DNA of 54,609 nucleotides from assembly GCA_009783695.1 (NCBI GenBank), contig WRCY01000009.1, positions 1-54,609 on the forward strand. The letters are read 5' to 3'. Every line of letters starts with the position of its first letter. Positions within the stretch are counted from its first letter, which is position 1. Below the pieces are notes generated by a model that did no database searches, was not told the origin of the DNA, and saw only the letters and a program-made list of their open reading frames with translations. Positions 1-54,609 of this stretch are shown here, piece after piece. The position numbers were made by a program, and so were the translations under genes. Source of the stretch: Oscillospiraceae bacterium (GTDB lineage: Bacteria; Bacillota; Clostridia; Oscillospirales; Ruminococcaceae).

Positions 1-2
1 AA

Positions 3-503
3 GAGATTCTCGCCGTTTCGGCTGAAAAAAACACTGCGCCGTTTATTATTATAGCCGATGAAATCACCGACCCGCATAACTTGGGCGCGCTGATTCGTAC
101 GGCGGAGGCGGCAGGTGCAGACGGTTTGGTGATTCCGAAGCGGCGCAGCGCTGGCGTAAATTCGACTGTTCACGCGACGTCGGCAGGGGCTGCGAGCCAC
201 TTGAAAATTTGCAGAGAAGCGAACCTTGCTGACGTTATTACGCGTTTAAAAAAAGCGAATATCTGGGTTTACGGCGCGGATATGGACGGCGCGCCCTTTC
301 ACGGGCAGGATTTTAAAGGCGGTACAGCCCTCGTTATAGGCTCGGAGGGCGCGGGGCTTCGCAGACTTGTCAGAGAGCAGTGCGACGTTATAGTCGCTGT
401 GGATATGTACGGAAAAATAAACTCCCTCAACGCGTCCGTGTGCGGAGGGATTCTGATGTATGAAGTTGTAAGACAGCGCCGGGCAGGCGGGGCTGATGCT
501 TAA
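3..503 (+). CDS. rlmB: 23S rRNA 2'-O-ribose methyltransferase (TrmH/SpoU family), 3' part
   Basis: The reading frame is open from the left edge, so the start lies outside the window; 166 residues are visible. The segment is the C-terminal SPOUT catalytic domain: an ITDPHNLGALIRTAEA motif near the visible start (cofactor knot and catalytic Asn/Arg), GSEGAGL in the middle and SLNASVC near the end, the three classical SpoU motifs. The family methylates a ribose 2'-OH in rRNA or tRNA using SAM; the RlmB assignment (23S G2251) rests on overall similarity and could instead be another TrmH paralogue. It ends 13 bp before the next gene, so the two are probably cotranscribed. Confidence 0.85.
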   Translation, partial: EILAVSAEKNTAPFIIIADEITDPHNLGALIRTAEAAGADGLVIPKRRSAGVNSTVHATSAGAASHLKICREANLADVITRLKKANIWVYGADMDGAPFHGQDFKGGTALVIGSEGAGLRRLVREQCDVIVAVDMYGKINSLNASVCGGILMYEVVRQRRAGGADA

Positions 504-516
504 GGGTGGTGAAAAT

Positions 517-3500
517 TTGAGCAAGGAGTTTTCAATAGACGATATACTTGCGGAAGTGGATAAAAAGCGGGGAAGCGGCAAGAGCTCCGGCGGCGGGCCG
601 TCTGTCGGCGTTACGGAGATTATTGACGCCGAAAAGCTTTTTGCTGCGCCTGAAAAAGAAAAGCCGATTGAAGTTAAAGAAGAATATGATATAACCGAAA
701 AGCCGGTTAAAGCAGAAAAACCAAAGAAAGAAAAACCCGTTAAAGCCGAGAAAGAAAAGCCCGTTAAAGCCGAGAAGGAAAAACCCGCTAAAGCCGAGAA
801 GGAAAAGCCTGTTAAAGCCGAGAAGGAAAAGCCGGTAAAGGTCAAAAAAGAGAAGCCCGAGAAAGCGGAAAAGCCCGAAAAAATTAAAAAGGGCGATATA
901 GTATTTAAAAAAGCGGTCGTGCCGCCGAAGCCGGTGACGGACGACGCGCAGCCGGCAGCCGGCAATGAGCAGCCGGGAAAACCGAAGCCTGTTTTCGACG
1001 CACCGAACCATTCTGCCGATTTTCGGCAGGGGGAGCGCGGTTCGCTTTACCCTCACGGAGAGGGGAATGAGCCGCAAGCCCCCGAAAAAGAAAAAAGCAA
1101 CAAAGGCGCGGCGATTCAGGTTGGCAGCGATACCGCCGAGGGCTTTGAATTCCCGGGATTTGAGATTACGCAGGTTCTTGAAAAGCTCAAGCCCGCCCCC
1201 ATGGACGAAGCGCTCAAGAAGCGCGGGGAAGCTTTGCTTGAAGCCGACATGGCGCTCGAGCAGCCGCTCGAGCAAATCGACGCGCTTAACCCTTACGCGC
1301 TGCTGAACGCCCCGCCCGACGAGGAAGACGAGGAAGACGAGAACGCGAACCGCAGGTTCATCTCGCTGCTTTCAGGCGACACCAAAGGCATTGCTGACGG
1401 CGACTTGAAAGAGCTTGCGCATAAAAATGCCGGGAAAGCTGATGAAGCAACTGCAGAAGTCGTTAAAACATACATACCGTCGTCGTCAACGCAAAACGTA
1501 GGGGGGGACGGCTCTGCCGACCCGCCGGATACGCCCGTCGAAGACAAATCGGCGGCAGGGCACTTGAGCGAGAAAGAAAAGCGCAGCAACACCGCGCTTA
1601 TTGAATCGCTCAACAAGGCGCTCAAGGAAAAGCGCGAGAGCGACGTCAGCGCGTACCGTACGCTGCCCGATATAGCCGGCAACGGAGCATTTGCGCCAAA
1701 TATCGGGAGCAGAGGCTCTCAGCCGCACGGGCTCAACATAGATTACAAAAAACAAATCCTCACCGACACGTCGCTGACGCTTCCTGAGCATCAGCCGCTG
1801 TTAATCGAGCAGAAAATGAACGAGCTCAAGGGCAAGCGCAAGCGTAAAATCCGCGACTTCGTGCTTGAGGACATTGAGGAAGCCGCGAACCCCGAATACG
1901 AAGACGAGGAAGACGATTACGGCGACTTCGACGACTACGGCAAGGGCGGGCAGATTTGGAGCGACCTGTGCGAAACGCATAATGGACTTAAAATCCGATT
2001 TTTTATACTTTTTATAATTACGGTTTTTGCGTGTATCGTCACATTCGGCAACGACCTCGGAATTATGAACGCAAACGTGCTCGGCTTCGACCTGCGATTC
2101 CTGGACAAAGCCCACGACGTAAAGGGGCTGATGTATCTTAATCTGATTCTCGGCATGCTCGGAATCATCACCTGCTCAAGCGTAATCAGACGGGGGCTTG
2201 CGAACCTATTCACCGGCAAGGGCGACTGCGACAGCCTTTGTGCAGTGCCTGCGGTCGTATCGACGCTTACGGTGGTACCCATGCTTTCGGGTACAGGCAC
2301 ATATCAGCTCGGATATTCAAATCTGTTTGTAGCCGCAGGGCTCGCGGGGCTGCTGTTCAACACTGCGGGCAAGCTCATGATGATGGCGCGGGCAAAGCGC
2401 AACTTCGGCTTTGTGAGCGGCGATAATCCTAAGTATTACGCTGAAATAATAGAAGACGAGCAGGTGGCGCGCGCGTTCACCAAGGGTGTTTTATATGAGC
2501 TTCCCGTGCTTTGCTCGGCGCGCAAGACGGAGTTCCTCACCGACTTCCTCAAGAACAGCTACTGCAACGACAAAGCCGACCAGCTAAGCCGTATGCTTGC
2601 TCCTGCGGCGTTCGCGGCGGCGGTGCTCGTGGGGCTCGGTGCGATGTTCCTGCCTTATGAGAACGAGCAGCTGTCCGGCAACATCTACTGGGCACTGACC
2701 GCGGCGAACGCGACGCTGTGCGCGCTTGCGCCGTTCTCGATTATGTTCCTTGTTAATAACCCGCTGCTGCGAGCCTCTAAAGCACTCGCGAAAAACGAGG
2801 CGGTTGTCCTCGGTTATAACTCGGCGGAGAAGTTCTCGAAAGTGAACAGCGTGCTTGTAGACGCGCAGTCCTTGTTTCCGGCGGGCAGTGTGGACTTCAG
2901 AAACCTCAAGCGCTGCCAGCAGCCGAACTCGCTCACGGGCTTCGCCATAGACGACGCGATAATCACGGCAGCGAGCCTGGCAATAAAGAGCGGTTCGATT
3001 CTCACCTCGATGTTCTACGACATGATAGCGGGCAAGAGCGAGATGCTTTACCCGATTGACAACTGTATTTATGAAGTGAACATGGGGATTTCCGGCTGGA
3101 TGGGCAATAAGCGCGTCATGCTCGGCAACCGCGACCAGATGAAGCACCACGGCATAAAAGTCCCCGACTTTAAGAAAGAAGAGCAGTACTCCAAGAAGTT
3201 CGGCGACGTGGTTTACCTTGCCGCGGGCGGCGAAACGATAGCAATGTTCTTCCTTAAAATAGTCCCGAACGAGAAGATTAAACGCTCGCTGCAGGCGCTT
3301 CAAAAGCAAGGGGTAGCAATAGTTGTGCGTACGCGCGACTCGCTCGTCACCTCAAATTCGCTCGCTGAGGCGTTTGAGCTGTCCCCCGAAAGGCTGCGCG
3401 TTATACCGTTTGACCTGCATGCGAAGTTCGACGATTGCACCAAGTACGCGTCCCGCGGCGACGGGAGTGTCGCCTGTGCGGGGACTTTCTCGTCGTTTGC

Positions 3501-3708
3501 AGCCGCGCTCGGCGCCGCAAAGAAAGTCATGCACAGTATACTGCTTTCTTCGTCCGCATTATTCACGGGGCTGTTCCTTGCCGCGATTTTCTGTATAATT
3601 TTCACCATCTTTGGCGGGAGCACGATGTTCTCGTCAACGGGGATTGTGATTTATAATGCATTTTTCTTTGCGGCGATGATGGTGACGCAGGCGGCGAAGA
3701 GGTATTGA
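517..3708 (+). CDS. Large membrane protein resembling a catalytically degenerate P-type ATPase
   Basis: 1063 aa from TTG 517, chosen because AAGGGTGGTGA sits just upstream; an in-frame ATG at 496 lies inside the preceding gene. Residues 1 to about 480 are acidic, low-complexity and probably cytoplasmic, opening with an FSIDDILAEV motif and a Lys/Glu/Pro repeat. Roughly eight hydrophobic segments follow (about 493-770 and at the C-terminus). The region between the two membrane blocks follows P1B-type ATPase order: a phosphorylation-loop equivalent near residue 782 reads DAQSLFPAG where DKTGTLTxG is expected, an N-domain-like GNKRVMLGNRDQM near 860-875, TRDS in place of TGDN near 939, and GDGSVACAG in place of GDGxNDxPAL near 982. 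No TGES actuator motif is seen. I infer a non-transporting pseudo-enzyme; function unknown. Confidence 0.8.
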   Translation: MSKEFSIDDILAEVDKKRGSGKSSGGGPSVGVTEIIDAEKLFAAPEKEKPIEVKEEYDITEKPVKAEKPKKEKPVKAEKEKPVKAEKEKPAKAEKEKPVKAEKEKPVKVKKEKPEKAEKPEKIKKGDIVFKKAVVPPKPVTDDAQPAAGNEQPGKPKPVFDAPNHSADFRQGERGSLYPHGEGNEPQAPEKEKSNKGAAIQVGSDTAEGFEFPGFEITQVLEKLKPAPMDEALKKRGEALLEADMALEQPLEQIDALNPYALLNAPPDEEDEEDENANRRFISLLSGDTKGIADGDLKELAHKNAGKADEATAEVVKTYIPSSSTQNVGGDGSADPPDTPVEDKSAAGHLSEKEKRSNTALIESLNKALKEKRESDVSAYRTLPDIAGNGAFAPNIGSRGSQPHGLNIDYKKQILTDTSLTLPEHQPLLIEQKMNELKGKRKRKIRDFVLEDIEEAANPEYEDEEDDYGDFDDYGKGGQIWSDLCETHNGLKIRFFILFIITVFACIVTFGNDLGIMNANVLGFDLRFLDKAHDVKGLMYLNLILGMLGIITCSSVIRRGLANLFTGKGDCDSLCAVPAVVSTLTVVPMLSGTGTYQLGYSNLFVAAGLAGLLFNTAGKLMMMARAKRNFGFVSGDNPKYYAEIIEDEQVARAFTKGVLYELPVLCSARKTEFLTDFLKNSYCNDKADQLSRMLAPAAFAAAVLVGLGAMFLPYENEQLSGNIYWALTAANATLCALAPFSIMFLVNNPLLRASKALAKNEAVVLGYNSAEKFSKVNSVLVDAQSLFPAGSVDFRNLKRCQQPNSLTGFAIDDAIITAASLAIKSGSILTSMFYDMIAGKSEMLYPIDNCIYEVNMGISGWMGNKRVMLGNRDQMKHHGIKVPDFKKEEQYSKKFGDVVYLAAGGETIAMFFLKIVPNEKIKRSLQALQKQGVAIVVRTRDSLVTSNSLAEAFELSPERLRVIPFDLHAKFDDCTKYASRGDGSVACAGTFSSFAAALGAAKKVMHSILLSSSALFTGLFLAAIFCIIFTIFGGSTMFSSTGIVIYNAFFFAAMMVTQAAKRY
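700..890 (+). repeat. In-gene 24-bp repeats encoding KPVKAEKE octapeptides
   Basis: About five to six imperfect copies of an 8-residue Lys/Glu/Pro unit (KPVKAEKE, with KPAKAEKE and KPVKVKKE variants) lie in the N-terminal tail of the membrane protein. They probably form a charged extended linker and could vary in copy number. Confidence 0.85.
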
Positions 3709-3726
3709 CGAAAAAGTAAAATTATA

Positions 3727-3762
3727 AACAACCCCCGCTCTACGTAGAGCGGGGGTTGTTTT
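3727..3762. terminator. Rho-independent terminator, probably bidirectional
   Basis: A perfect stem with arms AAACAACCCCCGCTCTA and its complement around a 2-nt turn, T-rich on the + side and A-rich before it. It ends the gene at 517-3708 and also contains the stop codon (3740-3742) of the opposing XRE gene. Confidence 0.85.
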
Positions 3763-3994
3763 CGTTTGTCGCTTCTTTTTCTATATGTTTTACTAATATA
3801 TGCGGTGGCATATCAAAAGCATTAGCAATGCGCCATATAGTTTCAAAATTTGCTTGCTTTGCGCCGTTTTCAATCATAGCTAAATGACTTCGCGCTATTC
3901 CGGCAAGCCCGCTGAATACTTCTTGTGACAGTTTGCGTTCATTTCTTATGCGTTTTATTACAATCCCTGCCGCCGCTCTGTTGAATTCTATCAT
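3740..3994 (-). CDS. XRE-family HTH transcriptional regulator
   Basis: 84 aa. The start at 3994 is preceded by AGAGGTG; an upstream in-frame extension lacks support. An HTH_3 domain fills residues about 8-65, with KLSQEVFSGLAGIARSHLA as the recognition-helix region. It lies divergently from the four-helix membrane protein at 4114, and the intergenic region carries an AGACAA...TTGTCT inverted repeat, so I infer it represses its neighbour and itself. The stop codon is inside the terminator stem shared with the upstream gene. Target and signal are unknown. Confidence 0.82.
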   Translation of the reverse strand: MIEFNRAAAGIVIKRIRNERKLSQEVFSGLAGIARSHLAMIENGAKQANFETIWRIANAFDMPPHILVKHIEKEATNENNPRST

Positions 3995-4025
3995 CGTAGA
4001 CACCTCTATATATAATAATACACAT

Positions 4026-4080
4026 AGACAAGAATTAATTGTCTGCGATGGTTGACAAATATAAAAATGTATGCTATGAT
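4026..4080 (+). promoter_or_regulatory. Promoter and candidate XRE operator
   Basis: TTGACA (4052-4057), 17 nt, TATGAT (4075-4080) drives the gene at 4114. Upstream, AGACAA (4026-4031) and TTGTCT (4039-4044) form an inverted repeat spaced by 7 nt; a further AGACAA half-site sits at 4081-4086, just after the -10. These are plausible sites for the divergent XRE regulator. Confidence 0.7.
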
Positions 4081-4113
4081 AGACAAAATAAACATTTTTG
4101 GAGGGCACTCATT

Positions 4114-4500
4114 ATGAAAAAAGCAAGACTCATTATTAGCATTATTTCCGTTGTTCTACTCGTTCTTGTAGTAATTCAGCTATTCATTGACAACAGCAAC
4201 GATTACTTTTTTGACTCTATAGGGGGTGAAGATAGTTCATACGCACAAAAAGATGCTGTAACGCTCTTGATTTCGGTTGTTTCTGTTTTTGCCGCAGTCA
4301 TAATAAATTTCGCAAAAGGGAATACCGAAAGCAGGTCATTGTTTGTTATTATTAGCTTGCTATTTGCGTCCGGTTTTATTTTTTCTCTCTTAACATCGTT
4401 CAGCCGGTTTGGATTAGGCGCAACAGGAGTGATATTTACTGCATCTAACTTGATATGTACTATTCTAATCTTTGCTTTGGCAATAAAAACGAAGAATTAA
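4114..4500 (+). CDS. Small membrane protein of unknown function, four predicted TM helices
   Basis: 128 aa. The start at 4114 has TTGGAGGG 8-9 nt upstream and the promoter above. Hydrophobic stretches lie near residues 5-24, 48-65, 75-95 and 103-124, separated by short polar loops; an acidic loop follows the first helix. No family is recognised. It is the only gene between its own promoter and its own terminator, divergent from the XRE gene, which suggests a stand-alone regulator/target pair and not a member of a larger operon. Confidence 0.75.
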   Translation: MKKARLIISIISVVLLVLVVIQLFIDNSNDYFFDSIGGEDSSYAQKDAVTLLISVVSVFAAVIINFAKGNTESRSLFVIISLLFASGFIFSLLTSFSRFGLGATGVIFTASNLICTILIFALAIKTKN

Positions 4501-4502
4501 TA

Positions 4503-4534
4503 ACAAACCCCCGCTCAGCGAGTGGGGGTTGTTT
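4503..4534 (+). terminator. Rho-independent terminator of the membrane-protein gene
   Basis: Arms around CCCCCGCTC and GAGTGGGGG followed by TTGTTT, with one G-T pair; it begins 2 nt after the stop codon. Its tail merges with the -35 of the next promoter. Confidence 0.8.
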
Positions 4535-4561
4535 GACAAGAATTTACATATATGATATAAT
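4533..4561 (+). promoter_or_regulatory. Consensus sigma-A promoter of the candidate type I toxin
   Basis: TTGACA (4533-4538), exactly 17 nt, TATAAT (4556-4561): a perfect consensus promoter in front of a transcript of about 160 nt that carries only a 22-codon ORF. Confidence 0.82.
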
Positions 4562-4629
4562 AAACTTGGACAAGGCGAAAACTGAAAAGACATAGGTGGT
4601 TAGCCGAATCTCCGAAAGGAGGTGACGCC

Positions 4630-4698
4630 ATGGAGTTGATGTACATATTCTTGATACTGTGCGCAGTAGCTTTAATAATCGACAAAATGAAAAAATAA
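4630..4698 (+). CDS. 22-aa hydrophobic peptide, candidate type I toxin
   Basis: The peptide begins MELMYIFLILCAVALII and ends with a basic tail: one membrane helix plus charged C-terminus, the usual build of Fst/TxpA/holin-like type I toxins. The start is decided by GAAAGGAGGTGACGCC. The SD is inside a small hairpin, CTCC-GAAA-GGAG, which could mask ribosome binding. It has its own consensus promoter and terminator, and an antisense promoter faces it from the other side (see 4691-4779). Seen: ORF, RBS hairpin, promoters, terminator. Inferred: toxin function. It could instead be a regulatory leader peptide or small membrane protein. Confidence 0.6.
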   Translation: MELMYIFLILCAVALIIDKMKK

Positions 4699-4730
4699 CC
4701 GCCCCTCTGCTAAGGTTTGCGGTTATTTTT
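4691..4730. terminator. Bidirectional terminator shared by toxin mRNA and antisense RNA
   Basis: AAAAATAACCGC (4691-4702) pairs with GCGGTTATTTTT (4719-4730). A-run and T-run flank both arms, so it can act in both directions; the sense and antisense transcripts would overlap here by about 40 nt. Confidence 0.75.
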
Positions 4731-4779
4731 CTAACCAATAATCAAAGCTAACCGTCTGTGTAGGTTTCGCCTTTGTCTG
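4691..4779 (-). ncRNA. Putative antisense RNA, antitoxin candidate
   Basis: Predicted from a consensus minus-strand promoter (4786-4814) and the shared terminator: an RNA of roughly 90 nt with no ORF, complementary to the 3' end of the 22-aa peptide mRNA. The arrangement matches 3'-overlapping type I antitoxins such as RatA and SR4. No transcript evidence is available here. Confidence 0.5.
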
Positions 4780-4785
4780 TTTTTT

Positions 4786-4814
4786 ATTTTAACACAGAAA
4801 AATTGTTTTGTCAA
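4786..4814 (-). promoter_or_regulatory. Antisense promoter facing the candidate toxin
   Basis: Read on the minus strand: TTGACA (4809-4814), 17 nt, TAAAAT (4786-4791). It starts right behind the stop of the DHH gene and points at the toxin terminator. Confidence 0.7.
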
Positions 4815-4821
4815 CCCTTAT

Positions 4822-5751
4822 TTAAACCTCATAATACTTATCATAATTCACCAGTTCATCGAGCATTTTCGGAAGCTTTTCTTCCATCTCCTCGTCCTTA
4901 AACTGGCAGGTTCCGACCATCGGATGTCCGCCGCCGCCGTATTTGAGCATGAGCCTGCCCACATTCACCTTGCTCGTGCGGTTAATAATCGAATACCCCA
5001 CAGCCGCCGCACAGCCCATGCCGCCGCGCCCCGAAACTATCCACGCCGAGATGTTTTGCTCGGGGTAAAGGCTGTAAATGAGAAAGCGGTTTCCGGTGTA
5101 AATTGTGCTGACGCCGCGCAGGTCGGTGATGATTACGTCGCGCTCAATGCGGGTGTATTTCGCGACCATCTCCTTAAAGAGCTGAGTCTGCTCGTTATAA
5201 AGCTCAATCCGCTCCTTTATGTCGGGCATGGCGAGAATTTCTTCCGTCGTCATCTCGCGGCAGGCTACGAGCAGCTTCTCCATGAGCTGATAATTGCTGA
5301 TGGTGAAGTCGCGGAAGCGACCGAGCCCTGTGCGCGGGTCCATAAGATAGCCAACGAGAATCCAGCCCTCGGGGTTTAATATTTCATCGCGGGTGAGGTT
5401 GCCGGAGTCAACCTTGTCGACGGCGACCATAAGGTCGTCAAACTGCGGGAACTTTTCCCTGCCGCCGTAATACTCGTAGATAATCCGGGCGCAGCTCGGG
5501 CAGGGACGACTCTCGCCTTTATACTTGCCCTCAAGCTCGTTGCGCTCGAGCTCGCTTGCATGGTGGTCAAACCAGAGCCCGCAGCCGGGCACGTAAGGCA
5601 CGTTCGCGAGCACATCGTTTTCAGTAACGGGAACAAGCCCGTCCTGCAAGTCCTTGGGGTGCGCGAAAGAATATGTTTCTATAATTCCCGCCTCGAGCAG
5701 CAGCGCTCCGCAGGCAAGCCCGTCAAAATCCGAACGGGTGATTAAGTTCAT
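4822..5751 (-). CDS. DHH/DHHA1-family phosphoesterase
   Basis: 309 aa from ATG 5751, preceded by AAAGAGGTG; a TTG 24 nt further up has no RBS. The N-terminal DHH domain shows TRSDFDGLACGALL near residue 6 and WFDHHASE near 65 (metal-binding Asp/His), and the DHHA1 domain ends with GGGGHPMVGTC near 280. The family hydrolyses phosphodiesters or phosphoanhydrides with Mn2+: exopolyphosphatase-, NrnA- or cyclic dinucleotide phosphodiesterase-like. No PAS/GGDEF or membrane part is present, so it is not GdpP. The substrate cannot be told from sequence. It is monocistronic behind the promoter at 5958-5986, with a 5' leader of about 200 nt full of palindromes. Confidence 0.85.
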   Translation of the reverse strand: MNLITRSDFDGLACGALLLEAGIIETYSFAHPKDLQDGLVPVTENDVLANVPYVPGCGLWFDHHASELERNELEGKYKGESRPCPSCARIIYEYYGGREKFPQFDDLMVAVDKVDSGNLTRDEILNPEGWILVGYLMDPRTGLGRFRDFTISNYQLMEKLLVACREMTTEEILAMPDIKERIELYNEQTQLFKEMVAKYTRIERDVIITDLRGVSTIYTGNRFLIYSLYPEQNISAWIVSGRGGMGCAAAVGYSIINRTSKVNVGRLMLKYGGGGHPMVGTCQFKDEEMEEKLPKMLDELVNYDKYYEV

Positions 5752-5787
5752 CGGCAAAATCCACACCTCTTTCAACGTTGTACATAA

Positions 5788-5950
5788 TATAGCCGATTAA
5801 CTTGAAAAATGCAGAGCATTTTTCACAGCAAACTCGTTTGCTGACGCGCCGCAGGCGCGCAATCGGCTATGCAATCGAATTAAGCCGCTTCGCGGCTTAC
5901 GCGGCAAATGCCGCGTCTTCAAAAATGCTTAAGCATTTTTGAAGTTAATT
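5788..5950. repeat. Palindrome-cluster element, copy 1
   Basis: A run of short perfect palindromes: GCAAACTCGTTTGC, GCGCCGCAGGCGC, GCCGCTTCGCGGC, GCGGCAAATGCCGC and AAATGCTTAAGCATTT, framed by TATAGCCGATT and AATCGGCTAT inverted ends. A second copy lies at 21224-21350. It occupies the 5' leader of the DHH gene transcript. Confidence 0.85.
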
Positions 5951-5957
5951 GATTATA

Positions 5958-5986
5958 ATTATAGCACGGATTGGTTTTTTTTGCAA
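5958..5986 (-). promoter_or_regulatory. Promoter of the DHH phosphoesterase gene
   Basis: Minus strand TTGCAA (5981-5986), 17 nt, TATAAT (5958-5963). Confidence 0.65.
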
Positions 5987-6040
5987 GAGATTTATTTAAT
6001 TTTATGTCTGATTCATGTATAGCCGGTTAAATTAAAATAA

Positions 6041-6070
6041 AACGTCCGGTATGCAACTCCGGACGTTTTT
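6041..6070 (-). terminator. Rho-independent terminator of the 59-aa protein gene
   Basis: AACGTCCGG (6041-6049) pairs with CCGGACGTT (6059-6067); on the minus strand the stem is followed by TTTTATTTTAAT. It lies 8 nt after the stop at 6078. Confidence 0.75.
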
Positions 6071-6077
6071 GCCTAAA

Positions 6078-6257
6078 TCATTTTTTGATTATTTCTTTAC
6101 ACGGCGCGTTCTCGATTTCTATGTATTTGTTTTTGCTGAAATGCAATTTCACCTTAAAGCTCCGCTTGCCTTTAAAGCTTTTTACAATGCAAACACAAAC
6201 CACCGAAACTATACTTACCGCCAGTATAGAGATAATCGGGACCAGTAGGAATAGCAT
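6078..6257 (-). CDS. 59-aa single-pass membrane protein, function unknown
   Basis: Start ATG at 6257 with AGAGG 7 nt upstream; stop at 6078. Residues 1-26 form one hydrophobic helix (MLFLLVPIISILAVSIVSVV and on), followed by a basic stretch (KSFKGKRSFKVK) and a C-terminal part with IEIEN. It has a complete promoter (6342-6370) and terminator of its own, which makes it convincing despite its size. No family is recognised; the shape (TM plus positive tail) suits a small inner-membrane protein. Confidence 0.65.
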   Translation of the reverse strand: MLFLLVPIISILAVSIVSVVCVCIVKSFKGKRSFKVKLHFSKNKYIEIENAPCKEIIKK

Positions 6258-6341
6258 TGTTTACCTCTGTTCTTTCCGAAACAACGAGGTACAAAAAATG
6301 AAAATGAAAAATCCCTATTCCATCACAACATTCACAAGTAC

Positions 6342-6370
6342 AATATAACATATAAAATCAACAATGTCAA
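6342..6370 (-). promoter_or_regulatory. Promoter of the 59-aa protein gene
   Basis: Minus strand TTGACA (6365-6370), 17 nt, TATATT (6342-6347); about 78 nt upstream of the start codon. Confidence 0.7.
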
Positions 6371-6398
6371 GTAGATTTTGTAAAAAATGCATAATTTT

Positions 6399-9173
6399 TT
6401 ATTTAATTATATCCAGCGCGATAATTCTTCTTGCCAGCCGCTTGAACTTCTTCTTCTCTGTCACTACCTGCGAATACAGGCTTTGCACCGCCTCCGAAAG
6501 CCCCGCGTACTCGACGGCTGTTAGCTCCTCGCGGCTGAACTCAAGCTTTAAAGCTGCGTTAATCACAGGCGTAAGCGTCCCCGCGGATAACCCCTCGTCC
6601 ACTCTCGCGGCAAACTTGCGCGGCGTTTCACCCGCAGCCGCCGTAAAGCCCTCCATTTTAAGCAGCTTCAATATAAACCGATAGACTTCCCTTGCGATAA
6701 TATCATCGTTTAAGTCCGCGTATCTTGCCAGCCGCCGCCGCTCGGAGCGCCGTACGCCCTTTAGGAACATCACAACGGCAGCCACGAGCCCCATGAAAAG
6801 CAGAACGATTGCAAAAACCATAACTATTTGCAGCATAAATGCGGTATTGTTTCGTTTTAAGGAAGCGGGCGGCGTTTCCGGGAGCTCGCCGCCGTCGGGC
6901 GGGGGAAGCTCTTCCGGCGTGCCCGGCGTAATCGCCGGCAATGTTGTAATCGTGGGCGTGGTGATTGTTACCGGCACCTCCGTAACCTGCGTTGTGGTAG
7001 TTATTCTCGGTTGTTCGCTGTTTTCCGCATTTTGCGCCTCGATGAAGTGATATTCCTGAATCGGCGGCGTAGGGTCGAACGGAATCCATCCGACGCCCTC
7101 AAAATAAACCTCGACCCACGCGTGCAGGTCGCGCTCTAAAATCGTATGCAGGTATCTGCCGCCGTGGGGGACGGCGTTTATGCCGCCCGCAACGAAGCCT
7201 GTCACATACCGCGCGGGAATCCCGAGCTCGCGCAGCATGAGCGTCATCGCCGTGGCGTAAAGCGCGCAGTGCCCGGACTGCGTTTCAAACAGGAAGTTGC
7301 CGAGGTAGCTGTTTTCGCCGCTGTGATTGTCGACGGTCAGCGAATAGGTGAAGTTAGTTTTGAAAAAATTTTCAATAGTAACCGCTCTTTGGTAATCGCT
7401 TATACCCCTGCGGCTGTCAGTTCCCCGCAGGGAAACAGGGTAAAGCGGCACTTCTGTTAAAATCCGCTGTATATTCTCTGCTTCACCCGGCGTAACCTCG
7501 AGGTAGACGCTGTAAACCATCTCTTCATACTGTGCAAGATAGTGAAGATATTCGGCGGCGGAAAGCCCGTAATCGTTTACGAAAATCCGCAGTGCGCCCT
7601 CGGTTTCCCCCCCGCCGTCATCGGAGAAGCTGAGGTAAATATAATCCTCAAAGCTGCCTGCAATGCTGTACATCGAGGCTTCCGCGCCGCTCAGGGCCCG
7701 CTCTCCCGTAATCCGTTCAATATCACTGATTGCATAGCCCAGGTGTGCGCTGTGCATCGGGTAGAACACGTCCCATGTGTAGGTCTGCGGGTTGTTGCTG
7801 CCGCGCTTCTCCAAAATAACGTCGTTGCGCCAGTTAAAGCGCGGGTCAGACTTGTAGCCGGGCAGATACGGCGAGGTCGGAAGCATGACGTGCGGCGTGC
7901 GTACGAGGTATTCTATATCCACCCGCTGCCGCCCGATAAGCAGGTCGGCGGCGAACCCTAAGTTGCTGACCTTTTGGCGGAAAACCAGATACTCATGCTC
8001 GGGGTAGAAACTGTCGGGGAAGCCCCGCATATGATTGGTTCTGCCGTCCACGTTCCAGCGTTCCCGCACGGCGTCATATGAGGAGCCTATGCCGTTTCTG
8101 AGATAGACGGGGGAAAGGCTGTCATCCAGCATGACGTTCAGGGCGGGGCGCTTGCTGATGGTGGGGTTGCTGATAGAGAGCGAGCCGGAGGCGTTAATCC
8201 CGCCGCCCGGCATATAGCCGCTGGTGTCGAGCGGCGCAGCACCTAAACCGCTGAACCCGTCCCAGCCGGAAAGCCCGCCGCCGATTAAGTCGCCGATGTC
8301 ATGAAAAAATATAATCACGTTGTCCGTAGCGCGGCTCCAGAAGTCGATAATATCGCGCGCACGGTGAACGGGCAGGAGCGCCTGCGCCGTCATAACCGCA
8401 ATGAGCGCAAGACAGGCGGCAGCCGCACCGTTGACCGAATGGCGGTGAATCTGCGGAATATAGGGCGGCTTCTTTTTTTTGCGGGCGCTGATGCTTTTAA
8501 GGAAGTTTTGCTCCTGGCTTGCCCAGATGCTGTAAAGCCCTAACATGCTGCAGGCAAGCAGCGTGAACGCGGGTACATAAGACGCTTTCTGCGAGGCGAT
8601 GGCGGGAATCACGAGAATTATGGAGGTGATTAGTATGACGCCGATGAACTTTCCTCTCGCTGAAACTGCAAAAAGAAGCGTGAAAATCACCGCGCAGAAA
8701 ATCACGGCGGCTTGCAGGCTTGCTTGAAAGTCAAGCGTCATGCGGGTCACAGCCGTGACAGGGCGGCTCGCGTAGCCCGCGGTGTGCAGCATGCCGCCGT
8801 CAATGTGAATAAGCAGGTAATCGGCGAGACAGCCGAGATTATACAAGACTTCGCCGGCACGAATATAAATGAAAAGAACAACCCCGAGAGCGGGGAGCGC
8901 GTATCTGAACTTTATGAACATGAAGAGGACATTGAAAAACAGCATGGTGAGAACCGTGCACAAAATAACTAAGCCGGTGTTTACAGGCACGTCGTAAAGC
9001 TGCACAAACATGAGAACCACGCCCGCCGTCGCCATGCACAGCAAAGCCAGCCTCACCGCTATGTTAAGCAGCAGCGCAAGGCTTATCTGCTGAGTTTTGG
9101 CTTCGCCGCCCGACCAGACGGGCAGCGGCTGAGGGAATGGCTTTTTCTGCTTTTTTTCTTTATTTTCTTTCAA
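6399..9173 (-). CDS. Transglutaminase-like membrane protein (TgpA/DUF3488-type)
   Basis: 924 aa from TTG 9173, chosen because GGAG ends 6 nt upstream; an earlier in-frame TTG at 9206 lies within intergenic microrepeats. The N-terminal third has about seven to eight TM helices. An extracytoplasmic transglutaminase core follows, with the catalytic triad visible as Cys636 (SGHCALYATAM), His684 (LHAWVEVYF) and Asp700 (FDPTPP). A Pro/Thr-rich linker leads to one more TM near residue 790 and a C-terminal DUF4129-like cytoplasmic tail. In this family the genes accompany MoxR and DUF58; here DUF58 is directly upstream (54 bp) and MoxR 2.5 kb upstream. The substrate is unknown. Confidence 0.9.
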   Translation of the reverse strand: MKENKEKKQKKPFPQPLPVWSGGEAKTQQISLALLLNIAVRLALLCMATAGVVLMFVQLYDVPVNTGLVILCTVLTMLFFNVLFMFIKFRYALPALGVVLFIYIRAGEVLYNLGCLADYLLIHIDGGMLHTAGYASRPVTAVTRMTLDFQASLQAAVIFCAVIFTLLFAVSARGKFIGVILITSIILVIPAIASQKASYVPAFTLLACSMLGLYSIWASQEQNFLKSISARKKKKPPYIPQIHRHSVNGAAAACLALIAVMTAQALLPVHRARDIIDFWSRATDNVIIFFHDIGDLIGGGLSGWDGFSGLGAAPLDTSGYMPGGGINASGSLSISNPTISKRPALNVMLDDSLSPVYLRNGIGSSYDAVRERWNVDGRTNHMRGFPDSFYPEHEYLVFRQKVSNLGFAADLLIGRQRVDIEYLVRTPHVMLPTSPYLPGYKSDPRFNWRNDVILEKRGSNNPQTYTWDVFYPMHSAHLGYAISDIERITGERALSGAEASMYSIAGSFEDYIYLSFSDDGGGETEGALRIFVNDYGLSAAEYLHYLAQYEEMVYSVYLEVTPGEAENIQRILTEVPLYPVSLRGTDSRRGISDYQRAVTIENFFKTNFTYSLTVDNHSGENSYLGNFLFETQSGHCALYATAMTLMLRELGIPARYVTGFVAGGINAVPHGGRYLHTILERDLHAWVEVYFEGVGWIPFDPTPPIQEYHFIEAQNAENSEQPRITTTTQVTEVPVTITTPTITTLPAITPGTPEELPPPDGGELPETPPASLKRNNTAFMLQIVMVFAIVLLFMGLVAAVVMFLKGVRRSERRRLARYADLNDDIIAREVYRFILKLLKMEGFTAAAGETPRKFAARVDEGLSAGTLTPVINAALKLEFSREELTAVEYAGLSEAVQSLYSQVVTEKKKFKRLARRIIALDIIK

Positions 9174-9183
9174 GGCTTTCTCC

Positions 9184-9232
9184 AATTGTACATTGTTAAT
9201 TGTCAATTGTACATTGTCAATTGTCCGTCATT
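9184..9232. repeat. TGTCAATTGTACATTG microrepeat spacer
   Basis: Degenerate tandem runs of CAATTGTACATTG and TTAATTGTCAATTG fill the gap between the DUF58 and transglutaminase genes. Related runs are at 21824-21852, 35064-35094, 41853-41890, 45992-46025 and 49000-49033. Confidence 0.8.
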
Positions 9233-10451
9233 CCATGTTAAAGTAATGCGATTCGTCGTTGATTTCAAGCAGCTTAATTTTTGTTTCGTTTCTGATGTAT
9301 TCTTTAATTTCGCTGCTTGGGGGAGCAGCAGTGAAAGTAACCGCTACCACGCCGTCGGTCATGGCGAGCCCCGACTCCTCGAGGGTGTGCAAAAGCTCCC
9401 TGCTAAGGTCCGGCGTTATAATATAAATCGTATGATATTCCTTTATTTCCGGCGAGAAGAGCGAAATGAGCCCCCCGAAGTCTTTAGCCGACGGCTCCTG
9501 CGGTAGCATGGTAAACGCGCTGAAAAGATAGCTGTAGTGCGCGTATTCCGTGAGCTCGTACTTCTCGCTGCCGCGGGCTCCGTGCCAGCAGCTGATAACG
9601 CCGTTGCCGTCCGTCAGAATCTTTTTCGTTACCGCGAGCGAGGTTTCAATCACCGCGTCCAGCATACGCCTTGTCAGATAGTTCTCGCCAAACTCAGCTG
9701 AGAAATCGTTGAATATGACTGCGCTGTTGTTGAGCGACTGCTCCGGCTGCTTGATTACAAGCTCGTCCTGTTTTGCGGTCAGCTTCCAGTGAATGTTGCG
9801 TATGCTGTCGCCCTCGCGGTATTCGCGCAGGGAATTAAACATATTGCTTCTGTGGCTGGTAATCACCGAGGCGGGGCTCTCGGTGTCGGCTTCGGTTTCC
9901 TTGCCGCGGTCTGCGGGCGTTTTGTCGCGCGGGAGCACAATCAAGCGCGCCTGCATATCAAGCCTGCGCCGCAGCCGGAACAGCTTCAGCAGGTCATAGA
10001 CGCAAACCTCATAAATACGGATAGTGTATTCGCCGCGGAACGGCAGGCAAAACGGCAGCCCCACCACCGACCTCGACAGCGGCGGAATGTCGGTCATGAG
10101 GATTTTTTTCGAGAATGTGGTTTCGTTTTCGTGCTGACTTTGAAAATCGCCGATGATTCTAATCGGCGACACGGGAAAAAGAAAACGGTTTTGCAAGTAC
10201 AGCTTGACGCCGCACTCCTCGTGCTTCTCGGCGACGATTTCAAGAGAGGCGCCGCCCGCATTATCGCCGGGCTTGCCGGACGACAGCGCGAGCCTTACCG
10301 CGAGGAAGTTAACCAGCATCACGATAAAGCTGAACACGGGGCAGAGTATCAGAATAAGCAGCAGCAGCGGCATCATGCGGCTCTGATACACAAAGCACAT
10401 TATGAATACAAACAGCACAAGCACGCTGTAAAAGATTCGGAATTCTTTCAT
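9228..10451 (-). CDS. DUF58 domain protein (MoxR-associated, VWA-like)
   Basis: 407 aa from ATG 10451, with AGGA 8 nt upstream; the ATG overlaps the hicB stop as ATGA. Two TM helices at residues about 5-45 are followed by a soluble region with the DUF58 signature LREYREGDSIRNIHWKLTA near residue 215. DUF58 proteins are cytoplasm-facing, VWA-related partners of MoxR AAA ATPases and transglutaminase-like proteins; the complex is thought to act on envelope proteins, but its precise role here is not known. An earlier in-frame start would lie deep in hicB and is unlikely. Confidence 0.88.
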   Translation of the reverse strand: MKEFRIFYSVLVLFVFIMCFVYQSRMMPLLLLILILCPVFSFIVMLVNFLAVRLALSSGKPGDNAGGASLEIVAEKHEECGVKLYLQNRFLFPVSPIRIIGDFQSQHENETTFSKKILMTDIPPLSRSVVGLPFCLPFRGEYTIRIYEVCVYDLLKLFRLRRRLDMQARLIVLPRDKTPADRGKETEADTESPASVITSHRSNMFNSLREYREGDSIRNIHWKLTAKQDELVIKQPEQSLNNSAVIFNDFSAEFGENYLTRRMLDAVIETSLAVTKKILTDGNGVISCWHGARGSEKYELTEYAHYSYLFSAFTMLPQEPSAKDFGGLISLFSPEIKEYHTIYIITPDLSRELLHTLEESGLAMTDGVVAVTFTAAPPSSEIKEYIRNETKIKLLEINDESHYFNME

Positions 10452-10819
10452 AAGTTTATCCTGCTGCTGCCGCTTACGCCGCCGGACAAAAGATACAGGC
10501 AATATTGGTTCATTGATATTCCCTCCTGCTTTGAACGCTCGGCAAGTGTTTTATGAAGCGATTTGGGCATGCGTAGCTTAAACTGTCCGCTGAAATCTTC
10601 TAAGCTGCTCGGCTCGGGAATGGGTATTCCGTCCTCAAGGCAGGCGGTAAACCAGCATTTTTTTGCATCTTCAATCATTTCAAAACCGTGCTCCAAAGTT
10701 TCGGCGCAGGTAATACAGCCTCTTAATTCGGGGCAGTGGAGGGCATAGCCTTCTCCCTCTTCCGCTTTTATAACTTCTATCTTATAGTTTAAACTCATGT
10801 AATAATCTAAATCTTTCAT
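10448..10819 (-). CDS. hicB: HicB-family antitoxin with C-terminal RHH domain
   Basis: 123 aa. The N-terminal half is the HicB fold (YKIEVIKAEEGEGYALHCPEL, then GCITCAETLEHGFEMIEDA), a partial RNase H-like domain that masks HicA; the C-terminal part (FKLRMPKSLHKTLAERSKQEG and MNQYCLYLLS) is a ribbon-helix-helix DNA-binding segment. The start overlaps the hicA stop as ATGA, and its own stop overlaps the DUF58 start the same way. The RBS GGGGAGC lies inside hicA. Autorepression through the promoter at 11097-11126 is expected from the family. Confidence 0.88.
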   Translation of the reverse strand: MKDLDYYMSLNYKIEVIKAEEGEGYALHCPELRGCITCAETLEHGFEMIEDAKKCWFTACLEDGIPIPEPSSLEDFSGQFKLRMPKSLHKTLAERSKQEGISMNQYCLYLLSGGVSGSSRINL

Positions 10820-11079
10820 TGCTCCCCGTCCTCTCCTGTTAAATAATCCATAATAGCTTCCCGCACTTGCCTGATATAAACTATGTCTATTTGAGTGCTT
10901 TTTGATTTGGGTAACGTGACAGGCGCACAGCTTTCTTTCCTAAAAGTATAATGACTGCCGCCGCCTTTTGGTTGATTTTGAGTATATCCGATTTTTATTA
11001 AAGCTTTGGTTAAATCATCAAAGCGCAGATTTCTGTTCAGCTTTAATATTTCTTCGATTAGTTTATCCCATTTACTCAA
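10816..11079 (-). CDS. hicA: HicA-family mRNA interferase toxin
   Basis: 87 aa from TTG 11079 (GGAG 8 nt upstream); the TTG at 11085 is too close to the SD. It is a dsRBD-like HicA toxin: RFDDLTKALIKIGYTQ, then the active-site stretch GGGSHYTFRKE with the conserved Gly-Ser-His, then PVTLPKS. HicA cleaves mRNAs in a ribosome-independent way when free of HicB. Toxin precedes antitoxin with a 4-bp overlap, the normal hicAB order. Confidence 0.85.
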   Translation of the reverse strand: MSKWDKLIEEILKLNRNLRFDDLTKALIKIGYTQNQPKGGGSHYTFRKESCAPVTLPKSKSTQIDIVYIRQVREAIMDYLTGEDGEQ

Positions 11080-11096
11080 AATCAACGCTCCTTTAT

Positions 11097-11126
11097 ATTA
11101 TAACATGGTGTCGTATATGGTGTCAA
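11097..11126 (-). promoter_or_regulatory. hicAB promoter with GACACCAT direct repeats
   Basis: Minus strand TTGACA (11121-11126), 18 nt, TATAAT (11097-11102). The spacer and -35 contain two GACACCAT repeats, candidate HicB binding sites. The leader would be very short. Confidence 0.6.
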
Positions 11127-11141
11127 TGATTTTGTGAAATT

Positions 11142-11360
11142 TTATCTCCTCTTCATTTCGTCCGAGCGCCCGACAAGATAGTCCAGCGACACGTCAAAAA
11201 AATCAGCGAGCTTTATTAGGGTTTTATATGTCGGGTCTGATTCGCCGTATTCATATCTTCTGTATTGCCTGCCGTCAGTTTCTAAGTATTCTGCAACTTG
11301 TTTCTGTGTTGCGTTTTTACTTTTTCTCAGCTCTTTAAGTCTATCCATGAGTGTAATCAT
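11142..11360 (-). CDS. XRE/Cro-type repressor, module 1
   Basis: 72 aa from ATG 11360 with GAGGT 5 nt upstream. The HTH_3 domain covers residues 6-62 (LRKSKNATQKQVAEYLETDG, then YRRYEYGESDPTYKTL and LIKLADFFDVSLDYLVGRSD). It resembles the repressors at 34508 and 43310, and like them is divergent from a gene for an approximately 82-aa protein. Paired imperfect palindromes around the -10 of that partner (11397-11441) are the likely operators. Confidence 0.85.
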   Translation of the reverse strand: MITLMDRLKELRKSKNATQKQVAEYLETDGRQYRRYEYGESDPTYKTLIKLADFFDVSLDYLVGRSDEMKRR

Positions 11361-11390
11361 AAAATACCTCGAAAATATTTTTAAAAACTA

Positions 11391-11441
11391 TTGACAAGGA
11401 CCCGCAAGTCCTATATAATAGAATAAGGACGCTCGAGCCCT
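11391..11441 (+). promoter_or_regulatory. Module 1 promoter with two operators
   Basis: TTGACA (11391-11396), 17 nt, TATAAT (11414-11419). O1 AGGAC-6-GTCCT (11397-11412) lies between -35 and -10; O2 AGGAC-6-GCCCT (11426-11441) lies over the transcription start. Centres are 29 bp apart. Confidence 0.75.
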
Positions 11442-11464
11442 AATCAATCGAAAGGACAAAAACC

Positions 11465-11710
11465 ATGAAAAATATACTTGAAGCATTTTTCACAGACCAT
11501 GTAAACACGAAAATAGCAAATAACAACTCAGAAAAATGCACTGACGAAATATACGGCATACTCACAGGAGAATTAAATTTAAAAGAACGCGACTTGTTCA
11601 TAAACTATGCGGATTTACAGCGCGAGCATCTTTTAAACTGCGCTGCTGAGAATTTTAAGCAGGGGTTTTGGATTGGGTGTGAGTTTATGCGCAATTTGTC
11701 GGAATCGTGA
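11465..11710 (+). CDS. Small acidic protein of the XRE-partner family, module 1
   Basis: 81 aa, RBS AAAGGA 8 nt before the ATG. It opens MKNILEAFF and carries the shared C-terminal pattern of the three partners: ERDLFINYAD, then AENFKQGFWIGCEFM. The proteins at 34816 and 42983 align to it over this half. From memory it resembles the DUF6809 type of uncharacterised clostridial proteins, but I cannot confirm this. It has its own promoter and is regulated, I infer, by the divergent XRE repressor. No catalytic motif, signal peptide or TM segment is visible. Confidence 0.75.
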   Translation: MKNILEAFFTDHVNTKIANNNSEKCTDEIYGILTGELNLKERDLFINYADLQREHLLNCAAENFKQGFWIGCEFMRNLSES

Positions 11711-11716
11711 AAGAAG

Positions 11717-12676
11717 CTACTCCCTGTGATAAGGCGGCGTAATCGACTTCGCGATTTCCCGCAGCACGCCGATTTCGGTGATTTTGCGCACCTTTGCGTC
11801 CTGCGTGAGCTGCAGGCGGTGCTCGAGCACGTGCGGTGTCATGCGCAGCACGTCCTCGGGCGTGACGTATCCGCGTCCCGACAAAAACGCGCACGCCTGG
11901 CTTGCCCTCATGAGCTGCAAACTGGCGCGCGGACTCGCTCCCAGCAACACCGCCTTGTGGTCGCGGGTGCCGGAAACGAGCTGAACTATATAGCGGTAAA
12001 CACTCTTTTCTATATTTACGAACTGGACGGCTTCGATACACTCCAAAAGTTCCTGCCGCGTGCAGAGCGCAAGCACCTGCTCAAGCGGGTCTACGGTCTG
12101 GCGGGAGGCGATGATGCTGATTTCCTGCTCGAGCGTCGGGTAGCCGACCGAGATTTTCATCAGGAACCGGTCAAGCTGAGCCTCGGGCAGCGGATAGGTT
12201 CCGACGAAGCCGAGCTCGTTTTGCGTCGCTATGACCATGAAAGGCTGAGGAAGCTCGTAGGTCACGCCGTCGACCGTGACGTTCTGCTCCTCCATCGCCT
12301 CGAGCAGCGCGGACTGCGTCTTCGGGGAGGTTCGGTTGATTTCGTCGGCGAGCAGGATATTGCACAATACGAGCCCCGGGCGGTACTCGAAGTCGCCGGT
12401 GTCCTTGTTATAAATCGTGAAGCCCGTAATGTCCGACGCCATGACGTCCGGCGTGAACTGTGCGCGGCGGTACTGCAGGCCCGTCGCCTTGGACAGTGCG
12501 GTCGCGAGCGTGGTTTTACCGACGCCCGGCACGTCCTCAATCAGCACGTGCCCGCCGGAAATGAGCGCGATTACGAGCATTTTCACTACGTCCCGCTTGC
12601 CTACTATTACTTTCTCGACCTCGTCGATAATCTGCTTGATTTTTTTGTTCTGCTCTTCTGAAACATATTTTTGCAT
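11717..12676 (-). CDS. MoxR-family AAA+ ATPase
   Basis: 319 aa from ATG 12676; AGGA is 11 nt upstream, so the start is moderately sure. Walker A GVGKTT near residue 47, Walker B LLADEINR near 107, sensor 1 IATQNE near 145 and an AAA_lid region at the C-terminus (LLGASPRASLQLMRASQA, then YVTPEDV). MoxR ATPases act as chaperones with VWA/DUF58 partners. The DUF58 and transglutaminase genes it normally adjoins are on the same strand but separated by module 1 and hicAB. Confidence 0.9.
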   Translation of the reverse strand: MQKYVSEEQNKKIKQIIDEVEKVIVGKRDVVKMLVIALISGGHVLIEDVPGVGKTTLATALSKATGLQYRRAQFTPDVMASDITGFTIYNKDTGDFEYRPGLVLCNILLADEINRTSPKTQSALLEAMEEQNVTVDGVTYELPQPFMVIATQNELGFVGTYPLPEAQLDRFLMKISVGYPTLEQEISIIASRQTVDPLEQVLALCTRQELLECIEAVQFVNIEKSVYRYIVQLVSGTRDHKAVLLGASPRASLQLMRASQACAFLSGRGYVTPEDVLRMTPHVLEHRLQLTQDAKVRKITEIGVLREIAKSITPPYHRE

Positions 12677-12783
12677 ACTCTCATTATTCCTTGCATGGCA
12701 GCCATTAAACCGTAAAAATTTATCTCCGCTGACGGCAGAGTTAATTCTCAAGTTTTTTATACTTCCATTATTTGTTAATTAAA

Positions 12784-12812
12784 AGTATAACACTAATAGG
12801 AAATAAAATCAA
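12784..12812 (-). promoter_or_regulatory. Promoter of moxR
   Basis: Minus strand TTGATT (12807-12812), 17 nt, TATACT (12784-12789), leaving a leader of about 100 nt. Confidence 0.6.
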
Positions 12813-12846
12813 GCGCAAAAAGAAAACTGTAAACGGAATGTAATAA

Positions 12847-13392
12847 TTAATTTAAGCCGGCTTTTTCAAAAACAAGCTTCACCGGCTTATAAAGCATAAC
12901 CGCGAGCGCTGCGTTTATGCCGCTTTTAATAAGATTAAACACCATGAATACAGGAATAATCATCGGCGCGACCTGCTCCCGCGGCCAGCCTCTGTAAGGC
13001 GGTACAGCAAGGTAGTTCCAAAGCATCATCACGCCCGTCACGCAAATTACTCCGGCGGCAAGCCCGATGACTGCAAACAGCAGGTTCTTCCTGATTCTGT
13101 AAATCAGCACTGCGGTGCAGGCGAATGTACAGGTTGAGAGCATATTGGCGGCAAGCCCGAAAAAGCCGTCTCTGCTCACCGTGAACATCTCGGTGAGGGA
13201 AACCACCGCCGACATCATAACCACCGCCAGCGGCCCGTAAATAAAGCCGCCTATAACGATAACCGCGTCCTTGGGGTCATAGACAAGGAAGGGTGCCGCG
13301 CCCACGGGCGTCCAGTTGGTGAAGAGCATCACCAGATAAGCGATTGCGGAAAGCAGCGCAAGGGTTACCAGTTTTTTTGTTGTGAATTTCAT
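12847..13392 (-). CDS. ribU: Riboflavin ECF transporter S component
   Basis: 181 aa with six hydrophobic segments, typical of ECF S components. The N-terminal KKLVTLALLSAIAYLVMLF and the conserved APFLVYDPKDAVIVIGGFI region match RibU. It binds riboflavin and works with a shared EcfAAT module (not in this window). An FMN riboswitch and terminator precede it, which fixes the substrate class. The start ATG 13392 has AGGA exactly 12 nt upstream, the repeated leader arrangement of this window; the frame is open further up but only through that leader. Confidence 0.92.
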   Translation of the reverse strand: MKFTTKKLVTLALLSAIAYLVMLFTNWTPVGAAPFLVYDPKDAVIVIGGFIYGPLAVVMMSAVVSLTEMFTVSRDGFFGLAANMLSTCTFACTAVLIYRIRKNLLFAVIGLAAGVICVTGVMMLWNYLAVPPYRGWPREQVAPMIIPVFMVFNLIKSGINAALAVMLYKPVKLVFEKAGLN

Positions 13393-13431
13393 AATTTCAT
13401 TAAATCCTTTCTTTACGGGAGGGAAAAGTTT
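13393..13431 (-). promoter_or_regulatory. Leader-repeat instance before ribU (3' half)
   Basis: CCCGTAAAGAAAGGATTTAA with AGGA 12 nt before the ATG. The upstream CGGGGAAAACGA half is replaced by the riboswitch terminator. Confidence 0.6.
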
Positions 13432-13432
13432 G

Positions 13433-13464
13433 AAATAAAAAACCCCATGATAAATCACGGGGTA
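13433..13464 (-). terminator. Riboswitch-controlled terminator of ribU
   Basis: On the minus strand CCCCGTGA, loop TTTA, TCATGGGG followed by TTTTTT. A second small hairpin (13466-13484) between aptamer and terminator could take part in the switch. Confidence 0.82.
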
Positions 13465-13487
13465 GTTCCTTTGTTAAAAAGGAACAA

Positions 13488-13612
13488 GTTTCTACCATCC
13501 AGACTATACTGTCGGTCCCGGAATTTCACCAGGTCAGCCTTAGGTCGAATCTTCGACTCGAACACAGCTCGCGGACTTTTACCGCCGGTGGGGAATTACA
13601 CCCCGCCCCGAA
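13488..13612 (-). ncRNA. FMN riboswitch (RFN element)
   Basis: Read on the minus strand it contains the conserved RFN blocks in order: CGGGGCGGGGTGTAATTCCC, ACCGGCGGTA, AGTCCGCGAGC, then GGTGAAATTCCGGGACCGAC and AGTCTGGATGG. It lies directly upstream of a terminator and ribU, so FMN binding should shut off riboflavin uptake by premature termination. Confidence 0.96.
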
Positions 13613-13644
13613 ACAATGTTTATACTATTAAATTGTAAGCCTAA

Positions 13645-13812
13645 TTAACCCTCGATAGCATCAACAGGGCAGTCGGGAGCGCAGGCGCCGCAGTCTATGC
13701 ACTTTTCCGCGTCAATTACGTAAATGGGGTCGCCCTCGGAAATTGCGTCGGTGGGGCAGCTGCCTACACATGCGCCGCAGGAAATGCAGTTGTCGTTAAT
13801 TTTATAAGCCAT
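13645..13812 (-). CDS. 2[4Fe-4S] ferredoxin
   Basis: 55 aa, a complete clostridial-type ferredoxin with two CxxCxxCxxxCP clusters: CISCGACVGSCP near residue 9 and CIDCGACAPDCP near residue 38. It is a soluble low-potential electron carrier. The start ATG 13812 is preceded by the window's leader repeat, with AGGA 12 nt upstream. Its promoter is at 13921-13949; ribU lies downstream on the same strand, behind its riboswitch. Confidence 0.95.
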   Translation of the reverse strand: MAYKINDNCISCGACVGSCPTDAISEGDPIYVIDAEKCIDCGACAPDCPVDAIEG

Positions 13813-13866
13813 ATTTTCACCATGTCCTTTCTACACCCGCGAGAACTGAAAAGTATCGTTTCTCCG
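13813..13866 (-). promoter_or_regulatory. Leader repeat before the ferredoxin gene
   Basis: CGGAGAAACGATACTTTTC, then GTAGAAAGGACATGG; AGGA ends 12 nt before ATG. Confidence 0.7.
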
Positions 13867-13920
13867 ATTCGGCACTGTTTGTTTTAAACTTTCTGCCTGT
13901 GGTGTTTATTTGTTTTGATT

Positions 13921-13949
13921 AGTATAACATGAGATAGAAGAATTGTCAA
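13921..13949 (-). promoter_or_regulatory. Promoter of the ferredoxin gene
   Basis: Minus strand TTGACA (13944-13949), 17 nt, TATACT (13921-13926), immediately after the queA stop. Confidence 0.75.
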
Positions 13950-14930
13950 CTACAAAATAATCATTGAGTCCCCGAAGCTGAAAAACCTATAGCGTTCCCT
14001 AATAGCCTCCTCATAAGCGGCGAGCGTTCGCTCATGCCCCAAAAATGCGCTAACCAGCATAATCAGCGTACTTTCGGGCAGATGAAAGTTGGTAATAAGC
14101 CCGTCTGTAACCTTGAATTTGTAACCCGGGGTTATGAAGATGCCGGTGCTCCCCGAGCCCGCCAGTCCGCAGGAAGCCTCCAGCGTTCTGCAAGACGTCG
14201 TGCCTACGGCAATCACGCGGCCGCCGCGTTCTTTGCAGCGGGCGATTTTTTCTGCTGTTTCTTCGGGAAGCAGATAGCGCTCGTAGTGCATTTTATGCTC
14301 GCTTATATCCTCGCACTTGACGGGGCGGAACGTCCCGAGCCCGACATGCAGCGTTACATATGCGGTTTCGACGCCCTTGTCTGCGAGCCGTTCAAATACC
14401 CGCCCGGTGAAGTGCAGCCCCGCCGTGGGAGCCGCCGCGGAGCCAGCTTCATTGGCATAAATTGTGTTGTAACGCGCCGAATCGTCAAGCCTTTCGGTGA
14501 TGTAATGCGGCAGGGGAGTGTGCCCGATTTCGTCGAGAATTGTATAAAAATCGCCGCTGCAGCTGAACTTTACGAGCCTGTTGCCGTCGCTGAGGATTTC
14601 AACGACCTTCGCGGTCAGTTTATCCTCAAAACTGATTATTCTGCCTTTTTTAAGATTCCTGCCGATACATTCCCAGCAGCCGCCGCCTTTGGGCTCAAGC
14701 AGCAGTATTTCAACATCGTCCGTGAGCAGCCGCGCAGGAAAAACTTTAGAGTCGTTCATAACGAGCAAATCGCCCGCGTTCAAGAAGTCGGCGATGTTAT
14801 AAAAATAATCGTGGTTTGTCGCTCCCGTTTCGCGGCAGGTTATAAGCAGGCGCGAAGAATCGCGCGGCTCTATGGGCGTCTGCGCGATTAGCTCCTCGGG
14901 GAGCTCGTAATAAAAATCGGATTTTTTCAT
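13950..14930 (-). CDS. queA: S-adenosylmethionine:tRNA ribosyltransferase-isomerase
   Basis: 326 aa from ATG 14930. QueA transfers and isomerises the SAM ribosyl group onto preQ1-tRNA in queuosine synthesis. Conserved blocks: FYYELPEELIAQTPIEPRDSSR at the N-terminus, LLVMNDSKVFPARL near 60, AAPTAGLHFT near 165, HVGLGTFRPV near 195, and LITNFHLPESTL near 285. The length is slightly below the usual 340 because the loop after the PARL block is short. The ORF is open for 30 codons above the start, but that stretch is the leader repeat between this gene and the glycosyltransferase upstream. Confidence 0.95.
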   Translation of the reverse strand: MKKSDFYYELPEELIAQTPIEPRDSSRLLITCRETGATNHDYFYNIADFLNAGDLLVMNDSKVFPARLLTDDVEILLLEPKGGGCWECIGRNLKKGRIISFEDKLTAKVVEILSDGNRLVKFSCSGDFYTILDEIGHTPLPHYITERLDDSARYNTIYANEAGSAAAPTAGLHFTGRVFERLADKGVETAYVTLHVGLGTFRPVKCEDISEHKMHYERYLLPEETAEKIARCKERGGRVIAVGTTSCRTLEASCGLAGSGSTGIFITPGYKFKVTDGLITNFHLPESTLIMLVSAFLGHERTLAAYEEAIRERYRFFSFGDSMIIL

Positions 14931-14989
14931 TCGTATTTTAATAAGTCCTTTCTTCACGAACGAGAAATAACATGCTTCATTTTCCCGGG
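14931..14989 (-). promoter_or_regulatory. Leader repeat before queA
   Basis: CCCGGGAAAATGAAGC core, then CGTGAAGAAAGGACTTATT. Here AGGA is 15 nt, not 12, before the ATG, still a whole number of codons different. Confidence 0.65.
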
Positions 14990-15003
14990 TCCAATTATCT
15001 TTT

Positions 15004-16593
15004 TCAATCTTTTTCCTCAAGTAAAAACTCGGCGGCCCACTTCAAGTGCTCGGATGTTACAGCGTCAAGCGCTTCCTTAAACTCTCCCCTGCCCGCATAA
15101 TAGCCGAACCGATGAAGCTCGTCTGCGGGATTATAATTATCAGCCGCATACCGTGCTGCGTATTTCACGAAGTTTTTGTAAAGCACAGCCCGTTCGTTCC
15201 ACGGGAGCCTGCCTGCCTGCTTTACCGCCGTTTCATAGAGAACAACGCCGAAAACAACGTTGCTTTCTATATTTTTCTCTTCATAAGCGAGAGTAAGGTA
15301 CGGCAAATCGAGAACGGCTTCAGCGATTTTCGCCATGTATCTGCCCAGCAGCGCGCCGTCCGTGTCTGTAACGGCGGTGTTATTTTTTATCTTCTCGAGG
15401 AGCGGTTTCCACTCCTGCTCGTCTATGCAGTCCTCTTCCTTTTTTACAGCCGCCGCCGATGTTTCCACCTTTATGGTTGTGCTGTCGGAGAAGGTCATTT
15501 TCCTGCGCCCGGTTTTAAACAGCAGGTTGTCGTATTCGGACTTTAGCTCCGCATACTTTGACGGCTCAGAATAAGTGATTATAAGGTTCCCGGTGTCGGC
15601 GGCAAGCCTGCCCGCGAGGTAATCGCTGTACAGCTTTAAGTATTCGGCGAGAGCTTCGATTGCCTCGTCCTGTCTTCCGAGCTGCTGCAGCGAGAGCGCC
15701 CTCGCCGCGTATACGTCGAGCCAGCGTATGTTTTTCGGCTTCCTGCCGAAAGACTTGATGAATTCGGCCACGCTGCCGAGCACGCTTTCGTACTTTTCAA
15801 GCATGTAATGGTTTATTATGTTGAACGAGAATATACCCTGCGCGTAAGGGTGGTTTTGCTGTCTGCGCGTTACCTCGAGCGTTTCTGCTAAAAACTCCGC
15901 AAGCCCGCCGCCCTGTATGTCCGCAAGGATATGCGAGCGAATCCGCACGTCGTTCGGCTTTTTTTTGAGCTCGGCGCACAGGGGCGTTAAGTTGCGCTCC
16001 TTTTTTGCTTTTGCCTGCTCCTCGGTTTCAAACGCGTAGCCGTAGTGATGGACAAAGGCTTTCAGGCTCAGCGTCGGCGCGGGATAGGGCAGCAGGTGCT
16101 CGTGGATTGCGCCGTGAAAACGCACACCGGGAAGCTTCTTGACGGCGCGCGAAACCGTGCCGGTAGACCATTCCGTACCCCCGGCGTCGTGATAGTTGCG
16201 AACCATGTAGGTCATGCTGCCGTATTTGTTAAGCGCGGCTCTGTTTGTGAAAAAACCCGTCATCTCGCTTAAGTCATCGAAAACCTCGTCCGCGTCAAGG
16301 AACATGAACCACTCGCCTGTGCACTTTTCGAGCCCGAAGTTGCGCGCGGCACTGAAGTCGTTAACCCACTCGAAGTGATAAACCTTGTCGGTAAAGCGTT
16401 TCGCGATTTCGACCGTGCAGTCGGTGCTGCCGGTATCGGCAATCACGAGCTCGCTCGGAACAGCGTCGAGCAGCGGTTTTAGTGCTGTGAGGCATTTTTC
16501 AAGATGCTTCTCCTCGTTTTTGACAATCATGCCGACAGAGAGAAGAATACCGCTTTCGTTATATGTCTGCTTTTTGGCGATACGAGCTTTCAT
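15004..16593 (-). CDS. Family 2 glycosyltransferase with TPR-like C-terminal region
   Basis: 529 aa from ATG 16593 (AGGA 12 nt upstream). The N-terminal GT-A domain has LSVGMIVKNEEKHLEKCL near residue 17, the nucleotide-binding DTGSTDCTVEIAK near 48 and the metal-binding FMFLDADEVF near 95. The C-terminal 270 residues are helical and TPR-like. There is no TM segment. Such GT2-TPR proteins often glycosylate surface or secreted proteins or polymers; the donor and acceptor are unknown. It is the first of two adjacent genes of one family, on the same strand as queA. Confidence 0.85.
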   Translation of the reverse strand: MKARIAKKQTYNESGILLSVGMIVKNEEKHLEKCLTALKPLLDAVPSELVIADTGSTDCTVEIAKRFTDKVYHFEWVNDFSAARNFGLEKCTGEWFMFLDADEVFDDLSEMTGFFTNRAALNKYGSMTYMVRNYHDAGGTEWSTGTVSRAVKKLPGVRFHGAIHEHLLPYPAPTLSLKAFVHHYGYAFETEEQAKAKKERNLTPLCAELKKKPNDVRIRSHILADIQGGGLAEFLAETLEVTRRQQNHPYAQGIFSFNIINHYMLEKYESVLGSVAEFIKSFGRKPKNIRWLDVYAARALSLQQLGRQDEAIEALAEYLKLYSDYLAGRLAADTGNLIITYSEPSKYAELKSEYDNLLFKTGRRKMTFSDSTTIKVETSAAAVKKEEDCIDEQEWKPLLEKIKNNTAVTDTDGALLGRYMAKIAEAVLDLPYLTLAYEEKNIESNVVFGVVLYETAVKQAGRLPWNERAVLYKNFVKYAARYAADNYNPADELHRFGYYAGRGEFKEALDAVTSEHLKWAAEFLLEEKD

Positions 16594-16650
16594 GCTTTTA
16601 ATAAGTCCTTTCTTCACGTGAGGGAAATGAAATGTTTCATTTTCCCCGAT
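16594..16650 (-). promoter_or_regulatory. Leader repeat before the 529-aa glycosyltransferase
   Basis: TCGGGGAAAATGAAACATTT, then CACGTGAAGAAAGGACTTAT; AGGA ends exactly 12 nt before ATG 16593. Confidence 0.7.
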
Positions 16651-16685
16651 TTTGTCTCGGTTATTTTAAAATTTAAGTTTTACCT

Positions 16686-19600
16686 TTATAGCGAAGCGCT
16701 GAATTCTTCAATCAAAAACTTAATAATGTTCTGCATGGAATTGCAGGAAGCGAGCGCTTTTTTGAGCTCTCTTATATACCCGAGCCTGTCCCCGGAGTCC
16801 AGCAGCTTCTTCGCTATGCCCATGAAGTATCCGAAGCGGTGCGATTCCGAAAGCGCGCCGATGTCGTCCTCGTTGAGCAGGTCAGGATTGTAAACATTGC
16901 TTACGTAAAGCGAGCAGTAATTGACGCAGCGGTTGTAAACCTCGGACTTCTGCGGTTCGGTAAGCGAGTCCGTGTTGTAGCACGCCGCCTCGAAAAGCAG
17001 CGTTCCGAAAAGCAGGTTTTTGATACTTGAGAAGAAGAACGCGTCATTCTGATAGCCGATTGCGTGAACGGGCAGGAAAGTGCTGTTCTGTGCAATGACA
17101 GCCAGGTGCGTACGCATAAGCTCAAGGTTCATTTTTGTAATCTCTGCGCCGAGGCTGACGTTGTTTTTAAGCGCGAGCTCGACAGCCGCGGAAAAACCCT
17201 CGGGAACAGGCTTATCGCCGAAGCTGTTTATAAAGCTTTCTATTTCGGTGCTGCCGCTTTCCGCCGTCAGCCGCATGAGCTCTGCGAATTTCCCGCCCGT
17301 ATCTTTGAAGCTTTCCGTGTAAATATTATCGTCGCGGTTCAGGTAATAAAGCTTTTCGAGAGCCTGCTCGAAATAATTGACTTTCTCATCGGTTTTTGTA
17401 CTTTGAACTTTTTCGTAAAAGGCGGCGAGGGTTTTAAATACGGCTTCCCTGTCGCTTTTATTCTTTAACGCATTGATAATTTCAAAAATCGCGCCGGTAG
17501 TGTCCCTGAACGCTTTTGCGGGGAGCCCGGCGAAGTCCGTGCCGGCGTAAACCGCGAGAGCTTCTGTGGTTTTCCCCTGCTTTGAAATGCACATGGCAAG
17601 CAGATTGACGAAGTCGCCGCGCTTTTCGGGCGCGGAATAGTTTGCAATAAGGAACGTGAGCACGCTTCTGTCGAGCTTGCCTTTCCCGAGTTTTTCAAGG
17701 TATTCGAGGTATTTTTTTATGCACTCCCCTGCCTCGGAAAATCTGCCCGTCTCGAACAGCAGCGAGCCTTTGTAGGCGTACGCCTCGGTTAAGACGCCGT
17801 TGTCGGGCTTTGCTTTCGTTATAACCTTATCCATGACGGCGAGGGCGTTTTCAACCTCGCCCGCCGCGTAGTACATATCAAATGCCTTAAAATAAGCGGG
17901 GTATGAAACAGCCTCGCCGGACTTGTCGGACAGCGCAACGGCTTTCTCGACAAAGGCGCGCTTCTTGTCGTCCATGTCCATCATGGAGTCAATCATGTGC
18001 CCGATAGTGCGTAAATCATCAGGTTTTTTCTCAAGCTCCTTTTCGAGCAGCATAAGATTGCGCATGGATTTTTTTCTCTGCTGCTCCATGGTTTCAAAGG
18101 CGTAGCCGTAGTGGTGGGCGTAGGAACTGAAGTAGTAGGCAGGGTTATAAAAACCCGCAAAGGCTTCATGAATCGCGCCCTCAAAGCGCAGGTCATCGGT
18201 CTTGCGCGCGATTCTCTGCACATAAAAGCTGAAGTATTTGTCGTACTTCGCAGAAGTGAAGTTGCGGGTGATATAATAGGCGACGTTATAATTCTTGTGG
18301 ATATTTATATCGCTGAAAAATTTTATCATCTCGGACACGTCTTGAAAATGGTCGTCCGCGTCTAAAAACATGAACCACATACCGCTGCATTTTTCAAGCC
18401 CGAAGTTGCGCGCCGCGCCGAAGTCATCAATCCAGTCGAAATGGTAAATTTTATCGGTAAATTGCTTCGCAATCTCTACGGTTCTGTCAGTACTGCCGGT
18501 ATCGACAATTACAAGCTCGCTCGGCACGGCGTCGAGCAGCGGTTTCAACCCCTCAAGGCAGGCGCCGAGCATACGCTCCTCGTTCTTGACAATCATGCTT
18601 ACCGACAGGACTATGTTTTTGTCGTATTTGTAGGAGAGGGATTTGACCCCATTCAATGCGATGCTTGTGTTTCTTTTTATATTCTCGTGCCCTTTCGAGA
18701 GCTCACAGAGCTGCTTTATTTGATTATAATGCGCTTCTTCAATACTTGAAAGCGGCAGAATACCGAGCACGTCTATATTGAGCTTGCCGTCGGTATAAAG
18801 CTCATAAAATTTAAAATAATTCTCAAAGGCAGTAATCGCATCACTGTATTCCTTGCGGTTATAGGCGATAATTCCCCTCTCGGCGTACATCTCGAGATAG
18901 AGCAGGCTTTTCTGGTTTTTCATCGCCGCCTTGAAGAACTTATAGTTATAATCAAGTGCCTTGTCAAAGTCGCCGATATTATAATAATGCAGGGAAACAA
19001 AAGCCAGAACGAGCGGCAGCCATGAACTGTTATCGTTCTGCTTTTTTGCGGCTTCTATTATTTTCGGAATCAACTTTTCCTTTTCTTCGCTGTCGAGATA
19101 TACGAAAAGGTGCAGGTAGGCGAGCGGGTCGTTAGGTTTTTTATTTATTTCCTCGCGCAGCAGCGGGATATTACGTTTGTCTTTCGCTGCTTTTTCCGCC
19201 TCGCTATTATAAACGTAGCCCCAGTGATGCGCGACGGTTTTAAGGTGCATTGTAGGCTCTTTGAACATTGAAAACCGCTCATGTATAGGGTTTATAAAGT
19301 GCAGGCCCTGAACGCGCCTTGTTATGCGCGCACCTATATAATCACCCCACTCCGAGCCGTCGGGCTTGGCGTGATTCCTTATAAAATAAGTCGCGCTGTT
19401 ATACTTTGCGAGCGTTTGTTTATCGCCGAAGAAGCGAATGAGCTCACTCAAATCGCCGAAAACCTCGTCTGCGTCAAGAAACATGAACCAATCGCCGCTG
19501 CATTTTTCAAGCCCGAAGTTACGTGCCGCTGAAAAATCATTCACCCAGTTGAAGTGAAAAATCTTGTCGGTGTAACGCCCGGCAATCTCAACGGTTTTAT

Positions 19601-21116
19601 CCGTGCTGCCCGTGTCGGTAATTACAAGCTCACTCGGGACAGCGGCAAGCAAAGGCTTCAGTGCGTCAAGGCATTTTTCGAGGCGCGCCTCCTCATTCTT
19701 TACAATCATACCCACCGATAATGTTATACCCATATTTTCATTAAGTCCTTTCTCCACGGGCGAAAAATGAAATGCTCCGTTTTCCCCGGTTTTGTGCAGG
19801 TTGTTTTCAAGTTTATTTTCATTAAGCCCTTTCTCCACGGGCGGAAAATGAAATGCTTCGTTTTCCCCGATTTTGTGCCGGTTGTTTTCAAGTTTATTTT
19901 CATTAAGCCCTTTCTCCACGGGCGGGAAGTAAAATGCTTCGTTTTCCCCGGTTTTGTGCAGGTTGTTTTCAAGTTTATTTTCATTAAGCCCTTTCTCCAC
20001 GGGCGGGAAATAAAATGCTTCGTTTTCCCCGGTTTTGTGCAGGTTGTTTTCAGGCTTTGGGGTTTTCTCCCGCAGCTTTGGCAGCGCGCTGTATATCCGC
20101 TTGATTTTTTCATATTCTTCGGGACGGCAGAAAGTCAGCGCAATCCCGCCGAGCCCCAAAAGATTCAATCTGCCTTTCGTGTAAAGCCCGTATAGCCTGA
20201 AGTAATTCTCAAAGGCAAGAGCTGCTTCGGCGTGTTTGCCCTGCGCCTGCAGAACCGCGCCTTTCGCGACGTAAACGTCGAGCATCAGTATATTCTCGGG
20301 GATATTTTTATAAAGCTTAAAGTATTCGCCGATATATCCGAGCGTTTTTTCGCCGCCCTCTCTCTCAAATAAATATAGAATGAACTCCGTAAAGGCGACG
20401 GCGGCGCCCGCGGCTTGGGGATTTCTGCGGATTTTTTCAAGCACTTCAAGGTAAAAGGCTTCTTTTTCCGCGCCTGCGAGTTCTTGCAATATATGCAGAC
20501 ATATGCCGATGTCGCCGGGATTTTTCGCGAACTCGCCGCGCAGGAGGGAGAGGTTTCTTTGTCTTTTTGCTTCTTGCTGCTCCGGCGTGTCATAGGTATA
20601 GCCGTAGTGGTGTACAAATGTTTTAAACTCATACACGGGCTCCGCGAAAGTCGAAAAGCACTCGTGAATAGGGTATTTAAAGTGAAGTCCTTTGAGCCGT
20701 CTGGTTACGCGGTGCGCCGCGAAAGGATACCATCGGCTGTTCTCGCGATTGGTGTAATTTCTTTTAATATAAGTTGCGCTGTTGTATTTGGCGAGCATTT
20801 TTTTGTCAGTGAAAAAGGCAATCATTTCGCTCAAGTCATCGAAAACCTCGTCTGCGTCAAGGTACATGAACCATTCGCCGGCGCACTTTTCAAGCGAGAA
20901 GTTACGCGCCGCCGCAAAGTCGTTCACCCAGTCGAAGTGAAAAATTTTATCGGTATAACGCCCGGCAATTTCGATAGTCTTATCAGCCGAGCCGGTGTCG
21001 ACAATCACGAGCTCGCTCGGCACAGCGCGAAGCAGCGACGAAAGCGCCGCGAGACATTTTTCAAGGCGCGTCTCCTCGTTTTTCACTATCATGCCGACCG
21101 AAAGCGTAATGTTCAT
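16686..21116 (-). CDS. Triple-domain family 2 glycosyltransferase with TPR-like regions
   Basis: 1476 aa from ATG 21116. An in-frame ATG at 21230 exists, but it arises where a palindrome element meets the leader repeat, so 21116 (AGGA 12 nt upstream) is preferred. Three GT-A domains start near residues 1, 462 and 832, each with a SVGMIVKNEE or SVSMIVKNEE block, D-T-G-S-x-D and FMFLDADE, FMYLDADE or FMFLDADD. TPR-like helices follow each. Between domains 1 and 2 (about 350-461) sit four 27-residue repeats that are in-frame copies of the intergenic leader. A complete leader plus ATG at 19733 could start domain 2 separately. I infer a fusion of formerly separate genes. Confidence 0.82.
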   Translation of the reverse strand: MNITLSVGMIVKNEETRLEKCLAALSSLLRAVPSELVIVDTGSADKTIEIAGRYTDKIFHFDWVNDFAAARNFSLEKCAGEWFMYLDADEVFDDLSEMIAFFTDKKMLAKYNSATYIKRNYTNRENSRWYPFAAHRVTRRLKGLHFKYPIHECFSTFAEPVYEFKTFVHHYGYTYDTPEQQEAKRQRNLSLLRGEFAKNPGDIGICLHILQELAGAEKEAFYLEVLEKIRRNPQAAGAAVAFTEFILYLFEREGGEKTLGYIGEYFKLYKNIPENILMLDVYVAKGAVLQAQGKHAEAALAFENYFRLYGLYTKGRLNLLGLGGIALTFCRPEEYEKIKRIYSALPKLREKTPKPENNLHKTGENEAFYFPPVEKGLNENKLENNLHKTGENEAFYFPPVEKGLNENKLENNRHKIGENEAFHFPPVEKGLNENKLENNLHKTGENGAFHFSPVEKGLNENMGITLSVGMIVKNEEARLEKCLDALKPLLAAVPSELVITDTGSTDKTVEIAGRYTDKIFHFNWVNDFSAARNFGLEKCSGDWFMFLDADEVFGDLSELIRFFGDKQTLAKYNSATYFIRNHAKPDGSEWGDYIGARITRRVQGLHFINPIHERFSMFKEPTMHLKTVAHHWGYVYNSEAEKAAKDKRNIPLLREEINKKPNDPLAYLHLFVYLDSEEKEKLIPKIIEAAKKQNDNSSWLPLVLAFVSLHYYNIGDFDKALDYNYKFFKAAMKNQKSLLYLEMYAERGIIAYNRKEYSDAITAFENYFKFYELYTDGKLNIDVLGILPLSSIEEAHYNQIKQLCELSKGHENIKRNTSIALNGVKSLSYKYDKNIVLSVSMIVKNEERMLGACLEGLKPLLDAVPSELVIVDTGSTDRTVEIAKQFTDKIYHFDWIDDFGAARNFGLEKCSGMWFMFLDADDHFQDVSEMIKFFSDINIHKNYNVAYYITRNFTSAKYDKYFSFYVQRIARKTDDLRFEGAIHEAFAGFYNPAYYFSSYAHHYGYAFETMEQQRKKSMRNLMLLEKELEKKPDDLRTIGHMIDSMMDMDDKKRAFVEKAVALSDKSGEAVSYPAYFKAFDMYYAAGEVENALAVMDKVITKAKPDNGVLTEAYAYKGSLLFETGRFSEAGECIKKYLEYLEKLGKGKLDRSVLTFLIANYSAPEKRGDFVNLLAMCISKQGKTTEALAVYAGTDFAGLPAKAFRDTTGAIFEIINALKNKSDREAVFKTLAAFYEKVQSTKTDEKVNYFEQALEKLYYLNRDDNIYTESFKDTGGKFAELMRLTAESGSTEIESFINSFGDKPVPEGFSAAVELALKNNVSLGAEITKMNLELMRTHLAVIAQNSTFLPVHAIGYQNDAFFFSSIKNLLFGTLLFEAACYNTDSLTEPQKSEVYNRCVNYCSLYVSNVYNPDLLNEDDIGALSESHRFGYFMGIAKKLLDSGDRLGYIRELKKALASCNSMQNIIKFLIEEFSASL
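19734..20057 (-). repeat. Four tandem 81-bp leader-repeat copies inside the glycosyltransferase ORF
   Basis: The TTGTTTTCAAG landmark recurs at 19801, 19882, 19963 and 20044, exactly 81 bp apart. Each unit encodes a 27-residue peptide containing KTGENEAFYFPPVEKGLNEN. On the minus strand only the last unit reads AAGGACTT followed 12 nt after AGGA by ATG (19733); the three before it read AAGGGCTT and have AAA where the ATG would be. Confidence 0.92.
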
Positions 21117-21172
21117 TTTTTTATTAAGTCCTTTCTTCACGGGCGGGAAATGAAATGCTTCGTTTTCCCCGG
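21117..21172 (-). promoter_or_regulatory. Leader repeat before the triple glycosyltransferase
   Basis: CCGGGGAAAACGAAGCATTT, then CCCGTGAAGAAAGGACTTAA, with AGGA 12 nt before ATG 21116. The 3' part of a second unit sits just upstream (about 21185-21230). Confidence 0.75.
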
Positions 21173-21223
21173 TTTTATGCCGGTTATTTTGAGGCTTATT
21201 TTTATTAAGTCCTTTCTTCACGG

Positions 21224-21350
21224 GCGGCAAATGCCGCGTAAGCCGCGAAGCGGCTTAATTCGATTACATAGCCGATTACGCGCCTGCGGCGCGTCAGCAA
21301 ACGAGTTTGCTGCGAAAAATGCGGAGCATTTTTCAAGTTAATCGGCTATA
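21224..21350. repeat. Palindrome-cluster element, copy 2
   Basis: Same modules as 5788-5950 in inverted order: GCGGCAAATGCCGC, GCCGCGAAGCGGC, CGCGCCTGCGGCGCG, GCAAACGAGTTTGC and AAAATGCGGAGCATTTT, ending AATCGGCTATA. It occupies the 5' leader of the glycosyltransferase transcript. Confidence 0.85.
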
Positions 21351-21379
21351 TAATTCATGGCTCTGTGTGCATTAAGACA

Positions 21380-21408
21380 AGTATAGCACATTTTTTATGA
21401 AAGCGCAA
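21380..21408 (-). promoter_or_regulatory. Promoter of the glycosyltransferase operon
   Basis: Minus strand TTGCGC (21403-21408), 17 nt, TATACT (21380-21385). Confidence 0.6.
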
Positions 21409-21427
21409 TAATTTTTATACCGAATTG

Positions 21428-21456
21428 TTGACAAGTGTATTCTTTTCTGTTACAAT
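21428..21456 (+). promoter_or_regulatory. Promoter of the DUF3795 gene
   Basis: TTGACA (21428-21433), 17 nt, TACAAT (21451-21456). Confidence 0.7.
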
Positions 21457-21533
21457 ATAGGGAAGAGTAAGAGTAATTGTTGTCAATATATAGAAACATA
21501 GAGTTCAAATTGACGGCGCCGCATGGTGAAAAA

Positions 21534-21821
21534 ATGCAAGAGCACATAAGCTGTTGCGGGCGAAACTGCTATGAATGCAGGCATTTCCCGCACGAATGTC
21601 TCGGCTGCAACGAGGAACACGGACGTGTTTTCTGGCTGCAGTATGTTGACGAGGTAATCTGCCCTATTTATAATTGCTGCCGTAACGACCGCCAGAGCAT
21701 TGACTGCGGGCTTTGCGGCGAGCATCCTTGCTGGCGCTATGAGGAGGACAAGGTTGTGCCGGACGAATTCCCGCTGCTTGAAACGATTCAGCCGAAATGG
21801 ATAGATATAAAAGTCAGCTGA
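21534..21821 (+). CDS. DUF3795-type cysteine-rich protein
   Basis: 95 aa from ATG 21534 (GGTG just upstream); a TTG at 21477 is possible but has no RBS. The cysteine pattern is the DUF3795 one: ISCCGRNCYECRHFPHECLG, then CPIYNCC and CGLCGEHPCWRY. The paired Cys motifs suggest metal binding. Function is unknown in the family. It stands alone between its promoter and the terminator at 21852. Confidence 0.8.
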   Translation: MQEHISCCGRNCYECRHFPHECLGCNEEHGRVFWLQYVDEVICPIYNCCRNDRQSIDCGLCGEHPCWRYEEDKVVPDEFPLLETIQPKWIDIKVS

Positions 21822-21851
21822 TTAACAGTTGACAATTGGTAATGTATAATT

Positions 21852-21888
21852 AAAATACCCAGCAGCGTTCGCTTCCGGGTATTTTTTT
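21852..21888 (+). terminator. Rho-independent terminator after the DUF3795 gene
   Basis: AAAATACCC (from 21852) pairs with GGGTATTTT (from 21877) and runs into a T tract. Confidence 0.8.
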
Positions 21889-21944
21889 AATAGCTTTTTG
21901 AAGATGTTCTCATTCCTGATAACCATTATGTAAATATTATTTTG

Positions 21945-22187
21945 TCACCTCGTTTTAATTTCAGCGGTTTCCTCGCCGCAGGCGTAACACTTGCAGTCTT
22001 TGCAGAGGCGGAACGCCGCCGCGCCAATCCCCTCGCCTGTGGTCATTTTCGCGCTTTTGGCGAATGTTCCGTGCGTCTCGCCGCATGCGCACTTGAACCC
22101 CGGGGACATCGGCTTCACGCGCCCGTCAGCTGCCGCCTTATCTTTCCACTCCTTTTGCTCGGGGCTCGAGCCTGTGTTTGCAAACAT
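21945..22187 (-). CDS. Small zinc-ribbon-like protein
   Basis: 80 aa with a strong RBS, AGGAGGTG 8 nt upstream of ATG 22187. Two cysteine pairs, FKCACGETH near residue 32 and CKDCKCYACGEE near 62, suggest a zinc ribbon or rubredoxin-like knuckle. No TM or signal. It has its own promoter at 22231-22259 and no downstream partner. No function can be assigned. Confidence 0.75.
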   Translation of the reverse strand: MFANTGSSPEQKEWKDKAAADGRVKPMSPGFKCACGETHGTFAKSAKMTTGEGIGAAAFRLCKDCKCYACGEETAEIKTR

Positions 22188-22230
22188 AATTGAGCACCTC
22201 CTGTGATTTTAATTATATATGATTAATTCT

Positions 22231-22259
22231 ATTATAACAAACAATTATTATAAAAGCAA
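22231..22259 (-). promoter_or_regulatory. Promoter of the zinc-ribbon-like gene
   Basis: Minus strand TTGCTT (22254-22259), 17 nt, TATAAT (22231-22236). Confidence 0.6.
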
Positions 22260-22333
22260 TAGCGAAAAATGTAATTTATGCAACGGTAATATTGCACAAA
22301 AACGAAGCTGAAACTTTGTGTAAAAAACCGCCC

Positions 22334-22362
22334 TTGTGCAATATTAATTTACGTGCTATTAT
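22334..22362 (+). promoter_or_regulatory. Promoter of the GH5 gene
   Basis: TTGTGC (22334-22339), 17 nt, TATTAT (22357-22362), 35 nt before the start codon. Confidence 0.55.
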
Positions 22363-22396
22363 GTACTCACCGAAACTTGAAAGGAACATCAAAAAC

Positions 22397-23425
22397 ATGA
22401 TTTTAGACAAATACAGAGCGGGCATAAATCTGGGCGGCTGGATTTCGCAGTGCAAAGACATGACACCCGAGCATATCGCCTCTTTTATAAAGAGAGAAAA
22501 TATAGCGCAGATTGCCTCATGGGGGCTTGACCACGTTCGGCTGCCTTTCGATTATACCGTGCTCGAGGACGACGACAAGCCGTTTGTTTATAAGGAAGAC
22601 GGCTTTGCGGTGATTGACAGTGCTCTCGCCTGGTGCAGGGAGTTCGGGTTAAACCTAATCCTTGATATGCACAAGGCTCCAGGCTATGCGTTCTGGAGTT
22701 ATAAAACCGAGAACGCGTTGTTTACCGATGAACAGACGCAGGACCGCTTTGTGTCCATTTGGCGAGAATTTGCGCGGCGCTACAGTAACGAGGGCGACAA
22801 TATAATTTTCGAGATTTTAAACGAAATCGTAGACCCGCACGGCGACAGCTGGAACAGAATTGCCCGCAAGGCGATAGACGCTGTACGCGAAACCGGAAGC
22901 GAAAGGTATATAATGCTCGGCGGCCCGCATTATAACTCGGTTGCAGGGCTTAAAACCCTCGATATTTACGACGACGAGCGCATACTTTACAACTTCCACT
23001 TCTACGAGCCGTTCCTTTTTACGCATCAGCGGGCGCGCTGGACGTCGCTTGAAGACACCGGCGTTGTACAGCCGTACCCGGGGAAGCTCGCGGGCTTTGA
23101 CATTATAAAGGAAATCGCCCCCGACCATTTAGGCTCCATGACCCCCGATACGGTGTTTGACTTTACGTTTCTTGAAGAAAAGCTCGCGCCCGCGATTGAA
23201 TTTATGGAGAAGACGGGCAGGCGGCTCTACTGCGGGGAATACGGCGCCATTGACCTTGCGGGAATCCCCGACCGCGTGAATTATCTGCGGGATAAGAACG
23301 CGCTGTTCGACAAATATAAAATCAGCCGCGCCTACTGGAATTATAAAGGGCTGGACTACTCGGCGGTTGATGACGACGGCGAGGCGGTTTCGATGGAGCT
23401 GGTAAAGGCGATTGGCGGGAAATAA
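22397..23425 (+). CDS. Glycoside hydrolase family 5 enzyme, apparently cytoplasmic
   Basis: 342 aa from ATG 22397, AAAGGA upstream; 35 more in-frame codons reach back but cross the promoter. GH5 TIM-barrel motifs: GINLGGWIS at the N-terminus, DHVRLPFDY near 58, acid/base Glu in FEILNEI near 145, and nucleophile Glu in LYCGEYGA near 280. No signal peptide or binding module is visible, so it probably acts inside the cell on imported glucan- or mannan-type oligosaccharides. A single gene between promoter and hairpin. Confidence 0.9.
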   Translation: MILDKYRAGINLGGWISQCKDMTPEHIASFIKRENIAQIASWGLDHVRLPFDYTVLEDDDKPFVYKEDGFAVIDSALAWCREFGLNLILDMHKAPGYAFWSYKTENALFTDEQTQDRFVSIWREFARRYSNEGDNIIFEILNEIVDPHGDSWNRIARKAIDAVRETGSERYIMLGGPHYNSVAGLKTLDIYDDERILYNFHFYEPFLFTHQRARWTSLEDTGVVQPYPGKLAGFDIIKEIAPDHLGSMTPDTVFDFTFLEEKLAPAIEFMEKTGRRLYCGEYGAIDLAGIPDRVNYLRDKNALFDKYKISRAYWNYKGLDYSAVDDDGEAVSMELVKAIGGK

Positions 23426-23445
23426 ACTGTTTTTGTAAATAATTA

Positions 23446-23480
23446 ACAAATATCGCCTTATAACAAGGCGATATATTTGT
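23446..23480 (+). terminator. Hairpin after the GH5 gene
   Basis: ACAAATATCGCCTT pairs with AAGGCGATATATTTGT around a short loop; the T tract is weak, so termination is likely but not certain. Confidence 0.55.
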
Positions 23481-23487
23481 ACACATA

Positions 23488-23521
23488 GTACCTTGCAATG
23501 TATGGTACAGTGTGCTATAAT
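23488..23521 (+). promoter_or_regulatory. Promoter with PadR-type operator
   Basis: TTGCAA (23493-23498), 17 nt, TATAAT (23516-23521). An inverted repeat GTACC-11-GGTAC (23488-23508) lies over the -35, and a PadR gene is second in the operon. Confidence 0.65.
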
Positions 23522-23547
23522 ATAGGTAATGATAAAGGAGAGATAGT

Positions 23548-24102
23548 ATGAAAAATTTAAAATTACTGTTAATAACAATGTTTGCACTTGCGTTTTTCGC
23601 CGCCTGCGGCAGCAACCAAGATGCGTTGACGCCGGAATCACCCGAGAATTCCATGCTTTCCGATGTCACGGCGGCTGTCAATGGTGAAGCGGGCGAGCTC
23701 GTCATAAGCTTCGGCTTTGAAAAGCAGTCAGGCTGGGCAAGCAATCAGTTCGCTGTTTGGATTGAAGACGCGGGCGGCTATTACGTAGAATCACTTTATG
23801 TCACTGCCTGGGCGACGGGCGGCGGCGCCGGGAAACGCTCGGAAGTGCTTTCTGAATGGGTAAACCGTTCGGGGTTTACAGATAAAACGCAGTCCGAGAC
23901 CGACGCAGTTTCAAGCGCGACGCCGCATACGGGAGCTTTGAGCTATACTTGGGACTTTACGGATTATCCCGATGGTGAATATGTTTTCTTTGTCGAGGGG
24001 AATCTACGCTGGGCGAATCGCGTGGTTTTTTCGGGAGCTTTTACAGCAGGAGCAGAGGTTATTAAAACAATAACGGCAGAAGCAGAGTATATTTATCAGT
24101 AA
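23548..24102 (+). CDS. DUF2271-type lipoprotein
   Basis: 184 aa, RBS AAAGGAGAG before ATG 23548. An N-terminal signal with a lipobox (LAFFAACGS, Cys at about 20) predicts a lipid anchor on the outer face of the membrane. The body matches the DUF2271 pattern: FAVWIEDAGGYYVESLYVTA near 70, VSSATPHTG near 125 and WDFTDYPDGEYVFFVEGN near 140. DUF2271 proteins often accompany FMN-binding or redox lipoproteins; the function is not established. It is first in an apparent operon with padR, DUF1700, DUF4097 and CPBP genes. Confidence 0.8.
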   Translation: MKNLKLLLITMFALAFFAACGSNQDALTPESPENSMLSDVTAAVNGEAGELVISFGFEKQSGWASNQFAVWIEDAGGYYVESLYVTAWATGGGAGKRSEVLSEWVNRSGFTDKTQSETDAVSSATPHTGALSYTWDFTDYPDGEYVFFVEGNLRWANRVVFSGAFTAGAEVIKTITAEAEYIYQ

Positions 24103-24125
24103 ACTCAAATAGATTGACAGGGGGG

Positions 24126-24452
24126 TTGATTGAAATTAACTCACAATTAAAGCGCGGAACGCTGGAGCTTTGCGTTCTTGCTCTGGTTTGCAGGGGCGAC
24201 TGTTACGGATATGAGCTTGTGAACCGCATCTCCGAAAGCATGCACATAACGGAGGGCACGATATATCCGCTTCTCAAAAGGCTCAAGGACAACGGGAGCA
24301 TAACCTCTTATATAGTCGAATCGCAGGAGGGCCCGCCCCGCAAGTACTATCAAATCACCGACAACGGCAAGGTTGAAAAGGAACGCCAGGAAAGCGAGTG
24401 GCGCGAATTTGCCGAGAGTATCGGAAAACTGATTAAGGGAGAGGGAGAGTAA
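24126..24452 (+). CDS. PadR-family transcriptional regulator
   Basis: About 108 aa. The start is uncertain: TTG 24114 has no SD, TTG 24126 lies right behind a GGGGGG tract, and ATT 24135 has the best SD spacing. The winged-helix core is clear: LKRGTLELCVLALVCRGDCY at the N-terminus, ITEGTIYPLLKRLKDNG near 45, PRKYYQIT near 72, plus a short C-terminal helix. PadR proteins of this short type commonly regulate the DUF1700/DUF4097 genes that follow. The likely operator is at 23488-23508. Confidence 0.85.
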   Translation: MIEINSQLKRGTLELCVLALVCRGDCYGYELVNRISESMHITEGTIYPLLKRLKDNGSITSYIVESQEGPPRKYYQITDNGKVEKERQESEWREFAESIGKLIKGEGE

Positions 24453-24531
24453 AAGAGTTTGAATGGAAAACAATACCTAAAAAGAAATCAAATTTTATGG
24501 CTTTTTGATGCCGGAAAGGGTTGGATAAAAT

Positions 24532-25419
24532 ATGTATAGAACCAAAGCAGAATTTTTAAGCAATCTCGAAAAGGAGCTCGGGCGGCTCGGGATTACCGAC
24601 AAGAGCGAAATCATCGCGGACTTTGAGCTGCACTTTGCGGACAGCACGGCGAAGGGCTTAAGCGATATTGAAATCTGTGCAAAGCTCGGAAGTATCTCCG
24701 AAATTGCAAAGCAATACGCGGAGGAGGAGATTTATCCCATTATTGCCGTCGAAAAAGCAAAGGAGCAGACCGCCGCAGAAGGAGCCGGGAGCGAGGAGGT
24801 TCCGCCGCCTGCTGCGGAGGAGCCGCAGCCCACACACTTTTCAACCCGGGATATGCCTCCCCCGCAAAACGACGCTTACGCCGACTATGTAAACAGCGGA
24901 ATCAAAATCAACTTTTTCAATAAAAAAAGTGAGCAGACCGCCGAGGCAGGCAATGCCGGCAGCACGTCCGCTCCTCCTCCCCGGTATAATAATCCGCAGG
25001 CCAATAATTATAATAATCATAATAACTATAATAATTATAACAGCTCCTGCAGTTCATTTAACGTGGGCGGGTTAATTACCGTGCTCATAGTTGATATTTT
25101 CGTGTTCAGCTGGGCGATTCCGGCGCTGTTCGGGATTATGGTTGCGTTTCTGGCGGCGCCTTTCGGGCTTGTCATTGGGGGAATCGCAACAATGGTCGGC
25201 GGCGCGTTCGGGACGGCTTTCTTCGGATTTTACTCGCCGTTCCCCGGATTGGTCACGTTCTTCGTGGGGCTGATGATATTGTCGCTCGGCGGGCTGTTCG
25301 GGCTGCTCGGCGTACAGTTTGTAAAGCTTTTTGTAAGCGCCGTCAAAGGGATTATCAACTGGCACGGCAACATGATTGCCGGACGCCCGGTCTTTAAAGC
25401 ACGGGAGGTGAGCGCATAA
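24532..25419 (+). CDS. DUF1700-type membrane protein
   Basis: 295 aa, RBS AAAGGG 12 nt upstream. The N-terminal 75 residues are the DUF1700 helical domain (RTKAEFLSNLEKELGRLGI, then KLGSISEIAKQYAEE). A Pro/Glu-rich linker and an Asn/Tyr-rich stretch (about 155-180) follow, then three hydrophobic segments between 185 and 275. In Firmicutes this protein is encoded between PadR and a DUF4097 protein, and the set is linked to envelope stress; that role is inferred here from context. The stop codon directly abuts the next ATG. Confidence 0.85.
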   Translation: MYRTKAEFLSNLEKELGRLGITDKSEIIADFELHFADSTAKGLSDIEICAKLGSISEIAKQYAEEEIYPIIAVEKAKEQTAAEGAGSEEVPPPAAEEPQPTHFSTRDMPPPQNDAYADYVNSGIKINFFNKKSEQTAEAGNAGSTSAPPPRYNNPQANNYNNHNNYNNYNSSCSSFNVGGLITVLIVDIFVFSWAIPALFGIMVAFLAAPFGLVIGGIATMVGGAFGTAFFGFYSPFPGLVTFFVGLMILSLGGLFGLLGVQFVKLFVSAVKGIINWHGNMIAGRPVFKAREVSA

Positions 25420-26364
25420 ATGAAAGCATTAGCAGTTATTTTTTCATCGCTGTTCCTTGTTTCGCTGGTCGGTATTATAATTTCGGCAGGGATAACCGGC
25501 GTCAGCGTTTTAAACATCATAGACACCGGCAGCTTCCATATCGGGTGGAATAATGCTGGGTGGGACGGCTATGAGGTTTCAAAGGAATTTAACGAAGCGT
25601 ACGATAATATCGAAATCGCCGTCCTCGCCGCACGAACAAACATAACCGTATCGCCCAACAATGTGACGCGCGTTTATTACAGCGGCAACAGAAACTTCCG
25701 CAACGTCGAATTCATCGCGGAGGTAAGGAACAGCACACTCGTCGTAAGGGAAAAAGGCAATTTCAGTCTTGGCTGGGGTTGGGGCTACTGGGGCTGGAGA
25801 GGCATAGGAAGCACGGCACTCGATATCGAGCTGCCGGAAAGTGTTTACAATAAAATCGACTTAAACCTCACGAGCGGGAAAATAAACGGCGAGCTGCCCG
25901 AAACCGACAACCTCCACGTGAACATCACGAGCGGCAGCGTCATGCTTGATTATAACCACGATAACACGCCGAATCACCTGCGGAGCCACTCCACAAGCGG
26001 AAGTATAACCATTAACGGCTTCTCCCCCAAAACGTATGACATCTACCTTACGTCCGGCAATCAGCGAATCACGGGGCTGTCGGGGAGCGGGAGCGTACAG
26101 CTTACGTCGGGCTCGGCGAACGTTGATTTCGGCGAATGGAACGGTAGCCTTAGCATAAAAGTTACGAGCGGGAGCGCAAACGTAACTGTTCCCGCGGGGA
26201 GCGGCGCGGATATTAATTTCTCGAGAACGAGCGGAAGCATAAGGTATAGCTTGGACGGCGACTCCGGCAGGCTCGAAAGGTCGGGCAATGCGAGCGCGGG
26301 CGGGGAGAACCGGCAGAGGGTTAATGTGGACCTGACGAGCGGGAGCGCGAGTATAACTAATTGA
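25420..26364 (+). CDS. DUF4097 beta-strand repeat protein
   Basis: 314 aa, start immediately after the DUF1700 stop. One N-terminal TM helix (residues 3-27) anchors an extracytoplasmic domain built of repeated beta strands with the DUF4097 hallmark TSGS/TSGN at about 20-residue intervals from residue 150 onward (TSGKINGEL, TSGSVML, TSGSITING, TSGSANV, TSGSASITN). DUF4097 folds as a beta helix/adhesin-like domain; the ligand is unknown. It is translationally close to its upstream partner. Confidence 0.88.
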   Translation: MKALAVIFSSLFLVSLVGIIISAGITGVSVLNIIDTGSFHIGWNNAGWDGYEVSKEFNEAYDNIEIAVLAARTNITVSPNNVTRVYYSGNRNFRNVEFIAEVRNSTLVVREKGNFSLGWGWGYWGWRGIGSTALDIELPESVYNKIDLNLTSGKINGELPETDNLHVNITSGSVMLDYNHDNTPNHLRSHSTSGSITINGFSPKTYDIYLTSGNQRITGLSGSGSVQLTSGSANVDFGEWNGSLSIKVTSGSANVTVPAGSGADINFSRTSGSIRYSLDGDSGRLERSGNASAGGENRQRVNVDLTSGSASITN

Positions 26365-26399
26365 CAAGTATCAGCAAAGCAGAAAGCGAGAAACAAACT

Positions 26400-27209
26400 A
26401 TGTGGAACAAAAATGAAAAGAAGCCGATTGTGAGGTACTTGCTGCTGACTTTTGCAATTGCTTGGATTGGCTTAATATTTCTCTTTGCGGGAGAGCAAAC
26501 AGGAATACTTACAGACAGCACTTTCGGAGTGGTTGCAAGCTTTGCCGTCGTCGGCTTTGTATGCGGCATGGCACCTGCATACGCGATGTTTATTTTACTT
26601 AAAAGAAGCGGGCAGATACGGGGGGTAAAAGATTTTTTGGGGCGAGTTTTTAAAACAGAAAAAGCTTTAAAAACAATAATTATTACCGCTCTGTTCTGCT
26701 TAGCTTTGCTTGCCCCGAATATTATACTAAACAGCTACATTGAAAACCCTTGGTACTTTTTCTTGTTCTTCATTCCGGCCATAGCGGTAATGATGGTTGG
26801 CGGCGGATTTGAAGAAATCGGGTGGAGAGGATTTTTGCAGCCTGCGCTTGAGGAGAAAATGCATTTTATTCCCGCTGCATTTATTGTAGGCGTTATATGG
26901 GCTGTTTGGCATTTTCCTGCTTGGCTTGTAACAAATCTAAACCAGTCAGATTTTAATATGCTTGCTTTTTCTATTTCTTGCATTACTATGAGCTTTATAA
27001 TGGCGGCGTTATATAAGCTTACAAGAAATGTTTTTTCCTGCGTTTTTTATCATGCATGGTCTAATGCTTTAGGCGGCATATTCACACTGGATATGCTAAC
27101 CCAGCCGCCGAACGTTAAGCTGATTGTTGTATGCGCGGTGCAGATTACCGCTGCGATTATTGTGTATATTATTGCGGCGGGGAAACAAAAGAAAGAAGCG
27201 GGGATTTAA
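26400..27209 (+). CDS. CPBP-family intramembrane metalloprotease (CAAX/Abi type)
   Basis: 269 aa from ATG 26400; the RBS is weak. About eight TM helices. The three conserved glutamate/histidine motifs are present: EEIGWRGFLQ near residue 137, WAVWHFPAW near 175 and FYHAWSN near 225. The family comprises CAAX-like proteases, some acting in bacteriocin self-immunity or signalling. It lies 35 bp behind the DUF4097 gene on the same strand and ends at a terminator. Confidence 0.87.
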   Translation: MWNKNEKKPIVRYLLLTFAIAWIGLIFLFAGEQTGILTDSTFGVVASFAVVGFVCGMAPAYAMFILLKRSGQIRGVKDFLGRVFKTEKALKTIIITALFCLALLAPNIILNSYIENPWYFFLFFIPAIAVMMVGGGFEEIGWRGFLQPALEEKMHFIPAAFIVGVIWAVWHFPAWLVTNLNQSDFNMLAFSISCITMSFIMAALYKLTRNVFSCVFYHAWSNALGGIFTLDMLTQPPNVKLIVVCAVQITAAIIVYIIAAGKQKKEAGI

Positions 27210-27228
27210 ATAACCCGCTTCTTTTTTA
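27191..27228. terminator. Bidirectional terminator between convergent genes
   Basis: GAAAGAAGCGGG pairs with CCCGCTTCTTTT around an AT-rich loop; T/A runs flank both sides, so it can end both the CPBP gene and the LemA gene (stop at 27229). Confidence 0.8.
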
Positions 27229-27780
27229 TTAAAAACTAATCTTCACGTCCTGCTTCTTGGCTTCCTCAGCCTCGAAGAAATCGAACTTTTGCAAATTCTT
27301 AGAGTTTGCGACTATGCTCGACGGGAATACGAGAATCGCTGTGTTAAACAGCGTGACGTTACTGTTATAGAGCCTGCGGGCGGCCTGCAGGTGCGCCTCG
27401 GCTTCGCGGATGCCGCGCTGCAAGTCGCTGAACATCTCGGCAGAGCGCAGCTCGGGGTACGCCTCGGCGACGGCGTTAATGCGCGCCATAAGCTGGTCGC
27501 ACTGTGCGCTTGCCTTGCTCAGCTCGCCTATGTTCATGCCCTTGCGCATCGAAATCACCATCGACAGCGTTTCCTTTTCGTGCGCGGCGAAGCCCCTGGC
27601 GACGTCCATCAGCTTTGTCAGCTTGTCGAAGCGGTTGGTGAGCGCCACTTCAATTCCGGAAAGCGCCTCGTTAATCTTGACCTGCTTGCGGTGAAAGTTG
27701 TTACCGGTGCCTATCCACCAGGCGAGGATTGAAATGCCGGCGATTACTAAAATCGCAGAGATAATAATGACTGCTTCCAT
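27229..27780 (-). CDS. LemA family protein
   Basis: 183 aa with AAAGGAG 8 nt upstream. One N-terminal TM helix (residues 3-23) and a long helical bundle with the family features: LTNRFDKLTKLMDVARGFAA near 48, AYPELRSAEMFSDLQRGIRE near 107, and RRLYNSNVTLFNTAILVFPS near 140. Two codons separate it from the upstream DUF3137 gene. LemA and DUF3137-type proteins are frequent neighbours; the biochemical role is unknown. Confidence 0.92.
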   Translation of the reverse strand: MEAVIIISAILVIAGISILAWWIGTGNNFHRKQVKINEALSGIEVALTNRFDKLTKLMDVARGFAAHEKETLSMVISMRKGMNIGELSKASAQCDQLMARINAVAEAYPELRSAEMFSDLQRGIREAEAHLQAARRLYNSNVTLFNTAILVFPSSIVANSKNLQKFDFFEAEEAKKQDVKISF

Positions 27781-27782
27781 TT

Positions 27783-28778
27783 TCAGTTCTCCTTTTCATT
27801 GGTTGCGAATAAGTTTTCATTTAACAAAAGCTCTTCGATAATGCTTTTTATATAATTCACGTCCCACTCCATCTGCATGCGGAGCGCCGTGATATTATCC
27901 GTTGCAAAGAGCTTCCTGCCGCACGGCTCGAACAAATCCCTGCCGTTATGCAGTGCGACGTGAACCTCTTTTCCGCAGAAATTCATGTGCGTTTGTGCAT
28001 CGGCTCTGTATCCGGGCCGCGTGCTTGCCTTGCTTTTTGCGTTTAATATATACTCCATGAAATGCGGGGTGAGTATATAAAACGCCGTGTGCGGGTCACC
28101 GCATTGAATTTGAAACCGGCTGTTGAACTCCATGTTCTCGGTTTCAATGTTAGACTTCGCCCGTTTGCCGACCGAGAGCCTTGAACGCAGCTGCAGGCTC
28201 CACGGCAGCGTCTTTGCGAGCCCGATAATCAGCCACTGCCCTTTGAATACTGTCACTCGCTTTTTACCGTTCTTGCTCCGAGTTACCTGCTCAAGGTGAA
28301 TGTCCGAGAACCTGAACCGTACGCCCTTGTAAAATCCCTCGACCATATCGCTGCCGCTGAGGTTGTTCCAATTACGCTGAATCAGCATGGATTCTTTAAT
28401 CGTGCTCTGCCCGATGTGACAGCCGGGTGCGTAGTGCGTGAGCTCGAACGTATCCGACAGCACACCCCTTACGATGTTGCTGCTGACAAGGCATTTGAGG
28501 CGATTTTTATAAAACATCGCATTAAGGCCGAAGAAGCCGCTCACTATACCAAGGGCAAACGCAAAAGGCCCGATGAAAAAGAACCCGGCGACCGCGGCAA
28601 TCATAAATATTGCCGCAGTCGTGGTGTTAGACCTCATGCCGCGCGTCAGGTTGCGGATTCTCGCTGTGAGCTCCCTCTCGTCCATCGGCGGACAGGAGCC
28701 GGTGTTTAAATTATTATTGTCGAGCCCATGGAGAAATGTATTATAACGCTGCTCGCGGACTCTGTCGCTTTGCCTCAT
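27783..28778 (-). CDS. DUF3137-type membrane protein, paralogue A
   Basis: 331 aa from ATG 28778 (AGGA 12 nt upstream). Two TM helices (about 60-100), then a soluble domain with FYKGVRFRFSDIHLEQVT near 155 and VFKGQWLIIGLAK near 185, and MEWDVNYIKSIIEELLL at the C-terminus. The protein at 29011 is a clear paralogue over its full length. As elsewhere, it pairs with LemA. An MITE-like element (28866-29024) separates the two paralogues. Confidence 0.8.
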   Translation of the reverse strand: MRQSDRVREQRYNTFLHGLDNNNLNTGSCPPMDERELTARIRNLTRGMRSNTTTAAIFMIAAVAGFFFIGPFAFALGIVSGFFGLNAMFYKNRLKCLVSSNIVRGVLSDTFELTHYAPGCHIGQSTIKESMLIQRNWNNLSGSDMVEGFYKGVRFRFSDIHLEQVTRSKNGKKRVTVFKGQWLIIGLAKTLPWSLQLRSRLSVGKRAKSNIETENMEFNSRFQIQCGDPHTAFYILTPHFMEYILNAKSKASTRPGYRADAQTHMNFCGKEVHVALHNGRDLFEPCGRKLFATDNITALRMQMEWDVNYIKSIIEELLLNENLFATNEKEN

Positions 28779-28834
28779 ATTTTCACTATGTCCTTTCTGC
28801 ATGGGCGGGGAATGAAAAGTTTCGTTTTGCCCGG
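28779..28834 (-). promoter_or_regulatory. Leader repeat before the DUF3137 gene A
   Basis: CCGGGCAAAACGAAACTTTT, then CATGCAGAAAGGACATAG; AGGA exactly 12 nt before ATG 28778. Confidence 0.7.
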
Positions 28835-28865
28835 TTTATTGCTGCTTGTTTCAACCTTTTACCTT

Positions 28866-29024
28866 ATACTAATATCCAATTAAAACATTGACAGCTTTGC
28901 GGTCTTTTTACTGCCATGCTTTGTTAAAAATGCTCGGAATAAACAAATTATTCCTGCGCTTTTTCCTCGCCTGACAATAAAAACATTCGCAAATTTTGTC
29001 ATTGTTTTTATCATATATTAATAT
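28866..29024. mobile_element. MITE-like element, copy A
   Basis: About 159 bp with imperfect inverted ends ATACTAATATCC ... ATATTAATAT and an inner perfect hairpin GGAATAA-ACAAA-TTATTCC. A copy of about 163 bp lies inverted at 37758-37920 with matching sequence along its length. It has no ORF. Its right end overlaps the last codons and stop of the DUF3137 gene B. Confidence 0.8.
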
Positions 29025-29961
29025 CAGCTTTAAATAAAGTTTCGTTCAGTAACAGCTCATCTATTATGTTCGCGATGTAATTCACGTCCCAGCGCATCTG
29101 CATGCGAAGCGTTTCGATATTGTTAACTTTAAACATCTTCCTTTTTTCACTGCAAAGCTCGAACAAATCCCGACCGCTGTCAAGCGCAATATGCATTTTA
29201 TCCCCGTCGAAGCTTACTGACATTTGGGCGTTTGCCCGTCCTGCGGCTTTTAAGATTTGCTCGATGAGCTGCGGCGTAAGTATATAAAAAGCCGTGTGCG
29301 GGTTTGAGGCGATAATTTGAAAACGCTTGTTAAACTCCATGCTCTCGGTTTCGATATCAGATTTTGCACTGTCGCCGCCTCTGCGCCCCCGAAGCTGAAC
29401 GCCGAAAGTCAGCGGCTTTGCGAGCTCGAGGATTAACCACTGCCCCTTGAATACGACCGAACGTCTTTCGCTTCCTTTTTTATTTGCCGATACCTGTTCG
29501 AGAAACACATCCGAGAAAGTGAACCCTATCCCTTTGTATGCACCCTCAATCAAATCGCTCCCGCTTATTTTGTTCCATGAACGGTGAATCAGCCCCGCAT
29601 ACATTATTATATCACGTCTGATACAGCCTGACGGCGAGTATCTGTCTATCTCAAACCGCGTAGCCAGCGCACACCTCACCACGCTGTCGCTTATAGCGAA
29701 CTTAAGCTTCTTTTTGTGCCTGTTTGCGGTCATGCCGGTCATGGAGGCTGCAGTAAGCCCGATAAATCCGAGGACAAGAAGACCAAGCCCGCGGCCGAGC
29801 GCAAGCTGAACATCAATACTGTACCATCCGATGCTGCTGCAAATAAATCCTATGAATCCTGAAATCCCCGCGATAACAGAATTCGTCCTGATTTTCGGTG
29901 TAAGTTCCTTTATTAATTCGTCGAGTTCAGTGTCTTTAAGCGCGTAAGAGGGTTTTGCCAT
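29011..29961 (-). CDS. DUF3137-type membrane protein, paralogue B
   Basis: 316 aa, RBS GGAGG 9 nt before ATG 29961. It shares order and motifs with the 27783 gene: two TM helices near 33-75, GIGFTFSDVFLEQVSANKKG near 145, VFKGQWLILELAKPL near 168, MRWDVNYIANIIDELLLNE near the end. The last codons and stop come from the inserted MITE-like element, so the original C-terminus may have differed by a few residues. Confidence 0.8.
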   Translation of the reverse strand: MAKPSYALKDTELDELIKELTPKIRTNSVIAGISGFIGFICSSIGWYSIDVQLALGRGLGLLVLGFIGLTAASMTGMTANRHKKKLKFAISDSVVRCALATRFEIDRYSPSGCIRRDIIMYAGLIHRSWNKISGSDLIEGAYKGIGFTFSDVFLEQVSANKKGSERRSVVFKGQWLILELAKPLTFGVQLRGRRGGDSAKSDIETESMEFNKRFQIIASNPHTAFYILTPQLIEQILKAAGRANAQMSVSFDGDKMHIALDSGRDLFELCSEKRKMFKVNNIETLRMQMRWDVNYIANIIDELLLNETLFKADINI

Positions 29962-29962
29962 A

Positions 29963-30772
29963 TCAGTTTTCCTCCAAGCCGTAAAGCCTTGCGGCGTTCC
30001 CGTAGAGAATAAGCTCTTTTGCCCGCCCGGACAGATTTAATTTTTCGATAAACTCAAGCTCGCCGTCAGCGTCCCACATGGGGTAGTCCGTCCCGAACAT
30101 GACACGCTCCTCGCCGTACATACTTATAAGCTTATTCGCGCTGCCGCTGCTTAATTCATACAGCGAGCTGCTCGTGTCAACGCAGAGGTTTTCAAAATCC
30201 GCAAGGCAGCCGCAGTCCCCCCACTCCGACCAGCCGCCGAAGTGCGCGCCGATTGCCGTAAGCTTCGGGAAACGGCGCAGAACATTCGCGAGTCTTTCAG
30301 GGTTTGAGAAGTTATATCTTTTATCACCGGTGTGAAACAGAATCGGAAGCCTGCCCTCTGCGCGTTCGTAAATCTTGAATACGGCGGGGTCGTCTATCCG
30401 AAACTTTTGAAAATCGGGATGAAGCTTGATTCCGCGCAGGTTTAAGCTTTCTGCGCGTATAAGCTCCGATTCAATTTCAAGCTCGCTCATCGCGGGATGC
30501 AGCGCTGCCAGGCAGATGAAGAAGCCGCCGGATTCTTCTGCGGCTTTTGACATATAATCGTTTATGATTCCAACCTGCTCGGGCGCAGTCGCTACTGAGC
30601 AGGCTACGCATTTCACGATGCCCGTACGTTTGCAGATTTCGAGCAGCTTGCTGACCGTGCCATTATATTTTACGGGTATGTCGTAGAAGCCGGAGATGCT
30701 TGCCGAGGCTCGTTCAGCGATTTTGTCGGGATAGATGTGTACGTGGGAGTCGATGATTTTCATGTTTTTCAT
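29963..30772 (-). CDS. Amidohydrolase-family metal-dependent hydrolase
   Basis: 269 aa from ATG 30772, which overlaps the dprA stop as ATGA; ATG 30763 is an alternative. It is a TIM-barrel amidohydrolase of the amidohydro_2/TatD-like kind: IIDSHVHIYP (metal HxH) at the N-terminus, RGIKLHPDFQ near 112, LFHTGD near 145, GAHFGGWSEW near 175 and MFGTDYPMWD near 228. It is cytoplasmic. The substrate is unknown; related proteins include decarboxylases and lactonases. Confidence 0.85.
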   Translation of the reverse strand: MKNMKIIDSHVHIYPDKIAERASASISGFYDIPVKYNGTVSKLLEICKRTGIVKCVACSVATAPEQVGIINDYMSKAAEESGGFFICLAALHPAMSELEIESELIRAESLNLRGIKLHPDFQKFRIDDPAVFKIYERAEGRLPILFHTGDKRYNFSNPERLANVLRRFPKLTAIGAHFGGWSEWGDCGCLADFENLCVDTSSSLYELSSGSANKLISMYGEERVMFGTDYPMWDADGELEFIEKLNLSGRAKELILYGNAARLYGLEEN

Positions 30773-31932
30773 AAGCACAACTTATAGCTTGCGCCTGCCG
30801 TGCTTTCAATCACGCCGTCTATTTCAAGCTCGAGCAGCAGCTCCGAAAGCACGTCTGCGGCGAGCCCGCTCTTCTCCGCAAGGAAATCCACGGTTTTCGC
30901 GCCGCCTTTAAGTAATTCTGCAACTTTTGCCGCAGCTTCGGAAAGCTCTGTAAAGTCCGTTAAGGGCGGCTCTTCGGGGATTACGTTGAAAGGCTTCGGT
31001 TTATTTTCTTTTACGGCGGGCGGCGGTGCGGCTGCGATTTCGTCAGTCCCGTCATAATCCGCAATCGGCGTAACAAGATATTGGTTAAGCACGTCGCTGT
31101 AGTCAAAAACGGGAGTTGCGCCGTCACGCAGATAGCGGAATACACCTTTGAACCGGGGATTAAAAATATCGGCGGGCGGTATGCAGAAAATGTCGCGGTT
31201 TTGATTGTCTGCGTGAGTTGCGGTGATGTGGCAGCCGCTTTTTTCCCCCGCCTCTATGATGATAACTCCGCGCGAAAGCCCCGACATAATGCGGTTGCGG
31301 AAGTTAAAGTATCCGCGCTCACTGCGGCTTTTCGGGAGCAGCTCGGTGACTATGGCGCCGCCCGCTCTTATGATTTCCTGCCGGAACGGCAAGGAATACT
31401 TCGGGTAGTCCACGTCAAACCCGCACGCGAGCACGCCGATTGTGCGGCCTTTTACATCCAGGGCAGCGGTGTGAGCGGCTTTGTCAATCCCGACCGCCAT
31501 GCCGCTGACTATTGCAACGTTCCCGCCCGCAAGCTTTCTGCATAATCTTTGTGTGACAATGAGGCTGTATTCGCACGCTTCACGGGTGCCGACAACAGCG
31601 ATACAAAGCTCGTCCTTATATAGCTCGCCCGCCGTGAAAAGCACGAGCGGCGGGTTATAGATGTTTTTAAGTGCGAGCGGGTATTCGGGGTCTTCGAGCG
31701 TTATGGCGCGGTAGCCGTGCTTTTCACATTCCTGCATGATTTCCCGCGATTTATCGAGCGTTGCGCACTGCAGCGCTTTTGATTCGTCGGGCTTCAGGAA
31801 CTTTATGTCGTGCCCGAGCCTGCCGAAAGCCGAATAAACCGCTTCGGGCGAGCCGAAGTGGCGGATAAGCTGAATGGAGCGCGGGTTCGCCGCGCCCATG
31901 AATTGTAATAGCCAGAGGTAATATTCTGTCAT
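30769..31932 (-). CDS. dprA: DNA-processing protein DprA
   Basis: 387 aa, RBS AAGGA 7 nt upstream. DprA loads RecA on incoming single-stranded DNA in transformation. A SAM-like N-terminal region, then the Rossmann-like core with VVGTREACEYS near 115, IVSGMAVGIDKAAHTAAL near 140, TIGVLACGFDVDYP near 163, and SERGYFNFRNRIMSGLS near 203; a C-terminal winged-helix domain (330-387) ends the protein. With the type IV pilus genes further right it hints at competence, though no comE genes are present here. Confidence 0.93.
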   Translation of the reverse strand: MTEYYLWLLQFMGAANPRSIQLIRHFGSPEAVYSAFGRLGHDIKFLKPDESKALQCATLDKSREIMQECEKHGYRAITLEDPEYPLALKNIYNPPLVLFTAGELYKDELCIAVVGTREACEYSLIVTQRLCRKLAGGNVAIVSGMAVGIDKAAHTAALDVKGRTIGVLACGFDVDYPKYSLPFRQEIIRAGGAIVTELLPKSRSERGYFNFRNRIMSGLSRGVIIIEAGEKSGCHITATHADNQNRDIFCIPPADIFNPRFKGVFRYLRDGATPVFDYSDVLNQYLVTPIADYDGTDEIAAAPPPAVKENKPKPFNVIPEEPPLTDFTELSEAAAKVAELLKGGAKTVDFLAEKSGLAADVLSELLLELEIDGVIESTAGASYKLCL

Positions 31933-31942
31933 GGCATTATCC

Positions 31943-32110
31943 TTATTTTCTTACTTGCTCAATTTCTTCCAGTGCTTCCTCATAAGAGGGAATCGAAACA
32001 CCTTCCACATTTGCAGCCTTCATAACAACCATGTAGGCTTCTTTAAGTGTGGTTGACTTCGCAATACTGCCTGCTAAAGCTGATAAAAGTGCCTTAGTTT
32101 TAAATGCCAT
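31943..32110 (-). CDS. 55-aa hypothetical protein upstream of dprA
   Basis: Start ATG 32110 with AGGA exactly 12 nt upstream (leader repeat). The peptide starts MAFKTKALLSALAGSIAKST and ends in an acidic helix (SYEEALEEIEQVRK). It ends 10 bp before dprA, so they are likely cotranscribed. No family is recognised. Confidence 0.6.
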   Translation of the reverse strand: MAFKTKALLSALAGSIAKSTTLKEAYMVVMKAANVEGVSIPSYEEALEEIEQVRK

Positions 32111-32166
32111 TATTTCACCATGTCCTTTCTGCACCAACAAGGAATGAAAAATTTAATTTTCCCCGA
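32111..32166 (-). promoter_or_regulatory. Leader repeat before the 55-aa gene
   Basis: TCGGGGAAAATTAAATTTTT, then GTGCAGAAAGGACATGG; AGGA 12 nt before ATG 32110. Confidence 0.65.
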
Positions 32167-32196
32167 ATTAATTTCATTTTTAAACTTTGCCGCCTC

Positions 32197-33849
32197 TTAT
32201 TTATTATCTTCTTTCCTAATCTGCACTCTTCTGATTTTCCCGCTGATAGTTTTCGGAAGCTCGCTCACAAACTCGATTATGCGCGGATATTTATAAGGCG
32301 CGGTATTATCTATAACGTGCTTTTGCAGCTCTTTCACAAGTTCGTCGCTGCCCTCCGCGTCCTTGACGAGCACAACCGTCGCCTTTACGACCTGCCCGCG
32401 GACAGGGTCGGGGGCGCCTGTAACCGCACATTCCATGACGAGCGGATGGGTCATCAGCACGCTCTCAACCTCGAAAGGGCCGATACGGTATCCCGACGAC
32501 TTTATCATATCGTCGTTGCGCCCAACGTACCAGAAGTAGCCGTCTTCGTCTTTCCATGCGGTGTCGCCGGTGTGATACAGCCCGTCATGCCACATGGAAT
32601 CAGTCAGCTCGTGGTTTTTGAGGTAGCCGTCAAACAGCCCGTCGTCCCCGCGGCTGCATTTAATGCAAATCTCGCCGACCTCGCCCGCTGCAACAGGCTT
32701 GCCGTCGTCGCCGAATATATCGGTTGCGTAAAGAGGCAGGGGGCGCCCCATCGAACCCGGCTTCGGCTCCATACCCGGCATTGTCGCAACGATTATAACT
32801 GTTTCGGTCTGCCCGAAGCCCTCCATCATCTTATGCCCCGTGAATTCCCGCCAGCGCTCGAAAACCTCCGGATTTAACGCCTCGCCCGCCGTACAGCAGT
32901 ATTCGAGGGCAGAAAGGTCGAACTGCTTTACGTCCTCCTGAATAAAAAAGCGGTACATTGTCGGCGGCGCGCAGAACGATGTAACCTTGTATTTTGAAAC
33001 CACCGACAGCATTTCGAGCGGGTTGAAGCGGTCGTAGTCGTAGACGAAAACGGCGGAGCCCATGATGAACTGCCCGTACATCTTCCCCCACATCGCCTTT
33101 GCCCAGCCTGTATCCGCAATCGTGAGATGAAGCCCGTCATAACGGTTGTTGAGCCACATCGCGGTCTGCGTGTGTGCGAGGGCGTAGCGGTGGTTGTGCG
33201 TGACCATCTTCGGATAGCCTGTTGTACCCGATGTAAAGTAAAGAAGCAGCATATCGCGGGAGTCGGATTTTACGCGGATCATCGTATCGGGCTGTTTTTC
33301 AAGCTCCGCGTCGAAATCGAGCCAGCCGTCGTACTGCCCGCCGTTGACGATGAACTTGTTTAGTAAAACGCCGCCGAGTTCCCTGTCGGCGTCCTCCGCG
33401 CTTTTCGCTGCATTAATATCGTCGCCGGTGATGATTATGTGCTTCATCTCTGCCTGCTCGAAGCGGTAGACGTAGTCCTTTGCGGTAAGCATATGCGTCG
33501 CAGGGACGGCGACCGCGCCGAGCTTTTCAAGCCCGAGCATAGCAAGCCAGAACTGATAGTGGCTTTTGAGCACGAGCATAACCTTGTCGCCGTATTTGAT
33601 TCCCTTTGACGCGAACAGGTTTGCCGCCTGTGTCGAGGCTTTTGAGAGCTGCCCGAACGTGAACGTGCGCTCATCGCCTTTGGGGTTCGTGTAGACAAGC
33701 GCCCGCGCGTCCGGCTCAAGCTCGCCGTATTTATCAATGATGTCATAGGCGAAGTTAAAGTCGTCGGGCGCGTTGATTTTGAACTTGCTGATTATGCCTT
33801 TTTCATCGTAATCTGTTTCTATATAATTTTTGTAGTAATCCTTAAGCAT
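32197..33849 (-). CDS. AMP-binding acyl-CoA synthetase (acetyl-CoA synthetase-like)
   Basis: 550 aa from ATG 33849, AAAGGA 8 nt upstream. Adenylate-forming enzyme: P-loop YFTSGTTGYPKMVTH near 178, EGFGQTET near 318, YHTGDTAWKDEDGYFWYVGR near 418 (Asp binding ribose) and the C-terminal catalytic Lys in PKTISGKIRR near 535. It activates a carboxylic acid to acyl-CoA with ATP. Pairing with an XRE-cupin regulator directly upstream is common in Clostridia. The acid is unknown; medium-chain or aromatic acids are possible. Confidence 0.9.
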   Translation of the reverse strand: MLKDYYKNYIETDYDEKGIISKFKINAPDDFNFAYDIIDKYGELEPDARALVYTNPKGDERTFTFGQLSKASTQAANLFASKGIKYGDKVMLVLKSHYQFWLAMLGLEKLGAVAVPATHMLTAKDYVYRFEQAEMKHIIITGDDINAAKSAEDADRELGGVLLNKFIVNGGQYDGWLDFDAELEKQPDTMIRVKSDSRDMLLLYFTSGTTGYPKMVTHNHRYALAHTQTAMWLNNRYDGLHLTIADTGWAKAMWGKMYGQFIMGSAVFVYDYDRFNPLEMLSVVSKYKVTSFCAPPTMYRFFIQEDVKQFDLSALEYCCTAGEALNPEVFERWREFTGHKMMEGFGQTETVIIVATMPGMEPKPGSMGRPLPLYATDIFGDDGKPVAAGEVGEICIKCSRGDDGLFDGYLKNHELTDSMWHDGLYHTGDTAWKDEDGYFWYVGRNDDMIKSSGYRIGPFEVESVLMTHPLVMECAVTGAPDPVRGQVVKATVVLVKDAEGSDELVKELQKHVIDNTAPYKYPRIIEFVSELPKTISGKIRRVQIRKEDNK

Positions 33850-33874
33850 TATTGTTGTCCTTTCGTGGTTTATA

Positions 33875-33929
33875 GGGCGTGACGCCCTCGGCACGCCGCC
33901 GGATTTTTCGGTGCGCCTAGGCGCCGCAC
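33875..33929 (-). other. Intercistronic hairpins between cupin regulator and synthetase
   Basis: Two GC-rich palindromes, GGGCGTGACGCCC (33875-33887) and GTGCGCCTAGGCGCCGCAC (33911-33929), fill the gap. They could stabilise or attenuate the mRNA; no T tract follows, so not an obvious terminator. Confidence 0.6.
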
Positions 33930-33935
33930 TCAACG

Positions 33936-34496
33936 TTATATCAACACCGCCAAAAATTCGCAGTCTGCGCCGCCCGTTGCGACCATGCCGTGCGGGACGC
34001 TGCTGTCGAAGTAGACGCAGTCGCCCGCTTCAAGTATTTCGGTCTTGTCGCCGATGGTGAATTTGAGCTTGCCTTTAAGAATCAAATTCATCTCCTGTCC
34101 GTCATGCGCCGACATATGGACAGGCTGCGTCTGCTCGGACTCCGAGTACGGCGCGGTTACAATTAGCGGCTCGATTTTCTTATGCTTGAATAAATACGCC
34201 ATGTGCTGATAGGTGAAGCCGATTCGCCTGTCTATCGGCAGACCTTTTCCGGACTTCACGATACTGTATTTTTGAAGGCGCGGTTCCGTGCCTGTTAAAA
34301 GCTCGATGAGCTCGACTCCCAGGGCACCCGCGCAGTCGTTGAGGAAAGACAGCGATAAGTCTTTTTCGCCGCTTTCCAAGATAATGTATTCCTTAATGGG
34401 TATTTTAACTTTAGCCGCCATATCGTCAGCGGAGATGTCGAGGTATTCGCGTGTCGCCCTAAGGCGTGCGGAGACGTCTTTGATTTCGTAATTCAT
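33936..34496 (-). CDS. XRE-cupin transcriptional regulator
   Basis: 186 aa, RBS AAGGAG 7 nt before ATG 34496. An N-terminal HTH (LRATREYLDISADDMAAKV, residues 11-65) is joined to a C-terminal cupin (MNLILKGKLKFTIGDKTEIL near 135, then GDCVYFDSSVPHGMVATG). The cupin usually senses a small ligand. It lies 86 bp upstream of the acyl-CoA synthetase on the same strand and probably controls that gene, binding an acid or acyl-CoA; the ligand is inferred. Confidence 0.9.
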   Translation of the reverse strand: MNYEIKDVSARLRATREYLDISADDMAAKVKIPIKEYIILESGEKDLSLSFLNDCAGALGVELIELLTGTEPRLQKYSIVKSGKGLPIDRRIGFTYQHMAYLFKHKKIEPLIVTAPYSESEQTQPVHMSAHDGQEMNLILKGKLKFTIGDKTEILEAGDCVYFDSSVPHGMVATGGADCEFLAVLI

Positions 34497-34507
34497 GGGT
34501 TTTCTCC

Positions 34508-34723
34508 TTATATTTGTTTGTCAAGCGAGCGCCCGACGAGCTCGTCAAGCGTTATGTTGAAATAGTCTGCAAGGGCGATTAATGTTTCAAACGAGGGTTT
34601 ATACAAATCCCGTTCATATCTCTGATAGACATTCTCGGCTAAACCGACCTCTTTTGCAAGCTGTTTTTGTGTTAAATTTTTTGATATTCTTAAAGCTTTT
34701 AAGTGTTCTGCAAAATTTTTCAT
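34508..34723 (-). CDS. XRE/Cro-type repressor, module 2
   Basis: 71 aa with the HTH core LTQKQLAKEVGLAENVYQRY and LIALADYFNITLDELVGRS. It is closely related to the 43310 repressor (shared start xNFAEHLKxxR and VYQRYE/LYQRYE). It is divergent from the 82-aa partner at 34816, and perfect palindromes ACAACCG-2-CGGTTGT at 34748 and 34781 are the expected operators. It ends 11 bp before the XRE-cupin gene, so readthrough into that operon is possible. Confidence 0.87.
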   Translation of the reverse strand: MKNFAEHLKALRISKNLTQKQLAKEVGLAENVYQRYERDLYKPSFETLIALADYFNITLDELVGRSLDKQI

Positions 34724-34742
34724 AAAATCCCCAAATAAAGTA

Positions 34743-34796
34743 TTGACACAACCGAGCGGTTGTGATATAATTAGTTTAAAACAACCGTACGGTTGT
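34743..34796 (+). promoter_or_regulatory. Module 2 promoter with two perfect operators
   Basis: TTGACA (34743-34748), 17 nt, TATAAT (34766-34771). O1 ACAACCG-AG-CGGTTGT (34748-34763) fills the spacer; O2 ACAACCG-TA-CGGTTGT (34781-34796) covers the start of transcription. Centres are 33 bp apart, about three helical turns. Confidence 0.88.
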
Positions 34797-34815
34797 GAAA
34801 AGAAAGGATAAAACT

Positions 34816-35064
34816 ATGGGAAGCATTATTGAGGAATTGTATTATATCTGCACCGAAGAGGGAATGACGATTGAAAGTAAGCCGGCAGATATAATAACCA
34901 AGAACGAGAACAAGATTTGTAAAATGCTCAAAGGCAAGAAAAAGAGAATTTTCCATGATTATATGGACGCATATTCCGAATATGCCACATTATGTGCGAT
35001 TGAGGGTTTCAAGCATGGTTTTAAGGCGGGCTGCAATGTCGCAGAGGAAATGTTTAACTTATAA
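34816..35064 (+). CDS. Small protein of the XRE-partner family, module 2
   Basis: 82 aa from ATG 34816, AAAGGA 7 nt upstream. It begins MGSIIEELYYICTEEG and its C-terminal half (KKRIFHDYMDAYSEYA, then AIEGFKHGFKAGCNVAEEMF) aligns with the partners at 11465 and 42983, the most diverged of the three. No TM, signal or catalytic motif. Expression should depend on the divergent repressor and its two operators. Confidence 0.75.
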   Translation: MGSIIEELYYICTEEGMTIESKPADIITKNENKICKMLKGKKKRIFHDYMDAYSEYATLCAIEGFKHGFKAGCNVAEEMFNL

Positions 35065-35094
35065 TTGTCAATTGTACCTTGTCAATTGTCAATT
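35064..35094. repeat. TGTCAATTG microrepeat spacer
   Basis: ATTGTCAATTGTACCTTG followed by TCAATTGTCAATTA lies between two convergent genes. Confidence 0.75.
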
Positions 35095-36130
35095 ATCTCG
35101 TCACCCGCCCCGAGCCGTCGCCGCCCATAAGCTTCTCAACCTCGGCGACCTTTACGCGGTTGATATCGCCTGCAATAGTATGCTTGAGGCAGCTCGCCGC
35201 GACCGCAAACTCGAGGGCTTTCTGCGGACCATCATAAGTCTTCAAGCCGTAAATCAACCCCGCACCGAATGAATCCCCGCCGCCGACTCTGTCGACGATG
35301 TCGGTGAGCTCGTACTTTTTGCTCAAACAGAAGTTTTTGCCGTCATTAAGACACGCCGCCCAGTTGTTTATGTCCGCGCTCCTGCTCTCGCGCAGCGTAA
35401 CCGCGAGATACCTGAGATTCGGAAACTCCGCCATGACGCGGTTACTCAGCGCCTCATAAGCGGAGGCGTCAAGCTCGCCCTTAGTCACGCTGTCCGCATG
35501 GGCATCGGACATGATTCCGAGCGACTTCTGGCAGTCCTCCTCGTTGGCAATCCCCGCGTGAACGTACCTAAACAGCTCACGCATAACCTCGGGCGCGGTT
35601 TTGCCGTACTTCCAGAGTTTTGCGCGGAAGTTGAGGTCGCAGGAGACTGTCAGCCCCATCGAGTTTGCAGTTTTAACAGCTTCAAGAGAAGCGTCAGCCG
35701 CGCTTTGGCTGAGTGCGGGCGTGATTCCCGTGATGTGGAACCAGTCTGCGTCTGCAAGAACCTCGCGCCAGTCAATGTCGCCGGGCTTCACGACGGAAAT
35801 CAGCGAGCCCTCGCGGTCGTAAATAACGTTCGAGGCGCGCTGGTTTGAGCCGGTTTCAAGAAAATATATGCCGAGCCTGCCTTCTTTTCGCAGGATTGCG
35901 CTCGTATCAACGCCGAAGCGGCGCAGTTCGCCTGCGCAGGCGTCGCCTATGTCGTTATCGGGCAGGACGGTGACGAACTTTGCGGGGATGCCGAAGTTGC
36001 ATAAAGACGCCGCAACATTGGCTTCGCCGCCGCCGAAAGTAGCTTCGAGCAGCGGGCTCTGGAAGAGCCGCTCGTGCGCGGGCGATTTTAAACGGAGCAT
36101 TATTTCGCCGAAAGTTACGGCTTTTTTCAT
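35093..36130 (-). CDS. PfkB-family sugar kinase, 2-keto-3-deoxygluconate kinase-like
   Basis: 345 aa from ATG 36130 (AGGA 12 nt upstream). Ribokinase fold: [10 protein letters not shown] at the N-terminus, the substrate loop [17 protein letters not shown] near 31 and the ATP/anion-hole signature [17 protein letters not shown] near 285 with catalytic Asp in GGGDSF. The FGEIMLRL...ERLFQ start and length suit KdgK, which phosphorylates KDG from pectin or hexuronate breakdown, but no other pathway gene is nearby, so fructokinase is possible. The 5' leader is about 195 nt with two leader repeats. Confidence 0.85.
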
Positions 36131-36231
36131 GTTTTTAATAAGTCCTTTCTTCAACCGGCAGGGAATCAAAACATATTTTCATTAAGTCCTTTTTTCACCA
36201 ACGTGAAATAAAATGTTTCGTTTTCCCGATT
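36131..36231 (-). promoter_or_regulatory. Two leader repeats and a 2-codon upstream ORF before the kinase
   Basis: The outer repeat (36175-36231) has CGGGAAAACGAAACATTTTA and AAAAGGACTTAATG, AGGA 12 nt before an ATG (36174) that opens ATG-TTT-TGA. The inner repeat puts AGGA 12 nt before the real ATG 36130. Confidence 0.7.
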
Positions 36232-36332
36232 CAGTTTTACTATTTTCAAACTTCAATTCTCCGGTTTAATGCAGTTATATTAAAGCTTAAAATTTGCTTT
36301 TCGTGCATATTAAATTATAGTTGTCTTAGGAA

Positions 36333-36361
36333 ATTATAGCAAAAAATTTAAGAATTGTCAA
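36333..36361 (-). promoter_or_regulatory. Promoter of the sugar kinase
   Basis: Minus strand TTGACA (36356-36361), 17 nt, TATAAT (36333-36338), overlapping the end of the XRE gene at 36348. Confidence 0.75.
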
Positions 36362-36638
36362 TATCTTTGCGAAGCCTGCTCGCTACGTCGGAGATGAGCG
36401 CGATGTCTTCCTCGCAAAGACCTGCAATGTCAATGCTCGTACGCTCGGATAAGCCGAGCAGGTAATCCGTGGTTACGTGGAAAAACTTCGCAAGCTCAAC
36501 GAGATATGTAAGCGATGGCGCAGAAAGTGACTGCTCCCAGCTGTTGACGCCGTTTCTGCTAAGTCCAAGCTTCCGCGCTAACTCTGACTGCGACAGGTTT
36601 CTTTCAGTTCTTAGTATCCTTATTTTTTCTGCTATCAT
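36348..36638 (-). CDS. XRE-family regulator
   Basis: 96 aa from ATG 36638, GGGGGT 7 nt upstream; 32 further in-frame codons lack an RBS. HTH core: LRTERNLSQSELARKLGLSR (residues 8-27) and LVELAKFFHVTTDYLLGLS. A C-terminal tail of about 30 residues (GLCEEDIALISDVASRLRKD) is helical. It lies divergently from the small ORF at 36796; an inverted repeat GGCT-6-AGCC at about 36703-36716 is a possible operator. Its 3' end contains the kinase promoter. Confidence 0.8.
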   Translation of the reverse strand: MIAEKIRILRTERNLSQSELARKLGLSRNGVNSWEQSLSAPSLTYLVELAKFFHVTTDYLLGLSERTSIDIAGLCEEDIALISDVASRLRKDIDNS

Positions 36639-36734
36639 TTGTGATACCCCCATTATAAAGTAATAATAACTTATAATTTCGGTTATGTCGCTGGGTATTA
36701 TAGGCTTTAAAGAGCCAATAATTGTTTCTATCAC

Positions 36735-36763
36735 TTGACAACAGAAATATTTTATGGTAGAAT
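36735..36763 (+). promoter_or_regulatory. Promoter opposite the XRE gene
   Basis: TTGACA (36735-36740), 17 nt, TAGAAT (36758-36763), followed by GGAGGGG and the ATG at 36796. Confidence 0.65.
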
Positions 36764-36795
36764 TTGGACATTATAAACTTTGGAGGGGAATAAAA

Positions 36796-36864
36796 ATGCA
36801 ATACAAGTGCTATGTTAAGAATCCCGCTGATATTCAAAGAGTTATATCCGGTCAGAAGAAATAA
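36796..36864 (+). CDS. 22-aa ORF with good RBS, possibly the start of a frameshifted SHOCT gene
   Basis: ATG 36796 follows TGGAGGGGAATAAAA, an unusually good RBS, and a complete promoter. The peptide begins MQYKCYVKNPADIQ and stops at 36864. The +2 frame across the same place continues with a SHOCT-like segment, so a frameshift is likely (see next entry). Alternatively it is a genuine short peptide. Confidence 0.45.
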   Translation: MQYKCYVKNPADIQRVISGQKK

Positions 36865-36938
36865 CGGCGTGATTACGCAGGAAGATTTTTACGCGGAGAA
36901 GAAAGAGTTATTAATAAATAAAGCTTTTCTCAAAAACC

Positions 36939-36962
36939 GTTCCGTGAAAATTTTCACGGAAC
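36939..36962. other. Perfect 24-bp palindrome before the rpmB promoter
   Basis: Arms GTTCCGTGAAAA and its exact complement, with no loop. It ends 2 bp before the -35 of the rpmB promoter. It can act as terminator of the upstream unit or as a protein site. Confidence 0.75.
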
Positions 36963-36964
36963 AC

Positions 36965-36993
36965 TTGACAAACCATTTTCATTCTGCTATACT
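36965..36993 (+). promoter_or_regulatory. Promoter of rpmB
   Basis: TTGACA (36965-36970), 17 nt, TATACT (36988-36993). Confidence 0.75.
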
Positions 36994-37050
36994 ATTAAAG
37001 CGTGTCGCATTTTCGCGGCAATAATTTCACAATAAAGGAGGTGTAAGACA

Positions 37051-37326
37051 ATGGCAAAATGCGGTATCTGCGGGAAGGCCACTGCTTTCGGAATCCAGCT
37101 TTCACACTCGCACAGACGCACAAACAGGTCGTTTAAACCCAATATTCAAAAGGTTAAAGCTGTTGTCAACGGGACACCGTGCCGTGTTCACGCCTGCACG
37201 AGATGCCTGCGCTCGGGTAAGGTTGAGCGTGCTTCAAGACCGATTAAGGCGTTAGCGGTGGAAACCGAAACAGGTTTACAGGAAATCGTGGCGGAGAACG
37301 TCGTAATTGAAGGCGCAACACTGTAA
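37051..37326 (+). CDS. rpmB: 50S ribosomal protein L28 with C-terminal extension
   Basis: 91 aa, strong RBS AAAGGAGGTG. Residues 1-61 are canonical zinc-type L28: MAKCGICGKATAFG, the SHSHRRTNRSFKPNIQKV block, and ACTRCLRSGKVERA with the second Cys pair. Bacterial L28 normally ends there; this protein goes on for about 30 residues (SRPIKALAVETETGLQEIVA and on). The extension is in frame with a clean stop. Its own promoter precedes it, and L31 follows in the same direction. Confidence 0.95.
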   Translation: MAKCGICGKATAFGIQLSHSHRRTNRSFKPNIQKVKAVVNGTPCRVHACTRCLRSGKVERASRPIKALAVETETGLQEIVAENVVIEGATL

Positions 37327-37431
37327 ACCCAAACAGGTATACAGGCGGCGAATAAAGACCTTGAGGACAGGATATACCGCTGGGGATATTAATTTCAAGG
37401 CAAGTTGGTGTCGGGAAGGAATGATAAAAAG

Positions 37432-37638
37432 ATGAAACAGGATATACATCCGAATTATGAGGAAACGACCATCAAGTGTTTATGCGGCGAAATTATAAAC
37501 ACTAAGTCTACCAAAAAAGAAATCAAGGTGGAAATCTGCTCGAAGTGCCACCCGTTCTTCACGGGTAAACAAAAGCTGGTTGACAGCGGCGGCCGCGTTT
37601 CCAAGTTCAATAAGAAATACAATATCGATAAGCAATAA
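37432..37638 (+). CDS. rpmE: 50S ribosomal protein L31, zinc-binding type
   Basis: 68 aa from ATG 37432; AAGGAA lies 10 nt upstream. [16 protein letters not shown] start, Cys pairs in KCLCGE (16 and 18) and [13 protein letters not shown] (36 and 39), the C+ form that binds zinc. No zinc-independent paralogue is seen here. It is probably cotranscribed with rpmB and ends at the terminator at 37654. Confidence 0.95.
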
Positions 37639-37653
37639 TCTTTCGGTTAAACA

Positions 37654-37680
37654 TAACCGCCCTGAAACGGGCGGTTTCTT
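37654..37680 (+). terminator. Rho-independent terminator after rpmE
   Basis: AACCGCCC pairs with GGGCGGTT around a 6-nt loop, then TTCTT. The following 77 bp before the MITE-like element show nothing recognisable. Confidence 0.8.
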
Positions 37681-37757
37681 GCCGTGAAACCGCTGCCCCT
37701 GCGAGAACCCCATGGAGAGAATTTTCCTTGCCTTTAAGGGCGCATTACCCTGTTTTA

Positions 37758-37920
37758 ATACTAATATCCGATAAAAACAATGACAAGATTTGCGAGGATT
37801 TTTATGCGTCAGGCGAGGGAAAAAGCTCAGGAATAATTTGTTTGTTCCGAGCATTTTTAATGAAGAATGGCAGTAAAAAGACCGCAAAGATGTCAATATT
37901 TTTAAGTTAGATGTTAGTAT
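37758..37920. mobile_element. MITE-like element, copy B
   Basis: Inverted ends ATACTAATATCC (37758) and GATGTTAGTAT (to 37920); inside, ends extend as imperfect inverted repeats of about 28 bp with AACAATGACA and TGTCAATATT. It is the reverse complement of 28866-29024 with scattered mismatches. It sits 31 bp before yigZ. Confidence 0.8.
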
Positions 37921-37951
37921 AAGGAGCGGTGTTAGGAACCGAGGTAATTTA

Positions 37952-38596
37952 ATGACAGAGCAAGCATACAAGACCCCAAAAATTTATGCAAAAATCTCTT
38001 TCGCTGAGAAAAAGTCAGAATTCATCGGGTATATAAAGCCTGCTGCGAGCGAGAAAGAAGCGCAGGGTTTTCTTGAGGAAATCCGCGCCTCCAACCGAAA
38101 AGCCAATCATAATTGCTGGGCTTATGTAATTCGCAGCGAAATTGCCGCCGGCGGCACGACGGTGCGGTATTCCGACGACGGCGAACCTTCGGGGACGGCG
38201 GGCGCGCCGATTCTTGACGTGCTGACAAAAGCGGGCTTGACCGGCGCAGTCTGTGTGGTGACGCGGTATTTCGGAGGGATTCTGCTCGGCGCGGGCGGGC
38301 TTGTGCGGGCGTATTCAAAGGCGGCTTCGCTTGCTGTTTCCGAGGCGGGAATACGCACGATGTCAGCCGCGCGGAAGCTTTGTGTAACGCTCGAATACCC
38401 GCTCTACAGCAAGATTGAACGAGTGTTCACCTCGCGAGGTTTACATGTGGAAAGCCGGGATTTCAGTGAAAATGTGACGCTTACGCTTGTTGTGCATGAC
38501 GAGCTCGCGGATAAGTTTATACAAGATTTAATTGAATCATGTAACGGGGCGGTTGTTGTGGAGTTTATACAAAACGAGTATTTCGATTTTGGTTAG
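37952..38596 (+). CDS. yigZ: YigZ/IMPACT family protein
   Basis: 214 aa, RBS GAGGT 6 nt upstream. The N-terminal UPF0029/IMPACT domain is complete: KKSEFIGYIKPAASEKEAQ near 21, the NHNCWAYVI and SDDGEPSGTAGAPILDVL blocks near 53-92, and VVTRYFGGILLGAGGLVRAY near 102. A DUF1949 domain (150-214) closes it. The family is broadly conserved and linked to translation or stress control; the activity is not settled. Confidence 0.93.
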   Translation: MTEQAYKTPKIYAKISFAEKKSEFIGYIKPAASEKEAQGFLEEIRASNRKANHNCWAYVIRSEIAAGGTTVRYSDDGEPSGTAGAPILDVLTKAGLTGAVCVVTRYFGGILLGAGGLVRAYSKAASLAVSEAGIRTMSAARKLCVTLEYPLYSKIERVFTSRGLHVESRDFSENVTLTLVVHDELADKFIQDLIESCNGAVVVEFIQNEYFDFG

Positions 38597-38653
38597 ATTC
38601 ACGTTTTTTCCAAGAAAAAAAGGTGAGCGGGGCAGAATATTGTAGAAATAATT

Positions 38654-39592
38654 ATGAGAGATATAACTTTTAAAAACGAGAAGCTGCTGTTCTCTGAGTA
38701 TGCCTGCTTTTCGGCAGACAGCGCAGGGCGCGCCCGCCCCGAAGAACCCTGCCCGCTGCGGACCGATTTTCAGCGCGACCGCGACAGAATTATCCACAGC
38801 AACGCTTTCCGGCGGCTGAAGCATAAGACGCAGGTGTTTTTAATGCCGCGCTCGGAGCACTACCGTACACGGCTCACGCACACTCTCGAGGTTGCACAGA
38901 TTGCGCGGACAATTTCCCGCGCGCTGAGGCTTAACGAGGATTTAACTGAAGCAATTGCGCTGGGTCATGACCTCGGGCATACGCCGTTCGGGCATGACGG
39001 CGAGAGGGCGCTGAGCATTATATTCAGCGAGGGTTTCAGGCACAGCGAGCAGAGCCTGCGGGTGGTTGAAAAAATAGAAAAAGACGGCAAAGGGCTTAAT
39101 CTCACCGCCGAAGTGCGCGACGGCATATTAAACCACGGCTCAGACGGCAGGCCTGCGACGCTTGAGGGGCAGGTGGTGCAGTTCTCGGATAAAATCGCTT
39201 ATATTAATCACGATATAGAGGACGCGATTCGCGCGGGCGTTTTGAGCGAACGGGAGCTGCCGGAGAATTCGGTGCGCGTTTTAGGCGGCTCGAAGACGGC
39301 GCGGATTACCGCGCTTGTGAACTCCATTCTTGCAAATTCCGGCGAAAGAATAAAATACGACAGCGAAACGAAAAAAGCGCATGACGAGCTGCGGGCTTTT
39401 ATGTTTGAGAAAGTTTATCACAAGCAGGAGATTAACACCGAGAAAGATAAGGCGGCGTTTGTGATTGAGGTATTGTTCAAGCATTATGTGAAAAGCATGA
39501 CGGAGCGGGCGGCGGCGGATTTTATTTCGGGCATGACGGACGATTATGCGATTGAGAGGTTTAAGGAACTGTGCGTGCCGAAAGCTTTTTAG
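38654..39592 (+). CDS. dgt: dGTP triphosphohydrolase-like HD-domain protein
   Basis: 312 aa; the RBS is weak. The HD metal site is complete: RTDFQRDRDRIIHSNAFRRL near 36, RLTHTLEVAQIARTI near 72 (first His), GHDLGHTPFGHDGE near 103 (HD) and DKIAYINHDIEDA near 178 (last Asp). The family hydrolyses dGTP or other dNTPs to nucleoside and tripolyphosphate. Length about 310 suits the short Dgt-like group often found directly upstream of dnaG in Clostridia, as here with a TA pair in between. Confidence 0.9.
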   Translation: MRDITFKNEKLLFSEYACFSADSAGRARPEEPCPLRTDFQRDRDRIIHSNAFRRLKHKTQVFLMPRSEHYRTRLTHTLEVAQIARTISRALRLNEDLTEAIALGHDLGHTPFGHDGERALSIIFSEGFRHSEQSLRVVEKIEKDGKGLNLTAEVRDGILNHGSDGRPATLEGQVVQFSDKIAYINHDIEDAIRAGVLSERELPENSVRVLGGSKTARITALVNSILANSGERIKYDSETKKAHDELRAFMFEKVYHKQEINTEKDKAAFVIEVLFKHYVKSMTERAAADFISGMTDDYAIERFKELCVPKAF

Positions 39593-39616
39593 GGGATTGA
39601 CAGTTAGGGGATAAAA

Positions 39617-39910
39617 ATGCAGGGTGACATATTTACATGGAACGAAAACAAAAATAAAAGTAACTTTAATAAACACGGAGTTACATTTGAAGAAGCGAGA
39701 ACTGTATTCAAAGATGAAAATATAATATATCTTGCAGACGAAAAACATTCACATGATGAAGAGCGGTTTGTAGCCATAGGTGCAAGTGAAAATTCAAGGC
39801 TTCTCATAGTATGTCATTGCTATAGGGAAAGCGGCACAGTTATACGTTTAATTTCGGCAAGAAAAGCAGGTAAAGGTGAAATCAATTTTTACAAAGGAGG
39901 CATACCATGA
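39617..39910 (+). CDS. brnT: BrnT-family toxin
   Basis: 97 aa, RBS AGGGGA 7 nt upstream. BrnT fold, an RNase-like toxin: FTWNENKNKSNFNKHGVTFE at the start (the WDxxKxxxNxxKHG signature), then RFVAIGASENSRLLIVCHCY and RLISARKA near the end. The stop overlaps the next ATG as ATGA. Only 24 bp separate it from dgt. The next gene takes the antitoxin position. Confidence 0.88.
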   Translation: MQGDIFTWNENKNKSNFNKHGVTFEEARTVFKDENIIYLADEKHSHDEERFVAIGASENSRLLIVCHCYRESGTVIRLISARKAGKGEINFYKGGIP

Positions 39911-40083
39911 AAGATTATTACGATTTTTCAAAAGGGTTCAAAAATCCTGAATTAGCCAAAAGGCTGAAGAAAAACGGCTGCAGGGTTCAAATAACTTGTG
40001 GCGAAGGCGATGAAGAGATAATCGTAAAAGAATATTTCGTACCGCCGGAAGAAAACAGCTCACAACAGCAGGCGGCACAATGA
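39907..40083 (+). CDS. 58-aa antitoxin partner of BrnT
   Basis: It starts in the brnT stop (ATGA) and its own stop overlaps the dnaG ATG in the same way. The sequence opens MKDYYDFSKGFKNPELAKRL, resembling the N-terminus of small antitoxins (YDFSKGxxNPxAxxLK), followed by VQITCGEGDEEIIVKEYF. A clear ribbon-helix-helix is not seen, so DNA binding is doubtful. The antitoxin call rests on position and the N-terminal motif. Confidence 0.7.
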   Translation: MKDYYDFSKGFKNPELAKRLKKNGCRVQITCGEGDEEIIVKEYFVPPEENSSQQQAAQ

Positions 40084-41852
40084 TTCCCGAAGATTTTATC
40101 GAACGCCTGAAGCTCGCAATAAACATAGAGGACGTCATAACCCCTTATGCCGCGCTGATTCGGCGCGGGCGGGACTATGTCTGCCTGTGCCCTTTTCACT
40201 CGGAAAAGACGCCGTCGTTGCATATCTATGCAAACGCGGACAGCCCGCACTTCTTCTGTTTCGGCTGCGGCGCGGGCGGCGATGCGATTACGTTTATAAG
40301 GCTTATTGAAAACATAGATTATCCCGAGGCCGTGCGGTTTTTAGCGCAGAAAGCGGGGCTTGACGTGCCGGAAACGGGTACGGGCGACCGCGAGGCGGCG
40401 CGGAGAACCCGTATACTTGAAATAAACAGGGAGGCCGCGCGGTTCTACCGCGATATGCTTCACTCGCCCGCGGGCACAACGGGGCTTGATTATCTCTATA
40501 TGCGTGGGCTTTCGCCGAATACTATACGTAAGTACGGGCTGGGCTTCGCGCCGCCGGGCTGGAGCTCGCTCAAGGAGCATATGCGAAGCAAGGGCTGCAG
40601 CGAGGACGAGCTCATTGAGGCGTCGCTTTTGTCGCGGGGAAGCAAAGGAAATACATACGATTTTTTCAGATATAGAGTAATGTTCCCTATTATAGACAGG
40701 CGGGGCAACGTCATAGCTTTCGGCGGGCGGACGCTCGACCCGGACGACAAACAGTTCAAATACATGAACTCAAAGGACACGCCGGTTTTCAAAAAAAGCG
40801 TGAGCCTGTTCTCGATTAACTTCGCCAAGAACGCCGCGGACAAGAAAACCATGTTCCTGTGTGAGGGGAACATGGACGTGATTATGCTTAATCAGGCGGG
40901 CTTCGGGAATGCGGTGGCGACCTGCGGCACGGCGATTACGGCGGAGCAGGCGCGGCTTCTGCGGCAGTACTGCGAGCAGGTGATTATCGCAACGGACTCC
41001 GACAGCGCGGGGCAGAAAGCAGCCGGCAAGGCGGTGAACCTGCTCGGACAGGCAGGGCTTGCCGCGCGGGTGCTTGAGCTGCCCGCCGACACAAAAGACC
41101 CCGACGACTACATAAGAAAATACGGCGCCGAGGCGTTCCGCGCTCTTGCAGAGAACTCGCGCTCGGTGATTTCGTTCGAGCTCAAAAAAGCCTCGCACGG
41201 AATCGACCTCGACACGCTTGAGGGCAGGGCGGAATACCTGGGTAAAGCTACGCCAATCCTCGCAGGGATTGAAAACAAGACGGAACGCGAGGTTTATCTC
41301 AGCGAAACGGCGAGAATCTGCGGCGTGCAAATCGACGCGCTCAAAGCAAACGTTGCAGAGCACTATGAAAAAGCAAACAGCAAATGGAAAAAGAAAAAGG
41401 AAGAAAACCAAAACGCCATTCGCGGCAAAGGCGAGTTCCGCTCAAAATTAAACCCCGATGAAGCCTTGCATGAACCGCAGGCGCATGCCGAGCGCGGCAT
41501 AATCGCCTATCTTTTTCACTCGCCGGACAAGCTCAGTCACATAGTTTCACGGGTCAGCCCGGAAGATTTTCCGACAGCTTTCAACGCAAAAGTACTGGAA
41601 ATTCTTGTTTTGCGGCTTGCCGGAGGGCTTTCTTTGGACAGCAGCCTGCTCGGGAGCGAATTTTCCGCACAGGAAATGGGAAGAATAGAAGCGATTATCC
41701 GCGAAAACAAAGAGCTGCCGTTTACGGCTGAAAGGCTGTCGGAGTATATAAAAATCATAGAGGAATTCAAAAGAAACAAACATAAAAAAAGCCCCGCCGA
41801 TATGACGGAAGAAGAGCTTTTAAACTATAGCAGAAAACTGAAAAATAAATAA
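40080..41852 (+). CDS. dnaG: DNA primase
   Basis: 590 aa. Zinc finger CLCPFHSEKTPSLHI near 37 and FFCFGCGAGGD near 60; RNA polymerase domain with FGGRTLDPDDKQFKYMNS near 220; TOPRIM acidic motifs LCEGNMDVIMLNQAG near 260 and ATDSDSAGQKA near 309. The C-terminal helicase-binding region is present. The start ATG overlaps the antitoxin stop as ATGA, and the reading frame has no better start, so primase translation is probably coupled to the toxin-antitoxin cistron. rpoD follows 51 bp downstream. Confidence 0.95.
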   Translation: MIPEDFIERLKLAINIEDVITPYAALIRRGRDYVCLCPFHSEKTPSLHIYANADSPHFFCFGCGAGGDAITFIRLIENIDYPEAVRFLAQKAGLDVPETGTGDREAARRTRILEINREAARFYRDMLHSPAGTTGLDYLYMRGLSPNTIRKYGLGFAPPGWSSLKEHMRSKGCSEDELIEASLLSRGSKGNTYDFFRYRVMFPIIDRRGNVIAFGGRTLDPDDKQFKYMNSKDTPVFKKSVSLFSINFAKNAADKKTMFLCEGNMDVIMLNQAGFGNAVATCGTAITAEQARLLRQYCEQVIIATDSDSAGQKAAGKAVNLLGQAGLAARVLELPADTKDPDDYIRKYGAEAFRALAENSRSVISFELKKASHGIDLDTLEGRAEYLGKATPILAGIENKTEREVYLSETARICGVQIDALKANVAEHYEKANSKWKKKKEENQNAIRGKGEFRSKLNPDEALHEPQAHAERGIIAYLFHSPDKLSHIVSRVSPEDFPTAFNAKVLEILVLRLAGGLSLDSSLLGSEFSAQEMGRIEAIIRENKELPFTAERLSEYIKIIEEFKRNKHKKSPADMTEEELLNYSRKLKNK

Positions 41853-41890
41853 TTGTACATTGTTAATTGTCAACTGTCAATTGACAAGAG
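41853..41890. repeat. TGTCAATTG microrepeat between dnaG and rpoD
   Basis: AATTGTACATTGTTAATTG followed by TCAACTGTCAATTGACAAG, the same family as at 9184 and 49000. Confidence 0.75.
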
Positions 41891-41903
41891 GGGGATTTTA
41901 AAA

Positions 41904-42986
41904 ATGGCGGAGAACACAAAAAGCGTGCTTAACGACCTGCTTGACCACGGGAAGAGCCAGGGAAAGCTCACGACAAAAGAGATAACCGACGTACTCGAAG
42001 ACCTTGATTTTAATGTGGAGCAGATTGACAAGCTTTACGAGGACTTCGAGAGCTTCAACATAGAAATCGTCGACGACTACACGATGGACGAGGATTTAGA
42101 CACCGTGCTCGAGTTCGCGGCTGAGGAAGAGCTGGACGTGAGCGTAACCATGGAGGGCATGTCCAGCGACCCGGTCAAGATTTACCTAAAAGAAATCGGG
42201 CGGTTCCCGCTGCTGTCGGCGGAGGAGGAAATCGACCTCGCCACCCGCATGGCGCAGGGCGACAGCTATGCGCGCAGACGGCTTTCGGAGGCGAACCTGC
42301 GCCTTGTCGTCAGCATTGCGAAAAAGTACGTAGGGCGCGGTATGCAGTTTCTCGACCTCATTCAAGAGGGCAACTTAGGTTTAATCAAGGCCGTCGAGAA
42401 GTTCGACTACACAAAAGGCTACAAGTTCTCAACATATGCGACCTGGTGGATTCGGCAGGCAATAACCCGCGCAATCGCCGACCAGGCGCGCACAATCCGC
42501 ATACCTGTACACATGGTGGAAACAATAACTAAAGTAAAAAAGATATCGAGCCAGCTGCTGCACAAGAACGGGCACGAGCCGACCGCCGACGAGATTGCCA
42601 AGGAAATAAACATGCCGGTTGAGCGCGTGCGGGAAATAATCAGAATCGCGCAGGACCCCGTGTCACTTGAAACGCCCATCGGCGAGGAGGAGGACTCACA
42701 CCTCGGCGACTTCATTCCCGACGAGGACGCGCCCGCGCCTGCCGAGGCGGCAAGCCTCACGCTGCTTAAAGAGCAGCTCTCGGACGTGCTCAGCACGCTT
42801 ACCGACAGGGAGGAGAAGGTCTTACGTTTACGTTTCGGATTAACTGACGGCAGACAAAGAACTCTTGAGGAGGTCGGGCGGGAGTTCAACGTCACGCGGG
42901 AACGCATACGCCAGATTGAAGCCAAGGCGCTGCGGAAGCTCCGCCACCCGTCAAGAAGCAAGAAGCTTAAGGATTTTTTGGATTAA
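41904..42986 (+). CDS. rpoD: RNA polymerase primary sigma factor
   Basis: 360 aa from ATG 41904, GGGGGA 8 nt upstream; 17 upstream in-frame codons are microrepeat. Region 1.1 residue (1-90), region 1.2 [20 protein letters not shown] near 92, region 2 with [21 protein letters not shown] near 135 and [19 protein letters not shown] near 175, region 3, and region 4 with LRFGLTDG and [18 protein letters not shown] near 330. A full-length sigma-A, consistent with the TTGACA/TATAAT promoters found throughout. The stop overlaps the convergent gene at 42983 by 4 bp. Confidence 0.96.
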
Positions 42987-43231
42987 CCCGATTCCTGCAG
43001 CTCCCGCATCATTTCAAAACCGAGCCAGAAGCCGCGTTTGAAATTTTCTGCTGTATTCCTGCTTATAAACCGGTTATATGCGTCAGCGTAATCAATTAAA
43101 AGACTGCGCTGCTTATCGTCTAATGTTTCCATGAGCTTTTTCTCGATTATCCTAACGCGGGGCATAAAAGAATCATCTATTTTCCTTGCGCGTATGGCTT
43201 TGATAAAAAGTTCATCAAGTATTTCTTTCAT
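42983..43231 (-). CDS. Small protein of the XRE-partner family, module 3
   Basis: 82 aa from ATG 43231 with GGAGGTG 5 nt upstream. It starts [13 protein letters not shown], and its second half ([17 protein letters not shown], then [19 protein letters not shown]) aligns closely with the 11465 protein. No TM or enzyme motif. It ends tail to tail with rpoD with a 4-bp overlap. It is divergent from the XRE gene at 43310, which I expect to repress it. Confidence 0.75.
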
Positions 43232-43261
43232 AAGAACACCTCCGCTATATATTTCGTCTAT

Positions 43262-43290
43262 ATTATAACATGTAATTAATAACGTGTCAA
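43262..43290 (-). promoter_or_regulatory. Module 3 promoter
   Basis: Minus strand TTGACA (43285-43290), 17 nt, TATAAT (43262-43267). The spacer has an imperfect inverted repeat ACACGT ... ACATGT. No operator pair as clear as in module 2 is seen. Confidence 0.75.
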
Positions 43291-43309
43291 TACTTTTTAG
43301 GAATTTTTT

Positions 43310-43519
43310 ATGGAAAATTTTGCAGAACATTTAAAAAATATAAGAACAACTAAAGGTTTAACCCAACGGCAAGTTGCGGTTGGTATTGATGTTAGTGAAC
43401 GCCTTTATCAAAGATATGAAGCCGGAAAAGGAAAACCGTCGTTTGATAACCTCTGGGCACTTGCGGATTTTTTTGATATATCCGTTGACGAGCTTATGGG
43501 GCGGGAACAGAAAGCTTGA
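43310..43519 (+). CDS. XRE/Cro-type repressor, module 3
   Basis: 69 aa, AGGA 7-8 nt before ATG 43310. HTH core LTQRQVAVGIDVSERLYQRY and LWALADFFDISVDELMGRE. N-terminus MENFAEHLKNIR is near-identical in pattern to module 2. The short tail (QKA) ends just before the Rrf2 leader, so Rrf2 might be read through from it. Confidence 0.87.
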   Translation: MENFAEHLKNIRTTKGLTQRQVAVGIDVSERLYQRYEAGKGKPSFDNLWALADFFDISVDELMGREQKA

Positions 43520-43536
43520 AAGATAATCTGCGTTTT

Positions 43537-43590
43537 CGGGGAAAACGAAACTTCCATAGCGAATTTGTAAACGAAGGACATGGCAAAAAT
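43537..43590 (+). promoter_or_regulatory. Leader repeat before the Rrf2 gene
   Basis: CGGGGAAAACGAAACTTCC, then AACGAAGGACATGG; AGGA (43575-43578) is exactly 12 nt before ATG 43591. Confidence 0.7.
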
Positions 43591-44025
43591 ATGCACATAA
43601 CACTCGAAACCGACTACGCCATAAGAATCGTTGATTTGCTGGCGAAAAACGCAGGGCGTGACGCAGCCTGCGGCAGCAAGCTGCAACCCTCAGGCACGCC
43701 GCCCTTAGACGCCAAGTCCATCTCGGAAAAGACCGGCGTTTCGCACCGCTACGCGCTGAAGATTCTGCGCAAGCTCGTGGCGGGCGGCATCGTGAAAAGC
43801 CGCAGGGGCGTGCACGGCGGCTACGGATTGTTGAAAAAGCCCGCCGACATCTCGCTTTACGACGTGGTTGAAATCATGGAGGGCAGCTATAAGTTCAGCA
43901 GGTGCCTTGAGGAGAACTATAACTGCTCATCTGCTATGAGCGGCTGCAAATGCGGGTATCAAGCGGTTTTCGGGGATATATCCGAGCTCGTAATAAAAGA
44001 ACTTAAAAAACATAAATTCGGGTGA
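43591..44025 (+). CDS. Rrf2-family transcriptional regulator
   Basis: 144 aa from ATG 43591; the open frame above is the leader repeat. Winged helix: MHITLETDYAIRIVDLLAKN at the start, SISEKTGVSHRYALKILRKL near 45, and the wing SRRGVHGGYGLLKKP near 70. Cysteines in CLEENYNC and SGCKCGYQ near 112-128 could bind an Fe-S cluster as in IscR/NsrR. An insertion after residue 22 (RDAACGSKLQPSGTPPL) is unusual. The target is unknown; the stop overlaps the next start. Confidence 0.88.
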   Translation: MHITLETDYAIRIVDLLAKNAGRDAACGSKLQPSGTPPLDAKSISEKTGVSHRYALKILRKLVAGGIVKSRRGVHGGYGLLKKPADISLYDVVEIMEGSYKFSRCLEENYNCSSAMSGCKCGYQAVFGDISELVIKELKKHKFG

Positions 44026-45989
44026 TGATTATGCAAAAAAACGCAAAAAAACAAACTGTTAATAAAATTGAAGAGCAGGGCGAGCGGATTTTCGCGCTCG
44101 ACATAGGCACGCGCACGGTTGTGGGCGTCGTCGGCGAGCAGACCGAGGACGAGTTCGTGCTGAGTGAATACGTCGTGGAGCCTCACAGCAAGCGCGCCAT
44201 GAGCGACGGGCAGATTGAGGATGTGCGGCAGGTCGCGAAAATCGTTGCGAAAGTCAAAGGCAGGCTCGAGGAAATGACGGGCATTAAGCTCACGAAAGTT
44301 TCAATCGCCGCAGCGGGCCGCGCGCTCAAGACGGGGCTGACAAAGATGGAGTTCGACATATCCGAGCGCGAAACGATTACCGCCGACATGGTGAAGTCAA
44401 TGGAAATTGAAACAGTGCAAAAGGCGCAGGACGAGCTTAATCTGGCGGGCGACGAAAAAATCGCGTTCTACTGTGTGGGCTACTCTGTGATTAATTATCT
44501 GCTTGACGATTATAAAATGCTCAGCCTTGAAAATCACAAGGGCAGTATGGCGTCAATTGAGCTTATAGCCACGTTTCTGCCGGGCGTGGTGGTGGACGGG
44601 TTGTATTCGGTTATGAGCCTTAACGGGCTGTCTGTGGCGGGCATGACGCTGGAGCCGATTGCCGCGATGAACGTGGTTGTACCGCCGGAAATCCGCGCGA
44701 TAAACATCGCTCTGGTGGACATCGGTGCGGGCACGTCGGACATCGCGGTGTCGCGGGACGGCAGCGTGGTGGCGTATTCGATGGCGACGACGGCAGGCGA
44801 TGAAATCACCGAAGAGATTATCAAGCTCTTTTTCGTTGACTTTGCAAGCGCTGAGGAAATGAAGCTCAGCAGCACGGGCGGTAAGAAAGAGTTTGAGTAC
44901 CGCGACATCTTCGGGCTTACGCAGAAAATCAGCACAACCGAGTTCAACCGTAAAATCGACCATGCCGTCGAGCACTTGGCGTCGGCGGTTTGCGAGCATA
45001 TATTATCGGCGAACAAAGCGTCGCCTGCGGCGGTTTTCCTTGTAGGCGGCGGCTCGCTTATCGGCGGGTTAAATAAGAAAGTCGCGGCTAAACTCGGTCT
45101 GGACGAGAACCGCGTAGCGATTGGAAACCACCGTACACTTCGCGGGGTTGACACCCGCGGGCGCGAGCTGGGGGCGGAATTCATTACGCCGATTGGCATT
45201 GCACTAACCGCGATTTTGAACCGCGGCTACGATTTCTCGACAATAACGCTTAATGACGAGAAAATTCGTATTTTCGACACGAAGAAGCTGTCGGTGTTTG
45301 AGCTTTTGACGCTCGCGGGTTATAAAACGACTGATATCATGGGGCGCTCGGGGCGCGGAATTAACTATACCGTCAACGGCAAGCGCAAACTTATAAAGGG
45401 CGGGAACTTGACGCCCGCGGAGATTACCGTTAACAGTCAACCTGCTTCGGTTAACACCAATGTTTCGCAGGGTGATATTGTGCAGTTCAAGCCCGCTGTC
45501 AGCGGGGAGAGAGCAAGCATTACACTTAAAGAGGTTGTCAGCGATTTCGGCGTTATTGACGATGTTTCCGTGTATGTCAACGGTGAGATGAAAGCCGGAA
45601 CGTATGAGATTAACCCGTTTGATAAAATTGAAATAGTGGCTGCCGATGCGGTAATTTCAGAAGCTGATGATATTAATGAAATGCCGGGAAAGCTTTCCGC
45701 AAATGAAATCGGTTTTGAGCTTGACACCGACAATATCTACACCGACACAAAGCCCGAGGAATACGGTGAAATTACGCTGAGCTTGAACGGAACGGTGCTC
45801 ACGCTCGACCCTACACCCGACCGCGCGCCGCATAAGTTTCTCGAGCTTTTGAACTTTACGGATTTTGATTTAACCAATCCGGTTGCGGGTTACACGCTGC
45901 TTTTAAACGGCAGGGAAGCAAGCTTCAACGACCAAATCCGTGACGGCGACACGGCTGTTATTGAAATTATTGAAAAGAAAGCGGTGTAG
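44025..45989 (+). CDS. FtsA/PilM-like actin-family protein with C-terminal ubiquitin-like region
   Basis: 654 aa from ATG 44025, overlapping the Rrf2 stop by one base; GTG 44022 and ATG 44031 are alternatives. The N-terminal 380 residues are an actin-like ATPase: phosphate 1 IFALDIGTRTVVGVV near 22, phosphate 2 ALVDIGAGTSDIAVS near 235, adenosine motif FLVGGGSLIGGLNKK near 340. The C-terminal 250 residues hold beta-rich domains (TVNGKRKLIKGGN, then TLLLNGREASFNDQIRDGDT) of a ubiquitin-like/SLBB appearance. Clostridial relatives are annotated cell-division FtsA; here there is no FtsZ nearby, and the role (division or pilus-like scaffold) is open. Confidence 0.82.
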   Translation: MIMQKNAKKQTVNKIEEQGERIFALDIGTRTVVGVVGEQTEDEFVLSEYVVEPHSKRAMSDGQIEDVRQVAKIVAKVKGRLEEMTGIKLTKVSIAAAGRALKTGLTKMEFDISERETITADMVKSMEIETVQKAQDELNLAGDEKIAFYCVGYSVINYLLDDYKMLSLENHKGSMASIELIATFLPGVVVDGLYSVMSLNGLSVAGMTLEPIAAMNVVVPPEIRAINIALVDIGAGTSDIAVSRDGSVVAYSMATTAGDEITEEIIKLFFVDFASAEEMKLSSTGGKKEFEYRDIFGLTQKISTTEFNRKIDHAVEHLASAVCEHILSANKASPAAVFLVGGGSLIGGLNKKVAAKLGLDENRVAIGNHRTLRGVDTRGRELGAEFITPIGIALTAILNRGYDFSTITLNDEKIRIFDTKKLSVFELLTLAGYKTTDIMGRSGRGINYTVNGKRKLIKGGNLTPAEITVNSQPASVNTNVSQGDIVQFKPAVSGERASITLKEVVSDFGVIDDVSVYVNGEMKAGTYEINPFDKIEIVAADAVISEADDINEMPGKLSANEIGFELDTDNIYTDTKPEEYGEITLSLNGTVLTLDPTPDRAPHKFLELLNFTDFDLTNPVAGYTLLLNGREASFNDQIRDGDTAVIEIIEKKAV

Positions 45990-45991
45990 GT

Positions 45992-46025
45992 AATACACAA
46001 ATCACAATTAAAAACTCACAATTGA
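45992..46025. repeat. CACAATTAAAAACTCACAATTGAG microrepeat
   Basis: A short AT-rich direct repeat (CACAATTAA / CACAATTGA) before the GH26-like gene, a variant of the microrepeat family. Confidence 0.6.
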
Positions 46026-46051
46026 GTTAAGTTTGAAATGTGTGATAAATA

Positions 46052-47641
46052 ATGAAAAAGCATATAAAATATATTATTTGTGCATTATGCATTGTGCATT
46101 GTGCGTTATTGGTTTCCTGCACAAAAATCAAGCCCGATGATGATGTAAGCGAGGATAATCCGGCACGTCCTGTCCCTGTGCGGGAGCGCCCGGAATACAA
46201 CGACCATCGCAGTCTTTTTTTTAATATAACGAGGCGTAATTTTTCAGAAACATTGCAAACAGAGGACATTACGTCATATGCAAACCTCGATGAGTTGACA
46301 GGCTTTCACGGCAGCGGCTACATCGAACTTGAAGAGCGCCGCACTGCCGATTTTGAGTTTAACGTACCGTCATCGCAGCACTATTCAATAGGAATCCGCG
46401 CGGTTTCGGCGAGCGGGGAAGAGGACGCCGTTGTCGCTTTAACGGCGGCGGGCGCGCAGCAGGGCGCTTATTATGTGCGGGTTTCAGAGACGTTTGAGGA
46501 CTACCGGCTGCACGGAATCTACCTTGAAGCAGGTGTAAACCGATTATCATTGACAGTGCTGAAGGGCAGTGTTTATGCGGACGAAGTGACAATTCGCGAC
46601 TTTGAGCTCCCTGAAGCGAGGTTCAACACTTCGCGGCTCCCCGCGAACCAGAATGCCTCGAACAATGTCCGCCTGCTGATGGATTATCTCGGCGAAATGT
46701 TTGGGCAGCGGGTGCTTTTGGCGCAGCACGTAACTGCGGGCACCAACACCGAAATCGGCGCGGTCTATGAAGTAACGGGGCGGCTTCCGGCAATCAGAGT
46801 TTCCGACCTGATGAGCTATTCGCGCTCGTTCACGGGGGAAAAGCCGCTGCAGGACGATATTAATCTTGCGCTCGAGTGGCACGGAAGCGGCGGCATTGTC
46901 AGCTACGACTGGACATGGTTTTCACCGTCCTTAGCTATCGGCGACAGAAGCCACTACTTCGCCGCGGAAAGCGACTTTGACCTTGACCGTGCGTTCACGT
47001 CTGTGTACATTACAGACCTTGACGCAGACGGCGTCCGTGCGCTTTTTGAAGCGGGCGCGGTTTCGCGTTCGTGTTATGAGCTGATTCTTGAAATCGACCA
47101 TATGGCTGAAAGCCTGAAAAGGCTGAACGACGCGGGCGTGCCTGTGCTTTGGCGTCCTCTTCACCAGGCGGGGACGGGCTGGTTCTGGTGGGGGGACTCT
47201 GAGCCGGAGTCATACAAGTGGCTCTGGCGGCTGATGTTTGAGCGGTTTGGCGAGTATCACGGGCTGAATAATTTAATATGGGTATGGTCGGGGCAGAGCG
47301 CGGATTATTACCCGGGAGACGGGTTTGTGGATATAATCGGCGAGTGTATTTATAACACCGACGACACCTCGAGTATACCGCAGTTCGTGGGGACGGGCGA
47401 TTATTCGGGGCGCTCCGGGCGGCGCAGAATGGCGGCGATGACCGAATGTGCGCTGCTGCCGTCACCGGACCTGATGAACCGCGACAGGGCGCTGTGGCTC
47501 TGGGCGGCGCTTTACCGCGGCGACTATATCGTTGACGGGCGCGGGCGGCTCAGCGAGCAGTTTAACTCTCGGGAGCGGCTCGAACGGGCTTATAATCATG
47601 AATTGACCATTACACTTGATAAATTGCCGGAAGAGTTTTAA
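46052..47641 (+). CDS. GH26-family beta-mannanase-like lipoprotein with changed acid/base residue
   Basis: 529 aa. A lipoprotein signal (CALLVSCTK, Cys at about 23) is partly built from an ATGCATTGTGCATTG microrepeat. Residues about 60-195 look like a beta-sandwich carbohydrate-binding module, and 205-529 form the GH26 catalytic barrel. The GH26 signature is VLWRPLHQAGTGWFWWG near 366: Gln372 (codon CAG 47165-47167) stands where the acid/base Glu of RPLHE is expected. The nucleophile Glu appears in AMTECALLPSP near 462. It may be a binding protein or an altered mannanase. The RBS is weak. Confidence 0.85.
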   Translation: MKKHIKYIICALCIVHCALLVSCTKIKPDDDVSEDNPARPVPVRERPEYNDHRSLFFNITRRNFSETLQTEDITSYANLDELTGFHGSGYIELEERRTADFEFNVPSSQHYSIGIRAVSASGEEDAVVALTAAGAQQGAYYVRVSETFEDYRLHGIYLEAGVNRLSLTVLKGSVYADEVTIRDFELPEARFNTSRLPANQNASNNVRLLMDYLGEMFGQRVLLAQHVTAGTNTEIGAVYEVTGRLPAIRVSDLMSYSRSFTGEKPLQDDINLALEWHGSGGIVSYDWTWFSPSLAIGDRSHYFAAESDFDLDRAFTSVYITDLDADGVRALFEAGAVSRSCYELILEIDHMAESLKRLNDAGVPVLWRPLHQAGTGWFWWGDSEPESYKWLWRLMFERFGEYHGLNNLIWVWSGQSADYYPGDGFVDIIGECIYNTDDTSSIPQFVGTGDYSGRSGRRRMAAMTECALLPSPDLMNRDRALWLWAALYRGDYIVDGRGRLSEQFNSRERLERAYNHELTITLDKLPEEF

Positions 47642-47703
47642 AAAGGTTCTAAATTTTGTTTATATTCCATAAAATAATTTGTTAATTTTCTACCAAATTT
47701 ATC

Positions 47704-47732
47704 TTGAAAAGCAATTAATTTTGTGCTATAAT
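47704..47732 (+). promoter_or_regulatory. Promoter of the type IV pilus operon
   Basis: TTGAAA (47704-47709), 17 nt, TATAAT (47727-47732), about 50 nt before the pilC start. Confidence 0.7.
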
Positions 47733-47783
47733 TAATATCAGCTTTGGCAAAACGGGCTAAAATTAATGTCACATGGAGGTTAT

Positions 47784-48977
47784 ATGGCTGTATTTCAATA
47801 TCAGGCGACCGACCTTTCCGGAAAAGTTAAAAAAGGCACGGAAATCGCGGAAAGCCCTCAGCAATTAGCGGAAATACTGCGTGCACGTGACCTTTTCGTA
47901 ACAAGAAGCGAGATTGTGCAGGAAAGAGAGCAAACCGTACGGTATAAGTTCAAAACCGCCAAGCTTTCGATTTTCTGCCGTCAGCTGAGCGCGATGCTCT
48001 ATTCGGGCATTAACCTTGTTCGCGCGCTGCACATCCTCATGACACAGGAGGAGAACAAGAAAGCGAAAGAAGTGCTGCGCGACCTTTATGAAGAGCTTCA
48101 GAGGGGGCGCTCTTTCACCGAAAGCCTTGAGATGAAAGAGGGCGTCTTCCCCGAGTTGTTCATAGGCATGATGGCCGCGGGGGAAAGCTCGGGTAACCTT
48201 GACATGATTGTCGACAGGGTCGCCGACCATTATGCTAAGGAAAACAAACTTAAAAACGTCGTTAAAAAAGCGCTTACATACCCGATTATTCTCGGCATAC
48301 TGATGGTAGTCATTGTTCTGGCGCTGTTCACTTTTATACTGCCGATGTTCATATCCATGTACCCCGAGGGCGATGAGCTTCCGGGGATGGCGGGGCAGAT
48401 GATGGCAATAAGCGACTTCATCATAGATTACTGGTACATTATAGGTCTGGTTGTTCTGGTGGTGGTGCTGGTGATTAGGGCGCTGTTCAGGGTTGCGGCG
48501 TTCCGGCTCGGCTGGGATAAGCTGATTATTATCATGCCCAAAATCGGAAAGCTTGTAAGAGTAATATACACGGCGCGTTTCGGCAGAACCATGGCGAACC
48601 TGTTCGCCTCGGGCATGCAGATGGTTGAATGTATAGAAAAGTCGGTGGGGACGCTCAATAACAGATACCTGCTGTACCTGTTTGACGATGTTCTCAACGA
48701 TATAAAACGCGGAGAGCCGCTCTCGCAGGCAATCGAGAAAATCAATATTTTCGACGGTATGTTTGTATCCACGATTTACATAGGCGAGGAATCGGGAAGA
48801 CTGGACGAAATCCTTTCAAAATCCGCAGACTTTTACGATGAGGAAGCCGATACCGCGCTGCAGAAGCTGACCACCATGATAGAGCCGGTTATGATTATTA
48901 TCATGGGTGTGCTCGTAGCGCTCGTACTGGCGACCATATTCCCGCTTATGTACGGCTCGTTCGAGAACGTTGCATAA
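47784..48977 (+). CDS. pilC: Type IV pilus inner-membrane platform protein PilC
   Basis: 397 aa from ATG 47784 (GGAGG 4 nt upstream). Two T2SSF domains: FCRQLSAMLYSGINLVRALH near 58 and a second at ARFGRTMANLFASGMQMVEC near 266, with three TM helices near 170, 218 and 375 (VMIIIMGVLVALVLATIFPL at the end). PilC links the assembly ATPase to the growing pilus. First gene of pilC-pilM/N-pilO on the + strand. Confidence 0.94.
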   Translation: MAVFQYQATDLSGKVKKGTEIAESPQQLAEILRARDLFVTRSEIVQEREQTVRYKFKTAKLSIFCRQLSAMLYSGINLVRALHILMTQEENKKAKEVLRDLYEELQRGRSFTESLEMKEGVFPELFIGMMAAGESSGNLDMIVDRVADHYAKENKLKNVVKKALTYPIILGILMVVIVLALFTFILPMFISMYPEGDELPGMAGQMMAISDFIIDYWYIIGLVVLVVVLVIRALFRVAAFRLGWDKLIIIMPKIGKLVRVIYTARFGRTMANLFASGMQMVECIEKSVGTLNNRYLLYLFDDVLNDIKRGEPLSQAIEKINIFDGMFVSTIYIGEESGRLDEILSKSADFYDEEADTALQKLTTMIEPVMIIIMGVLVALVLATIFPLMYGSFENVA

Positions 48978-48999
48978 ATTCGTCGCATAGTGACACCAA

Positions 49000-49033
49000 A
49001 ATTATCAATTGTCAATTGTTAATTATTAATTGA
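49000..49033. repeat. TGTCAATTG microrepeat between pilC and pilM
   Basis: AATTATCAATTGTCAATTG followed by TTAATTATTAATTG. Confidence 0.75.
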
Positions 49034-49054
49034 AAAAGGCAGGTGGGCAGATTT

Positions 49055-50551
49055 ATGATATCAATTGATATTACCGATACCCAAATAAAGCTACTCGAGG
49101 CGGCTGTCGCGGCTAAGATTTCCGTCAAGAGAACCGTCGTCAGGGATTTGCCGCCGAACACGATTGAAAACGGCAGAATCGTTGACATGCACATAGTTGC
49201 AGGTGAAATCACCGACATTCTCGTTTCGGAAAAAATAACCGACCGCGAAGCAATAATCTGCATAAACTCCGGCATGATTCTTTATAAGGAAATTGAAATC
49301 CCGAAGCCTAAAGCCGGCAGCGAAACTTTCGTTGTTGAAACAATAATCCAAAACGAGATGTCGCTCGGCGACGAATACAATATTACATACAGCATTTCTG
49401 AAGAAATAATCACCGAAGAGGGTCCCAAGCTTAAGGTTGTCGCCGCCGCCTGCCCGCAGAAGATGCTCGATATCTACCTCGAGCTGTCGCGGCAGGTGGG
49501 GCTTAAAACAAAGCTTGTAGTGGTCAGTACCAACTGTATCACCCGTCTTGTCCGCCGTTCCTCCGTTTATAAGGCGTTCTCTTCGCTGCTGCTGCTGCAG
49601 GTCGACAAGAATTTCATAAACATCAACCTGTATAACAAGGGCGCGGTTGTTTTCTCGCGGCACACGAAAATCGACGCCTCCGACTACGAAAACAGCCCCG
49701 ACTATATAAATCTCGCCGTCTTTGATAACCTTTTCAGAACGATGCACCTGCTCGAGCAGAACGGGCTCGCGGAGGACATAAAAGAGGTTCAGTACTTCGG
49801 CGCAATCAAGGACGACGAGGCGCTGCATACAACAATCGGGCAGCTTAACTTGAAAGCCCGCGAGTTTGAGTATCCCGCCGACCTCGTAAAATCAAAGAGA
49901 AACTATAATTTCAAAGAATTTGCGAACGTTATCGGTTCGCTCATAAAAATCGACCCCAAAACCGAGAACATCAACCTGCTCAACACCAAGGAAAAAAGAA
50001 TTAAATCACTGAACATGAGGTTCAGCTTGGTTTCCCTGTTGGCGGCGGCGTTTTGCGCCGTGGTTGTGTTGGCGGTTTTCGCTGTTTTCAGCTTTGTGGA
50101 GGGGCAGAGGAAAAGAGAGCTTACCAGTCTTGAAGAGCAGTTCCGCAACCTGCGCTATGATGAGATGCTTGCGCGCGTTTCCGAAAAAGAGACGGCAATC
50201 CGGAATTTTACGAACTATGCCGACGCGGTGGACACGGCGAAGCTTCTGTTTGACTTCCAGCCGAAGATGACAAGAAATATAGTGCAGCGCATGATGGATG
50301 TTATGCGCCCCTATAACGGAATGTTCATCTGCGGGTCAATTGAGGTTAAAGGGTATACGCTTTCTGTAACACTGCGCTGCGCGGACCAGACGCATCCCAT
50401 GAAGTATGTTGAAGACCTCAAGGAGGCGGGCTATTTTGAAAACGTAACATTCTACGGCTACGACAGAGTGGAAAACGAGGATACCGGAAATATAGAAATT
50501 GTTTTCGACGTGGCTATGAGAGTGAAAGGGGGGAACATCTTTGAGCCGTAA
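49055..50551 (+). CDS. pilM: PilM-PilN fusion protein
   Basis: 498 aa from ATG 49055, AGGTGG 8-12 nt upstream. Residues 1-310 resemble PilM, the actin-like cytoplasmic scaffold (MISIDITDTQIKLLEAA, then VVAAACPQKMLDIYLELSRQ near 130). One TM helix near 328-352 (VSLLAAAFCAVVVLAVFAVF) leads to a C-terminal PilN-like coiled coil and ferredoxin-fold domain. In most organisms these are two genes; here they are one chain, which would fix the 1:1 PilM:PilN contact covalently. Confidence 0.8.
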   Translation: MISIDITDTQIKLLEAAVAAKISVKRTVVRDLPPNTIENGRIVDMHIVAGEITDILVSEKITDREAIICINSGMILYKEIEIPKPKAGSETFVVETIIQNEMSLGDEYNITYSISEEIITEEGPKLKVVAAACPQKMLDIYLELSRQVGLKTKLVVVSTNCITRLVRRSSVYKAFSSLLLLQVDKNFININLYNKGAVVFSRHTKIDASDYENSPDYINLAVFDNLFRTMHLLEQNGLAEDIKEVQYFGAIKDDEALHTTIGQLNLKAREFEYPADLVKSKRNYNFKEFANVIGSLIKIDPKTENINLLNTKEKRIKSLNMRFSLVSLLAAAFCAVVVLAVFAVFSFVEGQRKRELTSLEEQFRNLRYDEMLARVSEKETAIRNFTNYADAVDTAKLLFDFQPKMTRNIVQRMMDVMRPYNGMFICGSIEVKGYTLSVTLRCADQTHPMKYVEDLKEAGYFENVTFYGYDRVENEDTGNIEIVFDVAMRVKGGNIFEP

Positions 50552-51509
50552 TATAAGCAATTTTGAGAAAGCGATTATTCTGATTGTTATAATGGGCGCT
50601 ATTTTCGGCGCGGGCACATACTTTATAATTATTCCCGCGTATGAAGATGTCGGCAAGGTCAATACGCAAATCGAGGAAAAAAACAGGCAGATTGACGAAG
50701 CGATGCAGCTCATGGTCCGAGAAATCCAGATTGACGAAACCATGGCTGAAAGTCGGGAGAGAGCCGCAAACGTAAACGAAGGGTTCTTCCCGGAGATGAC
50801 TACTACCGAAGCCGTAACGATGGTACAGACGATACTGAACGGCGCTAACTACGGCAGAGGCTTCACCGCCGAGTACGGAATACATGTAACCGATATTGAG
50901 GAGGGGCTGCTTTCGCTGCAGGTGTTCAGCGGAGGCAAGGACATTAAGTATGCACTGAGAGAGTTTGCCACACTCTTCAGCGCGGAGGAAGCCCCGGCTG
51001 CAAGCAGTGATGAGGAGGAGTTTAATCCCGCGCTGATGGCGGCAGAGTACCTGCTCGGCGCAAATGCAGACGAGCTTGAAATACTTGATAAAACAGCTGA
51101 ATTCCTGGCAGAACCGATTTCTTTGCAGCTGACGATTGTCGAAATGCTCAAAGGGAGCAGCCTTTCTGCCGAAGAAAGACAAAAGCTTCTTAGTTTTATG
51201 CGGGAAATTCTTGTGATTACGGATTCGGGGGTGGGAATGATTACCGCTGAATTCACGCTGCGAATCCCGTATAACGAGTACCTGGACTTCCTTGATTATC
51301 TGCATGCATATCCGCTCAGAATGGAAGTCAATACAGCCATACTGTTCCAGGACAACGATTCGTCAATATTGAATAATATCAAATTCGACGAGAGCACGGG
51401 ACTGGCAGATATTGATTTTAAGCTGTTCATTTATGTAGTGAAGCCCATGGAGTTACCCGAGGTGCAGCTCCCCGACCGGAGCGAAGCGGAAGAAGACGAC
51501 GGTCAGTAA
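50541..51509 (+). CDS. pilO: PilO-like type IV pilus alignment-complex protein
   Basis: 322 aa. TTG 50541 has GGGGGG 7 nt upstream and overlaps the previous gene by 11 bp. One TM helix near residues 10-30, then a coiled coil (VNTQIEEKNRQIDEAMQLM) and a periplasm-side domain: the PilO arrangement. A low-complexity acidic tail (SEAEEDDGQ) ends it. The PilO call rests on position and topology more than on sequence. Confidence 0.75.
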   Translation: MSRNISNFEKAIILIVIMGAIFGAGTYFIIIPAYEDVGKVNTQIEEKNRQIDEAMQLMVREIQIDETMAESRERAANVNEGFFPEMTTTEAVTMVQTILNGANYGRGFTAEYGIHVTDIEEGLLSLQVFSGGKDIKYALREFATLFSAEEAPAASSDEEEFNPALMAAEYLLGANADELEILDKTAEFLAEPISLQLTIVEMLKGSSLSAEERQKLLSFMREILVITDSGVGMITAEFTLRIPYNEYLDFLDYLHAYPLRMEVNTAILFQDNDSSILNNIKFDESTGLADIDFKLFIYVVKPMELPEVQLPDRSEAEEDDGQ

Positions 51510-51512
51510 TAA

Positions 51513-51676
51513 TAGACCTGTCCATGAACCTGTTCGCGGCAGATTTTTGGCGGATTTTCCGCTATGCTTCGTTGAATTTTCTTGCAATGCACAAAGCATT
51601 ACTGCGAAAATTCGCCTTGCCTAACGAAAAGTCCGCTTCAAAAATCTACTCGCTCAAAGTTCACGCACAGGTCTAA
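51513..51676. repeat. Long imperfect inverted repeat, 164 bp
   Basis: TAGACCTGT at the left end pairs with ACAGGTCTA at the right; inside, AGATTTTTGGCGGA faces TCCGCTTCAAAAATCT, and GCAATGC faces GCATTAC across the centre. It has no ORF and could fold along its whole length. It lies between pilO and the opposing pilD. Confidence 0.8.
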
Positions 51677-51679
51677 TAA

Positions 51680-51712
51680 AGGGGCAGGAGCGCGTACCGC
51701 GCTCCCGTCCCG
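51680..51712 (-). terminator. Rho-independent terminator of pilD
   Basis: GGAGCGCG and CGCGCTCC form the stem core; on the minus strand it is followed by CCCCTTTATT. It is 4 nt past the pilD stop. Confidence 0.7.
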
Positions 51713-51715
51713 TTG

Positions 51716-52489
51716 TTACAATAAACCCGAATACATTTGTATAATGCGGTAACCGTACAGATAACCGGCGGCAATGCCGAACGCGAGAAACGGCCCGAAG
51801 CAGATAGTGGCGCGCTTTTTCGTGATTTTTACGACGAGTCCGAAGATTCCGCCTGTGAACATCGCAATCAATACCGACGGGACAATCGCCCACCCGAGCA
51901 GCAGCCCCGCCGCCGCCACAAGCTGAACGTCTCCGCCGCCCATCGCGCCGAGATAGCAGAAAACCGCAAAAGGCACGGAAATAATCAGCATGCCGATTAG
52001 ATGTTCATACCATAAAACATCGGACGGCAGAAACAGGGAGAGCACGGTGGCGATGATACCGAGCGCTGCAATAGTGCCTGTGCACCAGTAAGGGATTTCA
52101 GTTTTCCTTATGTCCTCCGCGCTCAGCGCGACCAGCACGGGGAAAAGAATCATACCGATGACTGTGTGAATTATATCGCCGGGGCGTTGGAAGCCTGCCG
52201 CCATAAAAACCCAGAGGCAGCCGCCGCCGCACAGCAGCTCCATAAGCAGGTACTGCGGGCTCATGCGCGTCATGCATTTGCGGCAGCGCCCGCGCTGTGT
52301 GGTATAGCTTAGCACGGGAACAAGCTCAAACCATTTGAGGACATGCTTACATTCCGGGCAGTGCGAGCGGGTTTTCACGAAGTCCTTCTTCTGCGGCACG
52401 CGAAGAAGCACAACGTTGAAAAAACTGCCCAGGCAGCCGCCCAGCATAAATATAAGCAAACACATTATCCCGTAAAGAAAAGTTTCCAT
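51716..52489 (-). CDS. pilD: Type IV prepilin peptidase/methyltransferase
   Basis: 257 aa, GGGGGT 3 nt before ATG 52489. N-terminal methylase region GSFFNVVLLRVPQ near 21 with a zinc site of two CxxC pairs (CPECKH, CRKCM near 44-72); TM helices; catalytic aspartates in SAEDIRKTEIPYW near 122 and GAMGGGDVQLVAAAG near 187. It cleaves prepilin leaders and N-methylates the new end. It is transcribed against the other pilus genes. Confidence 0.93.
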   Translation of the reverse strand: METFLYGIMCLLIFMLGGCLGSFFNVVLLRVPQKKDFVKTRSHCPECKHVLKWFELVPVLSYTTQRGRCRKCMTRMSPQYLLMELLCGGGCLWVFMAAGFQRPGDIIHTVIGMILFPVLVALSAEDIRKTEIPYWCTGTIAALGIIATVLSLFLPSDVLWYEHLIGMLIISVPFAVFCYLGAMGGGDVQLVAAAGLLLGWAIVPSVLIAMFTGGIFGLVVKITKKRATICFGPFLAFGIAAGYLYGYRIIQMYSGLL

Positions 52490-52572
52490 AAGACCCCCGT
52501 AATTTTGTTACTCCCATAATAATATACTAAAAGAAAATAATTGTCAATAATGCGGTAAGTTTAAATTATATC

Positions 52573-52713
52573 TGCAAAACCGGGGAAAACGATATTATGT
52601 AGTTTAGAATAGTTCAGAAAGGGCTTATTGAAAACAAGTTAAAAATTGTATTTGCAAAACCGGGGAAAACGATACCGTATAATTTAGAATAGTTCGGAAA
52701 GGACTTATTGAAA
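52573..52713 (+). promoter_or_regulatory. Two tandem 81-bp leader repeats before pilB
   Basis: GCAAAACCGGGGAAAACGAT occurs at 52573 and 52654, 81 bp apart. The first unit has AAAGGGCTTATTG and no ATG; the second has AAAGGACTTATTG and leads into the pilB ATG with AGGA 10 nt upstream. A weak promoter-like TTGTCA (52541) is further left. Confidence 0.8.
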
Positions 52714-54411
52714 ATGAAAAACATTCCGATTGGTCAGCTTTTGGTTGAGAGCGGGTTCATCACCGAACAGCAGCTTGACACCGCGCTTAAAAAGCAAAAG
52801 GATAAGGTCGAGAACCCCGAGGGCCTGAAGCTTGGCGATATGGTTTTAAAGCTTGGGTACGTTTCGGAAACTCAGCTTGTCCACGCGCTTTCGACGCGCT
52901 TGAAAGTCCCGTTTGTAGACCTCACGACTACGAAAATCGACGTTGATGCGGTCAAGAAAATACCTGAACAGATTGCAAGAAAGCACATCTGCGTGGCGTA
53001 TCGCGTGGGCTCGGGCAGGCTTTATGTTGCGACCAATGACCCGATTAACTTCTTCATATTTGATGAGCTGAAAGTCACCACAGGAATGGAAATCCACCCC
53101 ATGCTCGCGACGAAATCGTCAATTATGGACACAATCGGGCGCATATATACGCAGTCCGCAACGACGAGCGTTATCAATGACCTTGACGAAGAATATAACA
53201 CGGAAGAAGAACAGCAGGCCGCGCTCGAATCGCAGGACCGCGTGGACAACGCGCCGATTGTAAAGCTTTGTAACTCGCTGGTTGAAACGGCGTTCCGGCG
53301 CAGGGCGTCCGACGTGCATATAGAGCCGTTCAAAGACCGCACACGCGTGAGGATTCGTATTGACGGCGAGCTGATTGAACAGATGGCGGTGAAGCCCGCC
53401 GTACATAACTCGCTTGTCACCCGTCTTAAAATCCTCGGCGGCATGAACATAGCCGAAAGGCGCGTGCCGCTTGACGGGCGCTTCGGCATGATGATAGACG
53501 GCACCAGCCTTGACGTGCGCGTTTCCAGCATACCAACCGTCTTCGGCGAGAAGGTGGTTATACGTCTGCTTGCCTCCGGCGACTCGAAAACCATGCGCGT
53601 AACGGAGCTGGGCATGACCAACCACAACTACGAGATGTTCAAGAATATTATCCGCTGCCCGCACGGGGTTATGCTGGTTACGGGGCCCACAGGCTCGGGT
53701 AAGTCAACCACGCTCTACGCGACGCTCGGCGAGCTGTCGAAGCCCAGCGTAAACATAGTTACCGTCGAGGACCCGGTGGAAAAGAAAATCGACGGAGTAA
53801 ACCAGGTGCAGATTAATACAAAAGCCGGCATGACGTTTGCCGCGGCGCTCCGCTCAATCCTCCGCCAGGACCCCGACATAGTGATGGTCGGGGAAATGCG
53901 CGACAACGAAACTGCGGATATAGCAATCCGCGCCGCTATTACGGGACACCTGGTTCTCAGCACGCTGCATACAAACGACGCCTCGAGCACGATTTTGCGT
54001 CTTGTGGACATGGGCGTTGCTCCGTATATGGTGGCGAGTTCACTTGTAGGTGTTGTGGCGCAGCGGCTGGTAAGAAAGCTGTGCGAATCCTGCAAGGAGC
54101 AGTTTGAACTTGACGACCCTGCGGATTTGCGCCTTGTCGGGGTTAAAGCCCCTATAATGATTTACAGGCACAAATATGGCGGCTGCCGCGACTGCGGGCA
54201 GACCGGCTACGCGGGACGGACGGCGATTCATGAGATTGTTGTTTCGACCACGCAGCTCAAGGAAATCATCGCGAACAACGGCACAGCCGAGCAGATTGAA
54301 CGCCGCGCCCTCGAGGAGGGGACAAAGCTGCTGAGGCATAATGTCGCGGATATGGTTCGGGCGGGCGTGACGACGATGGATGAGCTGGTGAAAGCGACGT
54401 ATTCGGTGTAA
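52714..54411 (+). CDS. pilB: Type IV pilus assembly ATPase PilB (GspE family)
   Basis: 565 aa from ATG 52714. MshEN-like N-terminal domain (IGQLLVESGFITEQQLDTAL), then the GspE core: Walker A VTGPTGSGKSTTLY near 330, Asp box and Walker B RQDPDIVMVGEMRDNETADI near 389, His box TGHLVLSTLHTNDA near 412, and the C-terminal zinc tetracysteine CESCKEQ and CRDCGQTGYAGR near 462-500. It powers pilus extension. A PilT retraction ATPase is not in the window. Confidence 0.95.
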   Translation: MKNIPIGQLLVESGFITEQQLDTALKKQKDKVENPEGLKLGDMVLKLGYVSETQLVHALSTRLKVPFVDLTTTKIDVDAVKKIPEQIARKHICVAYRVGSGRLYVATNDPINFFIFDELKVTTGMEIHPMLATKSSIMDTIGRIYTQSATTSVINDLDEEYNTEEEQQAALESQDRVDNAPIVKLCNSLVETAFRRRASDVHIEPFKDRTRVRIRIDGELIEQMAVKPAVHNSLVTRLKILGGMNIAERRVPLDGRFGMMIDGTSLDVRVSSIPTVFGEKVVIRLLASGDSKTMRVTELGMTNHNYEMFKNIIRCPHGVMLVTGPTGSGKSTTLYATLGELSKPSVNIVTVEDPVEKKIDGVNQVQINTKAGMTFAAALRSILRQDPDIVMVGEMRDNETADIAIRAAITGHLVLSTLHTNDASSTILRLVDMGVAPYMVASSLVGVVAQRLVRKLCESCKEQFELDDPADLRLVGVKAPIMIYRHKYGGCRDCGQTGYAGRTAIHEIVVSTTQLKEIIANNGTAEQIERRALEEGTKLLRHNVADMVRAGVTTMDELVKATYSV

Positions 54412-54416
54412 TAATT

Positions 54417-54449
54417 ATAAGGGCGGCTATGCCGTCCTTTAGTTTTTTA
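54417..54449 (+). terminator. Rho-independent terminator after pilB
   Basis: AAGGGCGGC, TAT, GCCGTCCTT followed by a T-rich tail ending in TTTTTT. Confidence 0.82.
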
Positions 54450-54473
54450 GGTATATACAAATATCAACACGTA

Positions 54474-54502
54474 TAGACAAAACAATATGCCGAAAATATA
54501 AA
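54474..54502 (+). promoter_or_regulatory. Candidate promoter of the last gene
   Basis: TAGACA (54474-54479), 17 nt, TATAAA (54497-54502). Confidence 0.5.
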
Positions 54503-54530
54503 GACTTTTCGGGAAATGTGTGATATAGTG

Positions 54531-54556
54531 TTATTAAGTCAGATATGGCTTAATAA
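54531..54556. promoter_or_regulatory. Inverted repeat in the leader of the last gene
   Basis: TTATTAAG, 10 nt, CTTAATAA: perfect 8-bp arms, 20 nt before the ATG at 54577; operator or RNA hairpin. Confidence 0.55.
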
Positions 54557-54576
54557 TTTGAAGAGAGGTACCGAAA

Positions 54577-54609
54577 ATGAGGAAGTTCAAAAAAATCATA
54601 TCCTGCGCT
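54577..54609 (+). CDS. Start of a protein with signal-peptide-like N-terminus, partial
   Basis: ATG 54577 with AGAGAGGT 7 nt upstream; only MRKFKKIISCA is visible. The basic start followed by hydrophobic residues suggests a secreted or membrane protein, possibly a pilus-related one given its position after pilB, but it is cut by the window edge. Confidence 0.55.
   Translation, partial: MRKFKKIISCA

Follow-up and report, generated by a model that had tools for sequence, protein, structure and literature searches.

MITEs are short non-coding mobile elements, and the repeated unit described here resembles them in being short, non-coding and apparently mobile, but neither terminal inverted repeats nor a target-site duplication were seen in it, with its ends judged by eye and its junctions blurred. 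REP sequences, which are moved by RAYT/Y1 and which the part of PMC2817692 drawn on here describes as short and present in >100 copies per genome, are similar in these respects; however, a Y1 transposase was found in 0 of 6 carriers of the present unit, and the conserved palindrome or hairpin of REP/RAYT or IS200/IS605-type systems is absent from it. Pneumococcal BOX repeats are likewise small, interspersed and present in many copies, and the passages of PMC3049150 covered here describe BOX-encoded ORFs that lack good SDs but no start-codon position or supply of an SD to the downstream gene. TAACTGA direct repeats occur in Beggiatoaceae, Cyanobacteria and Bacteroidetes and, in the portion of that report considered here, also combine repeated copies and a patchy distribution with no evident mechanism of spread (MacGregor 2015, PMC4679880). 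There, the unit is 7 nt long, has little SD character and usually has no SD alongside, whereas the present unit is 80 nt long, has its own SD and shows empty-site evidence between SD and ATG. The tandem TAACTGA heptamer is missing from our unit consensus, and occurs once, non-tandem, in a few diverged units. From sequence comparison, we conclude that this unit is probably (at roughly 85%) a mobile non-coding element of ~80 nt that places itself at start codons and supplants the native ribosome-binding site.

A repeated leader in the window

A sequence-only reading of the window (i.e., the whole 54,609-nt stretch of DNA analysed) had described a shared leader at 11 listed places. The window sequence contains the leader at 11 of 11, and the gap from the end of AGGA to ATG is 12 nt at nine of them, 15 at queA and 10 at pilB, in agreement with that account. 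Position 36174 had been taken for the start of an upstream ORF; it reads ATG TTT TGA (i.e., an immediate stop) and is really the junction within a two-unit array ending at 36130. Searching the window with a unit profile, with units scored by nhmmer bits, revealed 17 units in 11 arrays; a start codon terminates 11 of 11, and the spacing is 12 in nine.

On the minus strand, the right half of a unit (13394..13446, 18.8 bits, model 44-76) stands before ribU (ATG first base 13392) and adjoins an FMN-riboswitch terminator. Units also precede the ferredoxin gene (13813..13892, 50.5 bits; ATG 13812), queA (14934..15014, 43.6 bits; ATG 14930, spacing 15), a 55-aa ORF (32111..32191, 42.4 bits; ATG 32110) and the genes named GT2 (16594..16674, 56.2 bits; ATG 16593) and DUF3137 (28779..28859, 48.4 bits; ATG 28778) by the sequence-only reading, from which the names sugar kinase, Rrf2 and pilB are also taken. 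The ORF starting at 21116 follows a unit (21117..21197, 59.7 bits) and, as the upstream member of the same array, a unit right half (21198..21239, 24.5 bits, model 42-77). The sugar-kinase array (ATG 36130) consists of an inner unit (36175..36254, 52.6 bits) and a shortened last unit (36131..36174, 21.2 bits, model 36-77). On the plus strand, a diverged unit (43511..43590, 31.3 bits) precedes the Rrf2 gene (ATG 43591), and the pilB gene (ATG 52714, spacing 10) follows an inner unit (52555..52635, 37.2 bits) and a last unit (52635..52713, 36.8 bits).

A four-unit tandem array with a period of 81 nt (19734..20057, minus strand; 62.6, 63.1, 58.7 and 60.0 bits), ending at ATG 19733, had been overlooked. 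The ORF from 21116 crosses this array in frame (1476 aa in total), so that ATG 19733 could be either a start or an internal Met of that ORF. In an Rfam search of the window, FMN alone reached gathering scores and the leader matched no family; a search of four other stretches at E ≤ 0.1 gave one tRNA and nothing else.

Genomic position and anatomy of the unit

The motif AGAAAGGACWT occurs 384 times in the whole host genome, and the reversed motif twice. With a cut-off of 18 bits, the profile gave 307 matches in a 797-kb sample (36% of the host genome), on which the host profile counts rest, and 0 in reversed sequence. Such a profile search of the genome had been proposed along with the original description, and the matches are enriched at starts: 180 of 211 arrays (single copies or tandem) terminate at the ATG of an ORF (at least 60 aa) on the same strand, compared with 6 of 211 for the opposite strand and 11.5% for randomly drawn positions, and several of the remaining 31 precede genes shorter than 60 aa. 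Units are carried by 162 of the 666 ORFs of at least 100 aa in this sample. They lie directly before the genes for L2, L22, L14, L24, L6, S5, L30, L15, IF-1 and L36 (10 of 10 scanned, picked from 15 unit-bearing genes of contig L012). The leader is a real, dispersed repeat, and apparently a mobile one.

The unit (AAGTTTGAAAATAA...CGGGGAAAACG...GAAGAAAGGACTTAATGAAAAT) is ~80 nt long and non-coding. Its ends, taken from 19 near-identical copies in genus member G012, are AAGTTTG... and ...GAAAAT, and the direct repeat TGAAAAT is seen in the sequence of both ends. Tandem arrays hold 2-5 units, and units of one array resemble each other more (0.846) than they resemble other units (0.637), which suggests that some copies are local duplications. 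The unit's own SD, AGAAAGGA, can base-pair with the extended 16S rRNA 3' tail (...CCTCCTTTCT, taken from the 16S gene of genus member G014; the host assembly gave no tail match). Although this pairing is what would be expected if the leader were merely the host's ordinary SD and spacer, conserved by translation, that explanation has practically no chance of being correct: the copies also share ~50 nt 5' of the SD, tandem arrays exist, the 246 further genomes sampled from the family contain the motif at background level (0-12 copies), and orthologues use ordinary SDs.

The gap of exactly 12 nt claimed for the window stands as the mode and not as a fixed rule. Among 193 start-adjacent arrays in the 797 kb, the spacing is 12 in 91, 16 in 22, 11 in 20, 10 in 16, 13 in 14 and some other value in 15, while 15 arrays have no AGGA. 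Of the 178 arrays with AGGA, 80 have a spacing not divisible by three (10, 11, 13, 14, 16 or 17 nt), and thus the leader is not maintained as an extension of the N-terminus. These counts rule out a translated leader, and the open frame reported through it has the look of a by-product. In the minority with a spacing of 16, the unit's own ATG is in frame, and translation probably begins there.

AAAGGA is intact in 170 of 193 start-adjacent units versus 52 of 96 inner array units (20:1 in a paired comparison within arrays, p = 2e-5). Because it is kept mainly in start-adjacent copies, the unit's AAAGGA is probably the working SD, and we infer that translation would proceed from it. By position, the difference lies mainly in a single base, the final A of AAAGGA (0.93 in start-adjacent versus 0.75 in inner units, p = 5e-5), and most aligned inner copies retain AAAGG. 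The inner copies do not decay evenly along their length; they change chiefly by an A-to-G substitution in AAAGGA.

The CGGGGAAAA block, whose conservation is far above that of adjoining stretches, is found in 100 of 193 start-adjacent and 60 of 95 inner units (p = 0.08 towards inner). Conservation that is equal in both classes could point to a regulatory leader, in which a trans-acting protein or RNA binds the AATCGGGGAAAACG block and controls hundreds of genes, with copies kept as entry into a regulon. Units are also commoner where a start follows closely on the upstream gene (91 of 162, versus 179 of 504 ORFs without a unit). We nevertheless consider this explanation decidedly improbable, as a mobility signal, too, should show a conserved block, the close relative G023 has 0 profile matches of at least 18 bits in 788 kb, and the three gene pairs that carry units in both the host (G000) and G058 carry differing ones. 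The genes read gave an informal impression of no shared function. Furthermore, RNAalifold found 0 consensus pairs in 80 diverse units, and folding stability showed little excess (mean z -0.56 over 90 units, with 12% below -2); strong hairpins occur in some single units, and a conserved RNA fold was rejected. The earlier suggestion of a site for a regulator of initiation has nothing positive behind it beyond this one block.

Empty sites and displaced native SDs

In the reading that we prefer, the ~80-nt element would insert in one orientation directly 5' of the start codon, between SD and ATG, bringing its own SD to pair with the extended 16S rRNA tail. Since the unit carries this SD, the gene would stay translatable and the displaced native SD would be free to decay. 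Extra copies would arise beside the ATG or by local tandem duplication to give arrays of 2-5, in which mainly the start-touching copy would keep a full SD. Of 91 left flanks (the 20 nt preceding AAG), 51 contain an SD-like 5-mer, compared with 5-9 of 91 in farther bins (5-8 in four of these) and 9.3% at random. Unit-free orthologues show an empty site with ordinary SDs; at the ferredoxin start, a native SD lies immediately 5' of the ATG in three relatives, and the gene at ATG 16593 has an empty site in G012. Of the 47 rows called empty, 18 are with G058, itself a carrier, and at least two of these (g134 and g184) have a right end that resembles a unit but scores under the profile cut-off. The clean set is therefore the 24 rows with G023. 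Flank identity across 24 empty-site pairs is 10.5/18, versus 8.8 when permuted (maximum of 1000 permutations, 9.8).

The window genes compared differ from relatives by ~20-28% in DNA, and junctions are thus known to a few bases only. The SD-like 5-mer ends a median of 4 nt before AAG (42 of 91 flanks), versus a median of 7 nt before the start codon in unit-free G023 orthologues (15 of 23). About 3 nt of old spacer therefore seem to be lost on insertion, which is not what a clean insertion predicts. No target-site duplication is evident at empty sites, where divergence blurs the exact bases, and no terminal inverted repeats were seen by eye in the unit ends of the 19 near-identical G012 copies. 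We also considered shortened 5' ends as a signature of reverse transcription and rejected it: the first units of 27 start-adjacent arrays are without the profile left, and by eye most look like diverged full units and only about five look cut.

Distribution and possible means of movement

By motif count, six of 71 genus members, uncultured bacteria, are carriers (the host G000, G006, G012, G034, G036 and G058). A QueA tree of 30 genus members requires 6 changes of the carrier label, equal to shuffles; G000, G012 and G058 fall in a group of five with G020 and the unit-free G023, which pairs with G000 at 89/88, and G006, G036 and G034 are placed elsewhere. These label changes argue against a single origin with vertical descent, weakly and from one gene. 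In two other species, near-identical units precede unrelated genes. In G012, 19 copies differ by no more than 3 edits from one 69-base core; their left flanks are 31% identical, and 14 of the 19 have an SD-like 5-mer upstream; G036 has three 81-mers at unrelated genes, two identical and the third 2 bases different. The spacing of 12 in the near-identical G012 copies is no evidence, because most of these loci were chosen by a pattern ending in ATATG; in a G012 sample free of right-end selection, ATG lies at exactly 12 nt in 15 of 16 motif matches. Units also occur at gene starts in two phage contigs and one conjugative-type contig: contig L246 has six units at phage ATGs, phage contig L248 has 12 matches and L247 has one. 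We infer that phages or conjugative elements may act as vehicles. The original suggestion of a repeat family that inserts at starts is thus well backed by start enrichment, empty sites, leftover native SDs, near-identical copies at unrelated genes and copies at phage and conjugative-type gene starts, and this evidence in effect also covers the suggestion of a mobile translation-initiation cassette.

The Y1 transposase family PF01797 had 0 matches in the six carriers (assemblies 86-98% complete), and matched in 5 of 14 control genomes and in G014, G028 and G020. Reverse transcriptase PF00078 (RVT_1) gave 0 matches in G000, G006, G034 and G036 and one each in G012 and G058, with matches in 24 of 71 genus members. 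The IS110 DEDD transposase PF01548 gave 0 in G000 and G012 and one each in G058, G006 and G036 (G034 lay outside this search), and serine recombinases are equally common in unit-free G023. No family among PF01797, PF00078, PF01548 and PF00239 tracks the carriers; of these, PF00078 is the one searched for in all 71 genus members. When the 797 kb were compared with themselves, units and paralogues of up to 665 nt emerged, and the 45 longest pairs listed included no long insertion sequence in multiple copies.

The missing transposase would be explained if units spread without a dedicated mobility system, by microhomology copying (template switching or short-homology gene conversion) via the SD-like purine run and the ATG with A-rich codons, which often flank donors and are common to gene starts. 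Such copying would also account for the SD-ATG site, fixed orientation, tandem growth and lost spacer bases, and is consistent with the TGAAAAT repeat at both unit ends. On balance we find it unlikely, because it requires hundreds of events at ~10-nt homologies and leaves unexplained both the restriction to few species and the young G012 copies, which are full-length, nearly identical and clearly delimited at their ends. Alternatively, an ordinary type of transposase that recognises a short target (e.g., ATGAA/TTCAT) might insert the unit anywhere, with selection purging non-start insertions. ATGAA is present at 11 of 15 G012 insertions versus 128 of 396 SD-marked G023 starts (p = 0.0014), and in 16 of 18 of a larger, overlapping G012 set. 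However, this preference is not significant in G000 (37 of 91, p = 0.09) and is absent in the three G036 copies, and few copies are intergenic elsewhere, given the 180 of 211 arrays at ORF starts, making this route distinctly unlikely.

As to the means of insertion, our tentative proposal, which we hold at somewhat less than even odds, is that a dedicated transposition system targets the translation-initiation site, integrating 5' of the AUG between SD and start. It would take charge of recruiting ribosomes to about a quarter of genes, those for ribosomal proteins and IF-1 included, and would move between species on phages and conjugative elements. An element that separates a start codon from its SD would be expected to silence the gene; this one seems to survive by replacing the SD, and does so in about a quarter of genes, including ribosomal-protein genes. 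This amounts to a natural experiment, at the scale of a genome, on the requirements of an SD, in which tolerated spacings, the fading of displaced SDs and the conservation of new SDs chiefly at contact with the start can be read from sequence. These observations also warn that leaders and start sites are mobile in such genomes, and point to an insertion process that recognises gene starts, with potential use in placing expression signals.

A repeated leader at gene starts

The sequence-only reading had described a leader shared by genes of the window, with AGGA commonly 12 nt before ATG, and at all eleven places it named the leader was present with the spacings it gave. The ATG at 36174, which it took for a gene start, is instead the internal junction of a two-unit array, and a four-unit array ending at 19733 had been overlooked. 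Within the window a profile search detected 17 units, grouped in 11 arrays that all end at a start codon. In a set of 80 diverse units, conservation is firm in AATCGGGGAAAACG and G(A/C)AGAAAGGAC(T/A)T...AAAAT. The unit ends, AAGTTTG and GAAAAT, were set by nineteen near-identical copies in G012, another carrier in the genus; the right neighbour is ATG in 18 of these and another unit in one, most of the nineteen loci having been preselected by a pattern ending in ATATG. No conserved RNA structure was found in the units. In the 16S tail read in the genus member G014, UCCUUUCU is complementary to AGAAAGGA; pairing there, farther along the tail than AGGAGG, would make the 12-nt gap less anomalous than at first sight. 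AGGA is present at 26 of 42 unit-free orthologous starts, and in 23 of the 26 the gap between its end and the start codon is 3-10 nt.

On the minus strand, the ORF from 21116 (16686-21116, 1476 aa) reads in frame across four 81-nt units at 19734-20057, which may reflect a fusion of two adjoining genes or an array translated as a linker. The unit before ribU is truncated, beginning directly after the terminator of the FMN riboswitch 5' of ribU (13483-13619, minus strand). A second palindromic repeat (GCCGCTTCGCGGCTTACGCGGC and similar) adjoins units at ~21200-21300 (minus strand) and at host C5 ~13211.

The host assembly (2.23 Mb) contains 384 copies of AGAAAGGACWT and two of the reversed motif. 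An iterated profile of 78 positions, with a cut-off of at least 18 bits, gave 307 matches in sampled stretches of the host (797 kb including the window, 36%), 22 in those of the carrier G058 (221 kb) and none in those of the unit-free relative G023 (788 kb); reversed sequence gave no matches, even at 12 bits. Scaled up from the 797-kb sample, the host copy number is ~860 genome-wide. The 307 host matches group into 211 arrays, of which 151 have one unit, 36 two, 14 three, 8 four and 2 five. Identity is 0.846 between units of one array and 0.637 otherwise, and thus local tandem duplication is the source of part of the copy number. The first 380 bases of one sampled stretch (L158), at a contig start, hold an array whose units are 96% identical; another (L160, ~14.6-15 kb) holds a diverged family with a ~77-nt period that lacks the usual right end; and in a third (L145, ~17.3 kb; host C4 ~37311) units of a variant tandem array contain TTGAAA-16-TATAAT, which resembles a promoter, and some arrays may thus have acquired one.

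The leader profile is enriched at gene starts in the host sample: 180 of the 211 arrays end at the ATG of an ORF that lies on the same strand and has 60 aa or more, compared with 11.5% of 20,000 random places and 6/211 on the other strand. Several of the remaining 31 arrays precede shorter genes, such as those for a 55-aa ferredoxin and the 37-aa L36. When ORFs down to 35 aa and those cut off by the end of the sequence were admitted, a start was found for 206 of 228 arrays in the host and G058 together (193 in the host). By a simple ORF-based count, 162 of 666 host-sample genes of at least 100 aa bear a unit. Essential genes carry units directly before them: the ten genes scanned out of the 15 unit-bearing ORFs of one stretch (L012) encode ribosomal proteins L2, L22, L14, L24, L6, S5, L30, L15 and L36, and IF-1. 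In the same 797-kb sample, starts closely following a same-strand gene make up 91/162 of those with a unit and 179/504 of those without (p = 4e-6).

Probable insertion between the native SD and the start codon

At 51 of 91 left ends that are well defined, an SD-like 5-mer lies within 20 nt before AAG, compared with 5-8 of 91 in each of four farther bins and 9.3% at random. A stricter 5-mer, found at 42 of the 91, ends a median of 4 nt before AAG; in G023 orthologues lacking a unit (15/23), its median distance from the start codon is 7 nt. These distances place the junction inside the old spacer, of which ~3 nt seem to have been lost. Orthologues display empty sites (slashes mark junctions). 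Before the ferredoxin gene, G023 has ...cggaggaaagaaa/ATGGCTTAT, G012 has ...ggagggaaaacc/ATG and the host has ...caggcagaaa/unit/ATGGCTTAT; a second pair is gggagagataaaaa/unit/ATG in the host versus aggagaaataaaaat/ATG in G023, and a further one is gaaagcatgagatgaaaa/unit/ATG versus gaaagcatgaggtaaaa/ATG. The reverse case, a unit present in G058 and absent in the host, also occurs.

Of 53 rows in the orthologue comparison, there are 47 in which the relative has no profile match (24 G023, 18 G058, 5 G000, the host); the other six are three gene pairs with units in both genomes, each counted from both sides. The left end was well defined in 24 rows; there, the unit's left flank agreed with the relative's pre-start sequence at 10.5 of 18 bases (permuted, 8.8; maximum of 1000, 9.8), and the unit's own end agreed with that sequence at 8.9 of 18; by row, the flank was better in 14, worse in 7 and equal in 3. 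A native SD is present beside 69% of high-scoring and 38% of low-scoring units (Spearman rho 0.23, p = 0.011, n = 116), as expected if a displaced SD decays.

The SD of the unit itself differs by position. Intact AAAGGA occurs in 170/193 start-adjacent units and 52/96 inner units, and in 58 multi-unit arrays the last copy was intact and its neighbour changed in 20, with the reverse in 1 (p = 2e-5). This excess suggests that constraint on the full SD falls chiefly on copies facing a start codon. The CGGGGAAAA block has no start-adjacent excess (100/193 versus 60/95 inner, p = 0.08 towards inner). Most of the AAAGGA difference comes from a single A-to-G change (AAAGGG in 21/96 inner and 11/193 start-adjacent units), and AAAGG is retained by most aligned inner copies; both points speak against a simple reading of SD constraint. 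The recurrence of AAAGGG in inner units may reflect a weakening of the buried SD that is selected rather than neutral. Where the spacing is 16 nt, the unit itself contains an ATG or GTG in frame with the gene in 18 of 22 cases.

Probable mobility, distribution and kinship

Host copies from different arrays are up to 97.5% identical. The 19 G012 copies lie within 3 edits of one core, their left flanks have 31% mean identity, and 14 have an SD-like 5-mer; in G036, three 81-mers precede unrelated genes, two of them identical and the third different at 2 bases. Across 71 genus members, GMAGAAAGGACWT counts were 282 in the host, 84 in G058, 73 in G012, 16 in G034, 9 in G036, 7 in G006 and 0-2 in the rest. 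Among 247 sampled family genomes the host alone stands out, the others having 0-12 copies of a shorter motif. An exact-pattern scan of one genome per species (84,980 species), which may omit the host's own records, gave 59 stretches, every one of them from the Oscillospiraceae MAG Pal332_bin5 or Pal332_bin19, which are the already counted carriers G058 and G012. A QueA tree places three carriers in a group with unit-free G023 and a further genus member, G020, and the other three elsewhere.

Two pattern scans of viral contigs gave three contigs. In a tailed-phage contig (L246) there are six units, all of which end at an ATG, the genes including those for a minor head protein and the tape measure; a phage contig with major head and tail proteins (L248) has 12 profile matches, six of which adjoin the ATG of an ORF of 100 aa or more; and a conjugative-type contig with relaxase, serine recombinase and ParA (L247) has one unit, at a 78-aa ORF. 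Phages and conjugative elements are thus plausible vehicles. Searches for a mobilising enzyme detected no Y1 transposase in six of six carriers and neither a reverse transcriptase nor an IS110 transposase in the host, and the distribution of serine recombinases does not track carriers. All six carriers are incomplete MAGs, a type of assembly from which repeated insertion sequences are often missing.

Among the top-ranked open-access PMC papers, none described such an element. The nearest there is the TAACTGA repeat (PMC4679880), which likewise lies at start codons but, unlike the host unit, is a heptamer without an SD. We place the host unit among the small interspersed mobile repeats, as a variant form set apart by probable insertion inside the initiation site and replacement of the SD.
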